This document shows positions 1-64,000 of a DNA stretch of 64,000 nt, in pieces. Source of the stretch: Pseudooceanicola antarcticus (lineage in GTDB: Bacteria; Pseudomonadota; Alphaproteobacteria; Rhodobacterales; Rhodobacteraceae). The position numbers and the translations under genes are program-made. The stretch lies in NCBI RefSeq assembly GCF_900215355.1, contig NZ_OBEA01000001.1, forward strand, positions 1 through 64,000, read 5' to 3'. Under the pieces are notes generated by a model. It was not told the origin of the DNA. It saw only the letters and a list, made by a program, of their open reading frames with translations, and did not search any database. How positions within the stretch are numbered: the first letter of the stretch is position 1; each line of letters opens with the position of its first letter.

Positions 1-366
1 TCTGAATTTCTATCACCACCTCAGCTTCAGGTCCTTCAAGCAGCTCCGCCGCCCTCCGTTCCGTCCGCCTCCGTGGCGCCCCGGTGCGCCTCAGCGCCGC
101 CGGTGAAGGGGGTTCTACGGTTAGTGACCCAAACCCGCAAGGGGAAAATCCCGCAACCCGTCACATTTTTTGCATAGAAGCGATTAAGCGAGCAAATACA
201 TAGGCTTAACTCGGCAAGATTCCCCGCATCCCGGCAGAAATCCAGGCCCCGAAAGGGGGCCTGGAGGGTGAATCGCAAGTTTTCAGGAGACTCGGATTCG
301 TAATCGGGTAAGCTCCGCCGCTTTCCAGGGCCCTTTTCGGGGTGATTTGCCCGAAATAGACGCGGA
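1..366. other. Window-edge intergenic region, no convincing gene
   Basis: No supported gene is seen here. Bases 1-120 are a low-complexity C/G-rich stretch; one plus frame stays open from the edge to about base 107, but its Pro/Arg-rich product looks like composition rather than a protein. Bases 150-240 are relatively AT-rich. A hairpin lies at 242-264, listed separately. The stretch separates msrQ, which ends at 367 on the minus strand, from whatever precedes the window. Confidence 0.5.
242..264 (-). terminator. Candidate terminator downstream of msrPQ
   Basis: Nine-base-pair GC stem (CCAGGCCCC at 242-250 pairing with 256-264) with a five-base loop. On the minus strand it is followed by ATTTCT, a weak U tract. 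It lies about 100 bases beyond the msrQ stop codon, so it could end the msrPQ transcript. Confidence 0.45.
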
Positions 367-1001
367 TCAGCGTCTCTTCTTGGCCAGAATCGGGAATCGC
401 AGGGCCAGCAGCACCAGAATCGCGGCCATGTAGAGAATGGGCTCCAGCTGGAAGCCTTTCACCAGGATGACGAAGTGCAGCGCCCCCAGGATCGCCACCG
501 CGTAGACCAGCTTGTGCAGCTGGCGCCAGCGACGCCCCAGCTTGCGGATCGACCAGGTGTTGGAGGTCAGCGCCAGCGGCACCATCAGCAGCAGGCCCGC
601 CATGCCGATGGTGATATAGGGACGTTTCACGATGTCGGCCCAGACCTGGCTGAGAAACTGCACGTCGTAATACATCCACACCAGCATATGCAGGGTGATA
701 TAGAAGAAGGTCAGCAGCCCGAGGGCCCGGCGGAACTTCAGCAGGGAAATCCCGGTCACCGTGCGCAGCGGCGTCACCGTCAGCGTGGCGATGATCAGCC
801 AGAGACCCCAGAGCCCCATCTGGTGCTCCATCTCCTTCACCGGATCGACGCCCAGCCGGTCATTCAGCGCGGCCCAGTAAAGCCAGGCCGGCGGCAGCGC
901 GCCCAGTATGTAGAGAGGCCATGCCGGCAGCTTGCGCAGCACCCGGTTCACCGGGTCCGCGATCGAGCGCTGCACCTGGGTGGGAAGGGCAATCACCGAC
1001 A

Positions 1002-1002
<1 letters not shown>
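367..1002 (-). CDS. msrQ: Protein-methionine-sulfoxide reductase heme-binding subunit MsrQ
   Basis: Integral membrane b-type haem protein that passes electrons from the quinone pool or flavin reductase to the periplasmic reductase MsrP, which repairs oxidised methionines in envelope proteins. The 211-residue product has about six hydrophobic segments, the family's usual length, and His residues in membrane segments (for example in the YITLHMLVWMYY and LHKLVYAVAILGALHF stretches) suited to haem ligation. The start codon overlaps the msrP stop by one base (TGATG), so the two are translationally coupled. Recognition is by family resemblance and this context. Confidence 0.93.
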
Positions 1003-1928
<926 letters not shown>

Positions 1929-2041
1929 GGCGTGCCTCCTTTCGGCTTCCCCTGAGACACGAGATAGCAAGGCATGTGGTTTCGGCAAAATGATGCCTGG
2001 TCACACCTGCGCCATGGGGCTGTAACAATTGCGCCGGTTCC

Positions 2042-2061
2042 GGGGGCCCGATCAGGCCCCC
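2042..2061. terminator. GC hairpin downstream of the FMN glutamate-synthase-like gene
   Basis: Perfect 7-bp stem, GGGGGCC at 2042-2048 pairing with GGCCCCC at 2055-2061, loop of six. It lies about 40 bases beyond the stop of the minus-strand gene at 2102. There is no T tract on either side, so it may be a processing or stability hairpin rather than an intrinsic terminator. Confidence 0.35.
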
Positions 2062-2084
2062 AAACAGCCCCCAGAACAGGCCTC

Positions 2085-2110
2085 GGCCTCAGCTGTCGGC
2101 CTCAGCTGTC
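2085..2110. repeat. Tandem 13-bp repeat spanning a stop codon
   Basis: GGCCTCAGCTGTC occurs twice in immediate tandem (2085-2097 and 2098-2110). The second copy contains the TGA stop and the last codons of the minus-strand gene ending at 2102, so the duplication repeats a potential stop codon just beyond the gene. It looks like a replication-slippage duplication. Confidence 0.7.
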
Positions 2111-3643
2111 GGGGGCCGAAACCGGCGCCTCGTTGGTCCGGCTCGCCTCGGGCACCTCCGCGCGGGGCTCCGTCGAGGGGCGCAGCTTGCGCAGCACCAC
2201 CGAATTGCCATCCGCCTGCACCAGCCGCACGTGGCGCCGGCGCATCTGGCGCGGCTCGGCGACGCCCACGGAATGGGCGATCATCTCGACCTCGCTGACC
2301 ACCGAGCGGGCGTAATTGGCGACACCCTTGTACTTCTTCTGCACCACCAGCCCGCGCTGCAGGTGCGGGTCATGGGTGGTGATGCCCGTGGGACAGGTGT
2401 TCTTGTTGCACTTCAGCGCCTGGATGCAGCCCATCGAGAACATGAAGCCCCGCGCCGAGGTGACGAAGTCGGCGCCGGCGCAGATGGCAAAGGCCACGTC
2501 CGCCGGGTTCACCAGCTTGCCCGAGGCGATGATGCGGATACGGTCCTTCAGGCCGAAGCGGTCGCGCATGTCGACGATGCGCAGCAGCGCCTCGCGCAGG
2601 GGCATGCCGACCAGGTCCATCAGCGGCATCGGCGCCGCGCCGGTGCCACCCTCTCCGCCGTCGATGGTGATGAAATCGGGCGCGCTCTCGGGGCCGCGGG
2701 CGAGGATCATCTCGAAGAGCTCCTCGTAGGCATCGGACGAGCCGATCACCGTCTTGAAACCGACGGGCTTGCCGGTGACATCGCGGAGATGCGCGATCAT
2801 GTCCAGCAGGTCGCCGAAGTCGTCGATCTCGCGGTGACGGTTCGGGCTGATCGCGGGCTTGCCCATGGGCACGCCGCGAATGGAGGCGACCTCTTCATCG
2901 ACCTTGGCGGCGGGCAGGATGCCGCCCTTGCCGGGCTTGGCGCCCTGCGCCAGCTTCAGCTCGAACATCTTCACCTGGGGCTTGGCCGCCACGGCGCGCA
3001 ACTTCTCCTCGCTGAGGTTGCCGTCATGGTCGCGGACGCCGAACTTGGCGGTGCCGATCTGATAGACCAGGTCCGCGTCCCCCTCCAGGTGATAGGGCGA
3101 CATGCCGCCCTCGCCGGTGTTCAGCCAGATGCCGGCCTCCTTCGCCCCCATCGACAGGGCCTCGACCGCCGGGCGCGACAGGGCACCATAGGACATGCCC
3201 GAGATATTGAAGATCGAGGGCGCATTGTAGGGATGGCGCGCATGGGGGCCGATGACCATCGGCTTGGTGGCGGCGAACTGGTCATCCAGCGGCGGGAAGA
3301 CCGCGTTGACGAAGATCGGCGTGCCGGGGATCGACAGGTTCCGGGTCGAGCCGAAGGCCAGCGTGTTCCCCTTGCCCTTGGCCGAGTGATAGACCCAGTC
3401 GCGCTGCGCCCGGTTGAAGGGCAACTCCTCGCGGTCCATGGCGAAGAAATACTGGCGGAAGAACTCGCCCAGCTTGGTGAAGACCCCCCGGAAGCGCCCG
3501 ATCACCGGGTAATTGCGCCGGATGGCGTCCTCGCGCTGGCTCAGGTCCAGAAGGAACATCACCAGCACGGCCAGCATGCCAAGGCCGATGGCCATGACGA
3601 AGATGAAGACAAGCCATTCGACGATGGGCGCGATGAAATCCAT
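2102..3643 (-). CDS. FMN-binding glutamate synthase family protein (GltS-like, membrane-anchored)
   Basis: A 513-residue protein resembling the FMN/iron-sulfur half of the glutamate synthase large subunit, without the glutamine amidotransferase domain. The N-terminus (MDFIAPIVEWLVFIFVMAIG) is a membrane anchor; a TIM-barrel synthase domain follows with GEGGMSPYHLEGDADLVYQIG and IDGGEGGTGAAP motifs. The Cys cluster MGCIQALKCNKNTCPTG (about residues 402-418) matches the 3Fe-4S binding site. Physiological substrate of such stand-alone proteins is uncertain. Start at 3643 is supported by AGGAGAG upstream; an open frame continues upstream to 4225 but is non-coding and crosses a repeat and the next gene. 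Confidence 0.88.
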   Translation of the reverse strand: MDFIAPIVEWLVFIFVMAIGLGMLAVLVMFLLDLSQREDAIRRNYPVIGRFRGVFTKLGEFFRQYFFAMDREELPFNRAQRDWVYHSAKGKGNTLAFGSTRNLSIPGTPIFVNAVFPPLDDQFAATKPMVIGPHARHPYNAPSIFNISGMSYGALSRPAVEALSMGAKEAGIWLNTGEGGMSPYHLEGDADLVYQIGTAKFGVRDHDGNLSEEKLRAVAAKPQVKMFELKLAQGAKPGKGGILPAAKVDEEVASIRGVPMGKPAISPNRHREIDDFGDLLDMIAHLRDVTGKPVGFKTVIGSSDAYEELFEMILARGPESAPDFITIDGGEGGTGAAPMPLMDLVGMPLREALLRIVDMRDRFGLKDRIRIIASGKLVNPADVAFAICAGADFVTSARGFMFSMGCIQALKCNKNTCPTGITTHDPHLQRGLVVQKKYKGVANYARSVVSEVEMIAHSVGVAEPRQMRRRHVRLVQADGNSVVLRKLRPSTEPRAEVPEASRTNEAPVSAPDS

Positions 3644-3822
3644 TGGGGTCTTCTCTCCTGCCAGAGCTGCTGCCTGCACCTTGGCGAAGCTGCCAGCCAG
3701 CCGCAACCCACCCTTCGCGGTCTCGCCCCGGTTCTCTGCCATGCGAGGGCCGCACCCCCTCCCCCGGCCACCGTGGGCCAGACGATCTCCGGCCGCCTGA
3801 CTGATGCGCAGACCCGAATGCG

Positions 3823-3905
3823 CATCACCAGGCTGGAAATACTCCGGGGGGAGGCTCCGCAGGAGACGGGGGGCAGAGCCCCCCCTTGCCCCGCCCCCCG
3901 CGGCG
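3823..3905 (-). repeat. Intergenic repeat element, copy 1
   Basis: One of three copies of an identical 22-bp motif. Here it reads CATCACCAGGCTGG... at 3823-3844 and is followed by a G/C-rich hairpin tract (GGGGGGC...GCCCCCC, about 3863-3888). On the minus strand the order is hairpin, short spacer, then GAGTATTTCCAGCCTGG. It sits between the divergent glutamate-synthase-like and deoxyribosyltransferase-like genes. The other copies are at 11041-11105 and 11203-11258. Confidence 0.8.
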
Positions 3906-3934
3906 CGGCAGGAAGGGCGAAAAAGGACCTCAAG

Positions 3935-4483
3935 ATGCGCGTTTACCTGGCCGGCCCCGATGTCTTCCACCCCGAAGCCCTGGCGCTCGGAGAAAAGAAG
4001 AAGCAGATCTGCCGCGAGCTGGGGCTGGCCCCCGTCTTCCCGCTGGACGAGTTCGTCCCGCCCGAAGGCCGCAGCCCCGCCGAGCACGGGCTGGCGATCG
4101 CCGAGAAGGACTTCCGCCTGGCTCGCTCCTGCATGGCGGCGCTGGTCAACCTGACGCCCTTCCACGGCCCCTCGATGGATGTCGGCACCGCGGTGGAGCT
4201 GGGCTTCATGGTGGCGCTCGGGCACCGGCTGGTCGGCTATTCCACCGACCCGCGCCCCTTCGGCGCCCGCATCGCCGAGACCTACGGCACGATTCCCGGA
4301 GAGCGCCGCCCCACCACCCCGGACGGCTATTCCATCGAGCCCTTCGGCCTGACCGACAACCTGATGGTGGATGGCGCGATCCGCGACGGCGGCGGAAGGG
4401 TCTTCCTGCCCGACACCCCCCTGCCCTTCGAGGACCTGACGGTCTTCCGTCAGGCGGCCCGGTCCCTCGCCGCCAGCGCCTGA
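3935..4483 (+). CDS. Nucleoside 2-deoxyribosyltransferase family protein
   Basis: A 182-residue protein with the N-terminal MRVYLAGPDVFHPEA motif and a central NLTPFHGPSMDVGTAVELG motif, both characteristic of the nucleoside 2-deoxyribosyltransferase fold. The family cleaves or exchanges N-glycosidic bonds of deoxynucleosides and nucleotides and acts in nucleotide salvage or clean-up. Glu in the second motif is the expected nucleophile (DVGTAVELGF). The start is preceded by AAGGA. The 3' end overlaps the convergent DUF2867 gene by 34 bases. Exact substrate cannot be read from sequence. Confidence 0.85.
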   Translation: MRVYLAGPDVFHPEALALGEKKKQICRELGLAPVFPLDEFVPPEGRSPAEHGLAIAEKDFRLARSCMAALVNLTPFHGPSMDVGTAVELGFMVALGHRLVGYSTDPRPFGARIAETYGTIPGERRPTTPDGYSIEPFGLTDNLMVDGAIRDGGGRVFLPDTPLPFEDLTVFRQAARSLAASA

Positions 4484-4968
4484 GGCAGCCGGCGCAGCAT
4501 CAGCACCACGATGACCCGATGCGCCAGGCCGACCGGCAGCATGTAGAGACGGCCAAAGACATTGTGCACCCGGACGGAAGAGGTGACGGTCACGACCGGC
4601 CCCGTCCCGGCCCCCGGCTCCAGCGAGAGGCAGGTCATCACGTCCAGGTGCCTGTCGCGCTCGGTCAGCACCAGCAGATCGGGGCGCACTTCTTCCACCA
4701 GGAAGAAGTCCAGGTGATCTCCCGCCGCGACCTGGTCCACGCGGGCGCCGCTGAAACCGCCGATCCGCCTGACCCCGAAGCAGGCCGAGATCGCATCGCG
4801 AAGACGGAAGGCCGGGGCCATGCCCGGCAGCGGCTTCGCCATCATTGCGGTCCAGACCTCCAGCGCGGTCAGCGGCGCGGTGCCCTTCGGCAGGGCACGG
4901 CTGCGGTGATCCAGGTAGTTCAGCGCACCACGGGGGGCGACCAGCGGGACATCGGCAATGGCGACCAT
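4450..4968 (-). CDS. DUF2867 family protein
   Basis: A 172-residue protein of unknown function matching my recollection of the DUF2867 family, small START-like proteins sometimes found fused to or beside NAD-dependent epimerases. The central segment (GDHLDFFLVEEVRPDLLVLTERDRHLDVMT) and the end (VHNVFGRLYMLPVGLAHRVIV) are the typical conserved parts. Start at 4968 was chosen for the GAGGAGAG sequence upstream. It converges on and overlaps the preceding plus-strand gene by 34 bases. Confidence 0.7.
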   Translation of the reverse strand: MVAIADVPLVAPRGALNYLDHRSRALPKGTAPLTALEVWTAMMAKPLPGMAPAFRLRDAISACFGVRRIGGFSGARVDQVAAGDHLDFFLVEEVRPDLLVLTERDRHLDVMTCLSLEPGAGTGPVVTVTSSVRVHNVFGRLYMLPVGLAHRVIVVLMLRRLPQALAARDRAA

Positions 4969-5164
4969 GGCTCTCTCCTCATACTGACGCGAGCAAAGCG
5001 CAGATCGGCGGGAAGCGCCCCGCGACAGATCGCCCCCAGGCACCGGGCGGGAAGGCGGGTTGCCCCCCTACGGCCGGGGCGCGCGGCGGGCTCTCCCTTC
5101 AGAGGTGGGAGGGCAGCCATCAGGGGGCATCCATCAGCGGGCAGCCAATCCACCGTCCCGACAC

Positions 5165-5193
5165 GAAAAGGGCGGCCCCGCAGGACCGCCCCT
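5165..5193 (-). terminator. Intrinsic terminator of clpB
   Basis: On the minus strand, about 20 bases after the clpB stop codon, a GGGCGG...CCGCCC hairpin (arms 5170-5175 and 5186-5191) is followed by TTTTC. The stem plus T tract fits a Rho-independent terminator. Confidence 0.7.
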
Positions 5194-5214
5194 CTCTACT
5201 ATATACGACCTCGC

Positions 5215-7836
<2,622 letters not shown>

Positions 7837-7917
7837 GGCATTTCTCCTTTTCTCGAAGCGTCCCCATCTTTGGCCACCCTCTTCGAGGCATGGCCGCTTC
7901 GGGACCTCACGATAATG

Positions 7918-7946
7918 AGATGGGGGGCCGCATCGGCGGGTTCAAG
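7918..7946 (-). promoter_or_regulatory. Sigma-32 (RpoH) heat-shock promoter of clpB
   Basis: On the minus strand CTTGAA (7941-7946) and CCCCATCT (7918-7925) are separated by 15 bases. This matches the RpoH consensus of CTTGAA, 13-17 bases, CCCCATNT. Predicted transcription start is about 7910, giving a leader of about 75 bases before the clpB ATG. Confidence 0.88.
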
Positions 7947-8032
7947 CCGCTTCCGAGCGAAAACCGGAACCCGGAGCCGGGGCCAGCGGTTTATTCCCCA
8001 AGACAGCGCAACCAGCCGGGAAGGAGGTCCCC

Positions 8033-8353
8033 ATGACCCGGAACGCCGCTCCTGACTACCTGACCCGTATCGCACGGGTTCGCTACAACCCCGCCGAACG
8101 GGCCTTCGAGGCCGCCGTCATGCTGCATGACGCCGGCGAGGTCTTCACCTACCCCATCTCGCTCCGCGCGCCGCTGGACATGGAATATGACGCCGTGACC
8201 CGCGCGCTTTCGGAACTGGCCTGCCGCCGCCACGCCCGTGGCACGGAGACCCTGCGCGCCCGCCGCGAAGAGGCCATGCTCGAACACCTGCCGCTGCGGG
8301 TGCAACAGGCCACCTCGGCGCTCTGGGAACGCATCCTGGGCCGCGCCGCCTGA
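8033..8353 (+). CDS. Conserved hypothetical protein, 106 aa
   Basis: Short soluble protein of unknown function, MTRNAAPDYLTRIARVRYNP onward. It has no signal peptide, membrane segment or recognised motif; the C-terminal half is a charged Arg/Glu-rich helix (about residues 60-100). A good Shine-Dalgarno (GGAAGGAGG) precedes the ATG, and the frame has normal high-GC third positions, which supports it as a real gene. It is divergent from clpB and followed by pyrF after 163 bases. Function unknown. Confidence 0.7.
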   Translation: MTRNAAPDYLTRIARVRYNPAERAFEAAVMLHDAGEVFTYPISLRAPLDMEYDAVTRALSELACRRHARGTETLRARREEAMLEHLPLRVQQATSALWERILGRAA

Positions 8354-8374
8354 GCGGCCCAGCGTCGGCCCCTA

Positions 8375-8391
8375 GCCGGCCCTGGGCCGGC
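8375..8391 (+). terminator. GC hairpin after the 106-aa gene
   Basis: Perfect GCCGGCC/GGCCGGC stem with a 3-base loop, 22 bases after the stop codon at 8353. No T tract follows, so termination here is only a possibility. Confidence 0.3.
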
Positions 8392-8443
8392 ACCACCCCC
8401 GGCATGCGCCGCAAGGTGACCGGGCTGCGCCCAGGCCCAGAGC

Positions 8444-8465
8444 CCGGTTGCGCCCCGGTTGCGCC
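8444..8465. repeat. Tandem 11-bp repeat upstream of pyrF
   Basis: CCGGTTGCGCC occurs twice in direct tandem about 50-75 bases before the pyrF start. Whether it matters for pyrF expression is unknown. Confidence 0.6.
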
Positions 8466-8516
8466 TTGACCTGAAGGGCCAAAAGGCGGAAGAGGTCGAA
8501 AATCCGGAGAGACCTC

Positions 8517-9269
8517 ATGCCTGAAGCCCGCCCGATGCCCAACTCCCAATCGCCCGCAGATGACCGCCTGATCGTCGCCCTCGACGTGCCCGATGCCCTC
8601 TCGGGGCTGAAGCTGGCCGAAGAGATCGGCGACGCTGTCTCTTTCTACAAGATCGGACTCGGCATGCTCACGGGGGGCGGCATGGCGCTGGCCAACGAGC
8701 TGAAGCAGGAACACGGCAAGCGTATCTTCCTGGACATGAAGCTCTTCGACATCGGCCAGACGGTCGAGAACGCGGTGAAGGGCATTGCCCAGTTCGACCT
8801 CGACTTCCTGACCGTGCATGGCGACCCCCACGTGGTGCGCGCCGCCAAGCAGGGCGCCTCGGGCAAGGATCTGCAAATCCTCGCCGTCACCATCCTGACC
8901 TCGCTGGAACGTGGCGATCTCGATGACGGGCTGATCCAGCCCGGCGATGTCTCCGAGATCGTGGTCGAGCGCGCCGCCCGCGCCTTCGAGGCCGGTGCCG
9001 ATGGCATCATCTGCTCTCCGAACGAAGCCGCAGCCATCCGGGCCCTGCCCAATGCCGACGGTCGCCTGATCGTCACGCCCGGTGTCCGCCCCGCCGGTGC
9101 CGAGAGCGATGACCAGAAGCGTATCGCCACCCCTGCCGCCGCCGTCGCTGCCGGGGCCGATCACGTGGTGGTCGGTCGCCCGATCTGGCGCGCCGAGGAC
9201 CCCCGCGCCGCCGCCCGCTCCGTGGTGGCCGAGCTGCGCTCGCCCCAGGCCGCGCACCCGAACCGCTGA
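8517..9269 (+). CDS. pyrF: Orotidine 5'-phosphate decarboxylase
   Basis: Decarboxylates OMP to UMP, the last step of de novo pyrimidine synthesis, in the cytosol. The 250-residue product shows the (beta/alpha)8 barrel signatures: LIVALDVPD at the N-terminus, catalytic FLDMKLFDI with Lys/Asp charges near residue 75, and the phosphate-binding GVRPAG and VVGRPI segments at the C-terminus. Start at 8517 follows GGAGAG; an internal ATG at 8535 (MPNSQSP) is an alternative. It ends four bases before the convergent NUDIX gene. Confidence 0.96.
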   Translation: MPEARPMPNSQSPADDRLIVALDVPDALSGLKLAEEIGDAVSFYKIGLGMLTGGGMALANELKQEHGKRIFLDMKLFDIGQTVENAVKGIAQFDLDFLTVHGDPHVVRAAKQGASGKDLQILAVTILTSLERGDLDDGLIQPGDVSEIVVERAARAFEAGADGIICSPNEAAAIRALPNADGRLIVTPGVRPAGAESDDQKRIATPAAAVAAGADHVVVGRPIWRAEDPRAAARSVVAELRSPQAAHPNR

Positions 9270-9273
9270 AACC

Positions 9274-9726
9274 TCAGCCCTGCCTGCGCAGGTAATCCGC
9301 GAGCCGCCCCGCGAGGGGCGGTATCCGCAGCGGATGTGCCAGGTAGGCCTCGGGCGTCATCAGCGCCCAGCCCTGCCCCTCGTCCCCCAACCGGATCTCC
9401 GGGACGCGCTCCGGCGCGAGGCGGGCGGCGAAATACCAGACCTCCAGGCCTGTCTTCTCCAGGTAGGGGCGGGCGTAGTGGAAATCCTCGGGCGAAAGCG
9501 CGAGCGAGAGCTCCTCGCGGGCCTCGCGGATCACGCATTCCAGCGGCGATTCCCCCGGATCGCGGCCGCCGCCGGGCATGTCCCAGAGGCCGGGAAAGGG
9601 GATCGTCGGGATATCGTCGCGCTGCAGCACCGCGATCTGCGCCCCGAGGAAAAGCGCCGCCTTGGCGCCGTCGAAGACGCGCCGCCGGTCCCTTGCCCCT
9701 GCGGGGATTCCTGTTTCGTTCGCCAT
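9274..9726 (-). CDS. NUDIX hydrolase
   Basis: A 150-residue pyrophosphohydrolase of the NUDIX superfamily. The Nudix box is complete (GGRDPGESPLECVIREAREEL, matching G-x5-E-x7-REUxEExG in its charged positions, from about residue 53 onward). Substrates of the family are nucleoside diphosphates linked to another group; this one cannot be assigned. Divergent from dinB, with only 46 bases between their starts, so the two promoters must overlap or lie within the genes. Confidence 0.88.
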   Translation of the reverse strand: MANETGIPAGARDRRRVFDGAKAALFLGAQIAVLQRDDIPTIPFPGLWDMPGGGRDPGESPLECVIREAREELSLALSPEDFHYARPYLEKTGLEVWYFAARLAPERVPEIRLGDEGQGWALMTPEAYLAHPLRIPPLAGRLADYLRRQG

Positions 9727-9772
9727 GGGGCGGGTATATCATCGAAGCCCAATCAGGCCATCGGATAATGCC

Positions 9773-11038
9773 ATGGACGCCCTCTGCCGCGACTGCCTGA
9801 CCGCCTTCACCGCCGATCCGGCGGGCGCTCTGCGCTGCCCGGCCTGTCGCTCTCCGCGCTGCGTGGCCCACGCCGAGCTGATGTCGCTGTCGATTGCCCA
9901 TATGGATTGCGACGCCTTCTATGCCTCGGTCGAAAAACGCGACGACCCCTCGCTGGCGGGCAAGCCGGTGATCATCGGCGGCGGGCGGCGCGGCGTGGTC
10001 TCGACCGCCTGCTACGTGGCCCGCATCCGCGGCGTGCGCTCGGCCATGCCGATGTTCCAGGCGCTGAAGCTCTGCCCCGAGGCGGTGGTGATCCGCCCCC
10101 GGATGGAACGCTACGTGGAAGCCTCCCGCGCCATCCGCGCCATGATGGAAGAGCTGACCCCCGCCATCGAACCCCTGTCGCTGGACGAGGCCTTCCTCGA
10201 TCTGACCGGCACCGCCCGGCTGCACGGCAAACCCCCGGCGCTGCTGCTGGCCGGGCTCATCCGGCGGATGCGCGACGAGCTGGGGCTGACCGGCTCGGTC
10301 GGTCTCAGCCACAACAAGTTCCTGGCCAAGATCGCTTCGGATCTCGACAAGCCGCATGGCTTCGCGGTGATCGGCGCCGCCGAGACGATGGACTTCCTGG
10401 CCCCGAAGCCCGTCAGCATGATCTGGGGGGTGGGTGCCGCGGGCCAGGCCTCGCTGGACCGGGCCGGCATCCATACCTTCGCCGACCTGCGCAGGTGGGA
10501 ACAGACGGACCTGGTGGCCCGCTTCGGCTCCATGGGGACGCGGCTCTACCACCTGTCGCGCGGTCAGGACCATCGCCGGGTCTCGGCCCATGCGCCGATG
10601 AAATCGGTCTCGAACGAGACCACCTTCTTCGAGGACACCGCCGACCCCGAGCTGCTGGACGGTCATCTCTGGCGCCTGTCCGAGAAGGTCTCGGACAGGC
10701 TGAAGGCAAAGGAGATCGCCGGGCGCACCGTCGTGCTGAAGCTGAAGCGGGCGGATCACTCGACCCTGACCCGACGGCTCTCGCTGCGCGAGCCCAGCCA
10801 GCTGGCCGACCGCATCTACCGCGAGGCGCGCGGGCTTTTCGACAAGCTCGAGGATCGCGGCCCCTTCCGGCTGATCGGCGTCGGCGTCACCGACCTCGGC
10901 CCGGCGGGCGGCGCGGATCTGTCGGGCGATCTGCTGGACCCGGATGCGCACCGCCGCTCCGCCGCCGAGCGCGCCTCGGACCGTATCCGCGAGAGGTTCG
11001 GCAAGGACGCGATCCGCAAGGGCCGGGCCCTGCGCTAG
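9773..11038 (+). CDS. dinB: DNA polymerase IV with N-terminal zinc-ribbon-like extension
   Basis: Y-family translesion polymerase, 421 residues. The catalytic domain starts at IAHMDCDAFYASVEK with its metal-binding Asp, followed by LSLDEAFLDLT (catalytic Asp-Glu), helix-hairpin-helix segments and the little-finger domain. Before it lie about 40 extra residues with Cys5-x2-Cys8 and Cys22-x2-Cys25, a possible zinc ribbon not present in E. coli DinB. Start at 9773 places the Cys pairs in frame. I saw no GTTC-N7-GTTC LexA box in the short upstream gap. It lacks an obvious beta-clamp motif that I could verify at the C-terminus. Confidence 0.93.
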   Translation: MDALCRDCLTAFTADPAGALRCPACRSPRCVAHAELMSLSIAHMDCDAFYASVEKRDDPSLAGKPVIIGGGRRGVVSTACYVARIRGVRSAMPMFQALKLCPEAVVIRPRMERYVEASRAIRAMMEELTPAIEPLSLDEAFLDLTGTARLHGKPPALLLAGLIRRMRDELGLTGSVGLSHNKFLAKIASDLDKPHGFAVIGAAETMDFLAPKPVSMIWGVGAAGQASLDRAGIHTFADLRRWEQTDLVARFGSMGTRLYHLSRGQDHRRVSAHAPMKSVSNETTFFEDTADPELLDGHLWRLSEKVSDRLKAKEIAGRTVVLKLKRADHSTLTRRLSLREPSQLADRIYREARGLFDKLEDRGPFRLIGVGVTDLGPAGGADLSGDLLDPDAHRRSAAERASDRIRERFGKDAIRKGRALR

Positions 11039-11040
11039 CC

Positions 11041-11105
11041 GAAAGCCCGGAGGGGGGCCTTGCCCCCCGCTGCGCTCCCCCCAGAGTATTTCCAGCCTGG
11101 TGATG
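11041..11105 (+). repeat. Intergenic repeat element, copy 2
   Basis: Begins three bases after the dinB stop. A GGGGGGC/GCCCCCC hairpin (about 11052-11068) and a spacer ending CTCCCCCC are followed by the identical 22-bp motif GAGTATTTCCAGCC... at 11084-11105. The hairpin could also serve to terminate dinB transcription. Confidence 0.8.
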
Positions 11106-11202
11106 AGGCAGGTTGCGCCCTTCAGGGCGGCCTACGTCTGACCGAAGGGCTTGGACGCTCTCAATGGAGAAGGAGAGAGCCTTTCCGGGCAATGTCCCGC
11201 TG

Positions 11203-11258
11203 CATCACCAGGCTGGAAATACTCCCGCCGGAGGCATCGCCCCGCAGGGGCAGCCTCA
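11203..11258 (-). repeat. Intergenic repeat element, copy 3 (inverted to copy 2)
   Basis: The same 22-bp motif at 11203-11224, in inverse orientation to copy 2 and 97 bases away, followed by a short GGGGC/GCCCC hairpin (about 11238-11251) that abuts the 3' end of the minus-strand amidohydrolase gene at 11256. Copies 2 and 3 therefore bracket the gap between two convergent genes. Confidence 0.8.
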
Positions 11259-12116
11259 TTCTGCCGCCAGGGGCAGGCCGGTCCGTCCGATGGCGGCGAT
11301 CTCGCCCACGACGCCCCGGATCAGCGCCGCGAAGTCGCCGAAGTCGGCGCGCGGCTCGATGCGGGCTTCGTCCATGTAGAGCGACCGGTCGATCTCGACC
11401 TGCACCGCATGCTGGCGGCGCGCGGGGCGGCCGTAGTGCTGGGTCACATAGGCGCCCGCGAAAGGCGCGTTGCGGATCACCGAGAGACCGGCACGGCTGA
11501 AGGCCTCTTCGATCCGGTCCACCAGCTGGCCTTCCGCCGAGGCGCCGAAGCGATCTCCGATCACCACGTCGGGGCGGCGCGGCGAATTGCGGCGCACCGA
11601 ATCAAGCGCCTCATGCGGCATGGAGTGGCAATCAACGAGAATCGCCTCGCCGAAGGCGCGGTGCGATTCGGCCAGCAAGCCGCGCAGGGCGGTGTGATAG
11701 GGGTGCCAGACACGTTCCAGCCGGGCTTCCGCCTCGGGCAGCGGCAGTTTCCCCTGGTAGATCGGACGCCCACCGGCAACGACGCGGGGAATCACCCCCA
11801 GGCCGGAGGCCACGCGGGGGTTGTGGCCGCGACGGCGCACCCCTTCGATCACCGCCGGGTCAAGCTCATCCGCGGCGCGGTTGAGATCCACGTAGGCACG
11901 GGGCATACGGGCGCACAGCAGAGGCGCGCCCAGCTCGGGCACCGAGGCGAAAAGCCTGTCGATAAAGGCATCTTCCGAGGATCGGATCTGCATTTCATCA
12001 AGCTGCGTACGGCGCATCAGGTCATCGGGGTAATCGCAGCCGGAATGCGGAGAGGCGAAAACCACGCTCGTACCAAGCGTTTCAGGCCGATAAATATCGA
12101 AGGCGCTGCTCGTCAT
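11256..12116 (-). CDS. N-formylglutamate amidohydrolase family protein
   Basis: A 286-residue zinc amidohydrolase of the N-formylglutamate deformylase (HutG/FGase) family, which releases formate and glutamate at the end of one histidine degradation branch; family members with other substrates exist. The conserved FASPHSGCDYP near the N-terminus and the VDCHSMP motif in the middle carry the expected metal and catalytic His residues. Start at 12116 has GGTGGAGA upstream. No other hut genes are nearby, so the histidine link is by family only. Confidence 0.85.
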   Translation of the reverse strand: MTSSAFDIYRPETLGTSVVFASPHSGCDYPDDLMRRTQLDEMQIRSSEDAFIDRLFASVPELGAPLLCARMPRAYVDLNRAADELDPAVIEGVRRRGHNPRVASGLGVIPRVVAGGRPIYQGKLPLPEAEARLERVWHPYHTALRGLLAESHRAFGEAILVDCHSMPHEALDSVRRNSPRRPDVVIGDRFGASAEGQLVDRIEEAFSRAGLSVIRNAPFAGAYVTQHYGRPARRQHAVQVEIDRSLYMDEARIEPRADFGDFAALIRGVVGEIAAIGRTGLPLAAE

Positions 12117-12298
12117 GCTGTCTCCACCGGAACCGCAATCGAGTGTAGCGCAAAAAAGGATTGCCAAAAGCCCCTTGATCCCCCCGACGACTCCTTTTAT
12201 AGGACGCGAACCGGCGCGGTTATCCGCGCTTCTTTAGTCTCAGGACGGCACCTTCGGGGATGTCTTGAAGCGAAAGAAGCAAGGAATTCCAAGCCAGT

Positions 12299-12373
12299 GG
12301 GCGATTAGCTCAGCGGTAGAGCACTTCGTTGACATCGAAGGGGTCACAAGTTCGATCCTTGTATCGCCCACCA
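12299..12373 (+). tRNA. tRNA-Val (anticodon GAC)
   Basis: Complete cloverleaf: acceptor GGGCGAT (12299-12305) pairs with ATCGCCC (12363-12369), discriminator A and encoded CCA end at 12373. The D arm carries GCTCAGCGGTAGAGC, the anticodon loop is TTGACAT with GAC, and the T arm holds GTTCGATCC. It reads valine GUC/GUU codons. It stands alone, upstream of rpmJ. Confidence 0.96.
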
Positions 12374-12457
12374 TCTAATTCACCGGGTTCGGGACCTCAG
12401 CGTCCCGTTCCCAGCACGAAACTGGCGCTTGCCGCGCCGCGACATGAGGAGATGAAC

Positions 12458-12583
12458 ATGAAAGTTCGTAACTCGCTCCGCTCGCTGAAGCAGCGCCACC
12501 GCGATTGCCGCGTCGTGCGCCGCAAGGGCCGCGTCTATGTTATCAACAAGACGCAGCGTCGCTTCAAAGCCCGTCAGGGCTAA
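12458..12583 (+). CDS. rpmJ: 50S ribosomal protein L36 (C-minus type)
   Basis: A 41-residue basic ribosomal protein, [20 protein letters not shown] onward. Only one Cys remains, so the zinc-binding CCHC set is missing; this is the zinc-independent L36 form common in alphaproteobacteria. The start at 12458 sits seven bases after AGGAG; an in-frame ATG at 12452 is too close to it. Located just after tRNA-Val and closed by a strong terminator at 12610. Confidence 0.96.
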
Positions 12584-12609
12584 TCGAAGCACCCGAGCTT
12601 ACCAGATCA

Positions 12610-12637
12610 AGGGTCGCGTTTCGCGGCCCTTTTTCTT
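12610..12637 (+). terminator. Intrinsic terminator of rpmJ
   Basis: Nine-pair stem AGGGTCGCG (12610-12618) with CGCGGCCCT (12622-12630), one G-T wobble, loop of three T, followed by TTTTCTTT. Typical Rho-independent terminator 27 bases after the rpmJ stop. Confidence 0.92.
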
Positions 12638-12718
12638 TGCCCGCAGCTTTTCCCCCAGACGAGCGGCCCCCCGCCCCCGTCCACCGGGCCCCGCAGACGC
12701 CGGGCCCGGATGCGGGCG

Positions 12719-13954
12719 TCAGTCGTACTTGCGCCGATCCTCGATCACCAGCCCGTCGTTGGGCAGGCTGCCCGGTGCGACGACCTCGATCTCGGCCTTC
12801 AGCTTCATCACCTCGCTGACAGAGCGGCCATAGCCCTCGGCATCGCCGCCGGGGCTCTCCACCTGCACCAGCATCCGGTCGGCCTCGCCCTCGCGCAGCG
12901 CGACGACGCGGGCGCGGGTGATCTCGTCGTGGCGCGCCACGAAGCTGGCGACCTGTTCGGGGCGCACGAACATGCCCTTGATCTTGGTGGTCTGGTCGGC
13001 CCGACCCATCCAGCCCTTGATGCGCAGGTTGGTGCGCCCGCAGGGGCTGGTGCCCGGCATCAGCGCCGAGAGATCGCCGGTGGCGAATCGGATCAGCGGA
13101 TAGTCGGGGTTCAGCGTGGTCACCACCACCTCGCCCACCTCGCCCGGTGCCACCGGGGTGCCGGTGCCGGGGGTGACGATCTCGACCAGGACACCCTCGT
13201 CTATGATCATTCCCTCCATCGCCGCGCTCTCGTAGGCGATATTGCCCAGGTCGGCGGTGGCATAGCATTGCAGGCAGGCGATGCCGCGTTCGGCGTATTC
13301 GGCGCGCAGGCTGGGGAAAAGCGCCCCGCCCCCGACCGCCGCCCTGGTGATCTGCAACTCCAGCCCATCGGCCTCGGCGCGATCCAGGATCACCTTCAGG
13401 TAATCCGGTGTGCCGGCATAGGCGGTGACGCCAAGATCATGGGCCGCACGCGCCTGCAGCTCGGTCTGCCCGGTGCCGGCGGGCAGCACCGAGGCGCCGA
13501 CGGTACGGGCGCCGTTCTCGAAGATCATACCGGCGGGCGTCAGGTGGTACGAGAAACAATTCTGCACCACGTCGCCGCGCCCGATTCCCGCCGCATGCAG
13601 GAAGCGCCCCATGCGCCACCAGTCATGGCCCGCCCCACCCGGCTCGTAGATCGGGCCGGGGCTCTGGAACAGGTGGGCGTAGCTCTGCGGTGGCAGCGCC
13701 GAGAGCCCGCCAAGCGGCGTGCCGGGGCGCTGCAGGGCCACCAGGTCGCTCTTGCGCAGCACCGGTAGCGCCGCCAGATCGGCCAGCGAGCGCACCTGCT
13801 CCGGCTCCACCTGGCCCAGGGTCCGGGCATAGCCGGGCAGCGCAGCGGCCGCGGCGATCTGCCGGGGCAACTGCCGGGCGATGGCGGCTTCGCGTTCGTC
13901 GGGACTGCGGGTCTCCAGCGCGTCGAAGTGACTGGAGCGGGCATGGCTGGACAT
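12719..13954 (-). CDS. Phenylacetate-CoA ligase-like AMP-forming enzyme (PaaK family)
   Basis: A 411-residue adenylate-forming enzyme of the PaaK type, shorter than FadD-like ligases. It has the family features TAYAGTPDYL (about residue 180), a hinge region LIRFATGDLS and the C-terminal GRADQTTKIKGMFV motif with Lys. It should convert an aromatic or other organic acid to its CoA thioester with ATP. It closes a minus-strand operon of Liv-type transporter genes and a second CoA ligase, which suggests that the imported acid is activated here. Start at 13954 is preceded by GGGAGGA; substrate unknown. Confidence 0.88.
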   Translation of the reverse strand: MSSHARSSHFDALETRSPDEREAAIARQLPRQIAAAAALPGYARTLGQVEPEQVRSLADLAALPVLRKSDLVALQRPGTPLGGLSALPPQSYAHLFQSPGPIYEPGGAGHDWWRMGRFLHAAGIGRGDVVQNCFSYHLTPAGMIFENGARTVGASVLPAGTGQTELQARAAHDLGVTAYAGTPDYLKVILDRAEADGLELQITRAAVGGGALFPSLRAEYAERGIACLQCYATADLGNIAYESAAMEGMIIDEGVLVEIVTPGTGTPVAPGEVGEVVVTTLNPDYPLIRFATGDLSALMPGTSPCGRTNLRIKGWMGRADQTTKIKGMFVRPEQVASFVARHDEITRARVVALREGEADRMLVQVESPGGDAEGYGRSVSEVMKLKAEIEVVAPGSLPNDGLVIEDRRKYD

Positions 13955-13973
13955 CTCTTCCTCCCTCAAGATC

Positions 13974-14810
13974 TCAGCTGAGCCAGCGCTTGCGGCGCCG
14001 GTAGGACCGCACGTCGCGGAAGGACTTCCGGCCTTCCTCGGACATGCCCAGGTAGAATTCCTTCACGTCGGGGTTCTCGCGCAGGGCGGCGGCTGCGCCG
14101 TCCATCACCACGCGCCCCGATTCCAGGATGTAGCCGTAATGGGCAAAGCGCAGGGCCACGTTGGTGTTCTGCTCGGCGAGCAGGAAGGTCGCCCCCTGCT
14201 CTTCGTTCAGGCTTTTGACGATGCCGAAGATCTCTTCCACCAGCTGCGGCGCAAGGCCCATGCTGGGCTCGTCCAGCAGGATCATCTCGGGGCGCGACAT
14301 CAGTGCGCGACCGATGGCGATCATCTGCTGCTCGCCGCCCGAGGTATAGCCCGCCTGGCTCTTGCGCCGCACCTTGAGGCGGGGGAAGTAGCTGTAGACC
14401 AGCTCCAGATCGGCCTCGATCTGGCCCTTGCCCGAGCGCGTATAGGCGCCGGTCAGCAGGTTCTCTTCCACCGTCAGATGCTCGAAGCAGTGGCGGCCCT
14501 CCATCACCTGGATGACGCCTGACTTGACCAGGCTGGCCGGGTCCAGGTCCTGGATGCGGCTTCCGCGATAGAGGATCGAGCCCTTGGTGACCTCGCCGCG
14601 CTCGCTGTGCAGCAGGTTCGAGATGGCTTTCAGCGTGGTGGTCTTGCCCGCCCCGTTGCCGCCCAGCAGCGCGGTGATGCCGCCCTTGGGCACGGAAAGG
14701 CTGACCCCCTTCAGCACGAGGATCACGTGGTTGTAGATCACCTCGATATTGTTGACCTCCAGAAGGGTCTCGGCGGTCACGGCGCTTTTCTGCGATGCAC
14801 TGTCCAGCAT
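13974..14810 (-). CDS. Branched-chain/carboxylate ABC transporter ATP-binding protein (LivF-like)
   Basis: A 278-residue ABC ATPase of the LivF class: Walker A GGNGAGKTTT at residues 50-59, signature YTSGGEQQMIAIGRAL, Walker B MILLDEPSMGLAP. It energises the transporter formed with the LivM/LivH-like permeases and the LivG-like ATPase. Separated by 19 bases from the CoA ligase and by 88 bases with a stable hairpin from the binding-protein gene, which may set its lower expression. The extra N-terminal 15 residues before ETLLEVNNI are unusual only in length. Confidence 0.92.
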   Translation of the reverse strand: MLDSASQKSAVTAETLLEVNNIEVIYNHVILVLKGVSLSVPKGGITALLGGNGAGKTTTLKAISNLLHSERGEVTKGSILYRGSRIQDLDPASLVKSGVIQVMEGRHCFEHLTVEENLLTGAYTRSGKGQIEADLELVYSYFPRLKVRRKSQAGYTSGGEQQMIAIGRALMSRPEMILLDEPSMGLAPQLVEEIFGIVKSLNEEQGATFLLAEQNTNVALRFAHYGYILESGRVVMDGAAAALRENPDVKEFYLGMSEEGRKSFRDVRSYRRRKRWLS

Positions 14811-14864
14811 GGGCCCCTCTCTTTCGACGGCCAGGAATACTCAAACTCTCCGCCCGTGGCGGAT

Positions 14865-14892
14865 GCCGGCCCCCGAAGATCCGGGGACCGGC
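14865..14892 (-). terminator. Stem-loop after the binding-protein gene
   Basis: On the minus strand GCCGGTCCCCG pairs with CGGGGGCCGGC (one G-U wobble), about six bases after the binding-protein stop. No U tract follows. Such hairpins after binding-protein genes commonly protect that part of the message and weaken read-through to the next gene, here the LivF-like ATPase. Confidence 0.5.
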
Positions 14893-14898
14893 GCAGGC

Positions 14899-16194
14899 TC
14901 AGTTGCAGCCCGGCGTGATGCCGTTCTCTTCGGCGAAGGCGGTGCTGTCGGCGATGATCAGCGGCCGCAGAACCTCTTCGTCGGCGGGGCCATAGTCACT
15001 GATCAGCGACCATTCCTTGGCGCCCGCATCCCACTGCGCCACGGCGCCCAGCCCGTCACCGCCGTGGTTCGAGCAGGTGACCGAGAAGGTCGGACCGAAG
15101 TTCGGCAGGCCGAGACCGGCCATCTTCTCTTCGGTCATCTCCAGCGCCTCCATGCCGTCGCGCATCATCGCGGGGGTGATGTCGGCGGTTCCGTGGATCT
15201 CCTGCGCCGTACGGGCGGCCTCTGTGGCCAGCATCGCCGCGTACATGCCGCGGTTGTAAAGCGCCGTGCCCAGCTGATCGCCGGCACCCGCCGCCTTGCC
15301 CGCGTCGACGACGTAGCTCTGCAGATCGTCATAGACCGGGTAGTCGTCGCCCAGGTTGTGGAAGGTCAGCGCCTTGTAGCCATCGGCGCCATCCCCGGCG
15401 GGCAGCACGTCATTTTCCGAGCCCGACCACCAGATGCCGATGAAGTTCTCCATCGGATAGCGGATGTTGACGGCTTCCTGGATGGCGACCTGGTTCATCA
15501 CGCCCCAGCCCCACATGATCACGTTGTCAGGCTTCTGACGGCGGATCTGCAGCCACTGGCTCTTCTGCTCCTGGCCGGGGTGATCCACGGGCAGCAGCAT
15601 CAGCTCGTAGCCATGCTTGGCCGACAGCTCTTCCAGGGTACGGATCGGCTCCTTGCCGTAGGCGGAGTTGTGATAGACCAGCGCGATCTTCTTGCCCGAG
15701 ATGTCGCCATCGTTCTCGGCCAGGATGTGGTTGATCGCATGGCTGGCGCCATCCCAGTAGTTGGCGGGATAGTTGAAGACCCAGCGGAAGACCTCGCCGT
15801 TCTTGGCCGAGGTCCGGCCATAGCCCATCGAATGCACCGGGATGCCGTCAGCGGTGGCCTTGGGAATCAGCTGGTAGGTGATGCCGGTCGACAGCGGCTG
15901 GTACAGCAGCGCGCCTTCGCCCTTGGTGGCCTCGTAGCACTCCACGCCCTTCTCGGTGTTGTAGCCGGTTTCGCATTCCAGCACCTCGATCGCCACGCCG
16001 CCGATACCGCCGTCACGTTCGTTCAGCAGCGTCATGTAATCCTGGTAGCCGTCCGAGAACGGAATACCGTTGGCCGCATAGGGGCCGGTGCGATAGCTCA
16101 GATCCGGGAACACCAGATCCGCCGCGGCGGGGCCTGCCAGCAGGCAAGCCGATACCAGGGCCGCGCCCGCGGCCTTCAGTCTGTTCGTCGCCAT
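14899..16194 (-). CDS. ABC transporter substrate-binding protein (LivK/Peripla_BP_6 type)
   Basis: A 431-residue periplasmic binding protein. A Sec signal peptide (MATNRLKAAGAALVSACLLAGPAAA) precedes the mature part, which has the type I binding-protein layout (GYQDYMTLLNERDGGIGG; GKKIALVYHNSAYGKEP; GAVAQWD). It delivers the ligand to the Liv-like permease. Several Cys residues (about positions 74, 87, near 396 and the last-but-one) could form disulfides. Family members in such clusters bind aliphatic or aromatic carboxylates as well as amino acids, and the two adjacent CoA ligases favour a carboxylate here. Confidence 0.92.
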   Translation of the reverse strand: MATNRLKAAGAALVSACLLAGPAAADLVFPDLSYRTGPYAANGIPFSDGYQDYMTLLNERDGGIGGVAIEVLECETGYNTEKGVECYEATKGEGALLYQPLSTGITYQLIPKATADGIPVHSMGYGRTSAKNGEVFRWVFNYPANYWDGASHAINHILAENDGDISGKKIALVYHNSAYGKEPIRTLEELSAKHGYELMLLPVDHPGQEQKSQWLQIRRQKPDNVIMWGWGVMNQVAIQEAVNIRYPMENFIGIWWSGSENDVLPAGDGADGYKALTFHNLGDDYPVYDDLQSYVVDAGKAAGAGDQLGTALYNRGMYAAMLATEAARTAQEIHGTADITPAMMRDGMEALEMTEEKMAGLGLPNFGPTFSVTCSNHGGDGLGAVAQWDAGAKEWSLISDYGPADEEVLRPLIIADSTAFAEENGITPGCN

Positions 16195-16250
16195 CCTTAT
16201 CTCCTCCCTTGGGTTTGGACGGTCCGTGCCGGGGCTCCTCTTCCCCGGAT

Positions 16251-16272
16251 GCAGGGCCCTATCGGGTCCTGC
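16251..16272. terminator. Stem-loop between permease and binding-protein genes
   Basis: GCAGGGCCC (16251-16259) pairs with GGGTCCTGC (16264-16272), loop TATC. It lies in the 117-base gap between the LivM-like permease and the binding-protein gene. No T tract follows; a role in message processing is possible. Confidence 0.4.
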
Positions 16273-16311
16273 GGGCGGCCGGGCTCCTCTTCCCTGCCGC
16301 GTGGTCCCTCC

Positions 16312-17388
16312 CTAGTGGGGGAAGGGCCAAAGTCTGAGTTTCTCTTTCCCGACGCGCCAGAGCTGCGCCAGCCCGTGCGGCTCGGCCACCAGGAAGGTGA
16401 CGATCAGCCCGCCGACGATCATGAATTCAAGATGTGCCGCCAGGTCCGTGGGCCAGCCGAAGCCGCCGACCAGCAGGTTCTTCAAGAGCACCGGCAGCAG
16501 CACCAGGAAGGCCGCGCCCATCAGGCTGCCGGCGATCCGGCCCAGCCCGCCGATGATGATCATGAAGAGCACCAGGAAGCTCTTGTTGATGCCGAAGGCC
16601 TCGCCCACCTCGACCGCACCGAGATAGACCGCGAAGAACAGCGACCCCGAGATGCCGATGAAGAACGAGCTCACGGCAAAGGCGGTCAGCTTGGCCTTCA
16701 GCGGGTTCACCCCGATGATCTCGGCGGCGATATCCATGTCGCGGATCGCCATCCAGCTGCGCCCCAGCGTGCCCCGCGTCAGGTTCCGCGCCACCAGGGC
16801 GCAGAAAAGCAGGAAGAGCAGGCAGAAGAGATAGGTCACCCAGGCCTCGGCATTGGGGCCGGTCACCGCCTGGCCCAGCACGCCGCGTTCCGGCGCGCTG
16901 ATCTGGCCCGAGGCCGAATTGTTGTAGAACCAGGGCACCCGGTTGAACAGCCAGACCAGGAAGAACTGCGCCGCCAGCGTCGCCACGGCCAGGTAGAAAC
17001 CCTTGATCCGCAGGGACGGCAGGCCGAAGAGCACGCCCACCCCGGCGGTGATCCCACCCGCCAGCAGGACGTGCACGATGATCGAGACCTCGGGGAAGGC
17101 GGTCATCAGCTTGTAGGTCGCATAGGCGCCCACGGCCATGAAACCGCCGGTGCCCAGGCTGACCTGGCCGCAATAGCCCACCAGGATGTTCAGCCCGATG
17201 GCGGCAATGGCATAGATCAGGAAGGGCAGCGCCACCGCGTTGGCCCAGTAATCGTTGATCACGAAGGGCACCACCAGCAGCGCCAGCACCAGCGCCACCT
17301 GAACCGCGATCCGGTCGAAGCGGATCGGGAAGCTCTGGTTGTCTTCCCTGTAGCTTGTCTTGAAATCTCCGGCCTCGCGGTAAAGCAT
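16312..17388 (-). CDS. Branched-chain/carboxylate ABC transporter permease (LivM-like)
   Basis: A 358-residue polytopic inner-membrane permease with about eight to ten hydrophobic segments and the family's conserved core (LNILVGYCGQVSLGTGGFMAVGAYA and the cytoplasmic RDMDIAAEIIGVNPLKAKLTAFAVS coupling loop). It pairs with the LivH-like permease. The start lies three bases from the stop of the small membrane protein upstream. The N-terminal 30 residues (MLYREAGDFKTSYREDNQ) are hydrophilic, as in other members. Confidence 0.93.
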   Translation of the reverse strand: MLYREAGDFKTSYREDNQSFPIRFDRIAVQVALVLALLVVPFVINDYWANAVALPFLIYAIAAIGLNILVGYCGQVSLGTGGFMAVGAYATYKLMTAFPEVSIIVHVLLAGGITAGVGVLFGLPSLRIKGFYLAVATLAAQFFLVWLFNRVPWFYNNSASGQISAPERGVLGQAVTGPNAEAWVTYLFCLLFLLFCALVARNLTRGTLGRSWMAIRDMDIAAEIIGVNPLKAKLTAFAVSSFFIGISGSLFFAVYLGAVEVGEAFGINKSFLVLFMIIIGGLGRIAGSLMGAAFLVLLPVLLKNLLVGGFGWPTDLAAHLEFMIVGGLIVTFLVAEPHGLAQLWRVGKEKLRLWPFPH

Positions 17389-17391
17389 GTC

Positions 17392-17601
17392 TCAGACCTC
17401 GCTCTGTGGGGCGATGCGCTGGCGGGGCCCGATGCGGTTGCACAGCCCCAGGTGGGCCAGCATGCCGCCCAGGAAACCCGCCCCCGACAGGAGCGCCGCC
17501 GCCAGCTGCTCGCTCCCCGAGAGATCGGCAAAGACCGCGATCAGGCCGAAGCACCAGAAGCTGGCCCAGCTGAGCACGTTCAGGATCGCCAGCGCCTTCA
17601 T
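17392..17601 (-). CDS. Small two-helix membrane protein A in the Liv-like operon
   Basis: A 69-residue protein, MKALAILNVLSWASFW onward, with two predicted membrane segments (about residues 5-25 and 32-53). It starts by a 4-base ATGA overlap with the 75-residue gene upstream and ends three bases before the LivM-like gene, so it is translated with the transporter. Its first helix carries WASFWCF, resembling WACYWGF in the neighbouring small protein, so the two may be distant duplicates. Function unknown; an accessory or stabilising subunit of the permease is an inference from position. Confidence 0.75.
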   Translation of the reverse strand: MKALAILNVLSWASFWCFGLIAVFADLSGSEQLAAALLSGAGFLGGMLAHLGLCNRIGPRQRIAPQSEV

Positions 17602-17825
17602 GCCTTGCCCTCCGCGCTGTCGTCGCCGCGTGCCCAGCCGATACGGCGGCAGGCGACGATATAGGTCAGCCAGGCGCCCAGCAGGCCGATGGCGATGATC
17701 ACGGCATTGACCAGCACATGGTGTCCGGCGGCGACCTCGGCCTTGGCGGCCCAGAAGACGAAGCCCCAGTAGCAGGCCCAGACGACCAGCATGGCGGAAA
17801 GGCGGATGCCCTTGATGTCTTTCAT
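17598..17825 (-). CDS. Small two-helix membrane protein B in the Liv-like operon
   Basis: A 75-residue protein, MKDIKGIRLSAMLVVWACYW onward, with two membrane segments (about residues 9-28 and 38-60) and a charged tail. Start at 17825 is set by GGAGGAGAAAGAC just upstream; the open frame extends further but without support. It overlaps the 69-residue gene by 4 bases and lies 92 bases from the LivH-like gene. It shares a Trp-aromatic motif with its neighbour. No known function. Confidence 0.75.
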   Translation of the reverse strand: MKDIKGIRLSAMLVVWACYWGFVFWAAKAEVAAGHHVLVNAVIIAIGLLGAWLTYIVACRRIGWARGDDSAEGKA

Positions 17826-17917
17826 GTCTTTCTCCTCCATTGGACCCCGGCTCCTCAACCGGGGGCCCCGGGCGGGCGGGTGTCGCGACAAAGTCGCGCA
17901 GCCGCCCACCGGGGTCT

Positions 17918-18904
17918 TTACACTCTCTCGATAATCCGCTCGCCGAACAAGCCCTGAGGCCGGAACACCAGGAAGAGCAGCGCCAGGACATAGGCGAACC
18001 AGTTCTCGGTTGCCCCGCCGACCAGCGGACCGATGGCAAATTCAAACAGCTTCTCGCCCACCCCGATGATCAGCCCGCCGACGATCGCACCGGGAATCGA
18101 GGTGAACCCGCCCAGCATAAGAACCGGCAGGGCTTTCAGAGCGATGAGCGAAAGAGAGAACTGCACCCCCGACTTGGTGCCCCACATGATCCCCGCCACC
18201 AGCGCCACGAAGCCCGCGATGGACCAGACCAGCACCCAGATGAAGTTCAGGCTGATGCCCACCGAAAGCGCCGCCTGGTGGTCATCGGCCACCGCGCGCA
18301 GGGCGCGGCCCTGTTTCGAGTACTGGCTGAAGATGGTCAGGGCCACGACCAGCGCCGCCGCGATGCCGGTGGCCCAGAGGTCGAGATTGTCGATGAAGAA
18401 GCCATAGCCGAAGGCCTCGAAGGTGGTTTCGTCGATCCACAGGTTGATGCCCTGCGGCAGACCCACGTCCAGCTTCTTGATATCCGCGCCCCACATCAGG
18501 TCACCCAGACCTTCCATGAAATAGGCGAGGCCAATGGTGGCCATGAACAGGATGATCGGCTCCTGCCCCACCAGGTGGCGGAAGATCAGCCGGTTCACCA
18601 CCCAGGCCAGCACGATCATCACCACGCCGGTCAGCAGGATCGCCGCCAGGGCCGGCAGGTGCCAGCCGAAGTGATGCACCTCGGTGCCGAAGACCGCGTT
18701 GATCAGGTGGCTGAAGGGCACCTGCCCTTCCATGATCCCCACCAGGGTCAGCGCCGCAAACAGCGCCATGACCCCCTGCGCATAGTTGAAGATCCCCGAG
18801 GCCTTGAAAATCAGCACGAAGCCAAGCGCCACGAGCGCGTAGAGCACCCCGGCCATCAGCCCGTTCAGGAAGACCTCCATGGCGAATAGAAGCTGGTCAG
18901 GCAT
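17918..18904 (-). CDS. Branched-chain/carboxylate ABC transporter permease (LivH-like)
   Basis: A 328-residue inner-membrane permease with the LivH core (NGLMAGVLYALVALGFVLIFKASGIFNYAQG at the N-terminus and LGGFTSIPGAIVGGLIIGVGEKLFE near the C-terminus). It forms the membrane channel with the LivM-like protein. The start at 18904 follows GGAGGTGCTGACC; an in-frame ATG nine bases upstream is less likely. Gap of 125 bases to the LivG-like gene. Confidence 0.93.
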   Translation of the reverse strand: MPDQLLFAMEVFLNGLMAGVLYALVALGFVLIFKASGIFNYAQGVMALFAALTLVGIMEGQVPFSHLINAVFGTEVHHFGWHLPALAAILLTGVVMIVLAWVVNRLIFRHLVGQEPIILFMATIGLAYFMEGLGDLMWGADIKKLDVGLPQGINLWIDETTFEAFGYGFFIDNLDLWATGIAAALVVALTIFSQYSKQGRALRAVADDHQAALSVGISLNFIWVLVWSIAGFVALVAGIMWGTKSGVQFSLSLIALKALPVLMLGGFTSIPGAIVGGLIIGVGEKLFEFAIGPLVGGATENWFAYVLALLFLVFRPQGLFGERIIERV

Positions 18905-19029
18905 GGTCAGCACCTCCGGTCAGGGGGTTAACGAGGGGCTGCGCCACCGCGCGCCCGGCACCGACGCAATACCGACGTGATACCGACGCGTTGCAGACAG
19001 GCCACCGACGGGTGTTTTCGGGACGGATT

Positions 19030-19872
19030 TCACTCATGGGCCACCCCCAGGTAGGCGTCGATCACATCCTGGTTCGAGCGCACCTCCTCCGGCGTCCCGT
19101 CCCCGATCTTGCGCCCGTAGTCCATCACGACCACCCGGTCGCTCAGGTCCATCACCACGCCCATGTCATGCTCGATCAGGGCGATGGTGGTGCCGAATTC
19201 GTCATTCACATCAAGGATGAAGCGCGACATGTCCTCCTTCTCCTCGACGTTCATGCCCGCCATGGGCTCGTCCAGCAGCAGCAGCGACGGCTCGGCGGCC
19301 AGCGCACGGGCCAGCTCGACACGCTTCTTCAGCCCATAGGGCAGCCGCGCCACGGGGGTCTTGCGGATACTCTGGATCTCGAGGAAGTCGATGATCTGCT
19401 CGACTTTCTCGCGGTTCTCGATCTCTTCCCGCTCGGCGCGCCCGAACCACAGGGCCTGCCGAAAAATGCCGGATTTCATGTGGTTAAGGCGTCCGGTCAT
19501 GACGTTGTCCAGCACCGTCATCCCCTCGAAGAGCGCGATGTTCTGGAAGGTCCGCGCCACCCCCTGCCGCGCCACCTCGTAGGGGCGCATCCGGGGCCGC
19601 CGGTTGCCGTGATACCAGACCTCGCCCTCCTGCGGATTGTAGAAGCCGCTGATCACGTTGAGCATCGAGGACTTGCCCGCGCCATTGGGCCCGATGATCG
19701 CACGGATCTCGCCCTGGCGGATATCGAAGGAGATATCCTTGATCGCCTCCACCCCGCCGAAGCGCAGGGTGATGTTGCGCATCTCCATCATCACGCCACC
19801 GATCCGGCGCCCGTCCTCGGTCACCCAGCCTTCGCCCGGCTGATCCGTAACCATCTGTTCCGCAACACTCAT
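19030..19872 (-). CDS. Branched-chain/carboxylate ABC transporter ATP-binding protein (LivG-like)
   Basis: A 280-residue ABC ATPase: Walker A GPNGAGKSS at residues 61-69, family insert with ARTFQNIALF, signature-equivalent LPYGLKKRVELARALA and Walker B LLLLDEPMAGMN. The canonical LSGG is LPYG here, as in part of the LivG family. It partners the LivF-like ATPase. Its start overlaps the stop of the acyl-CoA synthetase gene by four bases (ATGA), so ligase and transporter are coupled. Confidence 0.93.
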   Translation of the reverse strand: MSVAEQMVTDQPGEGWVTEDGRRIGGVMMEMRNITLRFGGVEAIKDISFDIRQGEIRAIIGPNGAGKSSMLNVISGFYNPQEGEVWYHGNRRPRMRPYEVARQGVARTFQNIALFEGMTVLDNVMTGRLNHMKSGIFRQALWFGRAEREEIENREKVEQIIDFLEIQSIRKTPVARLPYGLKKRVELARALAAEPSLLLLDEPMAGMNVEEKEDMSRFILDVNDEFGTTIALIEHDMGVVMDLSDRVVVMDYGRKIGDGTPEEVRSNQDVIDAYLGVAHE

Positions 19873-21845
19873 TCCGCTGCCACCCTTTCCGCGCCCTGCG
19901 CCACCACCGCCGCATCGCAAAGCGTGAGCGTCGCCGAGATATGGCCCTTGCGGCCGTCCTCGTAGGTCACCTCGGTGCGGGTCGAGACCTGCTTTGAGCC
20001 GTCGTAGAGCGCGGCGATCAGGTCGGCGTATTTCTCGGCCACGATCTTGCGGCGCACCTTGCGGGTGCGGGTCATCTCGCCGTCATCGGCGTCCAGTTCC
20101 TTGTGCAGCACCAGGAAGCGGTGGATCTGGCAGCCCGAGAGCATTTCGTCGGCGGCGACCGAGCGGTTCACCTCTTCGACATGAGACCGGATCGTCTCCA
20201 GCACCTGGGGGTGGCCCGCCAGCTCCTGATAGCTGGAATAGGCGATGTTGTTGCGTTCGGCCCAGTTGCCGACCGCCGTCAGGTCGATGTTGATGAAGGC
20301 CGCACAGGTCTCCCGCCCGTCGCCGAAGACCACGGCTTCGAGAATCGCGGGGAAGAATTTCAGCTTGTTTTCAACGTACTTGGGCGCGAAGAGGCGGCCA
20401 TCGGCCATCTTGCCCACATCCTTGGCCCGGTCGATGATCCGCAGGTGGCCGGTGCCTTCCTCGATGAAGCCCGCATCCCCCGTCGCCACCCAGCCCTCGG
20501 CATCCTTGGTCGAGGCGGTGCTTTCGGGGTTCTTGTAGTAAAGCTGGAAGACACCGGGGCTGCGGTAGAAGACCTCTCCGCTCTCGTCGATCTTCAGCTC
20601 GACACCCGGAGAGGCCACGCCGACGGTATCCGAGCGCACCTCGCCATCCGGTTGCTGGGTGATGAAGACCGAAGCCTCGGTCTGGCCATAGAGCTGCTTC
20701 AGGTTGATCCCAAGCGAGCGGTAGAAATCGAAGATCTCGGGGCCGATCGCCTCGCCGGCGGTATAGCCCACGCGGACCCGGCCAAGGCCGAGGGTATCCT
20801 TGAGGGGACCGTAGACCAGCCAGCCGCCCAGCCGGTAAAGCAAACGGTCCGCGGTCCCCACCGGCTGCCGATCCAACAGCCGGCCGCCCACCCGACGCGC
20901 ATGGGCCATGAACTTGTCAAACAACCACTTTTTGAACCGGCCGGCGTCTTCCATGCGGATCATCACATTGGTGAGCTGGGTCTCGAAGATCCGCGGCGGG
21001 GCAAAGTAATAGCTGGGTCCGATCTCGCGCAGGTCGGTCGAGAGGGTCTCGGCGCTTTCGGGACAATTGACGCAGAAGCCCGACCAATAGGCCTGTCCGA
21101 TCGAGAAGATGAAGTCACCGACCCAGGCCATGGGCAGGTAGGCAAGCACCTCCTCGCCCGGCCCCAGGTCGTCGAAGGTGCTGGAATTGCGCGAGGTCTC
21201 GACGATGTTGCGATGCGACAGCACCACGCCCTTGGGCTTGCCGGTGGTGCCCGAGGTATAGAGCATGACGCAGATGTCCTCGGGACCCAGGGCCGCGGCG
21301 CGGCGCTCCAGCTCGGGCGTCAGCTCGTCACGGGCGGCGCGGCCCTGCTCCTGGATATGGGCGAAGTCATGCAGATGCGCGTGGTCGTATTTCCGCATGC
21401 CGCGCGGGTCGAGGTAGAGCACATGCTCCAGCGCCGGCAGCCCGGCGCGGACCTCAAGCACCTTGTCGACCTGCTCCTGGTCCTCGGCCACGACGAAGCG
21501 CGCGCCGCAATGGTCCAGCACATAGGCCATCTCTTCGGCGGCACTGTCGGAATAAAGCGGCACGGGTACGGCACCCAGCATCTGCGCGGCCGGAATGGCC
21601 CAGTAGAGATGGGGGCGGTTGGTCCCGATGATGGCGATGAAATCCCCCGGCTGCACGCCGAGGTTCAGCAGACCAAGGGCAAGGGCGCGGATCTCTTCCC
21701 GAGCCTCGGCCCAGGTCCAGCTCTGCCAGATGCCGAACTCCTTCTCGCGGTAGGCGGTCCGGTCCGGCCAGGTCTTTGCATTTCGGTCGAGCAGGGCGGG
21801 CACGGTTTCGACCGGCCCGCCCGCTGTGTGCGAGATGTCTCTCAC
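19869..21845 (-). CDS. Long-chain acyl-CoA synthetase-like AMP-binding protein
   Basis: A 658-residue adenylate-forming ligase of the FadD15/ACSL type. The P-loop-like motif YTSGTTGKPKGVVLSH lies near residue 195, the QLYGQTEAS motif near 390 and the GDAGFIEEG/IIDRAKD motif near 460. It should form a CoA thioester of a fatty or other carboxylic acid. It heads the Liv-like operon. The start is GTG at 21845 with GGGGAGGAG upstream. Two ligases of different families (this one and the PaaK-like one) bracket one transporter. Confidence 0.92.
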   Translation of the reverse strand: MRDISHTAGGPVETVPALLDRNAKTWPDRTAYREKEFGIWQSWTWAEAREEIRALALGLLNLGVQPGDFIAIIGTNRPHLYWAIPAAQMLGAVPVPLYSDSAAEEMAYVLDHCGARFVVAEDQEQVDKVLEVRAGLPALEHVLYLDPRGMRKYDHAHLHDFAHIQEQGRAARDELTPELERRAAALGPEDICVMLYTSGTTGKPKGVVLSHRNIVETSRNSSTFDDLGPGEEVLAYLPMAWVGDFIFSIGQAYWSGFCVNCPESAETLSTDLREIGPSYYFAPPRIFETQLTNVMIRMEDAGRFKKWLFDKFMAHARRVGGRLLDRQPVGTADRLLYRLGGWLVYGPLKDTLGLGRVRVGYTAGEAIGPEIFDFYRSLGINLKQLYGQTEASVFITQQPDGEVRSDTVGVASPGVELKIDESGEVFYRSPGVFQLYYKNPESTASTKDAEGWVATGDAGFIEEGTGHLRIIDRAKDVGKMADGRLFAPKYVENKLKFFPAILEAVVFGDGRETCAAFINIDLTAVGNWAERNNIAYSSYQELAGHPQVLETIRSHVEEVNRSVAADEMLSGCQIHRFLVLHKELDADDGEMTRTRKVRRKIVAEKYADLIAALYDGSKQVSTRTEVTYEDGRKGHISATLTLCDAAVVAQGAERVAAE

Positions 21846-21949
21846 GACGTTCTCCTCCCCTTTTCCAGCCCTCCCCGACCGGAAAAACCGTCCTCCTCAA
21901 GACGGGTCAGATAGTCATCATCGCGCCGTTACATTGCGTCGGACGCCGC

Positions 21950-21959
21950 TGACTAGTCA
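21950..21959. promoter_or_regulatory. Palindrome in the divergent ligase/kinase control region
   Basis: TGACTAGTCA, a perfect 10-bp palindrome in a relatively AT-rich part of the 265-base gap between the acyl-CoA synthetase (minus) and histidine kinase (plus) genes. It is a candidate operator, possibly for the response regulator encoded next door; nothing more can be shown. Confidence 0.35.
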
Positions 21960-22110
21960 AACATTATCTGCGACTTTTACCGTATCATTTCCGGAATCTT
22001 TCAAATTGTTACGGATGCCGCGAGCGCGAAATCGCGCTGCAACTGCAAAGCCGGGGGCTGGCTCGGTTGCGGGTTTCCGGCTAGTCCTGAGCGGGGGGAG
22101 AACGCAGCGC

Positions 22111-24015
22111 ATGCCGAGCCACCAGGCACGTACGGATCGCATGACAATGGCCGGGCTGAACATGATCCAGCAGGCGCTGTCGATCTACGACCAGGACCTG
22201 CGGCTGGTGCAATGCAACCGACGCTTCCGCTTGATGTTCGACCTGCCGCTGGAGCTGACCCAGCCCGGCGCGCGATTCGAGGACACGATCCGCCATCTCT
22301 GCATCTCGGGGGAATACGGCCCCCAGGAAGACCTGGAAGAGGCGGTGCGCCTGCGGGTCGAGAAGGCCCTGGCCTTCGAGCCACACTACATGGAACGCAC
22401 CCGCCCCAATGGCAGGGTGATCAGCGTCGAGGGCGCGCCGCTGCCCGAGGGGGGCTGGGTCACCGTCTATACCGACATCACCGACAGCCACCGGCAGGAA
22501 CAGCTTCTGCGGACCCGCTCAGAGCTGCTGTCGGAACAGCTGCTGACCCGCGCCGAAGAGCTGGCGGCCACCAACCGTCAGTTGCAGGCCACCAACTCGG
22601 CGCTGGAGGAGGCCAAGCGCGAGCTCACCGGGATGGAGGCGCGCATCCGCCTGATGACCGAGATGCTGCCGGCCCATATCGCGCATCTGGGGCCCGACCG
22701 GATCTATACCTATTCCAACCGCCGCCTGTCGCGGATCATGCCGGGGCGCCCGGCCCATATCGTCGGCCTGCACATGGCCGATGTGCTGGGCCAGCAGGCC
22801 TACCAGAAGGTGCGCCCGCACCTAGAGGCGGCGCTGGCGGGGCGCGCCGGGACCTTCGAGTTCACCGACGATGCCACCGGGCGCCGGATTCGCACCGCCA
22901 TGACCCCTGCCGAGAGCGGGGCCTACATCATGTCGATGGATGTCACCGAAGAGACCCAGACCCGCGCCGCGCTGGCGCAGACCAAGCGGCGCGAACTGGC
23001 GGCGCAGGTGACCTCGGGCATGGCGCATGACTTCTCGAACCTGCTGACGATCATCCTGGGCCTGCAATCGCGCCTCGACCGGATGGCGCTGCCCGCCGCG
23101 GCACAGGAGCTGGTCACGGCAACCTCTGCCGCCGCCCGCCGCGGTGGCGACCTGCTGGACCGTATCGCCACGATGACCGGCGGCCGCGACCATCGCCCCG
23201 CCGCCACCGTCTGGTCCGCCTTCCTGCGCGACTTCGCCACCCTCGCCCGCCCGGCCCTGCCCGATGCGGTCACCCTGGTGATCGAGGACGAGGTGGGCGC
23301 GCAGCGGCTCTGGCTCGATCCCGGCATGTTGCAGGACAGCCTGCTGAACCTGGTGCTCAACGCCCGCGATGCCATCGGCGAGGCCGCCGGAGAGATCCGC
23401 CTTGCCGCCCGCGCCCAGGCAGGCACCTGGCTCGAGATCACTGTCACCGACACCGGGCCGGGCTTCACCGACCGCGCCCTGGAGCAGGCGATGCAGCCCT
23501 TCTTCACCACCAAGGGGCGCGAGGGCTCCGGCCTCGGCCTGTCGATGGTCTTCGACATGACCCAGCGGGCCGGCGGGCAGATGCGGCTGGAGAACGCGCA
23601 CGGCGCCCGTGTCACCCTGCAACTGCCCTGGCGCGAAGCCCCGCGTCCGCTGACCCCCGGCCTCGCCCTGCTGGTCGAGGACAGCCCCGATCTGCGCCGC
23701 TCGGTCCGCGACATGCTGGTGGCGCTCGGCTATTCCGTTATCGAGGCCGCCAGCGCCGACGAGGCCCTGGCCATCGCCCGCGACCTGCCCGAGCTGGTGC
23801 TGATCCTGTCGGACCTGTCGCTTGCCGGGGGCACCACCGGGCTCGACCTGCTCGACGCCCTGCCCGCGCAGGCGCCGCCACTCTGCATCATGACCTCGCT
23901 GCGCGCCGACCACCCGCTCTACCGTGCCGCCTGCGCCCGCGCGCCGGTGTTGCAGAAACCCTTCGACCAGGGGCATCTCGCCGCCCTATTGTCCCCGAAA
24001 GAGGATCGGACATGA
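22111..24015 (+). CDS. Hybrid sensor histidine kinase (PAS, PAS, HisKA, HATPase, REC)
   Basis: A 634-residue cytosolic sensor without membrane segments. Two PAS-type domains come first (about residues 12-125, LNMIQQALSIYDQDLRLVQC; and about 170-290), with a coiled coil between them. The phosphoacceptor is His306 in MAHDFSNLLT; the N box LLNLVLNARDAI, DTGPGF and EGSGLGLSMV follow. A receiver domain ends the protein with phosphorylatable Asp568 in LSDLSL and the Lys of LQKPFD. Start at 22111 follows GGGGGGAG; ATG 22141 is an alternative. It overlaps the response regulator gene by four bases and diverges from the CoA ligase/transporter operon, which it probably controls. Confidence 0.9.
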   Translation: MPSHQARTDRMTMAGLNMIQQALSIYDQDLRLVQCNRRFRLMFDLPLELTQPGARFEDTIRHLCISGEYGPQEDLEEAVRLRVEKALAFEPHYMERTRPNGRVISVEGAPLPEGGWVTVYTDITDSHRQEQLLRTRSELLSEQLLTRAEELAATNRQLQATNSALEEAKRELTGMEARIRLMTEMLPAHIAHLGPDRIYTYSNRRLSRIMPGRPAHIVGLHMADVLGQQAYQKVRPHLEAALAGRAGTFEFTDDATGRRIRTAMTPAESGAYIMSMDVTEETQTRAALAQTKRRELAAQVTSGMAHDFSNLLTIILGLQSRLDRMALPAAAQELVTATSAAARRGGDLLDRIATMTGGRDHRPAATVWSAFLRDFATLARPALPDAVTLVIEDEVGAQRLWLDPGMLQDSLLNLVLNARDAIGEAAGEIRLAARAQAGTWLEITVTDTGPGFTDRALEQAMQPFFTTKGREGSGLGLSMVFDMTQRAGGQMRLENAHGARVTLQLPWREAPRPLTPGLALLVEDSPDLRRSVRDMLVALGYSVIEAASADEALAIARDLPELVLILSDLSLAGGTTGLDLLDALPAQAPPLCIMTSLRADHPLYRAACARAPVLQKPFDQGHLAALLSPKEDRT

Positions 24016-24713
24016 CCAGCCCCCTGATCGCCATTCTCGACGACGAGCCCGAGATCCGCTCGATCCTGCAGACCGCGCTGGAAGAGGCCGGCTTCCGCAG
24101 CCGCGCCTTCGGCAGGGCAACCGAGTTCGAGGCCGCGCTGTCGGGAATGACGCCGGATCTCTGCCTGCTGGACCTGTCGCTGCCTGACCGCGACGGTCTG
24201 ACCCTGGTGCATCGTCTGGCCACCGAGAAGGGCGCGGCGGTGATCATCATCTCGGGCCGGGCGCAGGTGCAGGACCGCATCACCGGGCTGGAGCTGGGTG
24301 CCGACGACTACATCATCAAGCCCTTCGACCCCGCAGAGGTCCTGGCCCGCATCCGCGCCCGCCTGCGCCGTGACCGCCCGGCCCCCGACACCGCCGGCCA
24401 GGCCCGTTTCGCCGGCTGGACCGCGCATTTCGACCGTTTCGTGCTGGAAGACAGCGAGGGCGCAGAGACCCCCTTTTCCCACGCGGAAAGCGAGGTCCTG
24501 CGCCTTTTCCTGGAACGCCCCAAGCGGCTGATCTCGCGCGCGCTGATGCAGGAGGTCCTTGGCGGCGGCGCCGGAGAAGCCTTCGACCGCGCCATGGACG
24601 TCCGCATCTCGCGCCTGCGCACCAAGCTGCGCGAGGACCCGAAGAACCCGCGCCTGATCAAGACGATCTACGGCGCGGGGTATATCTTCCTGGGGGATGT
24701 GGACTGGGGTTAG
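24012..24713 (+). CDS. OmpR-family response regulator
   Basis: A 233-residue two-domain regulator. The receiver domain (residues 1-120) has acidic pocket DDEPE, phosphoacceptor Asp54 in CLLDLSLPDRDG and Lys in YIIKPFDP. The C-terminal winged helix (about 130-230) shows RAMDVRISRLRTKL and IKTIYGAGYIF, the OmpR recognition helix region. Translationally coupled to the hybrid kinase through ATGA. The gene is followed tail-to-tail by an amidase gene after 10 bases. Confidence 0.94.
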   Translation: MTSPLIAILDDEPEIRSILQTALEEAGFRSRAFGRATEFEAALSGMTPDLCLLDLSLPDRDGLTLVHRLATEKGAAVIIISGRAQVQDRITGLELGADDYIIKPFDPAEVLARIRARLRRDRPAPDTAGQARFAGWTAHFDRFVLEDSEGAETPFSHAESEVLRLFLERPKRLISRALMQEVLGGGAGEAFDRAMDVRISRLRTKLREDPKNPRLIKTIYGAGYIFLGDVDWG

Positions 24714-24723
24714 CCCCGAGGGA

Positions 24724-25920
24724 TCAGGCCAGCCGCTCCACCGCCTCGGCCAGGACCTTCAGGCCTGCCACGAGGTCGGCCTCGTCGGTGTCCTCGGCGA
24801 AGGCGTGGCTGATGCCGTTGATCGAGGGGACGAAGAGCATGGCGACCGGCATCAGCTTCGCCAGGCTGGTGGCGTCATGCAGGGCGCCCGATTGCATGCG
24901 GCGCCAGCGGCCCGGCAGTTGCGCCTCGGCGGCGGCTTCGAGGGCGGCGCGGATGGTGGGGTCCATGGGGACGGGCTCAAGACCCAGCATGGCCGAGGTG
25001 GTCAGGATCATGCCGGTCTCGGCGGCGACCTCGTCGGCGGCGGTGCGGATGATCTCTTCCATGCGCGCCAGACGGTCGCTGTCGCCGTCGCGCCATTGCA
25101 TCGAGAAGCTGCAACGCCCCGGTACGATGGAATGCGAACCCGGATGCACCTCGACATGGCCGGTGGTCCAGACCGTCTGCGGCGTGACCACGTTGCGGAA
25201 ACGCTCTGCGATCAGGGACTGGAAGCGCAGCATCGCCTGCAGCGCGTCGCGGCGGCGGTGCATGGGCGTGGTGCCGGCGTGGTTCTGCTCTCCTTCGAAG
25301 GTCATGCGCATGTCGCGGATGCCGACGATATCGCTGACCACGCCCGCGGCCTCTCCGGCCTCGTCCAGCCAGGGGCCCTGCTCGATGTGGCATTCCAGGA
25401 AGCCGGTGAAGCGCGAAGGGTCGACCGGGCCGGTGACCATGTCGGCCATGGCGGCGCGGGCCTCGGCAAAGCTGACGCCCGTGCTGTCGACCAGCGCGTC
25501 GGCCTCTTCCAGCGTCGAATGGCCAGCCCAGACGCGGCTGCCGGTGGTGACGCCGAAGCGGCCCTCTTCATCCTGGAAGGAGACGGCAGAGATCGGCACC
25601 CCGGCCTCGGCACCGGCGCGGGCCAGCTCAAGGCCGCAGATCACGCCGAGCGCGCCGTCCAGCCAGCCGCCCTCGGGCTGGCTGTCGGAGTGCGAGCCGA
25701 CCAGCAGGGACTTTCCCGGTGCCAGCCCGAAGACCGACCCGCAGGGGTCCACCGCGACCTCCAGCCCGGCACCGGCATATTGCTCGGCCAGCCATTTGCG
25801 GGCGGCGATGTCGGGGGCGGAATAGGCGGGCCGGATCACCCCCTTGCCGACCCCGGCGGCGCCGAAGCTGCGCAGGTGGTGAAGATCGGCAAGGAAACGG
25901 TCGGGGTTCACGGGAATCAT
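24724..25920 (-). CDS. Zn-dependent hydrolase of the allantoate/N-carbamoyl-amino-acid amidohydrolase family
   Basis: A 398-residue M20-type amidase (hydantoinase/carbamoylase family: AllC, beta-ureidopropionase, L-carbamoylase). Metal-site motifs are present: [31 protein letters not shown], and [10 protein letters not shown], with the family dimerisation domain between. The second motif lacks the usual HSEEG-like spacing only slightly. Start at 25920 follows AAGGAGGTG. No partner genes adjoin it: the saccharopine genes diverge from it after 133 bases. The substrate among ureido acids cannot be assigned. Confidence 0.85.
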
Positions 25921-26053
25921 CGGGGCACACCTCCTTGGTTGCCTCGCAGAGAACAGGAGCGCGCCCGGAAAGGCAAATCGCCCCGCCCCGATCCGGGCTC
26001 GCATTGCATCCCTCCGCCGGGCCTTTATACCCGACCCCCGAAAGGAGCCCTTC

Positions 26054-27109
26054 ATGACCCATATCTGGCTGCGCGCCGAACAGCGCGCCAACGAAGACCG
26101 CGCGGGGCTGACGCCTGCAGGTGCAAAGGCGCTGATCGAAAAGGGCTTCCGCCTGACGGTCGAAGAGAGCTCCAGCCGCATCCTGCCTCTTCAGGGCTAT
26201 ATCGACGCCGGGGCCGAGATCGCGCCCGAGGGCTCCTGGCCCGAGGCGCCGGCCGAGGCGATCATCTTCGGCCTGAAGGAGCTGCCCGAGGACGGCACGC
26301 CGCTGCGCCACCGCCACATCATGTTCGGCCATGCCTACAAGGGCCAGCCCGCCGGGCAGGAGCTGCTGCGACGCTTCCGTGCAGGCGGCGGCACGCTCTA
26401 CGATCTGGAATACCTGCTGGACGAGAACGGCCGTCGCGTTGCCGCCTTCGGCTACTGGGCCGGTTACGCGGGCGCCGCCGTCTCGCTGATGTGCTGGGCA
26501 GCGCAGCAGCAGGGCACCATCTGCCCTGCCGTCGGCGCCTATCCGGACAAGGACTCTCTGCTGACCGACCTGCACGAACGCCTCGCCCCTTATGACGCCC
26601 GCCCGCGCGCCATCGTCATCGGCGCCCTTGGCCGCGTCGGTCGCGGCGGCGCGGACCTTTGCGAGGCGCTTGGCTGCGAGGTTACCAAGTGGGACATGGC
26701 CGAGACGGCCCATGGCGGGCCCTTCCCCGAAATCGCCGAGCACGAGATCTTCCTCAACTCGATCCTCGCCATGCCCGGCACCCCGGTCTTCGTGCCGGTC
26801 GAGATGGCCGATGGCCCGCGCCGGTTGACCGTCATCGGTGACGTGGCCTGCGACCCGACCTCGGATTTCTCGCCGGTGAAGGTCTATGACCGCACGACGA
26901 CCTGGCAGGCACCGGCCCTGCGGGTCCGGGACACCCCGCCGCTGGATGTCATGGCGATCGACAACCTGCCCTCTATGCTGCCCCTCGAAAGCAGCGAGGA
27001 TTACGCGGCCCAACTTCTGCCCTCGCTCCTGACCCTCGACGCGCTGGACAGCGGCGTCTGGGGCGGAGCCAAGGGCTTCTTCGACGAACATCTGGAGGCA
27101 TTGGCATGA
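26054..27109 (+). CDS. Saccharopine dehydrogenase (L-lysine-forming type, Lys1-like)
   Basis: A 351-residue NAD-dependent dehydrogenase resembling fungal Lys1, which interconverts saccharopine with lysine and 2-oxoglutarate. The N-terminal half ([39 protein letters not shown]) has the alanine-dehydrogenase/Lys1-type substrate motifs, and the nucleotide-binding part is [14 protein letters not shown]. Clear AAGGAG Shine-Dalgarno. It overlaps the second dehydrogenase gene by four bases; together they form a split LKR/SDH pair, in bacteria more likely used to degrade lysine or process saccharopine than for alpha-aminoadipate biosynthesis. Confidence 0.88.
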
Positions 27110-28260
27110 AAATTCACTGGTGTGGCACGGGCCTTTCCGCGATCCCCGGCCTGCGGCGACTGCTGGAAGGCGACTACCCCGTCGTGGTCTGGAACCGGAC
27201 CGTCGAGAAGGCCGAGGCCGAGGTGGGCGACCTGACCAAGGACATCCGCGCCTTCTCGCTCGAGGCCGTCGCGGCAGCGCTGGAGCCCGGCGATATCGCC
27301 GTCTCGATGCTGCCGGGCGATCTGCACGTGCCGCTGGCCACCGCCTGCCTCGAGGCCGGTGCGCATTTCGTCTGCTCGTCCTATGTCTCGCCCGAGATGG
27401 CGGCGCTGGATGCGGCGGCGAAGGAGAAGGGCCTGAGCTTCGTCAACGAGGTGGGCCTTGATCCCGGCATCGACCACGTGCTGGCCGATGACCTGGTCGC
27501 GCGCCTGAAAGAGCTGGCACCCGAGGCGCCCGAGGTCTCCTTCACCTCCTACTGCGGTGGTTTCCCGAAGGTTGCCAACGACTTCCGCTACAAGTTCAGC
27601 TGGTCTCCGCTTGGCGTGCTGAAGGCGCTGCGCTCGCCCTCGCGCTCGCTGAAGGGCGGCGAAGAGCTGCACGTCGCGCGCCCCTGGGACGCCATCACCC
27701 GCTACGAGAACCCGCTGCCCGGCGCGGAGGTCTTCGAGGCCTACCCGAACCGCGACTCGGTCCCCTTCATCGCGCAATACGGCTTCGACGAGAGCTGGCA
27801 GGTGCAGGACTTCGTGCGTGGCACCCTGCGTCTGGACGGTTGGTCCAGGGCCTGGGAAGGGCTCTTCCGCGAGATCGAGACGCTGACCGGCCCCGAAGGC
27901 GACGCCCGCCTGCGCGAGATCTCGGACGGGCTGTGGGACAGCCATGCCTATGACGAGGGCGAGGCCGACCGCGTGGTCATGTTCGTGCGCCTGACCGCCA
28001 CCTCTGGCGGCAAGCCGGTCTTCGACCAGGCCTGGGCCATGGATGCCTCGGGCAAGCCGGAAGGCAGCGCCATGGGCCGCCTGGTGTCGGTCTCGGTCGC
28101 CCTGGCCATCGAGGCGCTGGTCGCCTCGCGCCTGGCACCGGGCGTGGTCACCGCCTCCAACGCCGCCGAAGAGATCTTCGCCGAGGACATCCGCCGCGAA
28201 TGGCTTTCCGAGGTCGAGGACATGTCGGACGTGCTGGAACGCATCGACTACCTCTCCTGA
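27106..28260 (+). CDS. Saccharopine dehydrogenase/reductase family protein (Lys9-like)
   Basis: A 384-residue Rossmann-fold protein of the saccharopine reductase family, with HWCGTGLSAIPGLRRLL at the N-terminus and the conserved EVGLDPGIDHVLADDL and SYCGGFPKVANDFRYKFSWSP motifs that line the substrate site. It would cleave saccharopine to glutamate and aminoadipate semialdehyde or the reverse. ATGA-coupled to the Lys1-like gene. A strong terminator follows at 28281. Confidence 0.9.
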   Translation: MKIHWCGTGLSAIPGLRRLLEGDYPVVVWNRTVEKAEAEVGDLTKDIRAFSLEAVAAALEPGDIAVSMLPGDLHVPLATACLEAGAHFVCSSYVSPEMAALDAAAKEKGLSFVNEVGLDPGIDHVLADDLVARLKELAPEAPEVSFTSYCGGFPKVANDFRYKFSWSPLGVLKALRSPSRSLKGGEELHVARPWDAITRYENPLPGAEVFEAYPNRDSVPFIAQYGFDESWQVQDFVRGTLRLDGWSRAWEGLFREIETLTGPEGDARLREISDGLWDSHAYDEGEADRVVMFVRLTATSGGKPVFDQAWAMDASGKPEGSAMGRLVSVSVALAIEALVASRLAPGVVTASNAAEEIFAEDIRREWLSEVEDMSDVLERIDYLS

Positions 28261-28280
28261 GGGGGTCAGACTTCATCGGA

Positions 28281-28309
28281 AAAGGGCGCGGCCAAGGCTG
28301 CGCCCTTTT
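28281..28309 (+). terminator. Intrinsic terminator of the saccharopine operon
   Basis: AAAGGGCGCGGCC pairs with GGCTGCGCCCTTT (one wobble) around a very short loop, ending in TTTTG; it lies 20 bases after the stop at 28260. Confidence 0.88.
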
Positions 28310-28472
28310 GCTTTGTCGCCCCCCCGCCCCCCGGCCAGCGCCTCCGCGCCGGGCGAAGACACAACCATGGGGATTGTGGGATTTTTCACACGCAACCGGA
28401 TCTTCCAATCGTGACCCTTGTATAGACCGACCAAAGTCGGAGTATCAGGCGGTTTCTTGGGAGGATTTAGAG

Positions 28473-29207
28473 ATGTCCAATTTCAAAATGGCCCTGAGCC
28501 TGGCAGCGATCTGCCTCTCTGGCTCGGCCATGGCGCAGGAGCTGGAAGGGGCGCGACTGGGCTTTGACTACAAAGAGTACGATGACGGACAGGGCTTCGA
28601 GGCTACCTTCGGGACACTCATTGGCGATGTCTCGATGCTCTTCGACAACGGCTTCGGCGGACAGCTGACACTGGGGACACTGCAGTTCTTCCACTCGAAC
28701 CAGTCGCTTCAACGACCCGACGGCGGCTCGGCGGTGGCGCTGCATGGGTTCTTCGACGTCAGCCCTGCGACCCGGCTGGGGGCCTACCTGGGCTACAACG
28801 GACTTGGCGAAGTGGACGCCCTGCACTTCGGGGTCGAGCTGGTCCATCAGCTGGACCGGCTGCGGCTGGAAGCCCGGCTCGGGCACGCCGACTCGGACCA
28901 GGGCTTTGATAACTTTGACCTGGCCGAGGTCTACGCCCAGTACGATCTGAACGACAGGCTGCAGCTGCGCGGCGGCCTGCGTTACGAGGACTCGGGCGAC
29001 TACGGGCACTATGGGTTGGCGACGATCGGCATCGCCTATGACCTTGGCAACCGCGCCCGGCTTTACGCCGATTACGGCTGGCAGGATCAGGAATTCGGCA
29101 GCAGCTACCCTGATATCTATGGTGGCAACCTCGTGACTGTCGGCGTGGAGATCACGCTCGGCGACAGCCCCGCTCCGAAGATGTTCCGCTTCAATCCGCA
29201 GTTCTAG
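28473..29207 (+). CDS. Predicted outer-membrane beta-barrel protein, uncharacterised
   Basis: A 244-residue exported protein. A signal peptide (MSNFKMALSLAAICLSGSAMAQ, cleavage after AMA) precedes a chain of alternating hydrophobic strands ending in a terminal Phe (FRFNPQF), the usual insertion signal of outer-membrane barrels. Strand-like repeats such as RLGAYLGYNGLG, RLRLEARLGHAD and RARLYADYGWQD suggest an eight- to ten-stranded porin-like barrel. Shine-Dalgarno GGGAGGA. Monocistronic, with its own upstream gap of about 210 bases. No family name can be given. Confidence 0.72.
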   Translation: MSNFKMALSLAAICLSGSAMAQELEGARLGFDYKEYDDGQGFEATFGTLIGDVSMLFDNGFGGQLTLGTLQFFHSNQSLQRPDGGSAVALHGFFDVSPATRLGAYLGYNGLGEVDALHFGVELVHQLDRLRLEARLGHADSDQGFDNFDLAEVYAQYDLNDRLQLRGGLRYEDSGDYGHYGLATIGIAYDLGNRARLYADYGWQDQEFGSSYPDIYGGNLVTVGVEITLGDSPAPKMFRFNPQF

Positions 29208-29214
29208 GACAGAG

Positions 29215-29237
29215 CCGGGGCGGTTCAGCCGCCCCGG
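29215..29237. terminator. Bidirectional GC hairpin between convergent genes
   Basis: CCGGGGCGG (29215-29223) pairs perfectly with CCGCCCCGG (29229-29237). It overlaps the last codons of the convergent minus-strand gene. There is no T tract, so termination is likely only partial. Confidence 0.4.
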
Positions 29238-29551
29238 ACCAGGTCGTCCTCTTCGTCGCTGGCCGAAAGGCCAAGCGCGTCGAGACCGTTTTCCAGGTGA
29301 TCGGACAGATGCGGCGTGCCCAGCAGGTAGTCGGGCGTCGGCGTCGTGGCTTCGGCGCGGGCGGTGGCCTTGGCCTCTTCCAGCTCATCGGCGGCGAAAC
29401 TGTCGCGGCCGATCCACATTACCGCGACGAGGCTGATCAGCTCATCCTCGTTGAGGTTCTCCAGAAAGGCGTGCAATTCACCCTCGGCGCGTTCCAACTC
29501 GCGCGCCATCAGGATGACATTGGCAATCTTGGTGATCGAGATATCGAGCAT
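29225..29551 (-). CDS. DUF3775-like small acidic protein
   Basis: A 108-residue acidic soluble protein matching my recollection of DUF3775 (conserved core ELHAFLENLNEDELISLVAVMW). It has no signal peptide or catalytic motif; the C-terminal tail is Asp/Glu-rich. Start at 29551 is preceded by AGGAG. It lies between the barrel protein (convergent) and rmuC (same strand, 83 bases). Function unknown. Confidence 0.72.
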   Translation of the reverse strand: MLDISITKIANVILMARELERAEGELHAFLENLNEDELISLVAVMWIGRDSFAADELEEAKATARAEATTPTPDYLLGTPHLSDHLENGLDALGLSASDEEDDLVRGG

Positions 29552-29634
29552 GGCGTTTTCTCCTGTTCGGTAAGCACCTTGCCCCGATCAGAGTACGCCC
29601 TTCCTTGATTTGCCGCAAATCCTGTGGCGCGGGC

Positions 29635-30855
29635 TCAGGTTTTTGGGCCATCTCCGGTCAGGCTCTCGAGCGGGCTGTCGGCATCGCTGCCGACCTCCTC
29701 AAAGTCGAAGTTGTCCAGCTTCGCGGCCCGCTTGCCGGCGCGCTCGGCGGCGGTGCCGATACCGTCCAGGTCCTTGCGGGCCTGGTTGAAGTGGGTGTCC
29801 AGCTTGCCGACACGCTCCACCACCAGCTCGACATCCCGGTGCAGCATCGACAGCGTCTTGCGGATCGCCCCGGCCTGTTCGCGCATACGGGCATCCTTGA
29901 GGATGGCGCGCATGGTGTTCAGCGTCGCCATGCAGGTGGTCGGAGAGACGATCCACACCCGCGCCGAGAAACCCTCGCGGACGATCTCGGGGAAATTGGC
30001 GTGCAGCTCGGCATAGACGGCCTCGGACGGCAGGAACATCAGCGCGCCGTCGGCGGTCTCGCCTTCGATGATATAGCGTTCCGAGATCGCCTTGATATGC
30101 GCGCGGACAGCCTGGCGGAACAGGGTCTGGGCGCGGGCCTTGTGATCGGCGGTCTGGGCACCGCGCAGGGCCTCGTAGGCCTCCAGCGGGAACTTGGCGT
30201 CGATGACGATGGGGCCCGGCGGGTTGGGCAGGTGGATCAGGCAGTCGGCGCGCTTGCCGTTGGAAAGCGTCGCCTGGACCGAGTAGCTGTCCGAGGGCAG
30301 CGCCTTGCCGACAATGTCGTTCAGCTGGATTTCCCCGAAAGCGCCACGGGTCTGCTTGTTGGACAGGATGTCCTGCAGCGACAGCACGTCGCCCGAGAGC
30401 TTGGTGATGTTCTCTTGCGCCTTGTCGATGACTTGCAGGCGCTGCTGCAGCTCGGTCAGGCTCTTCGTGGTCTTCTCCGAGCCGCCCTGAAGCTGCTCGT
30501 TCATCTTCTCCTGCATCTCAGAGAGCGCGCGGGCCTGGCTCATGGCATTGGCGTGCAGGCGATCGTTCATCTCTTTCTGCACATGGGCCATGCGGGTCTC
30601 GAGCATGTGCAGCATCTGGGTCTGGCCCTGGTTCTGCGCATTCGAGACGGTGGAAAGCCCGCCGGAAAGCTGCTCCTGCCCCTTGGCCAACCCCTCGACG
30701 GTGCGGCCCAGCTGGTTCATCTGCCAGATCACCGGCTCGGAGGCGCGCGATGCGGCACGGATCGCCGCGATGATCAGGACCAGCAGGACCAGAAAGGCAG
30801 CGCCGCCGATGAGGGCGGCGAGGGTCAGCGGATCGTTGAGGTCGATCTGGGTCAT
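29635..30855 (-). CDS. rmuC: DNA recombination protein RmuC homolog
   Basis: A 406-residue protein with an N-terminal membrane helix (about residues 13-36, [20 protein letters not shown]), a long coiled coil (about 45-150) and the RmuC endonuclease-like core with [26 protein letters not shown] and [10 protein letters not shown]. The family limits inversions at short repeats; a nuclease activity is predicted from the restriction-like fold. Start at 30855 overlaps the mutL stop by four bases (ATGA), so the two DNA-maintenance genes are coupled. Confidence 0.92.
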
Positions 30856-32735
30856 GTGCGGCCAAAGAGCCTTTCGATGTCGGAGAGCTTGAGCTCCACG
30901 TAGGTGGGGCGACCATGGTTGCATTGCCCGCTGTGCGGGGTCGCCTCCATCTGCCGCAGGAGTTCGTTCATCTCGGCCACCTGCATGCGGCGGCCCGAGC
31001 GGATGGAGCCGTGGCAGGCAACGCGGCTGAGGATCGCTTCGATCCGCGCCTGCAGGGCCATGGAATCGTCCTGGTCGGTCAGCTCGTCCAGCACGTCGCG
31101 CAGCAGCGCCTCGGCGTTGATCTCGCCCAGGATGGCCGGGGTTTCACGCACCGCGATGGCCCCGCCGCCGAAGGGCTCGATGACCAGACCCAGCTTCGCC
31201 AGGTCCTCTGCCGCGTCCAGCAGCCGTTGCGCATCACCCTGCGAGAGCTCGATGATCTCGGGGATCAGCAGCGCCTGAGAGGCAACGCCGTTCTCGGCCA
31301 TCTGGCGCTTCAGCTTCTCGTAGACCAGGCGCTCATGGGCGGCGTGCTGATCCACCAGCACCATCCCGCGCGAGGTCTGGGCGACGATGTAGTTCTCGTG
31401 CACCTGGGCGCGGGCGGCCCCCAGGGGGTACTCCTCGAGCGGGGTCTGCTCGGGGGCGTCCTCCACCACCGGCTCGACACGGGCCGAGGGGGCGTGATCG
31501 AAGCCGCGCAGCCCTTCGGACATGTAGGAGGCGGGCGCGGGCGCCTGGAAGCTGTTCAACGCGCCATAGCCCCCGGAGGGGCGGCGGTCGGGCGCCTGGT
31601 AGACGAAGGGCTTGCCCTCGGGCGTGCGCGGCGCTTCCTCGGGGCGGAAGGCGCCGAGCGTGGCATGGGCGACGGTGGTCGAGGCGCGGTGCCCGGCCTC
31701 GGCCAGGGCGTGGCGCAGGCCCGAGACGATGAGGCCACGTGCGGTGCCGGGATCGCGGAAGCGGACCTCGGATTTCGCCGGGTGGACGTTGACGTCGACC
31801 AGCTGCGGGTCGCAATCGAGGAAGAGCGCGGCGACCGGGTGGCGGTCACGCGAGAGGTAGTCGAAATAGGCGGCGCGCAGCGCGCCGGTCAGCAGCTTGT
31901 CCTTCACCGGGCGACCGTTGACGAAGAGGAACTGCGCCACCGCCGCGCCGCGAGAATAGGTCGGAAGGGCGGCATAGCCCGACATGCGGATGCCGTCGCG
32001 GGTGGCGTCGATCTTCAGCGCGTTCTCGGCGAAATCGCGGCCCAGGATCGTGGCCAGCCGCCCGTGCAGCGCGTCGAAAAGATCGCCCGACTCGGGGTCG
32101 GCACGGAAGATGGTGCGGGTGTCGCCGCCCGAGGCATCGCTCAGGGTGAAGCCAACGAAGGGCTCGGCCATGGCCAGACGCTTGATGACATCGGTCACGG
32201 CCTGCATCTCGGCCCGGTCGGTGCGCAGGAACTTCAGCCGCGCCGGGGTGGCGTAGAAGAGATCGCGCAGCTCGGCGACGGTGCCCTTGTTCAGCGCCGC
32301 CGGTTTCACCGCGGAAAGCTGCCCGCCCGAGACCTTGATCTCTGCCGCCTCATGGCCCTTGGCGCGCGAGGTCAGCGTCAGCCGCCCGACGGCCCCGAGA
32401 GAGGGCAGCGCCTCGCCCCGGAAGCCGAAGGAATGGATGTTGAGCAGGTCCGAGCCGTCGATCTTCGAGGTGGCATGGCGCGACAGCGCCAGCGGCAGGG
32501 CTTCCGGCGGGATGCCACAGCCATCGTCGGCGACCCGGATCAGGGTCTTGCCGCCGTCGGCCACGGTGACCTCGATCCGCGTGGCCCCGGCGTCGAGGGC
32601 GTTTTCCACCAGCTCCTTCACCGCGGAGGCAGGGCGCTCGACCACCTCACCGGCGGCGATACGGTTGATCGCGCCCTCATCGAGCTGGCGGATCACGGGC
32701 TGGGAATCGAGGATATGGGGGTCACTACGGTGCAT
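30852..32735 (-). CDS. mutL: DNA mismatch repair protein MutL (endonuclease type)
   Basis: A 627-residue GHKL ATPase that links MutS recognition to strand incision. ATPase motifs are [13 protein letters not shown] (residues 44-56), DDGCGIP and [10 protein letters not shown]. The C-terminal domain contains [12 protein letters not shown] near residue 461, matching the DQHA(x)2E(x)4E metal-binding nuclease motif, and late ACHGSIRSG and CNHGRPT motifs, so this MutL should nick DNA itself, as expected in organisms without MutH. Start at 32735 has only a weak ribosome-binding site; a longer open frame upstream is non-coding. Confidence 0.96.
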
Positions 32736-33141
32736 ACCGCGAAATGTAGCATGGGGTGAGTGAGTCGGAAATGGCAGACCAGAGGGAATGCCAAGGCGGT
32801 CAGAGCCCATGTCAGGCGTGCAGAGCGGCGGGCCGCGCCCGACCCTGGGTGGGCGCATCTTGACCTTTGGCTGGAGTGTTTGCCTCGAAGCTTCCACGCC
32901 GAGCCCCGATCTTCCGACATCGCAAATGCGCCCTCCCGGGGGGAGGGGCTCGGTCCGGTCCGCAATGCGGCGAAACCTCCGGGGGTGGTTTCGAGGGCCG
33001 AGCGGGCGGGGCCCCGGCGGGCGCGGCCCGGGCTTGCAGCCCGCGCCAAGGGGAGCGCATGGCGTAGGGTGGGTGCCAACCCACCTTTGGCGGTGGTGAA
33101 GAGGAAGGCGGCTGCCCTGGGCGGCGGGGTGAAACCCCGCC
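32736..33141. other. Structured 406-base intergenic region without a gene
   Basis: No supported coding sequence lies between mutL and the small secreted-protein gene. The stretch is rich in GC inverted repeats: GGCGCGG...CCGCGCC near 33020-33047 and the repeat listed at 33063-33147. Open frames here have no Shine-Dalgarno and Arg/Gly/Pro-rich translations. It may be decayed sequence plus dispersed palindromic elements. Confidence 0.6.
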
Positions 33142-33147
33142 CTACGG
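33063..33147. repeat. Palindromic intergenic element with inverted ends
   Basis: About 85 bases bounded by CGTAGGG and CCCTACG, containing two internal hairpins: GTGGGT(gcca)ACCCAC near 33069-33083 and GGCGGGGT(gaa)ACCCCGCC near 33122-33140. The outer ends can also pair. It overlaps the last codons of the gene ending at 33142. The layout resembles REP/MITE-like dispersed palindromes of proteobacteria. Confidence 0.55.
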
Positions 33148-33468
33148 GAGCAAATCCCGCACCGCATCCGGCGCCCGATCCGGGTTCGTCACGCAGATCA
33201 CCCGATGCGCCTGCGCAGGCTTGGCGCCCAGAAACACGGTCAGATCGGCATTGGCGGGAAAATCCGTCAGCCGGATCACCGTCGCCCCCTCTGCCCCGGC
33301 GCAGGTTCCGGCGATATGCCAGACCTCCTGCGCCTCGGCGCGGAAACGGCGGATCGACACCGTGACCTCGGCGTCGAACATGGCCCCGAAGGCCACCGGG
33401 GCGGCGAACTGCTCGGCCCGCGCCGGAAGGGCGGTAAGGAGCAGCAAGGCAAGGACCGCTCCTTTCAT
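33142..33468 (-). CDS. Small secreted hypothetical protein
   Basis: A 108-residue protein with a clear Sec signal peptide ([18 protein letters not shown]) and a mature part of about 90 residues with one Cys pair (TCAGAEG and VICVTN). No family recognised. GGGGAGGG precedes the ATG. It lies 23 bases after puuD on the same strand, so it may be co-transcribed with it, but no functional tie is visible. The 3' end runs into a palindromic repeat. Confidence 0.65.
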
Positions 33469-33491
33469 GGACCCTCCCCGGTTTTTCGGGC

Positions 33492-34715
33492 CTAGCCGCG
33501 AGTCGCGGCCTCGTACCAGTCACGGATGGCCTGACGTTCCTCTTCTTCGATGAAGGAAACGTTAGCGGGCGGCATGGCATGGCCCAGCCCGGCCTGCAGG
33601 TAGATGGCGCGGGCGTTGCGCAGGATCTGGCTCTCGCTGTCCAGCCGCACGCCCTTGGGCGCCCAGAGGATACCGTCGTAGAAGGGCTCGGCCGCATGGC
33701 ACATCGAGCAGCGGCCCAGCACGATGTCATGGACATCCTCGTAGCCCTCGGCCTGGGCGAAATGCTCCAGCCCCGCGGGGATCGCGGCCTCGTCCTCGGG
33801 GGCATCGCGCCAGAGCGGGGCGGTGGACAGGAACATCACCAGCAGGAAGATCAGCGCGGTCAGAAGCCAGGTCCAGTAGGGCATGCCCTTCTTGGAATGC
33901 ATGGTGTTGAAGAAATGCCGGATGGTGACGCCCATCAGGAAGACCAGGCTGGCGATGATCCAGGTGTATTCGGTGGCAAAGGCCAGCGGGTAGTGGTTGC
34001 TGAGCATCATGAAGATGACCGGCAGCGTCAGATAGTTGTTGTGGGTCGAACGCTGCTTGGCGATCTTGCCGTACTTGGCATCCGGCACCCGGCCCGCCTT
34101 CAGGTCATCCACCACGATGCGCTGGTTGGGCATGATGATGAAGAAGACATTGGCCGACATGATCGTGGCGGTGAAGGCCCCGAGATGCAGCAGCGCGGCG
34201 CGGCCGGTGAAGACATGGGTGTAGAACCAGGCCAGCCCGACCAGGATCACGTAAAGCCCGATCATCAGCCGCGTGTTGTCGTCGCCGAACTTCGACTTGC
34301 AGAGGAAGTCGTAGATCAGCCAGCCCAGACCCAGCGAGGCCAGGGAGATGGCGATGGCGCCCCAGGCCGGAAGATCGGCCACCGCCGGGTCGACCAGGTA
34401 GAAATCCGCGCCCAGGTAGTAGACCAGCCAGAGCAGGGCGAAGCCCGAGAGCCATGTGGCGTAGCTTTCCCATTTGAACCAGACCAGGTGCTCGGGCATC
34501 TCGGCAGGTGCCACCAGGTACTTCTGGATATGGTAGAAGCCGCCGCCATGGACCTGCCATTCCTCGCCATCCGCCGGGCCGGGAACATTTCGGTTCAGGC
34601 CCAGATCCAGCGCGATGAAATAGAAGGACGATCCGATCCAGGCGATCGCCGTCACCACGTGCAGCCAGCGGACCGCGAACTCCACCCAGGCCCCGATGGC
34701 CGCCAAATCGTACAT
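33492..34715 (-). CDS. puuD: Urate hydroxylase PuuD (membrane, cytochrome c-fused)
   Basis: A 407-residue membrane urate oxidase that hydroxylates urate to 5-hydroxyisourate, passing electrons through its own C-terminal cytochrome c. About eight hydrophobic segments occupy residues 10-310 (RWLHVVTAIAWIGSSFYF at the start; IMPNQRIVVDDL and NNYLTLPVIFMMLSNH in the middle). The haem c site is CSMCH near residue 335, with a downstream Met in HAMPPAN as axial ligand candidate. No uraH, uraD or guaD gene is adjacent, so it stands alone here. Confidence 0.93.
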   Translation of the reverse strand: MYDLAAIGAWVEFAVRWLHVVTAIAWIGSSFYFIALDLGLNRNVPGPADGEEWQVHGGGFYHIQKYLVAPAEMPEHLVWFKWESYATWLSGFALLWLVYYLGADFYLVDPAVADLPAWGAIAISLASLGLGWLIYDFLCKSKFGDDNTRLMIGLYVILVGLAWFYTHVFTGRAALLHLGAFTATIMSANVFFIIMPNQRIVVDDLKAGRVPDAKYGKIAKQRSTHNNYLTLPVIFMMLSNHYPLAFATEYTWIIASLVFLMGVTIRHFFNTMHSKKGMPYWTWLLTALIFLLVMFLSTAPLWRDAPEDEAAIPAGLEHFAQAEGYEDVHDIVLGRCSMCHAAEPFYDGILWAPKGVRLDSESQILRNARAIYLQAGLGHAMPPANVSFIEEEERQAIRDWYEAATRG

Positions 34716-34820
34716 TCTGTCCCCCAGAGGTCATGCTTTTCCCAAGCATAAGCACGGTTTGCGCGGGGCGGCAATCTAGGCGCCGCGACTGCCCCGACGG
34801 GGCGGTGGAAAAGCTCAGGG

Positions 34821-34861
34821 ATGGGGCAGCGCCCAGGCGGGCGAAGACCGCCCTGCCCCAT
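34821..34861. other. Long bulged hairpin upstream of the rhodanese gene
   Basis: ATGGGGCAG (34821-34829) pairs with CTGCCCCAT (34853-34861); inside, GGCGG pairs with CCGCC after a six-base bulge. It lies between the divergent puuD and rhodanese genes. It could be a terminator-like or leader structure; no T tract follows. Confidence 0.35.
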
Positions 34862-34998
34862 GGCCTGCGGCGGGACCGGACCGGCGACCCGAGCAAGTTG
34901 CATGGCATTCTACACATCGCGCGACATAGGCGGTCGACGCCGCTACGTAGTCCTATCTCTGGCCCCTCTCGACGGCGGGGCGACACAAGAGGACAAGC

Positions 34999-35412
34999 AT
35001 GAAGACGGAGAAACTCGGCACTTTCGAGCTGGAGACCTGGGCCCCCGACGAGCTGGCCCTTGCCCGCGATGCGCGGCGGGTGGTGGTGATCGACGTGCGC
35101 AGCGCGGCCGAATACGCCACCGAGCGCCTTGGCGGCAGCCTGCTGATGCCGATGGCGGAATTCGATGCCGCGGCCCTGCCGGACCAGGAGGTGAAGAAGA
35201 TCGTGCTGATCTGCGCCAACGGGCTGCGCTCGGCCAGGGTCGCGCGGGGGCTGATCTCGAGCGGGCTGCAGCGGATCGGACACCTGGACGGCGGGATCGC
35301 GGGCTGGAAGGCGGCGGGGCTGCCCTGGCGCGGTCTCGATCCCGAGACGGGCAGCATGGCCTGGCAGGAGCAATCGCTGCGCCCCCAGCCGGCAAGGGGT
35401 TTGCGCTGGTAA
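34999..35412 (+). CDS. Rhodanese-like sulfurtransferase domain protein
   Basis: A 137-residue single-domain rhodanese. The active-site loop CANGLRSARVA (Cys about residue 73) follows VLI, and the domain has the usual VVVIDVRSAAEYATERLGGSLLMPM start and GHLDGGIAGWKAAGLP end. Such proteins move sulfane sulfur between carriers; substrate unknown. GAGGA precedes the start. The C-terminal 25 residues extend past the domain without recognisable features. Confidence 0.9.
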   Translation: MKTEKLGTFELETWAPDELALARDARRVVVIDVRSAAEYATERLGGSLLMPMAEFDAAALPDQEVKKIVLICANGLRSARVARGLISSGLQRIGHLDGGIAGWKAAGLPWRGLDPETGSMAWQEQSLRPQPARGLRW

Positions 35413-35450
35413 GCCGGGCGTGCGGTTGGGTCAGGCAGGGGCTTGCAACG

Positions 35451-35478
35451 AAAAGACCCAGGCGCTTGCGCGCCTGGG
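35451..35478 (-). terminator. Intrinsic terminator of glnK-amtB
   Basis: CCCAGGCGC (35457-35465) pairs with GCGCCTGGG (35470-35478), loop TTGC. On the minus strand it is followed by TCTTTTC, 30 bases beyond the amtB stop. Fits a Rho-independent terminator; it may also act weakly for the convergent rhodanese gene. Confidence 0.85.
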
Positions 35479-35508
35479 CCAGGTATTGGCTGAATTATGG
35501 AAGGAGGA

Positions 35509-36840
35509 TCAGCCTTTCGAGAACTCCGGGTAGGCTTCCATGCCGAGCTCGGCCATGTCGAGGCCAGCGATCTCGTCTTCTTCCGAGACGCGGATGCCGA
35601 CGATGGCTTTCAGCAGGAACCAGACCACTGCGGAGGCGATCACGGTGGCGCCGCCGATGACGACAATACCGTAGATCTGGGAGCCCAGGGAGGCGCCGTC
35701 GTTGGTGAAGACAACGGCGATGGTGCCCCAGATGCCGCAGACCAGGTGAACCGGGATCGCGCCGACAACGTCGTCGATCTTCAGCTTGTCCAGCAGCGGA
35801 ACCGTGAAGACGACCAGGATGCCGCCGATGGCGCCGATGATGGTCGCCGCACCCAGGGTCGGGGTCAGCGGTTCAGCGGTGATCGAGACCAGGCCAGCCA
35901 GGGCGCCGTTCAGCACCATGGTCAGGTCGACCTTCTTGTACATCAGCTGGGTCAGGATCGCGGCAGCCACGGCACCACCGGCAGCAGCCGTGTTGGTGTT
36001 CGAGAAGATGCGCGACACGTCAGCGACGTCACCGACCGAGCCCATGGCCAGCTGCGAGCCGCCATTGAAGCCGAACCAGCCGAGCCACAGGATGAACGTA
36101 CCCAGGGTGGCAAGCGACAGGTTGGAGCCGGGGAAGGCCATGACCTTGCCGTCGACATAGCGACCCAGGCGCGGGCCCAGGATAATGGCGCCGGTCAGAG
36201 CAGCCCAGCCACCGACCGAGTGCACGATGGTCGAACCAGCGAAGTCCGAGAAGCCAGCTTCGCCGACGAAGCCGCCGCCCCAGGTCCAGGATGCGGTGAT
36301 CGGGTAGATGATCGAGGTCAGGATGATCGTGAAGATCATGAAGGGCCACAGCTTGATGCGTTCGGCCAGGGTGCCCGAGACGATCGACGCGGTTGCGGCA
36401 CAGAACATCAGCTGGAAGAAGAAGTCCGAACCGGTGGAGGCGTAGCCGTAGTCGTCGGCGGTCTCGGCGGTCACGCCGACAGCTTCCAGGACGCCGGGGC
36501 CCCAGACACCGGACAGGACGCCATCGACGGCCCAGCTACCCAGCGGGTACATCAGGTTGTAGCCGATCAGGTAGTAGAAGATCGACGCCAGGCCGAACAG
36601 CATGACGTTCTTGGTCAGCTGCATGGCGACGTTCTTGGAGCGCACCAGGCCAGCTTCCAGCATGGCAAAGCCACAGGCCATGAAGAAGACCAGGAAGCCG
36701 CCGATAAGGAACAGCAGCGTGTTCAGGATGAAGACGGAGTCGGTCGGCACGGCGGCCGCGACGGCTTCATCTTGCGCAAGGCCGAGGCTCGGCAGCGCGA
36801 TTGCGGCTGCGGCAAGGCCAAGTTTTGCGAAGGTTTTCAT
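35509..36840 (-). CDS. amtB: Ammonium transporter AmtB
   Basis: A 443-residue trimeric ammonium channel. A cleavable signal peptide (MKTFAKLGLAAAAIALPSLGLAQ) precedes eleven membrane helices. The twin pore histidines are in STIVHSVGGW and AIPVHLVCGIWGT, and the Amt signature is in FGFNGGS / TNTAAAGGA. The C-terminal cytoplasmic tail is the PII docking site. It follows glnK by 31 bases; PII blocks the channel when nitrogen is plentiful. Start at 36840 has AAAGGAAA upstream. Confidence 0.96.
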   Translation of the reverse strand: MKTFAKLGLAAAAIALPSLGLAQDEAVAAAVPTDSVFILNTLLFLIGGFLVFFMACGFAMLEAGLVRSKNVAMQLTKNVMLFGLASIFYYLIGYNLMYPLGSWAVDGVLSGVWGPGVLEAVGVTAETADDYGYASTGSDFFFQLMFCAATASIVSGTLAERIKLWPFMIFTIILTSIIYPITASWTWGGGFVGEAGFSDFAGSTIVHSVGGWAALTGAIILGPRLGRYVDGKVMAFPGSNLSLATLGTFILWLGWFGFNGGSQLAMGSVGDVADVSRIFSNTNTAAAGGAVAAAILTQLMYKKVDLTMVLNGALAGLVSITAEPLTPTLGAATIIGAIGGILVVFTVPLLDKLKIDDVVGAIPVHLVCGIWGTIAVVFTNDGASLGSQIYGIVVIGGATVIASAVVWFLLKAIVGIRVSEEDEIAGLDMAELGMEAYPEFSKG

Positions 36841-36871
36841 TGGATTAGTTTCCTTTCCCCTGTCCGGCGTC

Positions 36872-37210
36872 TCAGAGCGCGTCGTCGTTGGTTTCGCCGG
36901 TCCGCACTCGAACCGCCTGCTGGACATCCAGCACGAAGATTTTGCCGTCGCCGATTTTGCCGGTCTTGGCGGTGCTGGTGATGGTCTCGACCACCTGGTC
37001 GGCCATGGCCGCCGAAACGGCGATTTCCAGCTTGATCTTGGGCACGAAATTCACGGCGTATTCAGCACCGCGATAGATTTCGGTATGGCCCGACTGAGAG
37101 CCGAAGCCCTTGATTTCCGTCACCATCATCCCGCGCACGCCGATCTCGGTCAGCGCCTCGCGGACCTCCTCCAGCTTGAACGGTTTGATTGTCGCAATGA
37201 TCAGTTTCAC
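36872..37210 (-). CDS. glnK: Nitrogen regulatory protein PII (GlnK)
   Basis: A 112-residue PII signal protein. Tyr51, the uridylylation site on the T-loop, is intact in YRGAEY; the B and C loops are present as TGKIGDGKIFV and the C-terminal RVRTGE. The T-loop reads GFGSQSGHTEIYRGAEYAVNF, with Ser at two positions where GlnB/GlnK usually have Arg/Lys (GRQKGH). It binds ATP/ADP and 2-oxoglutarate and controls AmtB. First gene of glnK-amtB, with a possible -24/-12 promoter at 37268-37283. Confidence 0.96.
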   Translation of the reverse strand: MKLIIATIKPFKLEEVREALTEIGVRGMMVTEIKGFGSQSGHTEIYRGAEYAVNFVPKIKLEIAVSAAMADQVVETITSTAKTGKIGDGKIFVLDVQQAVRVRTGETNDDAL

Positions 37211-37267
37211 TACTATCCCCTTCCTTTTTGCGGGCTGTCGCGCTCAGCGCACCCGCCCTTTGGCACT

Positions 37268-37283
37268 GGCAACTAAGCCGCCA
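37268..37283 (-). promoter_or_regulatory. Candidate sigma-54 (-24/-12) promoter of glnK
   Basis: On the minus strand TGGCGGCTTAGTTGCC: TGGC and TTGC are spaced exactly as in the RpoN consensus TGGCAC-N5-TTGC. It would start transcription about 47 bases before the glnK ATG. Nitrogen control of glnK-amtB by RpoN/NtrC is common, but Rhodobacter NtrC can also act with the vegetative sigma factor, so this is only a candidate. Confidence 0.5.
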
Positions 37284-37370
37284 TGCCCCCAGATGCGGAA
37301 CAGATCCGCCCCCAGAACAGAGGAAATCGCCCTTCGACTGCCGGGTTTTTGATCGGTTCTGAAATTTCGC

Positions 37371-37382
37371 CCTAAATTTAGG
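37371..37382. promoter_or_regulatory. AT-rich palindrome between glnK and the PBP gene
   Basis: CCTAAATTTAGG, a perfect 12-bp palindrome, about 160 bases upstream of glnK and 94 bases upstream of the divergent penicillin-binding protein gene. Candidate operator; the binding protein is unknown. Confidence 0.35.
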
Positions 37383-37475
37383 CAAATCTGAATCGCCCTT
37401 TGGGGCATCGAGCGGCTCAACATTCACGCCGAGAGGGGGTATCCTGCGGCAAAAGAAAGGCTCCGGGCAGGACGC

Positions 37476-39695
37476 ATGAGTGATTCAGGCAAGCGCAGAC
37501 CTCGTTTGGTCGCGGATAAACGCTATGGTGGGTCGAAAGGCCCGAAACGCCCCGCGCGAAGCGGTGGCGGCAGCGGCAGTGGTGGCGGCAAGGGTCGTGG
37601 CAAGGTGGCCCGCAAGGCCCCGCCGCGAAAGACGGCCCGGAAGGCGGCACCTCGCCGACGCAGCCCGGCCAAGCGTCGCAATCCCGTGGTGAACTTCTTC
37701 CTCTCGATCTTCGGCTGGATCTTCGGCCTGATCTGGCGCGTGCTTTGGCGTCTCTGTGCGGTCACCGCCGCGCTGGTGATCCTGGCCGCCGCGATCTCGG
37801 GCCTGACCATGCCGCCGCTCGAGGATCTCTATGACGGAAGGGTGCGGGGCTCGGTCACCCTGCTGGACGACTCGGGCGAGGTCTATGCCTGGCGCGGCGA
37901 CCAGTTCGGCGGCATGGTCAGTGCCGAAACGGTCTCTCCGCATCTGAAGAACGCCATTGTCGCCACCGAGGACAAGCGCTTCTATCGCCATCTCGGCGTG
38001 TCTCCGCGCGGCATCGCCAGCGCCATCCGCATCAACCTGCGCGAGGGGCGCGGGCCGCTGTCGGGCAACGGCGGTTCGACCATCACCCAGCAGACCGCCA
38101 AGCTGCTCTGCTTCGGCCAGAGCTACGATCCGACGGTCTGGGACAGCGAGGCCGCCTACGAGGCCGATTGCCGCGCCAGCACTCTGGCGCGCAAGGCCCG
38201 CGAGGCGATTTATGCCGTCGGCATGGAGATGCGCTACACCAAGGATGACATCCTGACGCTCTACATGAACCGGGCCTACCTGGGCGAGGGCACGCGCGGC
38301 TTCGAGGCCGCCAGCCAGCGCTACTTCGGCAAGTCGGCAGCCAATGTAACGCCCGCCGAGGCCGCCATGCTGGCCGGCCTTCTGAAGGCACCGACCCGCT
38401 ACGCGCCGACCAACAACCTGCAGCGCAGCCGCGACCGGGCCTCGGTCATCGTGCGGCTCATGGAGGATCAGGGCTACCTGTCCCATGCCGCCGCAGAGGA
38501 TGCCATCGCCAACCCGGCGCAGCTGAGCCAGAAGGCACAGGAGCAATCGGGCGGCTATTTCGCCGACTGGATAATGTCGTCTGCGCCGGATTTCCTGACC
38601 TCGAAGACCACCGCCGACGTGATGCTGACCACGACGCTGGACCAGCGCATCCAGAGCGCCGCCGAGGAAGCGGTGAAATGGGTGTTCGAAGAGAAGGTCC
38701 GCGAGGGCTCCAACGCCCAGGCCGCCGTGGTGGTGATGAGCGCCGATGGCGCCGTGCGCGCCATGGTGGGCGGTCGTGACGTGACCGGCGGCGGGGTGTT
38801 CAACCGCGCCACCCAGGCGCTGCGGCAGACGGGATCGAGCTTCAAGCCCTTCGTCTATGCCACCGCGCTGGAGCTGGGCTATCACTACAATGACGTGGTG
38901 GACGACGCGCCGCTGACCATCGACATCCCCGGCTCGGGTCCCTGGAGCCCCGAGAATTACGACCACCAGTTCCGCGGCCCCGTGACGCTGGAAGAAGCGC
39001 TGATGAAGTCGCTGAACATCCCGGCGGTGCGGGTCGCCACCGAGGTGGGGCTGGAGAACGTGCGCAAGATCGCCAGCGATTTCGGCATCCAGAGCGACCT
39101 GGCCGCAGGCCCGGCTCTGGCGCTCGGCGCTTCGGAAAGCACCCTGGTCGAGATGGTGGGAGCCTATGCCGGTATCCTCAACGGCGGCTCCTCCGTCACG
39201 CCCTACGGGCTGAAGGAAGTACGCCTGCAAGGCGATGCAGAGCCCCTGATGGGCAGCGACGGCGGCATCGGCGAGCGGGTGATCCGCGAGGAAGCGGCCC
39301 GGGAGCTGATCTACATGATGCGCCAGGTCGTCACCCAGGGCACTGGCGGCCGCGCGGGCCTTGCCGACCGCGAGATCGCGGGCAAGACCGGCACCACCCA
39401 GGCCGCCCGCGACGCCTGGTTCGTGGGCTTCTCGGCCGATTACGTGGCCGGGGTCTGGATGGGCTACGACGACAACACCCCGCTCACCGGCGTCACCGGC
39501 TCGGGTCTGCCCGCCGAGATCTTCCACGAGGTCATGACCCGCGTCCACGACGGCCTGCCGGTGCATGAGCTGCCGATGCTGCACCCGGCCCCCGAACCCG
39601 CGCGCAACCTGCCAGGCGCGCCCTCCCAGGGCAGCGGGCAGCGGCTGGACAACGTGATCGAGAGGGCGCTGAAGGATATCTTCGGCCTGAACTGA
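37476..39695 (+). CDS. Class A penicillin-binding protein (PBP1A/1C-like, bifunctional)
   Basis: A 739-residue peptidoglycan synthase. The cytosolic N-terminus (about 70 residues) is a Lys/Arg/Gly/Ser-rich disordered tail, then one membrane anchor (about 72-108). The glycosyltransferase domain has ATEDKRFYRHLGVSP (catalytic Glu about 164) and GGSTITQQTAKLL; the transpeptidase has SSFK with Ser about 452, SLN and KTGTT near 635. All catalytic motifs are intact. Divergent from glnK. The C-terminus ends soon after the transpeptidase domain. Confidence 0.94.
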   Translation: MSDSGKRRPRLVADKRYGGSKGPKRPARSGGGSGSGGGKGRGKVARKAPPRKTARKAAPRRRSPAKRRNPVVNFFLSIFGWIFGLIWRVLWRLCAVTAALVILAAAISGLTMPPLEDLYDGRVRGSVTLLDDSGEVYAWRGDQFGGMVSAETVSPHLKNAIVATEDKRFYRHLGVSPRGIASAIRINLREGRGPLSGNGGSTITQQTAKLLCFGQSYDPTVWDSEAAYEADCRASTLARKAREAIYAVGMEMRYTKDDILTLYMNRAYLGEGTRGFEAASQRYFGKSAANVTPAEAAMLAGLLKAPTRYAPTNNLQRSRDRASVIVRLMEDQGYLSHAAAEDAIANPAQLSQKAQEQSGGYFADWIMSSAPDFLTSKTTADVMLTTTLDQRIQSAAEEAVKWVFEEKVREGSNAQAAVVVMSADGAVRAMVGGRDVTGGGVFNRATQALRQTGSSFKPFVYATALELGYHYNDVVDDAPLTIDIPGSGPWSPENYDHQFRGPVTLEEALMKSLNIPAVRVATEVGLENVRKIASDFGIQSDLAAGPALALGASESTLVEMVGAYAGILNGGSSVTPYGLKEVRLQGDAEPLMGSDGGIGERVIREEAARELIYMMRQVVTQGTGGRAGLADREIAGKTGTTQAARDAWFVGFSADYVAGVWMGYDDNTPLTGVTGSGLPAEIFHEVMTRVHDGLPVHELPMLHPAPEPARNLPGAPSQGSGQRLDNVIERALKDIFGLN

Positions 39696-39735
39696 CCGCC
39701 CAGGCCACCCCGACCGGCAATGCCGGGAAAGACGA

Positions 39736-39767
39736 AAGGCGCGCGCTACACGAGGAGCGCGCGCCTT
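39736..39767. terminator. Bidirectional hairpin terminator between the PBP and M20 genes
   Basis: Perfect 12-bp stem AAGGCGCGCGCT (39736-39747) with AGCGCGCGCCTT (39756-39767), eight-base loop. It serves the plus-strand PBP gene and the minus-strand M20 gene, which converge here; only short T-rich tracts flank it. Confidence 0.75.
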
Positions 39768-39789
39768 CATGTCTTCAGTGCCGGGCGCC

Positions 39790-41154
39790 TCAGCTCTTGC
39801 CGAAGTGCTCCATGATCGCGGCGGCGTACTTGATGCCCTGGATGTACTTGTCCACGTGCACGTTCTCGTCCGGGGCATGCAGGTTGCAGCCGGGATTGGC
39901 GAAGCCGGTCAAGACGCAGGGAATCCAGACGTGACGCAGGATGGCGCCCTCGGCCGAGACGCCGTTGACGATCGGGGGCTCGCCATAGACCTCATGGGCG
40001 GCGGCGATGATCGCCTCGCTGATGTCTTCCTTGGCCGAGATCTTGTAGGGCTCCTCGGCGCGCTCGAAGGTCCGCACCTCGATGTTGTCGAAGCCCTGGG
40101 CCGCGATGTGGTCGCGCAGCTTCTTCGCCGCGGCATCAGGCTGGATGTTGGGGATCAGGCGGAAGTCCATGCGCACCCGCGCCTCGGCCGGAACGATGGT
40201 CTTGGTGCCCTTGCCGGTGTAGCCGCCGACGATGCCCTGGATATTGGCCGTAGGCTCGTAGGTGCGGGCGCGGACGGCGTCGATGCCTTCGCGGTTCAGC
40301 ACGAAGTTGTCGACGCCCAGCTCTTCCTTCAGCAGGTCGAAGTCGATCCGCGCGGCCTTGTCGGCCAGGAAGCCCTCGTGATCCTCGTCGGGGATGTAGA
40401 TGCCCTCGGCCCAGTCGTCGATCAGGATATTGCGGTCCCGGTCCATGATCGTGGCCAGGCAGTGGACCAGGTCCCAGACCGGGTTCGGCACTAGCGGGAA
40501 GTTCAGCGAATGCACGTCGGTCCTGGCGCCCCGCGCCACCAGCTCGACGAAGAGCACCGACTTCAGGCCAAGCGAGACATCGGGCACATCCGGGCCGACT
40601 TCCAGCGACCCGTCCAGGCAATGCATCCCGTCCGCCGCCAGCAGCTCCTTGTTCTGCTCGGCCCAGGGCCCGAGGTTCGGAGAGCCGATTTCCTCTTCCC
40701 CCTCGATCAGCAGCTTCAGTCCGACCGGCACGTCGCCGCGTACCGCCAGGAAGGCCTTGGCCGCCTTGTTGAAGGCCATGACGCCGCTCTTGTTGTCCGT
40801 GGCGCCGCGCCCGTAGAGCACGCCGTCGACGATCTCGGCCGACCAGGGCCCACCGTGGGTCCAGGCCTCGATCGGCTCGGGCGGCTGCACGTCGTAGTGC
40901 GAGTAGCAAAGCATGGACTTCTTCGAGCTCTTCGACTTGATCTCTCCGAAGACAACCGGGGGACCTTCACGCAGTTCGTGGAACTCCGCCGGCAGCCCGT
41001 CCTTGTGCATCATGTCGCGCAGCAGCTCGGCGCATTCGCGCAGACCGATGTCCTGTGCAGAGATCGACGGCTGGCGCACGAAGCTCTGCAGATCGGCGAC
41101 GAATTCGTCGGCGTGGGCATCGATGTAGTCGTAGATTTCCTTCATGTCGCTCAT
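39790..41154 (-). CDS. M20 family dipeptidase/peptidase
   Basis: A 454-residue zinc peptidase of the M20 (CNDP/PepV-like) family. Metal ligands lie in CYSHYDVQPPEP, GRGATDNKSG and EGEEEIGSP; the C-terminal His is in GAILRHVWIP or the HAPDENVH motif. The family hydrolyses dipeptides or amide-linked amino acids. Last gene of the 11-gene minus-strand operon that starts at 50660. It is ATGA-coupled to the SDR gene upstream and followed by a strong hairpin terminator. Confidence 0.92.
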   Translation of the reverse strand: MSDMKEIYDYIDAHADEFVADLQSFVRQPSISAQDIGLRECAELLRDMMHKDGLPAEFHELREGPPVVFGEIKSKSSKKSMLCYSHYDVQPPEPIEAWTHGGPWSAEIVDGVLYGRGATDNKSGVMAFNKAAKAFLAVRGDVPVGLKLLIEGEEEIGSPNLGPWAEQNKELLAADGMHCLDGSLEVGPDVPDVSLGLKSVLFVELVARGARTDVHSLNFPLVPNPVWDLVHCLATIMDRDRNILIDDWAEGIYIPDEDHEGFLADKAARIDFDLLKEELGVDNFVLNREGIDAVRARTYEPTANIQGIVGGYTGKGTKTIVPAEARVRMDFRLIPNIQPDAAAKKLRDHIAAQGFDNIEVRTFERAEEPYKISAKEDISEAIIAAAHEVYGEPPIVNGVSAEGAILRHVWIPCVLTGFANPGCNLHAPDENVHVDKYIQGIKYAAAIMEHFGKS

Positions 41155-41867
41155 GTCGTTTCCTCCTGGGACAGGTCCCATGCGTTGAGCCGCGCCCCGC
41201 TGAACCCCGGCGCCCGCGTGGCGGCAATCCGCAGGAAGGCGGGGGCCAGCGCCGCTGGCGCGACCCACTTCTTCTTCAGCTCCGGGGGGTAGTTCTGTTC
41301 CGACATCGGCGTCTGCATCGCCATGCCGGGGGTGATCGTGCAGGACAGGATGCCCGCGGCCTCGCCTTCCATGGCCAGGCACTTGGAGAGCCCCTCCAGC
41401 GCGTGCTTGGCGGCGCAATAGGCGGTCTCGTCGGCAAAGCCCTTGATGCCGGACTGCGAGGAGACGAAGATCAGCGCCCCGCCGCCTCGCGCCACCATGT
41501 CGGGCCAGACGGCCTGGGCCAGGATGAAGCCCGCGTCGATGCCCACGTCCAGCGTGGCGCGGAACATCTCGTAGCTGACCTCGGCGAAGGGCTGGGGTTT
41601 CAGGATGGCGGCGTTATGCACCAACGTGTCGACCGGCCCGGCTGCGCGCAGCTCGGCGATGGCGGCGCGGGTGGCATCCGCATCGGAGAGGTCGCAGACC
41701 ACGGTCCGGGCACCCAGCTCGGTTCCCAGGGCGGCCAGCGCCGCCCCGTCCCGGTCGATCAGCCCCAGCGAGGCCCCCTCGGCGGCGAAGGCGCGCGCGA
41801 TGGCCGCGCCAAGTCCCTGCGCCGCGCCGGTGATGACGACATGCTGTTCGGCAAGGGGGCGGGTCAT
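41151..41867 (-). CDS. Short-chain dehydrogenase/reductase
   Basis: A 238-residue classical SDR: cofactor motif TGAAQGLG near residue 14, NNA-like HNAA, catalytic Ser in VSSQSG, and YCAAKHA (YxxxK). Asp in LIDRDG after beta-2 favours NAD(H). It oxidises a secondary alcohol or reduces a ketone; substrate unknown. ATGA overlaps join it to the oxidoreductase gene upstream and to the M20 gene downstream. Confidence 0.92.
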   Translation of the reverse strand: MTRPLAEQHVVITGAAQGLGAAIARAFAAEGASLGLIDRDGAALAALGTELGARTVVCDLSDADATRAAIAELRAAGPVDTLVHNAAILKPQPFAEVSYEMFRATLDVGIDAGFILAQAVWPDMVARGGGALIFVSSQSGIKGFADETAYCAAKHALEGLSKCLAMEGEAAGILSCTITPGMAMQTPMSEQNYPPELKKKWVAPAALAPAFLRIAATRAPGFSGARLNAWDLSQEETT

Positions 41868-42946
41868 GTGGCGCTGGCCAGGTCGAGGTCGATCCAGCGG
41901 CGTTCCTCGGTCGAGGTCCAGACCGCGTCCAGCACCATCTGGTTGCGCAGCCCGTCCACGAAGGTGGCGCCACGGGCCAGCGGGCGGCCCTCTGCGATGG
42001 CCGAGGTCAGCTCGCGCAGGGCCTCCAGGACCGAGACGTTCCAGATGCCCTTGTTCAGACCCGGCAGGCCCGCATTGGGATCGGTGACGGTGATCTCCTC
42101 GAAGCCGCCGGTGCCCTTGGCGAAGTAGAGCCGCTCATCCGAGTTCGACAGGGTGATCGTCCCCTTCGAGCCAAAGATCTGCGTCTCGTTACCCATGTTG
42201 GCGGCGGCGACACCGGACATGAAGACCTGCGCCAGCGCGCCCGAGGGCATCTGCAGCGTGAGGTGAGAGAGGTCGTCGGAGGTCGCTGTCCAGCCCTCAC
42301 CGGTCTTCGGGTCGATCCGGTCCGGCACCATGGTCAGCGCCTGGCCGATGACCGAGGCGGGCTCTCCCAGCCACCAGCGCAGCATGTCCACCTGGTGCGA
42401 GCCATTGGCCCCCAGGCGGCCGCCGCCCTGGGCGCGGTCCGACCACCAGTCGCCGCGCGGACGGCTGGCGGGGTCGTTCCAAGAGGCGCCGATATTGGTG
42501 ATGTTGATATGCCGGATCTCGCCCAGGTCGCCCTGGGCGATCATCTCGGCGATACGGGCACGATTGGGATTGAAGCGCAGCTCGTGGTCCACCATGTGCA
42601 GGCGGCCTGCGGCACGGGCGGCCTCCAGCATGGCGCGGGCCTCGGCCGCGTTCATGGCCGTCGGCTTCTCGCACAGGACATGGGCACCGCGAGCCACGCA
42701 GGCCTCAACCATGGGGGCATGCATGACGGTCGGCGTGGCGATGCAGACCAGGTCCAGCTCGACCTCGTCCAGCATCTGCCGCCAGTCGTCGTAGACATGT
42801 TCGATCCCGTGCGGCTCGCTGGCGGCACGGGCGCTCTCCATCCGCCCGGAGGCCAGCGCGACGGGGGTCGCGCCGTCGATGTGGGCAAGCGCGGGCAGAT
42901 AGGCATCGCGGGCAAAGCTCGCGCCGATAATTCCCGTTCTGATCAT
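41864..42946 (-). CDS. Gfo/Idh/MocA family oxidoreductase 1
   Basis: A 360-residue NAD(P)-dependent dehydrogenase of the glucose-fructose oxidoreductase family. Rossmann start IRTGIIGASFARDAYLP and catalytic-domain motif LCEKPTAMN (Lys of EKP). The second domain is the usual beta-sheet dimer face (DLSHLTLQMPSGA). Members act on sugars, inositols and cyclitol or imine compounds. Four-base overlaps tie it to the SDR downstream and to a paralogous gene upstream. Confidence 0.92.
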   Translation of the reverse strand: MIRTGIIGASFARDAYLPALAHIDGATPVALASGRMESARAASEPHGIEHVYDDWRQMLDEVELDLVCIATPTVMHAPMVEACVARGAHVLCEKPTAMNAAEARAMLEAARAAGRLHMVDHELRFNPNRARIAEMIAQGDLGEIRHINITNIGASWNDPASRPRGDWWSDRAQGGGRLGANGSHQVDMLRWWLGEPASVIGQALTMVPDRIDPKTGEGWTATSDDLSHLTLQMPSGALAQVFMSGVAAANMGNETQIFGSKGTITLSNSDERLYFAKGTGGFEEITVTDPNAGLPGLNKGIWNVSVLEALRELTSAIAEGRPLARGATFVDGLRNQMVLDAVWTSTEERRWIDLDLASAT

Positions 42947-43995
42947 GCTGATTTCTCCTGTTGGTCTGTTTCTTCGCGCAGCTCGGCGATGCTGACGGGG
43001 GCTCCGCGGTCCGAAGACCGGATGCAGGCCGCCAGCATGAGCAGAGATTGCAGATGGTCACGCCCCGAACACTCCAGCGGGCCCTGGCCCGTGAAGGCCC
43101 GCACGGCCATGTCGAGCAGGGCACGGGCATCGGTGAGCCAGGGTTCATGCGGGGCCATGGGGACGGGGGTGTACTCCGCTTCGGTCCGCCGGGCGGCGAC
43201 CAGGTCCGAGAACATCTCGCGCTGGATCAGGACCCCGTCGGTGCAGTCGGTGCGCCAGTCGAAATCCAGCCGGTCGACGCCGCCCGCCCAGGTGCCCTGG
43301 TAGTTGACGAACATCCCGCCCTCGAAGTCGATCAGCGCCGAAACATTGGCGTCGCCACGGTACATCGACCAGCTGGGGTTGAAGGTCCGGGCGTCGATCC
43401 TCAGCGGCTCGGCCCCGTAGACATGGCGCATCAGGTCGAAGTGGTGGATCGACTGCTCCCAGAGCATCGGCTGATCCATGGTCAGCGGGTACTTGTTCAG
43501 ATGCGGCAGCTGGCCGTCGCGCCAGCGCTCGTAGGTGAAACGGGCGAACTCGGGCTGGCCGACACGCCCTTCGGCCAGGGCCTGGCGCAGGGCGACGGTG
43601 ACCGGCAGGTAGCGGAAGTTCAGCCCGACGATCAGCTTGCGGCCCAGGGACTCGGCCTGTGCCACGTAGCGCGCGGCCAGGCCGACATCATCGGCCAGGG
43701 GCTTCTCGGCCAGGATGTCCAGCCCGGCGCCGAGGCAGGCCTCGATCTGGGCCTCCCGACCGCCCGGTGGCGTGACCAGAAGCGCCGCGTCGGCCTCGAC
43801 CTGTCGCAGCAGGCCGGCCGCATCCGCAGCCGTTGCGGCCGCCGGGAACAGGGTCGCCGCCGCCTTGAGGGCCGCCTCTCCGGGATCGGCCAGGCCCACG
43901 ACCTGCACGTCGTCGCGTTCGGCGACCACGCGCAGCCAGGTCCGGGCTCGGGCGCCGAGACCGATGACGACAAGGCGCAGGGGGGAAGGGGTCAT
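42943..43995 (-). CDS. Gfo/Idh/MocA family oxidoreductase 2
   Basis: A 350-residue paralog of the neighbouring oxidoreductase: Rossmann start LRLVVIGLGARARTWL, LAEKPLADD catalytic motif, and GLNFRYLPVTVALRQAL. The catalytic-domain His/Asp region is HHFDLMRHVYG. The pair of such genes side by side suggests two successive oxidation steps or a heteromer. Coupled by ATGA to the genes on both sides. Confidence 0.92.
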   Translation of the reverse strand: MTPSPLRLVVIGLGARARTWLRVVAERDDVQVVGLADPGEAALKAAATLFPAAATAADAAGLLRQVEADAALLVTPPGGREAQIEACLGAGLDILAEKPLADDVGLAARYVAQAESLGRKLIVGLNFRYLPVTVALRQALAEGRVGQPEFARFTYERWRDGQLPHLNKYPLTMDQPMLWEQSIHHFDLMRHVYGAEPLRIDARTFNPSWSMYRGDANVSALIDFEGGMFVNYQGTWAGGVDRLDFDWRTDCTDGVLIQREMFSDLVAARRTEAEYTPVPMAPHEPWLTDARALLDMAVRAFTGQGPLECSGRDHLQSLLMLAACIRSSDRGAPVSIAELREETDQQEKSA

Positions 43996-44912
43996 GGGGT
44001 ATCCTCCGACAGGCCGAGGGCCGCCAGTCCGGCCGGGATCGCTGTCCAGTCAAGCAAGGCCATGGGCGAGCGGCGGCAACTGCCCATGGGCGGGCGCATC
44101 GGCCCGTCGGTTGCGAAGTGGCGTGGCACACCCGGCGCGATCAGCTCTGCCAGGGCCTCATCGCCGATGGCCGGCGGCGTACCCGCGTGCAGGACGCCGG
44201 GTTCAACGTCGGGCAGGGCCTCGAGAAGCGCGGCGACGCCCTGGGCGAGATCCGGCAACCAGGCCCATTCCCGCAGGGCGCCTGCCCGGCCCGAGCGCAG
44301 CATGCCCTGCACCGCCTCGGCATGCAGGCGCTGCGGCAGGCTGAGACCGGGGCGGGAGGGGCGCGCCACCTCGCCCGGCCCGAAGATATTGCCCAGGCGC
44401 AGGGGAAGGGCAGCGAAGTCCGGCTCTTGGGCGGCCATGGTCAGGATCTCTCCCGCCAGCTTGGTGGCGGCATAGGGGCCCTTGGCCGTCGGGGTCATGT
44501 CCTCGGTCAGCCGTGCCCGGTCCAGCCCGTCGCGCTGGTCGAAGACCCCGGTGGAGCTCAGAAAGATGAGCCGCCCGGCCCCGGCCTGCCGGGCCTCGGC
44601 CAGGGCGCGCAGGGTCAGGGTGGTGTTCATCTCCAGATGCGCCGCCGGGCTGATCCCGAGCGCCTCGGGTGAGGCCGTCAGCGCCGCGCCATGGATCACC
44701 GCCCCCGGCGCCAGGGAGGCGATGACCCCCGGCGAGGCCAGCAGATCTGCCTCGACGAGACGCACGCCTGTCAGCTTCCGCCGCGCCGCTGCGTCGAAGT
44801 GCCGGTCCAGGGCGGTGACCTGCCATCCACGGCTGGCCAGCGCCTGCGCAAAGGCCGCGCAGACGAAGCCACCGGCCCCGGTGACCACCACATGACGTCG
44901 GTCGCCGCTCAT
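43992..44912 (-). CDS. NAD-dependent epimerase/dehydratase family protein
   Basis: A 306-residue extended-SDR. The nucleotide motif is VTGAGGFVCAAFAQAL, where the third Gly of GxxGxxG is Cys. The catalytic YxxxK is in KGPYAATKLAGE, and SSTGVF supplies Ser/Thr. It probably acts on a sugar or a lactone/hydroxyacid compound. ATGA overlap with the downstream oxidoreductase; 43-base gap to the AllA-like gene upstream. Confidence 0.88.
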   Translation of the reverse strand: MSGDRRHVVVTGAGGFVCAAFAQALASRGWQVTALDRHFDAAARRKLTGVRLVEADLLASPGVIASLAPGAVIHGAALTASPEALGISPAAHLEMNTTLTLRALAEARQAGAGRLIFLSSTGVFDQRDGLDRARLTEDMTPTAKGPYAATKLAGEILTMAAQEPDFAALPLRLGNIFGPGEVARPSRPGLSLPQRLHAEAVQGMLRSGRAGALREWAWLPDLAQGVAALLEALPDVEPGVLHAGTPPAIGDEALAELIAPGVPRHFATDGPMRPPMGSCRRSPMALLDWTAIPAGLAALGLSEDTP

Positions 44913-44955
44913 CGCTGGGAAGCCATCTGGGCAGTCATCAGGACGGGCCGGCGGC

Positions 44956-45477
44956 TCATGCGCCGGGCTCCATCAGGGTGACTGGCGGGATCGAGCGGAA
45001 CTCATCGTCCGCACCCGGTCCGCCGCGCCACATCATCACGACGAAATTGCCGTCGCGGTCGAGGACGCAGGCGCCCATGTGCCAGACCATCGGGCGGAAG
45101 ATCACGCCCCGGTTGCCGGGCACCAGGAAGCCCTGCGCCGCCGCGGGCACCGGGTCGCCGTTCTCGTCCGAGGGCATCACCATCACGACGTAGCGGCTGA
45201 CATCCATCGGCACGAAGCATTGCGCCGCATGGGGGTGGCGCTCGACGCCGGCGCAGACCAGCGGCAGCACCGAGGGCGCGACCCGGTTCACGTGCACCAC
45301 GGGGGCGGCCGTTTCCGGGCGCGGGTCGAAGTGGGCGCTGTAGAAGGCCCGGCGCTCCGAGACGGCGGGGGGCTTCACGAATTCGCCGAAGGGGGCGAAG
45401 GCGGCATCATCTGGGTCTTGAAGCACGATCACCTGTTCGTTCGACAGGCGGCGTGCAGGTCGTCCGGTTCCGGTCAT
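44956..45477 (-). CDS. Ureidoglycolate lyase (AllA) family protein
   Basis: A 173-residue cupin-like protein of the AllA family, which splits ureidoglycolate to glyoxylate and urea. Recognisable motifs: GVERHPHAAQCFVPM (substrate/metal His) and the PMVWHMG turn with second conserved His. True AllA starts nearer the core; the first 20 residues here are extra. Overlaps the allantoinase-like gene by four bases. Whether the ureidoglycolate activity is retained is uncertain, because the nearby genes do not form a standard allantoin pathway. Confidence 0.82.
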   Translation of the reverse strand: MTGTGRPARRLSNEQVIVLQDPDDAAFAPFGEFVKPPAVSERRAFYSAHFDPRPETAAPVVHVNRVAPSVLPLVCAGVERHPHAAQCFVPMDVSRYVVMVMPSDENGDPVPAAAQGFLVPGNRGVIFRPMVWHMGACVLDRDGNFVVMMWRGGPGADDEFRSIPPVTLMEPGA

Positions 45478-46373
45478 GCAGGCGACACCTCGGCCCAGTG
45501 CCGCGCGATATCCGCGCGCCCCGCGATCCAGACGCCCTCGGCCTTCTGAACATGGTCGATGAAGCGCATCAGGCCCGACAGTCGCCCTGGGTGACCCAGG
45601 ATGCGCGAATGGATACCGACCGACATGATGCGCGGCCTGGTGGCGGCTTCCGCCAGCAGCACATCGAAGGAGGCGATCAGGAAATCCGCGTAGTCCTGCG
45701 GATTGAAGACATCGCCCGAGAGGAACTTGGCGTCATTGGTCACAAGCGAATAGGGCACCACCAGGTGAGCCGTCTCGCCGACCGCGGTCCAATAGGGCAG
45801 GTCGTCGTTGTAGGCATCGCTGTCGTAGCTGTAGCCACCGTGTTCGACCACCAGGCGCCGGGTCCGGGGCGAGCGGGAATAGCGGCTGTACCAGCCATCG
45901 GGCGCGCGGCCGGTCATGCGCTTGATGCTGTCGTAGGCGCGGGCGATATGCTCGCGCTCGGTCGCCTCGTCCAGCCGGTAGTGCTCGATCCAGCGCCAGC
46001 CATGGGCGCAGATATCCCAGCCGCTTTCGGCCACCGCCTCGGCCACCTTGGGCGCCCGTTCGAGGGCCAGGCCGCAGGCGAAGATGGTCAGCGGCAGGCC
46101 ACGGTCGCGGAACAGGTCCCGGATGCGCCAGAAGCCGGCGCGCTGGCCATATTCGTACATGCTCTCCGATGCGAGGTCGCGGTCCCCCTGGGGCACGCGC
46201 GGCGCGCGCACCTCCAGCAGGGCCCCCTCGGAGCGGCCATCGCCATCCCCGAGAGAGTACTCGGACCCCTCCTCTACGTTCAGCACGAAGTTCAGTGCAA
46301 GACCTGCACCATTGGGCCAGCGCACCTGCGGCGCGCCGCCCCCGTACCCAAGGAAGTCACGTGTGTCTGTCAT
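45474..46373 (-). CDS. PuuE-type allantoinase / polysaccharide deacetylase family protein
   Basis: A 299-residue NodB-fold hydrolase resembling PuuE, the metal-independent allantoinase: N-terminal GYGGGAPQVRWPNGAGLALNFVLN, conserved YEYGQRAGFWRI, HGWRWIEHYRLD and GIHSRILGHPGR motifs. PuuE opens the hydantoin ring of allantoin; related proteins act on other cyclic or acylated amides. Coupled by ATGA to the AllA-like gene, which would use a ureido product. Confidence 0.85.
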   Translation of the reverse strand: MTDTRDFLGYGGGAPQVRWPNGAGLALNFVLNVEEGSEYSLGDGDGRSEGALLEVRAPRVPQGDRDLASESMYEYGQRAGFWRIRDLFRDRGLPLTIFACGLALERAPKVAEAVAESGWDICAHGWRWIEHYRLDEATEREHIARAYDSIKRMTGRAPDGWYSRYSRSPRTRRLVVEHGGYSYDSDAYNDDLPYWTAVGETAHLVVPYSLVTNDAKFLSGDVFNPQDYADFLIASFDVLLAEAATRPRIMSVGIHSRILGHPGRLSGLMRFIDHVQKAEGVWIAGRADIARHWAEVSPA

Positions 46374-46406
46374 GCGGCCTCCTGCGGGCAGGGGCGAGCG
46401 GGCAAC

Positions 46407-47405
46407 TCAGTCACGGGTACCCTCCACCTTGCAGAAGAAGCAGCACCAGTCACCCATCTGGACGTTGGGGAAGGCGCGCAGGCCGAAGAACATGCCGTCC
46501 GCCGGGGCCTCCAGTGCCCCGACCTCGTCGCCGAAGACATCGACAATGCGCGCGATCGGGTCGCCCTTCTTCATCATGGTCAGGAAATCCACGCCCTCGA
46601 CCGGCAGGTAGATGCCCGAGGCCGGTGCCAGCAGCGCTTCCTGCACGCCCTTGTAGCAGGGGTCGGGATAGGCGGCTTCGCCGGGCAGCATGTCGTAGTG
46701 GTAGCAGATGTTCAGGATCGAGGCCGCCAGTTCCTCGGCCACCCAGCGGAAGCGGTCGGGCGAGGTCGCCGAGCGGCCGCCCAGCTCGACCGTGATGCCG
46801 GTCTTGCCGCTGCCGTTGAGCGCGGCCATCGGGCTGCCGGTCTTGGTGAAGTTGGACATGATGCAGCCCCAGCCCGGCCCCATGGCCTTGGCCAGTTCGA
46901 CCGATTCCGGGCGCTCGTCGACGAAGATCGCCTTGTCGAGGTAGGAATGCGAACCGCCCGAGTGGATCGAGATCTCGATGTCGGCGACATCCTTCATCGC
47001 CATCCAGTGAGCGTGCGCGATCCGTTCCGAGAAATAGCCATCAGCCTTGCCCGGATAGATGCGGTTCATGTCGTAGGTGAAGGTATCCAGCGGGTTGCCC
47101 CGCTCGGCGGCCGAGAAGGCCATCGGGTTGACCACCGGCACCAGCACCACGGCGCCGGTCAGCTGCGCGGGGTCGATGCGGCCCATGGCCAGCTGGCAGG
47201 CGCGCGGGCCCTCGGGTTCGTCGCCATGGATGGCGCCGTTGACCCAGAAGACACGGCCGGGCTTGGCGCCGTTGATCACGACGACCGGGATGTCGACGCG
47301 GAGGCCCCCCGCAAGGGTGCTGGCGGCGATATGGCCGCGCGCGATTTCACCGGGCTTCGCCGAGGCGCTGCCCACCGTCAGGGTCTGGTTCTCTACCGTG
47401 CTCAT
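46407..47405 (-). CDS. Succinylglutamate desuccinylase/aspartoacylase (AstE) family protein
   Basis: A 332-residue zinc carboxypeptidase-like deacylase. Metal motif GAIHGDEPEG (HxxE) near residue 58, the downstream Asn/Arg pair in DMNRIYPG, His in IEISIHSGG, and Glu in TVELGG. The family removes acyl groups from amino acids (aspartoacylase, AstE, DoeB). ATGA overlap with the VOC gene upstream. Substrate unknown. Confidence 0.88.
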   Translation of the reverse strand: MSTVENQTLTVGSASAKPGEIARGHIAASTLAGGLRVDIPVVVINGAKPGRVFWVNGAIHGDEPEGPRACQLAMGRIDPAQLTGAVVLVPVVNPMAFSAAERGNPLDTFTYDMNRIYPGKADGYFSERIAHAHWMAMKDVADIEISIHSGGSHSYLDKAIFVDERPESVELAKAMGPGWGCIMSNFTKTGSPMAALNGSGKTGITVELGGRSATSPDRFRWVAEELAASILNICYHYDMLPGEAAYPDPCYKGVQEALLAPASGIYLPVEGVDFLTMMKKGDPIARIVDVFGDEVGALEAPADGMFFGLRAFPNVQMGDWCCFFCKVEGTRD

Positions 47406-47893
47406 ACTGCTTCTGCCCCCGACTTCTCGTAGGCGGCCAGCTGCTCGGGCGTGTAGACCTGCATGAATTCGATCTCGATGCCGCCGGCGTCATTGTCGAG
47501 GAAGGCCACCCAGCCTTCAGGGTGGGCATGGCTGCCGGTCTTCTGGCAGGCCTTGCATTCGCGCAGGCTGGCGCCCTGCTTCTGGGCATGGGCCAGGGCG
47601 GCGTCGATGTCGTCGACCTCGTAGCAGATGTGGTGCAGCCCCTCGGCGCCGCGCTCGCGGATCCACGAGGCGAAACGGCCATCGGGATCGGTGGACTGGC
47701 AGAGCTGGTACTCGATGCCACCGAGGTAGAAGAGGGCGACCTTGTTGCCCGACTTGGGGAAGTGGGTGATCTCGGTCTCGGCGGGCACGTGCAGGTAGCG
47801 GGCGTAGGCTTCCAGCGCCTTCTCGGCATCGCTGACCGCGAAAGCCATGTGCTTGATCCCGCGCACGTTCGGATTGTCTGACTTCATGTTCAT
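47402..47893 (-). CDS. VOC (glyoxalase/methylmalonyl-CoA epimerase-like) family protein
   Basis: A 163-residue metalloprotein with two beta-alpha-beta-beta-beta modules. Four metal ligands line up: His in KHMAFAVSD, Glu in GGIEYQL, His in LHHICYEVDDI and Glu in GIEIEFMQ. This arrangement fits methylmalonyl-CoA epimerase or glyoxalase, isomerising or cleaving a small acid or thioester. Overlaps the AstE-like gene by four bases; 17 bases from the aminotransferase gene upstream. Confidence 0.88.
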   Translation of the reverse strand: MNMKSDNPNVRGIKHMAFAVSDAEKALEAYARYLHVPAETEITHFPKSGNKVALFYLGGIEYQLCQSTDPDGRFASWIRERGAEGLHHICYEVDDIDAALAHAQKQGASLRECKACQKTGSHAHPEGWVAFLDNDAGGIEIEFMQVYTPEQLAAYEKSGAEAV

Positions 47894-47910
47894 CTCTGTC
47901 TTCCCTGTCT

Positions 47911-49113
47911 TCAGAGGGCAGCTTCATGGCTTTCGGCGCGGATCGTCTCCACCACCGAGGCCATGCGCGCCATCGCTTCGTTGATTCTCTCTACCGGCTG
48001 GGTCATCGACATCCGCACGAAGTCATCCGTGTGGTCGCCGTAGATCGTGCCGGGGTACATCATCACCTTGCCCTCGGCCAAAAGCCGTTCGCAGAAGGTG
48101 CCTGCCGTAATGCCCAGTCCCAGGCTCGAGACATCGGCATAGACGTAGAACCCGCCCTGGGGCTCGGCGTAGGACATGCCGATCCGGTCCAGACCGGCGC
48201 AAATCGCCTGGCGGCGGGCATCGTAGGTCGCCCGCATCTCCTCGACGCACTCCTGCGGGCCGCTGGCGGCGGCCAGGGCCGCGTGCTGGCTCACCGCGGC
48301 GGTCGAGATGGCGAAGGCGTGGTTGATCTCGGACATCGGCGTAATCAGGTCGCGGGGCCCGGCCAGGTAGCCGATCCGCCAGCCGGTCATCGCATAGGCC
48401 TTGGAGAAGCCGGACAGCGTGATCGTGCGCTCCTTCATGCCCGGCAGCGCGGCCACGGATTGCACCGTGTGATTGCCGAAGGTCAGCCGGGCGTAGATCT
48501 CGTCCGAGATCACGATCAGGTCGTGCTTCTCGGCCAGGGCGGCGATCTTGCGCACCTCGTCAGGCGCGGTGACCGTCCCGGTGGGGTTGTTGGGGTTGAT
48601 CAGCACCAGGATCTTCGAGCGCTCGGTGATATGCGGCTCGATCATCTCGGCGGTCAGGGTGAAGTTGGTCTCCATCCCCATGGGCACCTTGACGACCTTG
48701 GCATCCGAAAGCTCGGCCGCCTGGCCGTAGGGGTTGTAGCCGGGGCAGGGCACGATGATCTCGTCACCGGCGTTCAGAAGCGCCAGGGCAATGACGAACA
48801 TGCCGTGCTGGCCTCCGGGGGTGACCATGATCTCGTCCACGGCGTAATCGGCGCCGCCGTAGGTGCGGATCTGCTCGGCGATGGCTTCGCGCAGGGGCAG
48901 GATGCCCAGCGGATGGGTATAGTGCGTCGCCCCCTCGGCCAGGGCTTTCTGACCTGCGGCGACGATATGGGGCGGAGTGTCCAGGTCCGGGTCGCCCCGG
49001 CCCAGCTTGATCACGTCCTCGAGGCCTTCGGCGATGTTCAGCATCCGGGTGATCAGGTGCTCTTCGGACAGCTTGACCCGCTTGGCGAGACGTTTTGCGT
49101 TCGGCGTACTCAT
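47911..49113 (-). CDS. PLP-dependent class I/II aminotransferase 1
   Basis: A 400-residue fold-type I aminotransferase. The PLP Lys is in SGFSKAYAMTGWR near residue 240; NPNNPTG and the C-terminal YPGTIYG/RMS Arg regions are present. It transaminates an amino acid. It is closely similar to the aminotransferase of the divergent operon (56119-57300): both have MKERTIT, FSKxYAMTGWR and VSQHAALAA. Second gene of the minus operon, 17 bases after M32. Confidence 0.93.
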   Translation of the reverse strand: MSTPNAKRLAKRVKLSEEHLITRMLNIAEGLEDVIKLGRGDPDLDTPPHIVAAGQKALAEGATHYTHPLGILPLREAIAEQIRTYGGADYAVDEIMVTPGGQHGMFVIALALLNAGDEIIVPCPGYNPYGQAAELSDAKVVKVPMGMETNFTLTAEMIEPHITERSKILVLINPNNPTGTVTAPDEVRKIAALAEKHDLIVISDEIYARLTFGNHTVQSVAALPGMKERTITLSGFSKAYAMTGWRIGYLAGPRDLITPMSEINHAFAISTAAVSQHAALAAASGPQECVEEMRATYDARRQAICAGLDRIGMSYAEPQGGFYVYADVSSLGLGITAGTFCERLLAEGKVMMYPGTIYGDHTDDFVRMSMTQPVERINEAMARMASVVETIRAESHEAAL

Positions 49114-49130
49114 GGTTTCTATCCCCCTGT

Positions 49131-50660
49131 TCAGACCGCGAGGCCGTAGATTTCGGAAAATTTCGAGGTGAGGTGGCGCAGGTAGGGCTCGGGATCGAGC
49201 GTCCGCCCCGTGGCGTTCACCAGCAGCTCGTCGCGCCCGTAGCGGCGGCCATGCCGCGTGACCTTGTCGGTCAGCCAGTCGCGAAGCGGCGCGTAATCGG
49301 CGCCCTCCAGGGCGGTGCCGATGGCAGGCTGTTCCTGCATCGCCCTCTCGAAGAGCTGGGCCGCCATGATGTTGCCAATGGTATAGTTGCAGAAGGTGCC
49401 AATCTGGCCCGAGGACCAGTGCACGTCCTGCAGCACCCCCTGCGCATCATCGGGCACATCCACGCCCAGGTAGGACTTCATGCCGGCATTCCAGGCCTCA
49501 GGCAGGTCGTCCACCGAAAGGCTGCCTTCGATCATGCGGCTTTCCAGTTCGACCCGCAGCATGATGTGGAAGTCATAGGTCAGCTCGTCGGATTCGACCC
49601 GGATCAGGCTGGGGCGCGACCGGTTCACGGCGCGGTAGAATTCCTCGGAGGTGACATCCGCGAGGGTCTCGGGATAGGCAGCCTGGATGTCGGCGAAATG
49701 GTTCTGCCAGAAGGCGCGGCTGCGGCCGACGTGGTTTTCCCACAGGCGGGACTGGCTTTCATGGGCGCCGAAGCTGACACCCGAGACCGCATAGAGCCCG
49801 ACCAGGTCGGTGGCCAGCGGCGTGCGCACATAGGCAGGATCCGCGCCTTGCTCGTAAAGGGCATGGCCGGTTTCGTGCAGCGCCCCGAAGAGCGACATCG
49901 GCATGTACTTGGGGTTCACCCGCGTGGTGATGCGCACGTCATTGCGCGTGAAGCTGATCTCGAAGGGATGCACCGTGGTGTCGAGGCGCCCGCGATCCAG
50001 GTCGTAGCCCAGCTTTGCCGCCATTTTCAGCGCGAAGGCCATCTGCCCCTCGACCGGGTACTCCCGGTACAGGAAATCCGACCGCGGCTGCTCTTTCTGG
50101 GCGATCTGCTGCACCAGCGGCAGCATGCCTTCGCGCAGGCGAGCAAAGAGCGTCTTCAGTTCGGCCGTGGTCGTCCCCGGCTCGAAACGGTACATCAGCG
50201 CGTCGTAGGGGTGGTCCTCGTAGCCGATCGCCTCGGCCATCTCGCGGCTGACATCGACGATATCCTTAAGAGCCGGGGCGAAGAGAGAGAAATCCGCCTT
50301 TTCGCGCGCTTCGGCCCATTTGTCGTGACCAATGCCGCCGAGCTCGGTCTTGCGGCGCAGCAGCTCGGCCGGGATGCGTTCGTGATAGGCGATGGCTTCT
50401 CGCACCTGGGCGACCATCCGCGCTTCGGGCGCCGTGTCGTCAAGGCCCGCCACATCCTTCTCGGCCCCCTCCAGCGCGCGCTTCATCTGGTCCGAACACA
50501 GCAGGTCCCGCGCCGCGACGGTCAGCGTCGCCAGCTGCTTCGACCGCGTTTCGCTGCCACCCTTGGGCATCATCGTGCGCGCATCCCACGAAAGGACGGA
50601 GCTAGCGTTCAGCAGGTCGTTCACCTGGCCGGATAGCGTGAGAAGATTGCTGAGGCTCAT
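49131..50660 (-). CDS. M32 family metallocarboxypeptidase
   Basis: A 509-residue carboxypeptidase of the Taq/M32 type that removes C-terminal amino acids. Motifs occur in order: VHPFEIS (HPF), NDVRITTRV (DxRxT), LHETGHALYEQ (HEXXH, His about residue 261), FGAHESQSRLWENHVG (HES/GQ-like) and YDFHIMLRVELE. First gene of the minus-strand operon; the start at 50660 has a weak ribosome-binding site. The promoter region is shared with the divergent DUF4438 operon. Confidence 0.94.
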   Translation of the reverse strand: MSLSNLLTLSGQVNDLLNASSVLSWDARTMMPKGGSETRSKQLATLTVAARDLLCSDQMKRALEGAEKDVAGLDDTAPEARMVAQVREAIAYHERIPAELLRRKTELGGIGHDKWAEAREKADFSLFAPALKDIVDVSREMAEAIGYEDHPYDALMYRFEPGTTTAELKTLFARLREGMLPLVQQIAQKEQPRSDFLYREYPVEGQMAFALKMAAKLGYDLDRGRLDTTVHPFEISFTRNDVRITTRVNPKYMPMSLFGALHETGHALYEQGADPAYVRTPLATDLVGLYAVSGVSFGAHESQSRLWENHVGRSRAFWQNHFADIQAAYPETLADVTSEEFYRAVNRSRPSLIRVESDELTYDFHIMLRVELESRMIEGSLSVDDLPEAWNAGMKSYLGVDVPDDAQGVLQDVHWSSGQIGTFCNYTIGNIMAAQLFERAMQEQPAIGTALEGADYAPLRDWLTDKVTRHGRRYGRDELLVNATGRTLDPEPYLRHLTSKFSEIYGLAV

Positions 50661-50731
50661 GACATTTCGTCCCTGTCTTGCGTCTGTTTTCCCGACATTG
50701 CCGAGCCCGCCGAACCGGAGCTCTTGACTAT

Positions 50732-50750
50732 GGAAGCATCGCGTGCTTCC
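50732..50750. promoter_or_regulatory. Inverted repeat in the divergent control region
   Basis: GGAAGCA-N5-TGCTTCC, a perfect 7-bp inverted repeat 72 bases upstream of the M32 gene start and 107 bases upstream of the DUF4438 gene. It is a candidate operator; the regulator is unknown. Confidence 0.4.
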
Positions 50751-50765
50751 CATCTACATCAACAA

Positions 50766-50775
50766 TGTCGACAAT
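50766..50775. promoter_or_regulatory. GntR-type operator candidate, site A
   Basis: TGTCGACAAT, with the palindromic core TGTCGACA at 50766-50773. The same 10-mer lies in inverse orientation at 62289-62298 upstream of the transporter genes. FCD-type GntR regulators recognise sites of this form. It sits between the divergent catabolic operons. A related TTGTCAACA lies at 50801-50809. Confidence 0.55.
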
Positions 50776-50800
50776 CTACTGGTGGCAATTGCCCGTAAAC

Positions 50801-50809
50801 TTGTCAACA
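50801..50809 (+). promoter_or_regulatory. Degenerate operator-like site A'
   Basis: TTGTCAACA, one base off the TTGTCGACA core of sites A and B, 35 bases downstream of site A and about 49 bases upstream of the DUF4438 ATG. Could be a second half-strength operator. Confidence 0.35.
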
Positions 50810-50857
50810 CCAAACAGCGCCTCGATGCGCCTTCGACCAGGAGGAATTCAAAACCCG

Positions 50858-51739
50858 ATGCCAGACCCAGCGACCAATGAAACCAGCCTCGTACAGATGG
50901 CCGTCGCCGGCGTGGTGACCACGCCATCCGTCAAGGCGGGCCAGTACATTCCCTACCCCGACGGCCGCGCCACGGTGCTGCCCGGCATGTTCGGTGTGAC
51001 CTACAACGTGCGCTGCGGCGACCGGGCCTTCGGCTGGGCCGCGGACCACGTGGAACCAGGCGTTTCGATCGACGATGATGCCGACAGCGGCCGCCATCAT
51101 GCGCTTCACTACCTGACCTGCATCGGCAACGAGGCCGTCGTGACCTCGGGCATGGCCGAAGGCGCACGGGGCATCGTGATCGGAGAACACGCCCGGATTC
51201 TCGTGCAGTTCGAAGATGAAGCCCAGAAGCTGATCGCCCCCGGCGACACGATCCAGGTAATCACCCACGGGCGCGGCTTCGAACTGCCCGAATTTCCGGC
51301 AGTCGAATTCAAGAAGATGAGTCCGCGGCTCTTCCACGCCCTCGGAATCACGATTGAAAACGGCAAGTTGCAGGTGCCCGTCGCCATGGAGCTTCCGATC
51401 CGGATCATGGGTTCGGGCGCCGAGCTCAACTCGGAATATGTCGACCAGGACCTGATGTCGGGCGACCGGGCGCTGATGGCCGAGCTTGGCATCGACCAGA
51501 TGCAGCTGGGCGACCTGATCGCCATCCGCCACGCCGATCATCACTTCGGCCGCTCCTACCGCGAGGGCGCGGTCAGCATCGCCCTGTGCATCCACGGGGA
51601 TTCGATCATGACCGGCCACGGGCCCGGCATCCTGACCCTGATGACCACGACGGACGGCAGCATCGACTTCCACATCGACCCTGACGCCAACATCGCAACC
51701 CGCCTGTCCCTTGACCTGAACCATGGAGTGCTCGCATGA
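50858..51739 (+). CDS. DUF4438 family protein 1
   Basis: A 293-residue soluble protein of unknown function that I place in DUF4438. Conserved parts are YNVRCGDRAFGWAADHVEPGVSI (residues about 47-70) and LGDLIAIRHADHHFGRSYREGAVSI near residue 230. First gene of the eight-gene plus operon. GGAGG is 13 bases before the ATG, longer than usual, so a nearby alternative start cannot be excluded. It overlaps its paralog by four bases. Confidence 0.72.
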   Translation: MPDPATNETSLVQMAVAGVVTTPSVKAGQYIPYPDGRATVLPGMFGVTYNVRCGDRAFGWAADHVEPGVSIDDDADSGRHHALHYLTCIGNEAVVTSGMAEGARGIVIGEHARILVQFEDEAQKLIAPGDTIQVITHGRGFELPEFPAVEFKKMSPRLFHALGITIENGKLQVPVAMELPIRIMGSGAELNSEYVDQDLMSGDRALMAELGIDQMQLGDLIAIRHADHHFGRSYREGAVSIALCIHGDSIMTGHGPGILTLMTTTDGSIDFHIDPDANIATRLSLDLNHGVLA

Positions 51740-52611
51740 CCGTGACCACCAACGCCTCCGATCTCGTCGCCGTCTCCGTTGCCGGACGGGTCGCAAATCC
51801 GGGCTTCTCTGCCCTGCCCGCCGAGCCCTATCGCCTGACCGCAGAGGGCAAGGCCTTCCTCTGGCCGACCTTCGGCGGCATCGTCTACAACGTTTCCGTG
51901 GGTGACAGCGCCTTCGGCTGGTCGGGCGATTGCGTGCATCCCTCGGTCTCCATCGCCCACCCGGATGCCAATAAGAACCGCGGGCTGAACATCTTCGCCT
52001 GTGTGGGCAACCGCGCCACCGTCACCAGCGGCGCCGCCAAGGGCGTCACCGGGACCGTGACCGGCAAGTCCGGGCGCTTCTCCGACCAGGTCATCGTGCA
52101 TTTCGACCGCGCCACGCGCCAGAAAATCGCCGTCGACGACCAGATCATGATCGCCGCCGAAGGGGTCGGGATGACCCTGGCCGATCACCCCGGCATTGCC
52201 TTCAAGTCGCTGGCGCCGGCGCTCTTCGACAAGCTGCCGAAGACCGTCGAGAACGGCGTGCTGAAGATGGGCGTCGTGGCAACCGTCCCGCCGCACATGG
52301 TGGGCGCCGGGGCCGGGCTGACCTCGGAGGGCGGCTCGCTGCACATCCAGTCGACCGACCGCGCGGAGCTTGCCCGGCACGGCCTGGACAAGCTGCGGCT
52401 GGGTGACGTGGTGGCCATCGCCGACACCGACAGCCGCTACAACCACGGCTACCTGCGGGGTGCGATGTCCATCGGCATCGTTGGCCAGACCGACGGCCCC
52501 CGCGCCGGCTACGGCCCCGGCATGACCGTGGTCATGACCGCCCCCGACGGCCAGCTCTCCAGCTACGAGGCCGCCGCCAACATCGCCGACATCCTGGAGC
52601 TTTCCGCATGA
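51736..52611 (+). CDS. DUF4438 family protein 2 (tandem paralog)
   Basis: A 291-residue paralog of the preceding protein. Both share YNVxxGDxAFGWxxDxVxPxVSI and the LGDxxAI...GAxSI...GYGPGM/GHGPGI blocks, so the pair arose by tandem duplication. His and Asp residues at the second block differ: HADHHFGR in protein 1 but DTDSRYNH in protein 2. They may form a hetero-oligomer. Function unknown. Four-base ATGA overlaps on both sides. Confidence 0.72.
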   Translation: MTVTTNASDLVAVSVAGRVANPGFSALPAEPYRLTAEGKAFLWPTFGGIVYNVSVGDSAFGWSGDCVHPSVSIAHPDANKNRGLNIFACVGNRATVTSGAAKGVTGTVTGKSGRFSDQVIVHFDRATRQKIAVDDQIMIAAEGVGMTLADHPGIAFKSLAPALFDKLPKTVENGVLKMGVVATVPPHMVGAGAGLTSEGGSLHIQSTDRAELARHGLDKLRLGDVVAIADTDSRYNHGYLRGAMSIGIVGQTDGPRAGYGPGMTVVMTAPDGQLSSYEAAANIADILELSA

Positions 52612-53714
52612 CCACCGAACAGACCCCGGCGCGCGCCATCACCATGACCAACGTCGAGAAGACCTCGCTGCGTGCCTTCGTGGCCGAGGGTTTCGAGGCC
52701 CTGGGCCTGACCGCCGAGGACGCCGGCATCTTCGCCGATGCGCTGATCTTCTCTGAGCTGCGCTTCCATCCCGGCCAGGGCCAGGGCGTTATGCGCCTGC
52801 GCCGCTACCAGGAGCGGATCAACAATGGCGAAGTGGCGCCGCGTGCGCCCTGGACCATCCTCAAGGAGGCCCCCAGCCTGGCCCTTGTCGATGCCCATAA
52901 CGGCATTGGCACCGTCGCCGCCTCCAAGGCCATGGACCTCGCGGTGAAGAAGGCCAAGGAAAACGGCATCGGCACGGTGGTCGTGCGCAATTCCACGCAT
53001 TACGGCTCCAGCGCGGTACATGCCTGCCGGGCACTGGAGGCGGGCTGCATCGGCATCGCCTTTACCAACGCCGGCCCCGAGATGGCCCCCTGGGGCGGGC
53101 GCGAAGGCGTCACCGGCACCAACCCCTGGTCCATCGCCGCGCCTTCGGACAAGGGCTTTCCGGCCGTGCTCGACATCGCGCTGACCACCGCCGGCAAGGG
53201 CATGATGAACTGGTACCTGCGCGAGGGAAAGAAGATGCCCCTCGACTGGGCGCTGACCCCTGAGGGCGAGGAGACCGATGACCCTGCCGCCGCGATGAAG
53301 GGCGCCCTGCTGGGGATCGGCGGGCACAAGGGCTATGGCCTGGCCTTCATGACCGAGGCCCTGACCGGCGTGCTCTCGGGCGCGGGCTTCGGCCTGACAC
53401 CCTATGCGGACCCCAAGAAGCTGGACGTCAGTCACATGTTCATCGCGCTGGACATCTCCTGGTTCATGGAGCCGTCCGAATACGAAGCCCGCATGGGCCA
53501 GTTCATCGAAATGGCCAAGTCCCGCGCCCTGCGCCCCGGTTTCGACGAGATCCTCGTCCCCGGCGAACAGGAAGCCCGCCGCGAGGCCAGCAAGTCCGAG
53601 AACGGCGTGCCGATCGCCGACAGCGTGCTCGAGGACTTCCGCAAGCTCGGCCCCGAGCTGGGCCTGAAGACCGAGCTGAAGGTGCTGGGCGCCTACACCG
53701 GGGACATCCTGTGA
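52608..53714 (+). CDS. Ldh2/MdhC family malate/lactate/ureidoglycolate dehydrogenase-like protein
   Basis: A 368-residue NAD(P)-dependent oxidoreductase of the unusual Ldh2 fold. Typical parts: RNSTHYGSSAVHACRALEAGCIGIAFTNA (catalytic His), GTNPWSIAAPS and GGHKGYGLAFMTEAL. Members include sulfolactate, 2,3-diketogulonate, Delta1-piperideine-2-carboxylate and ureidoglycolate dehydrogenases, which all act on 2-hydroxy or 2-keto/imine acids. In this operon it would oxidise a hydroxyacid or reduce an imine next to an amidase step. Overlaps its neighbours by four bases. Confidence 0.9.
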   Translation: MTTEQTPARAITMTNVEKTSLRAFVAEGFEALGLTAEDAGIFADALIFSELRFHPGQGQGVMRLRRYQERINNGEVAPRAPWTILKEAPSLALVDAHNGIGTVAASKAMDLAVKKAKENGIGTVVVRNSTHYGSSAVHACRALEAGCIGIAFTNAGPEMAPWGGREGVTGTNPWSIAAPSDKGFPAVLDIALTTAGKGMMNWYLREGKKMPLDWALTPEGEETDDPAAAMKGALLGIGGHKGYGLAFMTEALTGVLSGAGFGLTPYADPKKLDVSHMFIALDISWFMEPSEYEARMGQFIEMAKSRALRPGFDEILVPGEQEARREASKSENGVPIADSVLEDFRKLGPELGLKTELKVLGAYTGDIL

Positions 53715-54868
53715 CACCCGCACCGCTGACACCCGGCTTTCACGCCGCCGCCCGCGACCGCCTGCGCCTGCGCGCGCAGGCGGCGGGCCTGGACGGGCTG
53801 CTGCTCTGCCATGTCGCCAATATCGCCTATGCCACGGGGCTCTTCCTGTCCGCCAATGAACGGCCCATGGCGGTCTGGCTGCCGGTGGATGGCGAGGCGA
53901 TCCTGTTCATGCCCGAGCTGGAACGCGAGAACGCCGAGGGGACAGGTATCGCCGACCTTCGCTGCTACCCCGAGTTCCCCGGTCATGTGCCGCCCGTCCT
54001 TTGGATGCTGGAAGAGATCGGCCGCAAGCGCGTCGGCCTCGACCAGCTGGAAGCCCGGCTGCTGGATGCCGCGCGGGCGGCGACGGCAGCGCTGGACCTG
54101 ACCGACCACGGCATGCTGGAGCGCACCGTCAAGCAGCCCGAGGAACTGGCCCTGGTGCGCGAGGCGGCGCATTTCGCAGACCTCTTCCTGCACCGCCTGC
54201 ACGCCCAGGCCGCCGACATCATCCGCCAGGGCGGCACCGAACAGGACCTCATGGCCGATGCCATGGCGCATGCCCGTGGTGCGCTGCTTGCCCGTCACCG
54301 CGACGCCTTCCCCGGTCAGCCAATGGGGATCACCGCCTCGGTCCACTCGGGCCCGCGCGCGGCGCTGCCGCATGGCGCGGTGCTGCCCCGCGTGCCGCAG
54401 CCGGGGGAAACCCTGATCGCGGGAATAGGTGGCAGCCTCGGGGGCTATCACGCCGAAAGCGGGGTGACGCTGATCCTGGGCACCCCCAGTGCCGAACAGC
54501 GCCGCATTATGCAGGCCATGGAGGCCTGCGATCTTGCCGCGCAAGAGGCCCTGGCCCGCGGCGCCAGCTGCCAGCAGGTCGATGACGCCGCGCTCGAAGA
54601 ACTGCGCAAGGCAGGCCTGGGGCGGGCGATCCGGCACCGGATCGGCCACGGCATGGGGCTTCAGGGCCACGAGGCCCCCTGGCTCGCGCCCGGCGATGCC
54701 ACGTCGACCGGCCCCGGCATGGTCTTCTCCTCGGAACCCGGCGTCTACCGCCCCGGCCGCGACGGATACCGCACCATCAACACCATGATCACGACCGAAA
54801 CGGGGGTGGAGGTTCCCTCCCGTTTCCAGACCGACACACCGATCGACGCGCGTGTCATCGCGCTGTGA
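53711..54868 (+). CDS. M24-fold hydrolase lacking the dinuclear metal ligands (creatinase-like)
   Basis: A 385-residue pita-bread-fold protein: N-terminal domain (to about 140) then the M24 domain. Aminopeptidase-P-type Asp, Asp, Glu ligands are replaced: the first Asp region reads IAGIGGSLGGYHAESGV, and TINTMITTETG has Asn where a Glu normally sits; His of RIGHGMGLQGHE and Glu of SSEPGVY remain. The GYHAE motif resembles creatinase and ectoine hydrolase (RYHA). A non-metal hydrolase of a guanidino, cyclic or amide compound is likely. Start codon is GTG in GTGA overlap with the preceding gene. Confidence 0.8.
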   Translation: MTPAPLTPGFHAAARDRLRLRAQAAGLDGLLLCHVANIAYATGLFLSANERPMAVWLPVDGEAILFMPELERENAEGTGIADLRCYPEFPGHVPPVLWMLEEIGRKRVGLDQLEARLLDAARAATAALDLTDHGMLERTVKQPEELALVREAAHFADLFLHRLHAQAADIIRQGGTEQDLMADAMAHARGALLARHRDAFPGQPMGITASVHSGPRAALPHGAVLPRVPQPGETLIAGIGGSLGGYHAESGVTLILGTPSAEQRRIMQAMEACDLAAQEALARGASCQQVDDAALEELRKAGLGRAIRHRIGHGMGLQGHEAPWLAPGDATSTGPGMVFSSEPGVYRPGRDGYRTINTMITTETGVEVPSRFQTDTPIDARVIAL

Positions 54869-54892
54869 TCCAAGACCAACAGGGAGCACGAG

Positions 54893-56119
54893 ATGCCTGA
54901 ACCAGCCGCCTGGAAATACCAGAAAATCACCAAGCCGATGTTCGACACCCCCGCACCGGAGCGGGTCCTGCTGGGCCGCGTCCTGACCGCGGTCGGGGAC
55001 GAGATCATCGAGGATGGCTTCGTCCACATCAAGGACGGCCATATCGCCGCCACCGGCCCCCGCGCCGAGGCCCCGGCCTGCGGCGAGACCATCGACACCG
55101 GCGGCGCGACACTGATGCCGGGAATGATGAACAGCCACGCCCACCTGTCCTGGGACGGCATTCATGAACTCTCGCAGCAGTCCATGTTCGATGCCCCCGA
55201 GATCCGCGCCTACAAGGCGGCGGGCAACATGCTGAAGTCACTGCGTGCCGGGATCACCCTTGTGCGCGACCTGGGCGTGCATGACGCCAACCTCTTCACC
55301 AAGCAGGCCGTGGCCCAGGGGATCTTTCCGGGTCCGCGCCTGCTGGTCTCGGGCGAGAGCATCATCCAGACCGGCGGCCATACCTACTGGGTCTGCCGCG
55401 AGGCCAGCGGCGCCGACGAGATGCGTCGCGCCGTGCGTGACCAGGTGAAGGGCGGGGCAGACCTGATCAAGATCATGGCCTGCCATGACACGCTGGAATT
55501 CACCGACGAGGAACTGCACGCCGTCATCGACGAGGCGCACCGGAACCGCCTGCCGATCACCGCTCATGCCACCTATGACGCCTGTATCCGCCGCGTGGCG
55601 GAATTCGGCATCGACTGCGTCGAACATGGCGGCTCGATGTCGGACGAGACGATCCAGCTGCTGCTGGACAAGAAGATACCGATCGTCACCACCTTCTCGG
55701 CCCTGGTGATCCAGGCCGATCCCGAGATCGCCCGCGCCTTCGGCATTCCCGAATGGAAGATCGAGGAGCGCCAGAAGGCCGTCGCCGACAAGTCCCGCTT
55801 CGACGGGCTGGTGCGGGCGGCGAAAGCCGGGGTGCCGATCGTCTTCGGCACCGATGCCGGCAGCCCCGCGGTGGAACACGACCGCATCGTGCCCGAGCTG
55901 AAGTTCATGGTCGAGGTCGGGGTCTGCCCCGACAACATGGACGCCCTGCGGGCGATCACCGCCCGCGCGGCGGTGCTCAACGGGCTGGGCGACAGCCTGG
56001 GTACCCTTGAGGCCGGCAAATGTGCCGACCTGATCGTCGTGGACGGCAAGCCCGACCAGGACCTGGCGGCGCTGGAAAACGTCCGCATGACCTTCATTGA
56101 TGGAAAGAGGCTGCACTGA
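54893..56119 (+). CDS. Amidohydrolase superfamily protein (imidazolonepropionase/prolidase-like)
   Basis: A 408-residue metal amidohydrolase. Ligands: HxH in NSHAHLSWDG, Lys in DLIKIMACHD, His in ITAHATYDA, His in CVEHGGS, Asp in FGTDAGSP. The Lys suggests a carbamylated bridging residue as in the prolidase-type members of this superfamily. It should open a cyclic amide or cleave an N-acyl amino acid. 24 bases after the M24 gene with its own GGGAG; its stop overlaps the aminotransferase start by one base. Confidence 0.9.
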   Translation: MPEPAAWKYQKITKPMFDTPAPERVLLGRVLTAVGDEIIEDGFVHIKDGHIAATGPRAEAPACGETIDTGGATLMPGMMNSHAHLSWDGIHELSQQSMFDAPEIRAYKAAGNMLKSLRAGITLVRDLGVHDANLFTKQAVAQGIFPGPRLLVSGESIIQTGGHTYWVCREASGADEMRRAVRDQVKGGADLIKIMACHDTLEFTDEELHAVIDEAHRNRLPITAHATYDACIRRVAEFGIDCVEHGGSMSDETIQLLLDKKIPIVTTFSALVIQADPEIARAFGIPEWKIEERQKAVADKSRFDGLVRAAKAGVPIVFGTDAGSPAVEHDRIVPELKFMVEVGVCPDNMDALRAITARAAVLNGLGDSLGTLEAGKCADLIVVDGKPDQDLAALENVRMTFIDGKRLH

Positions 56120-57300
56120 TGTCCCTGCTGCATGACCGTATCGCCCCCCGTATCGTCGAAGAGGACGGGGCCTTCCGCACCAGGATGCTGGGCATCGCCG
56201 CCCAGATGGACGACGTGATCGCCCTCGGCCGCGGCGATCCCGACTTCCACACCCCGGCGCATATCGTCGAGGCGGCGAAGGCCGCCCTGGATGCCAACCA
56301 GCACCATTACACCGGCCCGACCGGCCTGCCGGAGCTGCGCCAGGCGATCTCCGAGAACCTGACCAACGAATACGACCTGGACTATACGCCGGACGAGATC
56401 ATGGTCACCGCCGGGGTGCAGGAATCCATCACCCTGCTGATGCTGGGCCTCTGCGCGCCCGGCGACGAGGTGCTGATCACCTCTCCGCGCTTCACCACCT
56501 ACGACACGGCGGTGCATCTGTGCGGCGGCGTGCCGGTGCCTGTGCCGACCTACCTGCGGGACGACTTCGCCCTCGATCCCGACGAGATCGAGAAGCGCAT
56601 CACCGACAAGACGCGGATGTTCGTGCTGGTCTCGCCCAACAATCCGACCGGCGCCGTCACCCCTCCCGAGGTGATCCGCCGCATCGCCGAGCTGGCGATC
56701 CGCCACGACCTGCTGATCATCGCCGACGAGATCTATGCCAAACTGATCTACGACGGCCACGAGCACCTCTCGATCGCGACCCTGCCCGGCATGAAGGAGC
56801 GCACCATCACGCTCAACGGGTTCTCGAAGACCTACGCCATGACCGGCTGGCGCGTCGGCTACCTGGCCGCGCCGCTGGACTTCGTGGAAAAGATGACCGA
56901 GCCGCGGCACACGCTGTCGATCAACACCTGCACGGTCAGCCAGCACGCGGCCCTGGCCGCGCTGAACGGGCCGCAGGCCCCCATCGACCAGATGCACGCC
57001 GAATACGCCGAGCGTCGCGCCTGGCTGACCCAGGCACTGGAGGATGCGGGCCTGCGCTACGGCGCACCGGGTGGCGCCTTCTACATCTACACCGATATCT
57101 CCAGCACCGGCATGAAGGCCAAGGACTTCTGCGAAGGGCTGCTGCGCGCCACCGGCGTCATGGTCTTCCCCGGCGACATGTTCGGTGATCCCGACAGCGA
57201 TTTCATCCGCATTTCCTACCTGCAGCCGCTCGACATGATCCGCGAGGCCATGCGCCGCATCGCGGGCTTCGTGGCCGACAAGAAGAAAGGGGCCGCATGA
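56119..57300 (+). CDS. PLP-dependent class I/II aminotransferase 2
   Basis: A 393-residue aminotransferase paralogous to the one in the divergent operon: PLP Lys in NGFSKTYAMTGWR near residue 238, SPNNPTG, and VSQHAALAALNGP. Having one copy in each arm of the locus suggests two different amino donors or acceptors in one pathway. ATG overlaps the amidohydrolase stop; ATGA overlap with the TIM-barrel-like gene. Confidence 0.93.
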   Translation: MSLLHDRIAPRIVEEDGAFRTRMLGIAAQMDDVIALGRGDPDFHTPAHIVEAAKAALDANQHHYTGPTGLPELRQAISENLTNEYDLDYTPDEIMVTAGVQESITLLMLGLCAPGDEVLITSPRFTTYDTAVHLCGGVPVPVPTYLRDDFALDPDEIEKRITDKTRMFVLVSPNNPTGAVTPPEVIRRIAELAIRHDLLIIADEIYAKLIYDGHEHLSIATLPGMKERTITLNGFSKTYAMTGWRVGYLAAPLDFVEKMTEPRHTLSINTCTVSQHAALAALNGPQAPIDQMHAEYAERRAWLTQALEDAGLRYGAPGGAFYIYTDISSTGMKAKDFCEGLLRATGVMVFPGDMFGDPDSDFIRISYLQPLDMIREAMRRIAGFVADKKKGAA

Positions 57301-58733
57301 CCGCGTTCCAGAAACCCGACCCGTCCGAGAAGTTCGTCGGCATCCAGGTCAGCCCGATCAGCTTCGTCGACGAGGGCACCGATGCGGTGCTCGACACCCT
57401 GCACGACCGCGTGGGGGTCAACGTCCTGATGCTGGGCACCGTGTCCTGGCTGGGCCTGAAGACCGGCCGCTCGATCAGCCACGCGCTGGACGGCTGGCCC
57501 GATCATGGCGTGCCCGAGCCCTTCACCATGAAGGGCGGCGCCTACTTCGACCCCGACCCCCGCTTCTACGCCAACACCATGATCAAGGACTTCCGCGCCA
57601 CGGACCCCGAGATGGAGGGGATCGACATCCTCGACCTGGTGATCCCCGAGGCCAGGAAGCGCGGCATGAAGGTCTATCCCGAGCTGATGGAGCCCTTCTT
57701 CAAGTACGCCGGCCACGGCTCCGCCAATACCATCGAGGTCCCGAACCTGCCGCAGGTGATGGAGATCGACGTCTTCGGCCGGATGAAGGACGAACCCTCG
57801 ACCTCGAACCCCGACTACCGGACCTGGATGCACTCGATGATCGAGGACCAGGTGCGCAACTACGACGTCGACGGGCTGATGTGGTGCAACGAGCGCAACT
57901 CGCCGCTGGACCAGCTGATCCAGGGCCAGGCGCCGGGTGACTTCTCGGAGGCCTCGCTGGAACAGGCGCGGCGCCGCGGCATCGACACCGAGGCCTGCCG
58001 GCGGGCGCTGATCAAGATGTGGGAATTCATGCAGGCCGCGCTGGCCGGCGACGAGTTCGACGACGGCGCCTTCCTGACCTTCCTGCGCGTGCTGATGGAG
58101 AACCCCGAGATCCTGATCTGGGAACGCTACTGGCTGGAGCGCAACAAGGACCTCGACCGCGAGCTCTTCGGGCTGGTCAAGTGGTGCAAGCCGGGTCTGC
58201 CCTTCGGGCTCAACGTCTGGAACCGCAACCACTTCAACATCTTCCGCCGCGCCCAGTGGCCCTGGGAAGAGCAGACGATGTACGCCGACTGGGTCAAGCC
58301 GATCACCTATCAGCACCAGTCTGGCCAGATCTGGGCCAAGGAGTTCGGCTTCTTCCAGAAGACCATCCTGCGCGATTTCGATCCGGCCACGGCGGCCGCC
58401 GTGATGTCCAACGTGCTGGGCCTCGGCGCCCCGCCGCTCGACACCGCCATCCAGGAGGGGATGGACCCCGATGTCTACGTCTACGGCCAATGCGCCGACG
58501 CGCTGCGCGGCGTCCATGACAAGGCCAAGGTCTACATGGGCATCGGCATCGACGCGCCCCGCGTCCAGGCGGACCAGGCGAAGTGCACGCCCGATATCGC
58601 CTACCGCTCGGTCATGGCGACCTATCGCGCCGGCGGCCATGGCGTCGTCCTGTCGCCCAACTACGCCTCGATGCACCTGTCCAACCTCGATGGTGTCGCC
58701 CAGGCCCTGACCGAACTGGGGCTGAAGGCATGA
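57297..58733 (+). CDS. Uncharacterised TIM-barrel-like protein
   Basis: A 478-residue soluble protein I cannot place in a named family. The pattern of beta-strands ending in acidic residues (KVYPELMEPFF, VDGLMWCNERNSPLD, GLNVWNRNHFN, MGIGIDAP) resembles (beta/alpha)8 glycosidase-like barrels; Glu in WCNERN and Glu in YPELMEP would be candidate acid/base and nucleophile. No signal peptide. Four-base overlaps with the genes on both sides make it an integral part of the operon, so it probably acts on the same cytosolic substrate. Confidence 0.7.
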   Translation: MTAFQKPDPSEKFVGIQVSPISFVDEGTDAVLDTLHDRVGVNVLMLGTVSWLGLKTGRSISHALDGWPDHGVPEPFTMKGGAYFDPDPRFYANTMIKDFRATDPEMEGIDILDLVIPEARKRGMKVYPELMEPFFKYAGHGSANTIEVPNLPQVMEIDVFGRMKDEPSTSNPDYRTWMHSMIEDQVRNYDVDGLMWCNERNSPLDQLIQGQAPGDFSEASLEQARRRGIDTEACRRALIKMWEFMQAALAGDEFDDGAFLTFLRVLMENPEILIWERYWLERNKDLDRELFGLVKWCKPGLPFGLNVWNRNHFNIFRRAQWPWEEQTMYADWVKPITYQHQSGQIWAKEFGFFQKTILRDFDPATAAAVMSNVLGLGAPPLDTAIQEGMDPDVYVYGQCADALRGVHDKAKVYMGIGIDAPRVQADQAKCTPDIAYRSVMATYRAGGHGVVLSPNYASMHLSNLDGVAQALTELGLKA

Positions 58734-60103
58734 CGGACCTGACGATCACCGGGGGGGAGGTTCTGCTTCCCTCCGGTCCCGCCCGCGTCGACCTCTCGGT
58801 CAAGGATGGGCGCATCGCGGGCCTGCACGCGCCCGGCAGCGCCCCCGCCGCCCCCGAGACGCTGGACGCCACCGGGCTGACCGCCCTGCCCGGCATCGTG
58901 GACATCCACTTCCACGTCCGCGCCCCGGCCTATCCCGAGCGCGGCACCGTCGCCTCGGAGACCCGCGCCGCCGCCGCCGGCGGTGTCACCACCCTCTTCG
59001 AGATGCCGATCTCCAAGCCCTGCTGCGCCACGCCCGAGATCTTCGAGGACCGCCGGGCCCATTTCGCCGAGAACGCGGTGGTGGACTTCGGTCTCTATGC
59101 CGCTCCCGGCGACCTGACCGAGGCGACGCGGGACCGCTTCCTGGAACAGGGGGCCATTGCCTTCAAGATCTTCACCACCCCCGCCCCGGCGGGACGCGGA
59201 GACGAGTTCGACGGCCTGGCCTTCCCAGAGGAGGACGATCAGTTCCGCGCCCTGAAGGTCCTGGCAGGGACCGGCCGCCCCGTGGTGGTTCATGCCGAAA
59301 GCGCCGCCCTGCTGGCGCACTTCGAGACCATGGCGCGCAACACCCTGGACCCGAGCTCGGGCTACAGCCACAACCTGTCGCGCCCGGCGGTCTGTGAAAG
59401 CACCGCCGTAGCCAAGCTTCTGGCGATGAACATCACCGCCGGCGCCAAGCTGCACATCGCCCATGTCACCAGCGCCGAGACCGTCGCCGTGCTGCGCGCC
59501 TTCAAAGGCACCTCGGATTTCACTGCCGAGACCTGCCCGCAGTACCTCTTCGCCACCGAAGCGGACGTGGACCGGGCCGGCATCTACGCCAAGGTGAACC
59601 CTCCGATCCGCACCCAGGCGGACCAGGATGCCCTCTGGGAAGCCATCGCCGACGGCACGATCACCCATGTGACCACCGATCACGCCCCTTTCGCCAAGGC
59701 CGAGAAACAGGCCTCTGAGGGGAATTTCTTCACCGCGCCTCCGGGCAGTCCGGGGATCGAGACGATGCTGCCGGCCATGCTGGATGCGGTGTCGGCTGGG
59801 CGGCTGTCGCTGAAACAGGCCCATGACCTGATTTGCGCCAATGGCGCGGCGCTTTACGGACTGGCCCCGCGCAAGGGCAGCCTGCTGCCCGGAGCGGATG
59901 CCGATATCGCGCTGGTCGATCTGGCCGGAGAGACCGAGGTCCGCCTGGGCGGGCTGGTCAGCCATGCCCGCGACGTGGCCCACCTCTGGGACGGGCGCCG
60001 CTTCCGCGGCCGGGTCGCGCGCACCCTTCTGGCCGGGCGCACGGTCTGGGACGGACGCCAGGTGACCGGGCGCGAAGGCGGCGGCCGCTTCGTCACCCCC
60101 TGA
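58730..60103 (+). CDS. Dihydroorotase/allantoinase/hydantoinase-type cyclic amidohydrolase
   Basis: A 457-residue AllB/DHOase-type metallohydrolase. Metal site: HxH in VDIHFHVRAP, carbamylatable Lys in IAFKIFTTP, His in VVVHAES, His in LHIAHVTSA, Asp in TTDHAPFAK. It opens cyclic ureides such as allantoin, hydantoins, dihydropyrimidines. Last gene of the plus operon; ATGA overlap with the TIM-barrel-like gene; a strong terminator follows at 60127. The open frame begins further upstream, but the overlap start at 58730 gives a family-like N-terminus. Confidence 0.9.
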   Translation: MTDLTITGGEVLLPSGPARVDLSVKDGRIAGLHAPGSAPAAPETLDATGLTALPGIVDIHFHVRAPAYPERGTVASETRAAAAGGVTTLFEMPISKPCCATPEIFEDRRAHFAENAVVDFGLYAAPGDLTEATRDRFLEQGAIAFKIFTTPAPAGRGDEFDGLAFPEEDDQFRALKVLAGTGRPVVVHAESAALLAHFETMARNTLDPSSGYSHNLSRPAVCESTAVAKLLAMNITAGAKLHIAHVTSAETVAVLRAFKGTSDFTAETCPQYLFATEADVDRAGIYAKVNPPIRTQADQDALWEAIADGTITHVTTDHAPFAKAEKQASEGNFFTAPPGSPGIETMLPAMLDAVSAGRLSLKQAHDLICANGAALYGLAPRKGSLLPGADADIALVDLAGETEVRLGGLVSHARDVAHLWDGRRFRGRVARTLLAGRTVWDGRQVTGREGGGRFVTP

Positions 60104-60126
60104 TTCAACCAGGGTACAACGCATTG

Positions 60127-60152
60127 AAAAGGGGGCCTTTCGGCCCCCTTTT
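60127..60152. terminator. Bidirectional intrinsic terminator
   Basis: Perfect 11-bp stem AAAAGGGGGCC (60127-60137) with GGCCCCCTTTT (60142-60152), four-base loop. T tracts lie on both sides in the appropriate orientation, so it ends both the plus-strand catabolic operon and the minus-strand permease operon (dppC-like ends at 60198). Confidence 0.92.
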
Positions 60153-60197
60153 CCTGTCTCATGCTTGCAGCTGTCGAAAGCAGGCGAGGCGGGTGCC

Positions 60198-61133
60198 TCA
60201 GCTGCGTTCCTTCAGGCGCGGGTCCAGGAAGTCTCGCAGCCAGTCGCCGATGATGTTGAAGGCCAGCACGGTCAGCACGATGGCCAGGCCGGGGAAGACC
60301 GCCAGCCACCACTTGTTCGACAACAGGTGATCGCGGCTCTCGGACAACATGCTGCCCCAGGTCGGCACCGTCGGCGGCACCCCGAGACCCAGGAAGGACA
60401 GCGCCGCCTCGGACAGGATCACGCTCGCCACGTTGAACGATGCGATGACCGTCAGCGGCGCGACGATATTGGGCAGGATGGTGCGGAACAGGATCGAGAA
60501 CAGCCCGTCGCCCATGGCGCGGGCGGCCTCGACGTATTCCTTCTCGCGCAGGCTCAGGGTCTGGGCCCGGACGATGCGCGCATAGGTGATCCACTGACCG
60601 ATCCCCAGCACCAGGATGATGTTCACCAGCCCCGGCCCCAGCACGACAAGGAACATGATCGCCAGCAGGATGAAGGGGAAGGCCAGCTGGATATCGCCAA
60701 GGCGCATGATCACGTCGTCGATCCATCCGCCGAAGTAGCCCGAGATCAGCCCCAGAAGGGTGCCGATCGAGCCGCCCACGACAATCGCCGCCATACCGAC
60801 CAGCAACGAAACCCGTGCCCCGTATAGCAGCCGCGACAGCACGTCCCGGCCCAGATGGTCCGAGCCCAGCCAGAAGGTCGCCCCCCGCGGCCCCTCGGCC
60901 ATCGGCGGCAGCAGCCGCATCATGATGTTCTGCCGGTTCGGGTCCATCGGCGACAACAGGGGGCCAAAGATCGCGATGAAGGCCGCCGCGGTCAGGATGA
61001 TCATCCCGACAAGCGCCCACCGACTTGCGACCATGCTGCGCAACGCGCGCTGCATCTCGCGGCGCCGGTAGGACACCGGAGCGGCCGCGCTCTTCTGCGA
61101 CGCCGGTTGCGATTGGGGTTCGACATTGGCCAT
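60198..61133 (-). CDS. Oligopeptide/dipeptide ABC transporter permease (DppC/OppC-like)
   Basis: A 311-residue inner-membrane permease. The N-terminal cytosolic part and first helix (LRSMVASRWALVGMIILTAAAFIAIFGP) are typical of DppC; the EAA coupling loop is EYVEAARAMGDG. It forms the channel with the DppB-like protein. Start at 61133 follows GAAGGAGA; a longer frame beginning with TTG is unlikely. It follows the DppB-like gene by 11 bases. Confidence 0.94.
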   Translation of the reverse strand: MANVEPQSQPASQKSAAAPVSYRRREMQRALRSMVASRWALVGMIILTAAAFIAIFGPLLSPMDPNRQNIMMRLLPPMAEGPRGATFWLGSDHLGRDVLSRLLYGARVSLLVGMAAIVVGGSIGTLLGLISGYFGGWIDDVIMRLGDIQLAFPFILLAIMFLVVLGPGLVNIILVLGIGQWITYARIVRAQTLSLREKEYVEAARAMGDGLFSILFRTILPNIVAPLTVIASFNVASVILSEAALSFLGLGVPPTVPTWGSMLSESRDHLLSNKWWLAVFPGLAIVLTVLAFNIIGDWLRDFLDPRLKERS

Positions 61134-61144
61134 GCCGGTCTCCT

Positions 61145-62119
61145 TCAAAGTTTGACGCGCGGATCGAGCCGCGAATAGATCAGGTCGACGACGAGATTCA
61201 GCACGATGAAGATCATCGCCAGCAGGATCACCGAGGCCTGGACGACGGGAATGTCCCGCTGGTTGATCGCGTTGAACACGAGGCGACCGATACCGGGGTA
61301 GGAGAACACCGTCTCGACCACCACGACCCCGCCCAGCAGGAAGCCGAACTCGAGGCCGATCATCGTGACCACCGGCAGCCAGGCATTGCGCAGGGCATGA
61401 TGCGTGATGACCTGCCAGTCCCGGATGCCCTTCGAGCGTGCCGTGCGCACGAAATCCTGTTGCAGGACCTCCAGCATGGACGACCGCACGAGGCGGGCGT
61501 TGCGCGCCAGCGTGTAGGATCCGACGGCGATGGCGGGCATCGTCATGTAGTAGATGCTTTGGGGGATGTTGCCGATCGCGGTCGAAAAATCGCCCTCGAG
61601 CAGCGGCTCCAGCACGGGCACATGTCCCGAGATCGGGAACCAGCCGAGGTAAAGGCCGAAGTACATGATCATCATGATCCCCATCCAGAAGTTGGGAATC
61701 GACTGGCCCAGCATGGCGAAGGTCATGATGCCGCCATCAATCGGCGTGCCCCGCTTCAGGGCCGAGTAGACCCCCAGCGGGATCGACAGGGCGATGGCCA
61801 GGACAAGTGAGAAGACGGTCAGCTCGATGGTCGCCGGCATCGCGTCGAGGACAACCCCCATGGCCGGCTGCCGGTAGCTTAGCGAATTGCCGAAGTCGCC
61901 ATGCAGCGCGTCCCAGATGTAGCGCAGGTACTGGATGTGCAGCGGCGCGTCGAAGCCAAGCGCTTCACGGGCCCGCTGGATTTCCTCGGCGCTCGCGTTC
62001 TCGGAGACGAACAAGTAGGTCGGGTCGCCCCCGATCTGCAACGAGATGAAACTGATCATGGTCACGCCGATGATCACGATGGCGCTCTGCAATAGGCGCC
62101 GAACAAGGAAAGTCCACAT
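61145..62119 (-). CDS. Oligopeptide/dipeptide ABC transporter permease (DppB/OppB-like)
   Basis: A 324-residue inner-membrane permease with the OppB/DppB start MWTFLVRRLLQSAIVIIGVTMISF, a periplasmic loop and the EAA-type sequence DFVRTARSKGI in the last cytosolic loop. First gene of the permease unit, divergent from the ATPase genes on the other strand. Its control region contains site B of the shared operator. Confidence 0.94.
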   Translation of the reverse strand: MWTFLVRRLLQSAIVIIGVTMISFISLQIGGDPTYLFVSENASAEEIQRAREALGFDAPLHIQYLRYIWDALHGDFGNSLSYRQPAMGVVLDAMPATIELTVFSLVLAIALSIPLGVYSALKRGTPIDGGIMTFAMLGQSIPNFWMGIMMIMYFGLYLGWFPISGHVPVLEPLLEGDFSTAIGNIPQSIYYMTMPAIAVGSYTLARNARLVRSSMLEVLQQDFVRTARSKGIRDWQVITHHALRNAWLPVVTMIGLEFGFLLGGVVVVETVFSYPGIGRLVFNAINQRDIPVVQASVILLAMIFIVLNLVVDLIYSRLDPRVKL

Positions 62120-62288
62120 CTGAGTCCCCTAGGTCCGGCTGGAATGGAAAGGCGCGCTGGTACGGGCAGGCTGCTCGGGTCGGCTGGTCATTCTTTAGGT
62201 CTCCGCTGCTATTAGCGTCGTGTTCTTGGCTTTCGGGGACGCGATCCGCTTGACAAGGCTTAGATCGTCGCCTCAAGGTAGTCTATAT

Positions 62289-62298
62289 ATTGTCGACA
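62289..62298. promoter_or_regulatory. GntR-type operator candidate, site B
   Basis: Plus strand ATTGTCGACA; its complement is TGTCGACAAT, identical over ten bases to site A at 50766-50775. The core TGTCGACA spans 62291-62298. It lies 170 bases upstream of the DppB-like gene and about 70-130 bases upstream of the DppD-like gene, depending on its start. An overlapping GTCTA...TAGAC inverted repeat (62281-62285 with 62300-62304) surrounds it. Confidence 0.55.
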
Positions 62299-62366
62299 GT
62301 AGACCACCAAGAAATCTCGTCGTCAACCTGACGCAAGGCTGCATAACTGCCGAAAAACAAGGCGAT

Positions 62367-63482
62367 ATGGTGCAGAAGCGGCGATCGGGCACGGCAGGAG
62401 AAACAAGCACGGAGAACGCCCAGGAAATGCCAGCCGCACTAATAGACAGCATTCCGGCAACGGCAAGGCCCGCCGAGGCCAGAACCCTGCTACGCGTCAA
62501 GGACCTTCAGACGACGTTCCGCACCGGCGGAAATTCGAGCGTCCGCGCGGTCGACGGAGTCAGTTTTGACCTCGACCCCGGAGAGACGCTCGCCATCGTG
62601 GGAGAGTCGGGGTCCGGCAAATCCGTGACCAGCCTCTCGCTCATGGGCCTGCTGCCGAAGGACACCGGCTCCGTCACCGGCGGCAGCATGCGCCTGAACG
62701 GCTTTGAGATGCGCGGCTTCAGCGAGGAAGAGATGCGCGCCGTGCGCGGCAAGCAGATCGGCATGATCTTCCAGGAACCGATGACCTCGCTGAACCCGGT
62801 GAAGACCGTCGGCTGGCAGATCATGGAAATGGTCATGCACCACGAGAAACTCTCGCGGCGGGCTGCCTATCGCCGCGCCATCGAGATGCTGGACCTCGTC
62901 GGCATCCCCGAACCGGCGCGCCGCGTGGACAACTATCCCCACCAGATGTCCGGCGGCATGCGCCAGCGCGCGATGATCGCGATGGCCCTGTCCTGCGAAC
63001 CCCGCATCCTGATCGCGGACGAGCCGACAACGGCGCTGGACGTGACCATCCAGGCGCAGATGCTGGAACTGATGAAGGACCTGCAGGACCGCATGGGGAT
63101 GGCGATCATCTTCATTACCCATGACCTTGGCGTGGTGGCCGAAGTCGCCGACCGGGTCGTGGTCATGTACGCCGGCCAGGTCGTAGAAAGTGGCGAGGTC
63201 GAGCAGATCTTCGAGGCCCCGCGCATGCCCTACACGGCCGGTCTGATGAACTCGATCCCGCGAATCGGTGCGTCGCGGCGCAAGGAACGGCTAAGGGCGA
63301 TCCCCGGAACCGTGCCGCCGCTGTCGGACCTGCCTCATGGCTGCCGGTTCAACCCGCGCTGCGCCCATGCCACCGAGCTGTGCCGCGCGACGCCCCCCGC
63401 CCTGGAAGAGGTCGGCCCCGGCCATGCCGTCCGCTGCGCCCGCTGGCGCGACATCACCCTCGACATCATGGACACAGAATGA
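62367..63482 (+). CDS. Oligopeptide/dipeptide ABC transporter ATP-binding protein (DppD/OppD-like)
   Basis: An ABC ATPase of 371 residues from the chosen start. Walker A GESGSGKS near residue 80, Q-loop [10 protein letters not shown], signature [12 protein letters not shown], Walker [13 protein letters not shown], and the OppD/F C-terminal Cys region [14 protein letters not shown], which can hold an Fe-S cluster in some members. Start is uncertain: ATG 62367 or ATG 62427. The 40-60 residue N-terminal tail is longer than usual. Overlaps the next ATPase gene by four bases. Confidence 0.9.
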
Positions 63483-64000
63483 CGACGCCCCTGCTTCAGG
63501 TCTCGAACCTGCGAAAGACCTTCCCCATTCCCGGCGGCCTGCTTGGCCGGATCAAGGCCGAGGTGAACGCCGTCAACGATGTCTCCTTCGATGTCGCCCG
63601 CGGCGAGGTCGTCGGCCTCGTCGGAGAAAGCGGCTCTGGCAAGACGACGGTCGGCCGCACGCTGCTGCGGCTGGAAGAGGCGACCTCGGGCACGGTGAAC
63701 TTCGACGGCACATCCGTGCTTGATCTGCCGCCAGAGAAGCTGCGCAGTTTCCGCAAGCAGATGCAGATCATCTTCCAAGACCCCTATGCCAGCCTGAACC
63801 CGCGCGAAAAGGTGCGCGACATCCTGTCTCATCCCCTGAAACTGCACGGCATCGGCAGCCGCGAGGACCGGACGGATCGCGTCGTCTCGCTGCTCGAGAA
63901 GGTCGGCCTTGGCGCCGATCAGCTGGATCGCTTTCCGCATGAATTCTCGGGCGGTCAACGTCAGCGAATCGGGATCGCCCGCGCCCTTGCCGTCGAGCCG
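63479..64000 (+). CDS. Oligopeptide/dipeptide ABC transporter ATP-binding protein (DppF/OppF-like), partial at window end
   Basis: The first 174 residues of a second ABC ATPase, cut by the end of the window just after the signature. It starts [15 protein letters not shown] with Walker A GESGSGKT (near residue 50), Q-loop FQDPYASLNP and signature FSGGQRQRIGIARALAVEP. ATGA overlap with the DppD-like gene. With DppBC on the other strand it would complete the transporter, lacking only a binding protein, which may follow. Confidence 0.92.
   Translation, partial: MTTPLLQVSNLRKTFPIPGGLLGRIKAEVNAVNDVSFDVARGEVVGLVGESGSGKTTVGRTLLRLEEATSGTVNFDGTSVLDLPPEKLRSFRKQMQIIFQDPYASLNPREKVRDILSHPLKLHGIGSREDRTDRVVSLLEKVGLGADQLDRFPHEFSGGQRQRIGIARALAVEP

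What the first reader, a model, noticed from the sequence alone, without database searches (positions are those of the whole stretch)
39790..63482. Divergent two-operon catabolic locus with an oligopeptide-type importer and no matching known pathway
Nineteen enzyme-like genes in two divergent operons, packed with ATGA overlaps, are bounded by hairpin terminators and flanked by a Dpp-type ABC transporter. They combine two peptidases (M32, M20), AstE-, AllA-, PuuE- and AllB-like amide hydrolases, an M24 hydrolase without its metal ligands, two aminotransferases, two Gfo/Idh oxidoreductases, SDR, epimerase, Ldh2-type dehydrogenase, a VOC protein, tandem DUF4438 proteins and an unassigned TIM-barrel-like protein. 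Mixed ureido/amide chemistry plus transamination and redox steps suggests degradation of an N-rich cyclic or acylated compound, perhaps a modified amino acid or peptidic osmolyte. I know no described pathway with this gene set.
Basis: partly seen in the sequence, partly recalled or inferred. Interest (0 to 1): 0.72.

Follow-up and report, generated by a model that had tools for sequence, protein, structure and literature searches.

The report
Unknown peptide-type nutrient degradation gene island
A block of about 25 genes, kept together and apparently under one shared control switch in distantly related bacteria, encodes an importer and an unusual set of enzymes that most likely break down a peptide-like nutrient whose identity is still unknown.

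Summary
The 19 enzyme genes lie at the stated places in two divergent, tightly overlapping operons, closed by strong hairpins. The unit is larger: oppF, a GntR/FCD regulator and oppA follow, making 25 genes over 39,790-67,093. Among 390 genomes of the order, the DUF4438 pair, the unassigned TIM-barrel protein and this M24 subfamily occur in the same 12; all 11 relatives carry all 19 genes in the same order. Related clusters occur in Rhizobiales, Gemmatimonadota, Acidobacteriota, Deinococcota and Chloroflexota. The palindrome TGTCGACA lies upstream of the first DUF4438 gene in 65 of 81 distinct loci, and in the window's genome also before the transporter genes and the regulator, so both arms and importer look like one regulon. 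None of the 19 reaches the cut-off of any listed NCBIfam model; other AllA and PuuE copies, the PuuE above its cut-off, lie elsewhere in the genome. Best reading: a catabolic regulon that moves between lineages, for a peptide-like, probably sugar-bearing compound with cyclic-amide groups. The substrate is not identified.

The parts
39696..39789 (.). two-way hairpin between the minus arm and the upstream penicillin-binding protein gene
   Evidence: z -4.3 (minus) and -4.4 (plus)
39790..41154 (-). M20 peptidase-like (dipeptidase type)
   Evidence: metal ligands kept (only 3 sequences)
41151..41867 (-). short-chain dehydrogenase (SDR)
41864..42946 (-). Gfo/Idh oxidoreductase A
   Evidence: lysine of the EKP motif kept in 14 of 14
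42943..43995 (-). Gfo/Idh oxidoreductase B
   Evidence: lysine kept in 47 of 47
43992..44912 (-). NAD-dependent epimerase/dehydratase-like
   Evidence: lowest identity among relatives
44956..45477 (-). AllA-like (ureidoglycolate lyase family) divergent paralogue
   Evidence: another, higher-scoring copy elsewhere
45474..46373 (-). PuuE-like (NodB/allantoinase family) divergent paralogue
   Evidence: a copy above the cut-off elsewhere
46407..47405 (-). AstE/AspA/DoeB-type deacylase
   Evidence: active-site positions kept in 47 of 47
47402..47893 (-). VOC protein with a His-Gln-His-Glu site (methylmalonyl-CoA epimerase-like)
   Evidence: 64 of 64
47911..49113 (-). class I aminotransferase 1
   Evidence: PLP lysine 63 of 63
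49131..50660 (-). M32 carboxypeptidase (Taq type)
   Evidence: HETGH positions 55 of 55
50766..50773 (.). operator-like palindrome TGTCGACA in the divergent promoter region
50858..51739 (+). DUF4438 protein a (agrees with single-copy DUF4438 proteins at most positions where a and b differ)
51736..52611 (+). DUF4438 protein b (other fixed polar residues)
52608..53714 (+). Ldh2-type dehydrogenase
53711..54868 (+). M24-fold hydrolase with altered metal site
54893..56119 (+). amidohydrolase 1 (Xaa-Pro dipeptidase / arginine carboxypeptidase type)
   Evidence: metal-ligand positions 54 of 54
56119..57300 (+). class I aminotransferase 2
   Evidence: PLP lysine 69 of 69
57297..58733 (+). unassigned glycosidase-like TIM barrel (GHL)
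58730..60103 (+). amidohydrolase 2 (AllB / hydantoinase type)
   Evidence: metal-ligand positions 57 of 57
60104..60197 (.). hairpin between AH2 and oppC
   Evidence: z -4.3 (plus), -2.6 (minus)
60198..61133 (-). OppC-type permease
61145..62119 (-). OppB-type permease
62291..62298 (.). operator-like palindrome TGTCGACA between oppB and oppD
   Evidence: present in 9 of 9 such regions, the window's and eight relatives of the same family
62370..63482 (+). OppD-type ATPase
63479..64000 (+). OppF-type ATPase, cut by the window end (runs to 64447 on the contig; then palindrome at 64559-64570, gntR 64734-65429, oppA with frame end at 67093)

Best explanation
It is one catabolic regulon that moves between distantly related bacteria. 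A GntR/FCD repressor (gene just outside the window) probably binds TGTCGACA palindromes in three promoter regions of the locus and is released by the substrate or an early product. An Opp-type ABC importer takes up a peptide-like compound. Peptidases (M32, M20, AH1; M14 in relatives) trim the peptide part. A set of C-N hydrolases (AH2, PuuE-like, AstE-like, the M24 protein with an altered metal site, and probably the DUF4438 pair) opens cyclic amide or acyl-amide bonds. The glycosidase-like barrel, two Gfo/Idh proteins, the epimerase and the SDR deal with a sugar or polyol part. The two aminotransferases, Ldh2 and VOC proteins carry the amino, hydroxy and oxo acids to central metabolism. Shown here: the unit, its conservation, the shared palindrome, conserved active-site positions. 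Inferred: direction (breakdown), the repressor and its binding, peptide nature, sugar part, order of steps, and everything about DUF4438 chemistry.
For: Same 19 genes in the same order in 11 of 11 relatives with the pair; DUF4438 pair, GHL and the M24 subfamily in the same 12 of 390 genomes. Related clusters in most of the best 80 of 523 matching places of a genome collection, from several phyla; the tree mixes phyla. TGTCGACA within 350 bases before DUF4438a in 65 of 81 distinct loci, another TGTNNACA in 7 more, against 77 of 3,900 random stretches; in 9 of 9 oppB-oppD regions read, all from the window's family; before gntR in 20 of 52 loci that hold one, the window's genome included. Pair distances of genes of both arms correlate with DUF4438b (M32 0.90, AstE 0.89, Ldh2 0.89, AH2 0.91), though without an unlinked gene as control. 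The active-site positions examined are invariant except two of three Ldh2 histidines and one extra M24 position. Only GHL's fold points to sugar directly: Cwp19, PgaB and glycosidases.
Against: No substrate is known and none of the 19 reaches the cut-off of any listed NCBIfam model, so the chemistry rests on superfamilies. Ureide-type, peptidase and sugar-type enzymes together fit no single compound that I know. That the GntR protein binds the palindrome is inferred from position and motif class; 32 of 52 loci with a GntR gene lack the word before it, and 16 of 81 DUF4438a regions lack TGTCGACA, 9 of them any TGTNNACA. Some genes correlate less with DUF4438b: AT1 0.73, AT2 0.62, VOC 0.74, OppD 0.52, SDR -0.17 from six sequences. 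L115 and L116 have the pair with few or none of the other enzymes, L117 and L123 lack GHL, M24 and most hydrolases, and G310 has one DUF4438 gene, an Opp system and none of the rest. Related clusters need not share one substrate.
Confidence: 0.55

Rival explanations
1. Catabolism of cell-wall fragments (muropeptides): the Opp-type importer brings in muropeptides, peptidases and AH1 take the peptide, deacylases remove acetyl groups, the GHL10-like barrel and Gfo/Idh proteins take the amino sugar, Ldh2 the lactate.
For: Nearest fold of GHL is Cwp19, and PgaB follows; Cwp19 is a lytic transglycosylase by its paper title (PMC6016235, search listing). Rhizobiales and Rhodobacterales lack AmpG and an alternative transporter, YejBEF-YepA, serves in Agrobacterium (PMC9790009, title and start of abstract). 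Peptidoglycan is available in all the habitats concerned (inference).
Against: No NagZ, LdcA, anhydromuramic kinase, etherase or muramoyl amidase among the domains found in the cluster (those names are recalled). Nearest solved relatives of the binding protein are YliB and AgaA, and its nearest models Opp4A and GsiB. AllA-, AllB- and PuuE-like enzymes are not needed. GHL is below the GHL10 cut-off (20.3 of 27.9 bits).
Confidence: 0.13
2. A ureide or hydantoin pathway, an allantoin-like route with paralogous AllB, PuuE, AllA and Ldh2 (AllD-family) enzymes acting on an N-substituted hydantoin carried by a peptide.
For: Four families of the allantoin pathway occur together, AllA-like and PuuE-like genes overlap by 4 bases, and the positions examined are invariant in both.
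Against: A PuuE above its cut-off and a higher-scoring AllA lie 1.3 kb apart elsewhere in the genome. The 16 Chloroflexota-type loci have no AllA- or PuuE-like gene in the stretch held. Ldh2 is closer to sulfolactate and malate dehydrogenases than to AllD.
Confidence: 0.12
3. An ectoine-like degradation route: the M24 protein opens a cyclic amidine, the DoeB-like deacylase removes the acyl group, aminotransferases finish.
For: M24 protein with altered metal site plus a DoeB-related deacylase plus aminotransferases is the same trio (the ectoine steps are recalled).
Against: DoeA and DoeB models score far below cut-off (47 of 613, 86 of 403 bits); the M24 protein is closer to prolidases; more than ten other enzymes are not explained; the importer is of Opp type.
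Confidence: 0.06
4. A biosynthetic or repair cluster rather than a catabolic one, for example making or mending a small peptide-like cofactor.
For: Single-copy DUF4438 proteins in one family of genomes stand beside a nitrilase-type gene nearest to deaminated-glutathione amidase, below its cut-off; that this is a repair enzyme is recalled.
Against: An importer with binding protein, a GntR/FCD regulator, many hydrolases, patchy presence (12 of 390) and no ligase, synthetase or exporter among the domains found speak for uptake and breakdown.
Confidence: 0.06

Closest known systems
Ectoine catabolism (DoeA/DoeB, EutD/EutE with aminotransferase; pathway recalled)
   Same: M24-fold hydrolase with altered metal site, DoeB-type deacylase and aminotransferases in one catabolic-type cluster with an ABC importer
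   Different: Scores far below the DoeA and DoeB cut-offs; Opp importer; extra peptidases, sugar-type oxidoreductases and DUF4438; GntR/FCD regulator
Allantoin/ureide pathway (AllB or PuuE, AllA, AllD; pathway recalled)
   Same: Superfamilies of four enzymes
   Different: All below the equivalog cut-offs; other AllA and PuuE copies elsewhere in the genome; peptidases, Opp importer and Gfo/Idh are not part of it
Opp/Dpp-fed GntR-FCD catabolic operons (opine-type and peptide-type; recalled)
   Same: Architecture: ABC importer with a family 5 type binding protein, FCD-type regulator, TGTNNACA palindrome, divergent enzyme operons; binding protein related to YliB and AgaA
   Different: No counterpart found for the enzyme set; DUF4438 pair at the centre
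TM1086 of Thermotoga maritima (3dcl, 3n99), the only solved DUF4438 protein found
   Same: Sequence and fold
   Different: Here a pair in which one member has exchanged several fixed polar residues
Cwp19 / GHL10 glycosidase-like proteins
   Same: Fold of GHL and weak profile similarity
   Different: Below the GHL10 cut-off; no signal peptide evident on reading the sequence, whereas Cwp19 is a cell-wall protein (recalled)

Membership tests
DUF4438 (PF14505 + PF20999) | both domains above the curated cut-off | tested here: met
   158/147 bits (a) and 168/134 bits (b) against 24.9/27
Ectoine hydrolase DoeA | NCBIfam cut-offs (613 and 575 bits) | tested here: not met
   47 and 46 bits
DoeB deacetylase | NCBIfam equivalog score (402.7 bits) | tested here: not met
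   86 bits
Allantoin pathway PuuE | TIGR03212 cut-off 424.6 bits | tested here: not met
   349 bits; a copy with 461.5 bits lies at contig position 335702
Allantoin pathway AllA | NCBIfam ureidoglycolate lyase cut-offs (160-315 bits) | tested here: not met
   at most 71 bits; another member of PF04115 with 190 bits at 337929 (not scored against NCBIfam)
Allantoinase AllB | TIGR03178 cut-off 357.9 bits | tested here: not met
   281 bits; metal-ligand positions present
Metal-dependent M24 peptidase | five metal ligands D,D,H,E,E (positions recalled) | tested here: not met
   G,E,H,E,I in 62 of 62
GHL10 (PF02638) | curated cut-off 27.9 bits | tested here: not met
   20.3 bits for the window's protein; 23 of 32 members match at E up to 0.1, best 6.4e-8
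Muropeptide catabolism | uptake and cleavage of muropeptides | not testable with these tools
   needs binding and growth assays
GntR/FCD-controlled regulon | shared palindrome in the promoter regions of both arms, the transporter and the regulator | tested here: met
   for the window's genome; widely, with the exceptions given there
GntR/FCD-controlled regulon | the regulator binds the palindrome and controls expression | not testable with these tools
   needs gel shift and expression data

The most novel reading that the evidence does not exclude
The DUF4438 pair is the signature of a pathway not yet described: DUF4438a and b form a heteromeric enzyme of a fold for which the structure search found no relative other than TM1086, and it opens a cyclic amide (lactam or hemiaminal-lactam) made when a sugar or oxo acid is joined to a peptide, so that bacteria of several phyla can feed on sugar-modified or cyclised peptides. 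The regulon would be the first known dedicated route for such damaged or conjugated peptides.
Probability: 0.15. Interest if true: 0.8.

Novelty: new variant of a known kind. Interest (0 to 1): 0.6.

Why it matters
A 25-gene catabolic regulon shared by bacteria of several phyla implies a widespread nutrient that is not yet on the map of nitrogen cycling. It gives a functional setting for DUF4438, a family whose name has no hit in the open paper library searched, for an unassigned glycosidase-like family, and for an M24 subfamily with an altered metal site. The shared palindrome and small number of promoters make it testable in one deletion and one induction screen.

Tried and rejected
Allantoin pathway as such: rejected because other AllA and PuuE copies, the PuuE above its cut-off, lie together elsewhere. 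Ectoine pathway as such: rejected on scores. GntC (guanitoxin cyclodehydratase) as identity of the two aminotransferases: best-ranked model for AT1 and second for AT2, but below the cut-off (308 and 345 of 415 bits), and generic aminotransferase models score about as high; not used. Plasmid collection: no match to DUF4438b. Fold search for DUF4438b: only TM1086 at E 0.001 or better; the second aligner was not available. Rfam: no match at 39000-64000. General terminator and promoter scans: at chance level. Missing DHDPS-family gene: no close relative in this genome (best 29%). HyuA/HyuB in L115 is about 3.6 kb from the DUF4438 pair and counts little.

Operator, against uniqueness: the own genome has 61 matches to WTTGTCGACARW with up to one mismatch, both strands counted, against 21 for the reversed control. 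Those on contig C16 near 32.8 and 34.8 kb belong to a second Opp locus with its own GntR paralogue; the exact match on C17 lies in a stretch in which I recognised no related gene, and the other places were not read. The palindrome was picked as the best of 33 half-site and spacer classes and compared with 5 simple shuffles per class; the later count against random stretches is independent of those shuffles but not of the choice.

Papers; no listed paper described this cluster. Listings were capped (10 of 202, 10 of 56, 8 of 29, 8 of 1,115, 6 of 9, 8 of 10). Only listings and starts of abstracts were seen; no paper was opened. The seven TM1086 hits are, by title, six unrelated works on animals or human disease and one crystallisation survey.

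Rows dropped: L125 (mis-framed extract, visible as a long branch). Eight of the 93 loci (13 G-loci and 80 named) are the same contigs as G-loci (checked), so distinct counts use 85. include the duplicates (56 of 63 divergent regions; 48 of 55 after removal). Loci reach at most 10 kb to each side in the named set, so absence at the edges says nothing, and the counts of DHDPS, M14, OppA and GntR genes are lower bounds. Each of these accessory families was named from one or two representatives.
Full report
What is there. Eleven genes run leftward from 50,660 to 39,790 and eight run rightward from 50,858 to 60,103. Neighbours overlap by four bases at eleven junctions and by one base at another. 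Both outer ends have hairpins that fold much better than shuffles. Then come oppC and oppB (leftward), oppD and oppF (rightward), a GntR/FCD regulator and oppA; the last two lie outside the window on the same contig. The unit is therefore 25 genes over 27.3 kb, with the same G+C content as its left flank (0.664 and 0.667).

Conservation. Of 390 genomes drawn from the order, 13 have DUF4438. Twelve of these (the window's genome and 11 relatives) have a pair; one (G310) has a single gene with another Opp system and none of the other enzymes. All 11 relatives have all 19 enzyme genes in the same order, some with inserted genes (oppB and oppC between the two Gfo/Idh genes in G253 and G340), and the transporter in 10 of 11 within the stretch read (in G296 the contig ends). 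GHL occurs in the same 12 of 390 genomes. The M24 protein at 60% identity or more occurs in the same 12; other M24 proteins listed reach at most 37%. The two other genomes of the window's own genus in the sample lack DUF4438.

Spread. A scan of one genome per species gave 523 matching places, of which the tool kept the 80 most similar; all 80 have both DUF4438 genes. They lie in Rhodobacterales, Rhizobiales, Gemmatimonadota, Acidobacteriota, Chloroflexota and Deinococcota, many as metagenome bins, plus single records labelled Cyanobacteriota and Actinomycetota that may be contamination. The tree of DUF4438b puts one group of Paracoccaceae with Gemmatimonadota and Acidobacteriota (97/99), away from the window's own group (100/100), which suggests transfer. 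Chloroflexota-type loci have a rearranged version without AllA-, PuuE-like and M32 genes in the stretch held. Relatives add a DHDPS-family protein (28 of 85 distinct loci), an M14 peptidase (18 of 85) and OppA (25 of 85), all lower bounds.

Control. A search for palindromes between M32 and DUF4438a found TGTCGACA in 56 of 63 regions against at most 4 in shuffled sets, and the same word in 9 of 9 regions between oppB and oppD, all nine from the window's family. Without duplicate loci it is within 350 bases of DUF4438a in 65 of 81 loci, with another TGTNNACA word in 7 more and none in 9; 77 of 3,900 random stretches of like length hold it. In the window's genome the sites are 50766-50773, 62291-62298 and one at contig position 64559-64570 before gntR. 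Of 52 loci with a GntR gene, 20 have the word close upstream of it and 32 do not. The word also occurs elsewhere in the genome, partly at a paralogous GntR-Opp locus. That GntR/FCD proteins bind TGTNNACA-type palindromes is recalled, not tested. This joins both arms, the importer and the regulator in one predicted regulon.

The enzymes. The positions examined are invariant in AH1 (54 of 54), AH2 (57), AstE-like (47), M32 (55), VOC (64), PuuE-like (47), AllA-like (50), AT1 (63), AT2 (69) and GHL (64); numbers include the window's protein, orthologues were taken above 30 or 40% identity, and residue roles are recalled. M20 could be checked in 3 sequences only. The M24 protein has G, E, H, E, I at the five metal positions in 62 of 62. 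In Ldh2 one histidine is leucine in 15 of 76 and another is tyrosine in 43 of 76; the third is invariant. None of the 19 reaches the cut-off of any NCBIfam model listed (at most the best 25 per protein are shown), so all are unassigned subfamilies. Other AllA and PuuE copies lie together elsewhere.

DUF4438. The only solved protein found is TM1086, and the predicted model (pLDDT 84) matches nothing else at E 0.001 or better. In an alignment of 80 a, 80 b and 12 single-copy proteins, 17 positions with polar residues are fixed differently in a and b; at 10 of these a agrees with the commonest residue of the single-copy proteins and at 1 b does. For example positions 66, 68, 112, 201, 203 and 237 are H, E, H, D, D, R in a and in single-copy proteins and C, H, S, S, H, H in b. 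So a looks like the ancestral type and b like a specialised partner. In 9 of the 12 single-copy loci that I fetched (of 69 genomes with a match), all nine from one family of genomes, a related nitrilase-type C-N hydrolase gene lies next to it, in one case with a gene between; its nearest model is deaminated-glutathione amidase, below cut-off, for the two tested. This is the main hint to amide chemistry for DUF4438, and it is weak.

GHL. The model (pLDDT 87) is a TIM barrel whose best matches are Cwp19, PgaB and glycosidases; Glu26, Glu199 and Asp331 are invariant. Sequence similarity to GHL10 is weak and below the cut-off. I see no signal peptide, so it probably acts inside the cell (read from the sequence).

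How it most likely works, and how sure. An imported peptide-like compound is trimmed by peptidases, its cyclic or acyl amide bonds are opened by the C-N hydrolases, a sugar or polyol part is freed and oxidised, and amino, hydroxy and oxo acids are passed on. The existence and conservation of the unit and the shared palindrome are shown; the direction, the substrate class and each chemical step are inferred. I put 0.55 on this general reading, 0.13 on cell-wall fragments, 0.12 on a hydantoin-type route. Searches of open-licence papers listed no description of this cluster; their listings were capped and subscription papers are not covered.

Noticed in passing
L105-L130 (mostly Chloroflexota) and L110, e.g. 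L130:12497-13216: A short aminotransferase-like protein (219-250 aa, 14 loci) lies before an aminotransferase gene; in the 13 of 14 in which the motif is found the PLP lysine is missing, which suggests a heteromeric aminotransferase with an inactive partner.
   Followed up: partly
L184 (contig C16 of the window's genome, 24001-44000): A second Opp locus with its own GntR/FCD-like paralogue (30% identical over 137 residues) and the palindromes ATTGTCGACAAT and ATTGTTGACAAT.
   Followed up: partly
L059: An Enemella evansiae (Actinomycetota) contig carries the enzyme cluster inside the Rhodobacteraceae group of the tree, with the same G+C as the Palleronia locus (0.649): recent transfer or contamination.
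   Followed up: no
L115:1687-5543: HyuA/HyuB proteins nearest to caprolactamase subunits (below cut-off), about 3.6 kb from a DUF4438 pair that lacks most of the cluster.
   Followed up: partly
G000:C7:33206-34075: A third PuuE-like gene in the genome, 305 bits, below the equivalog cut-off; context not read.
   Followed up: no
window 29638-36927: Left flank includes MutL, a weakly RmuC-like protein and a marine-type ammonium transporter.
   Followed up: no
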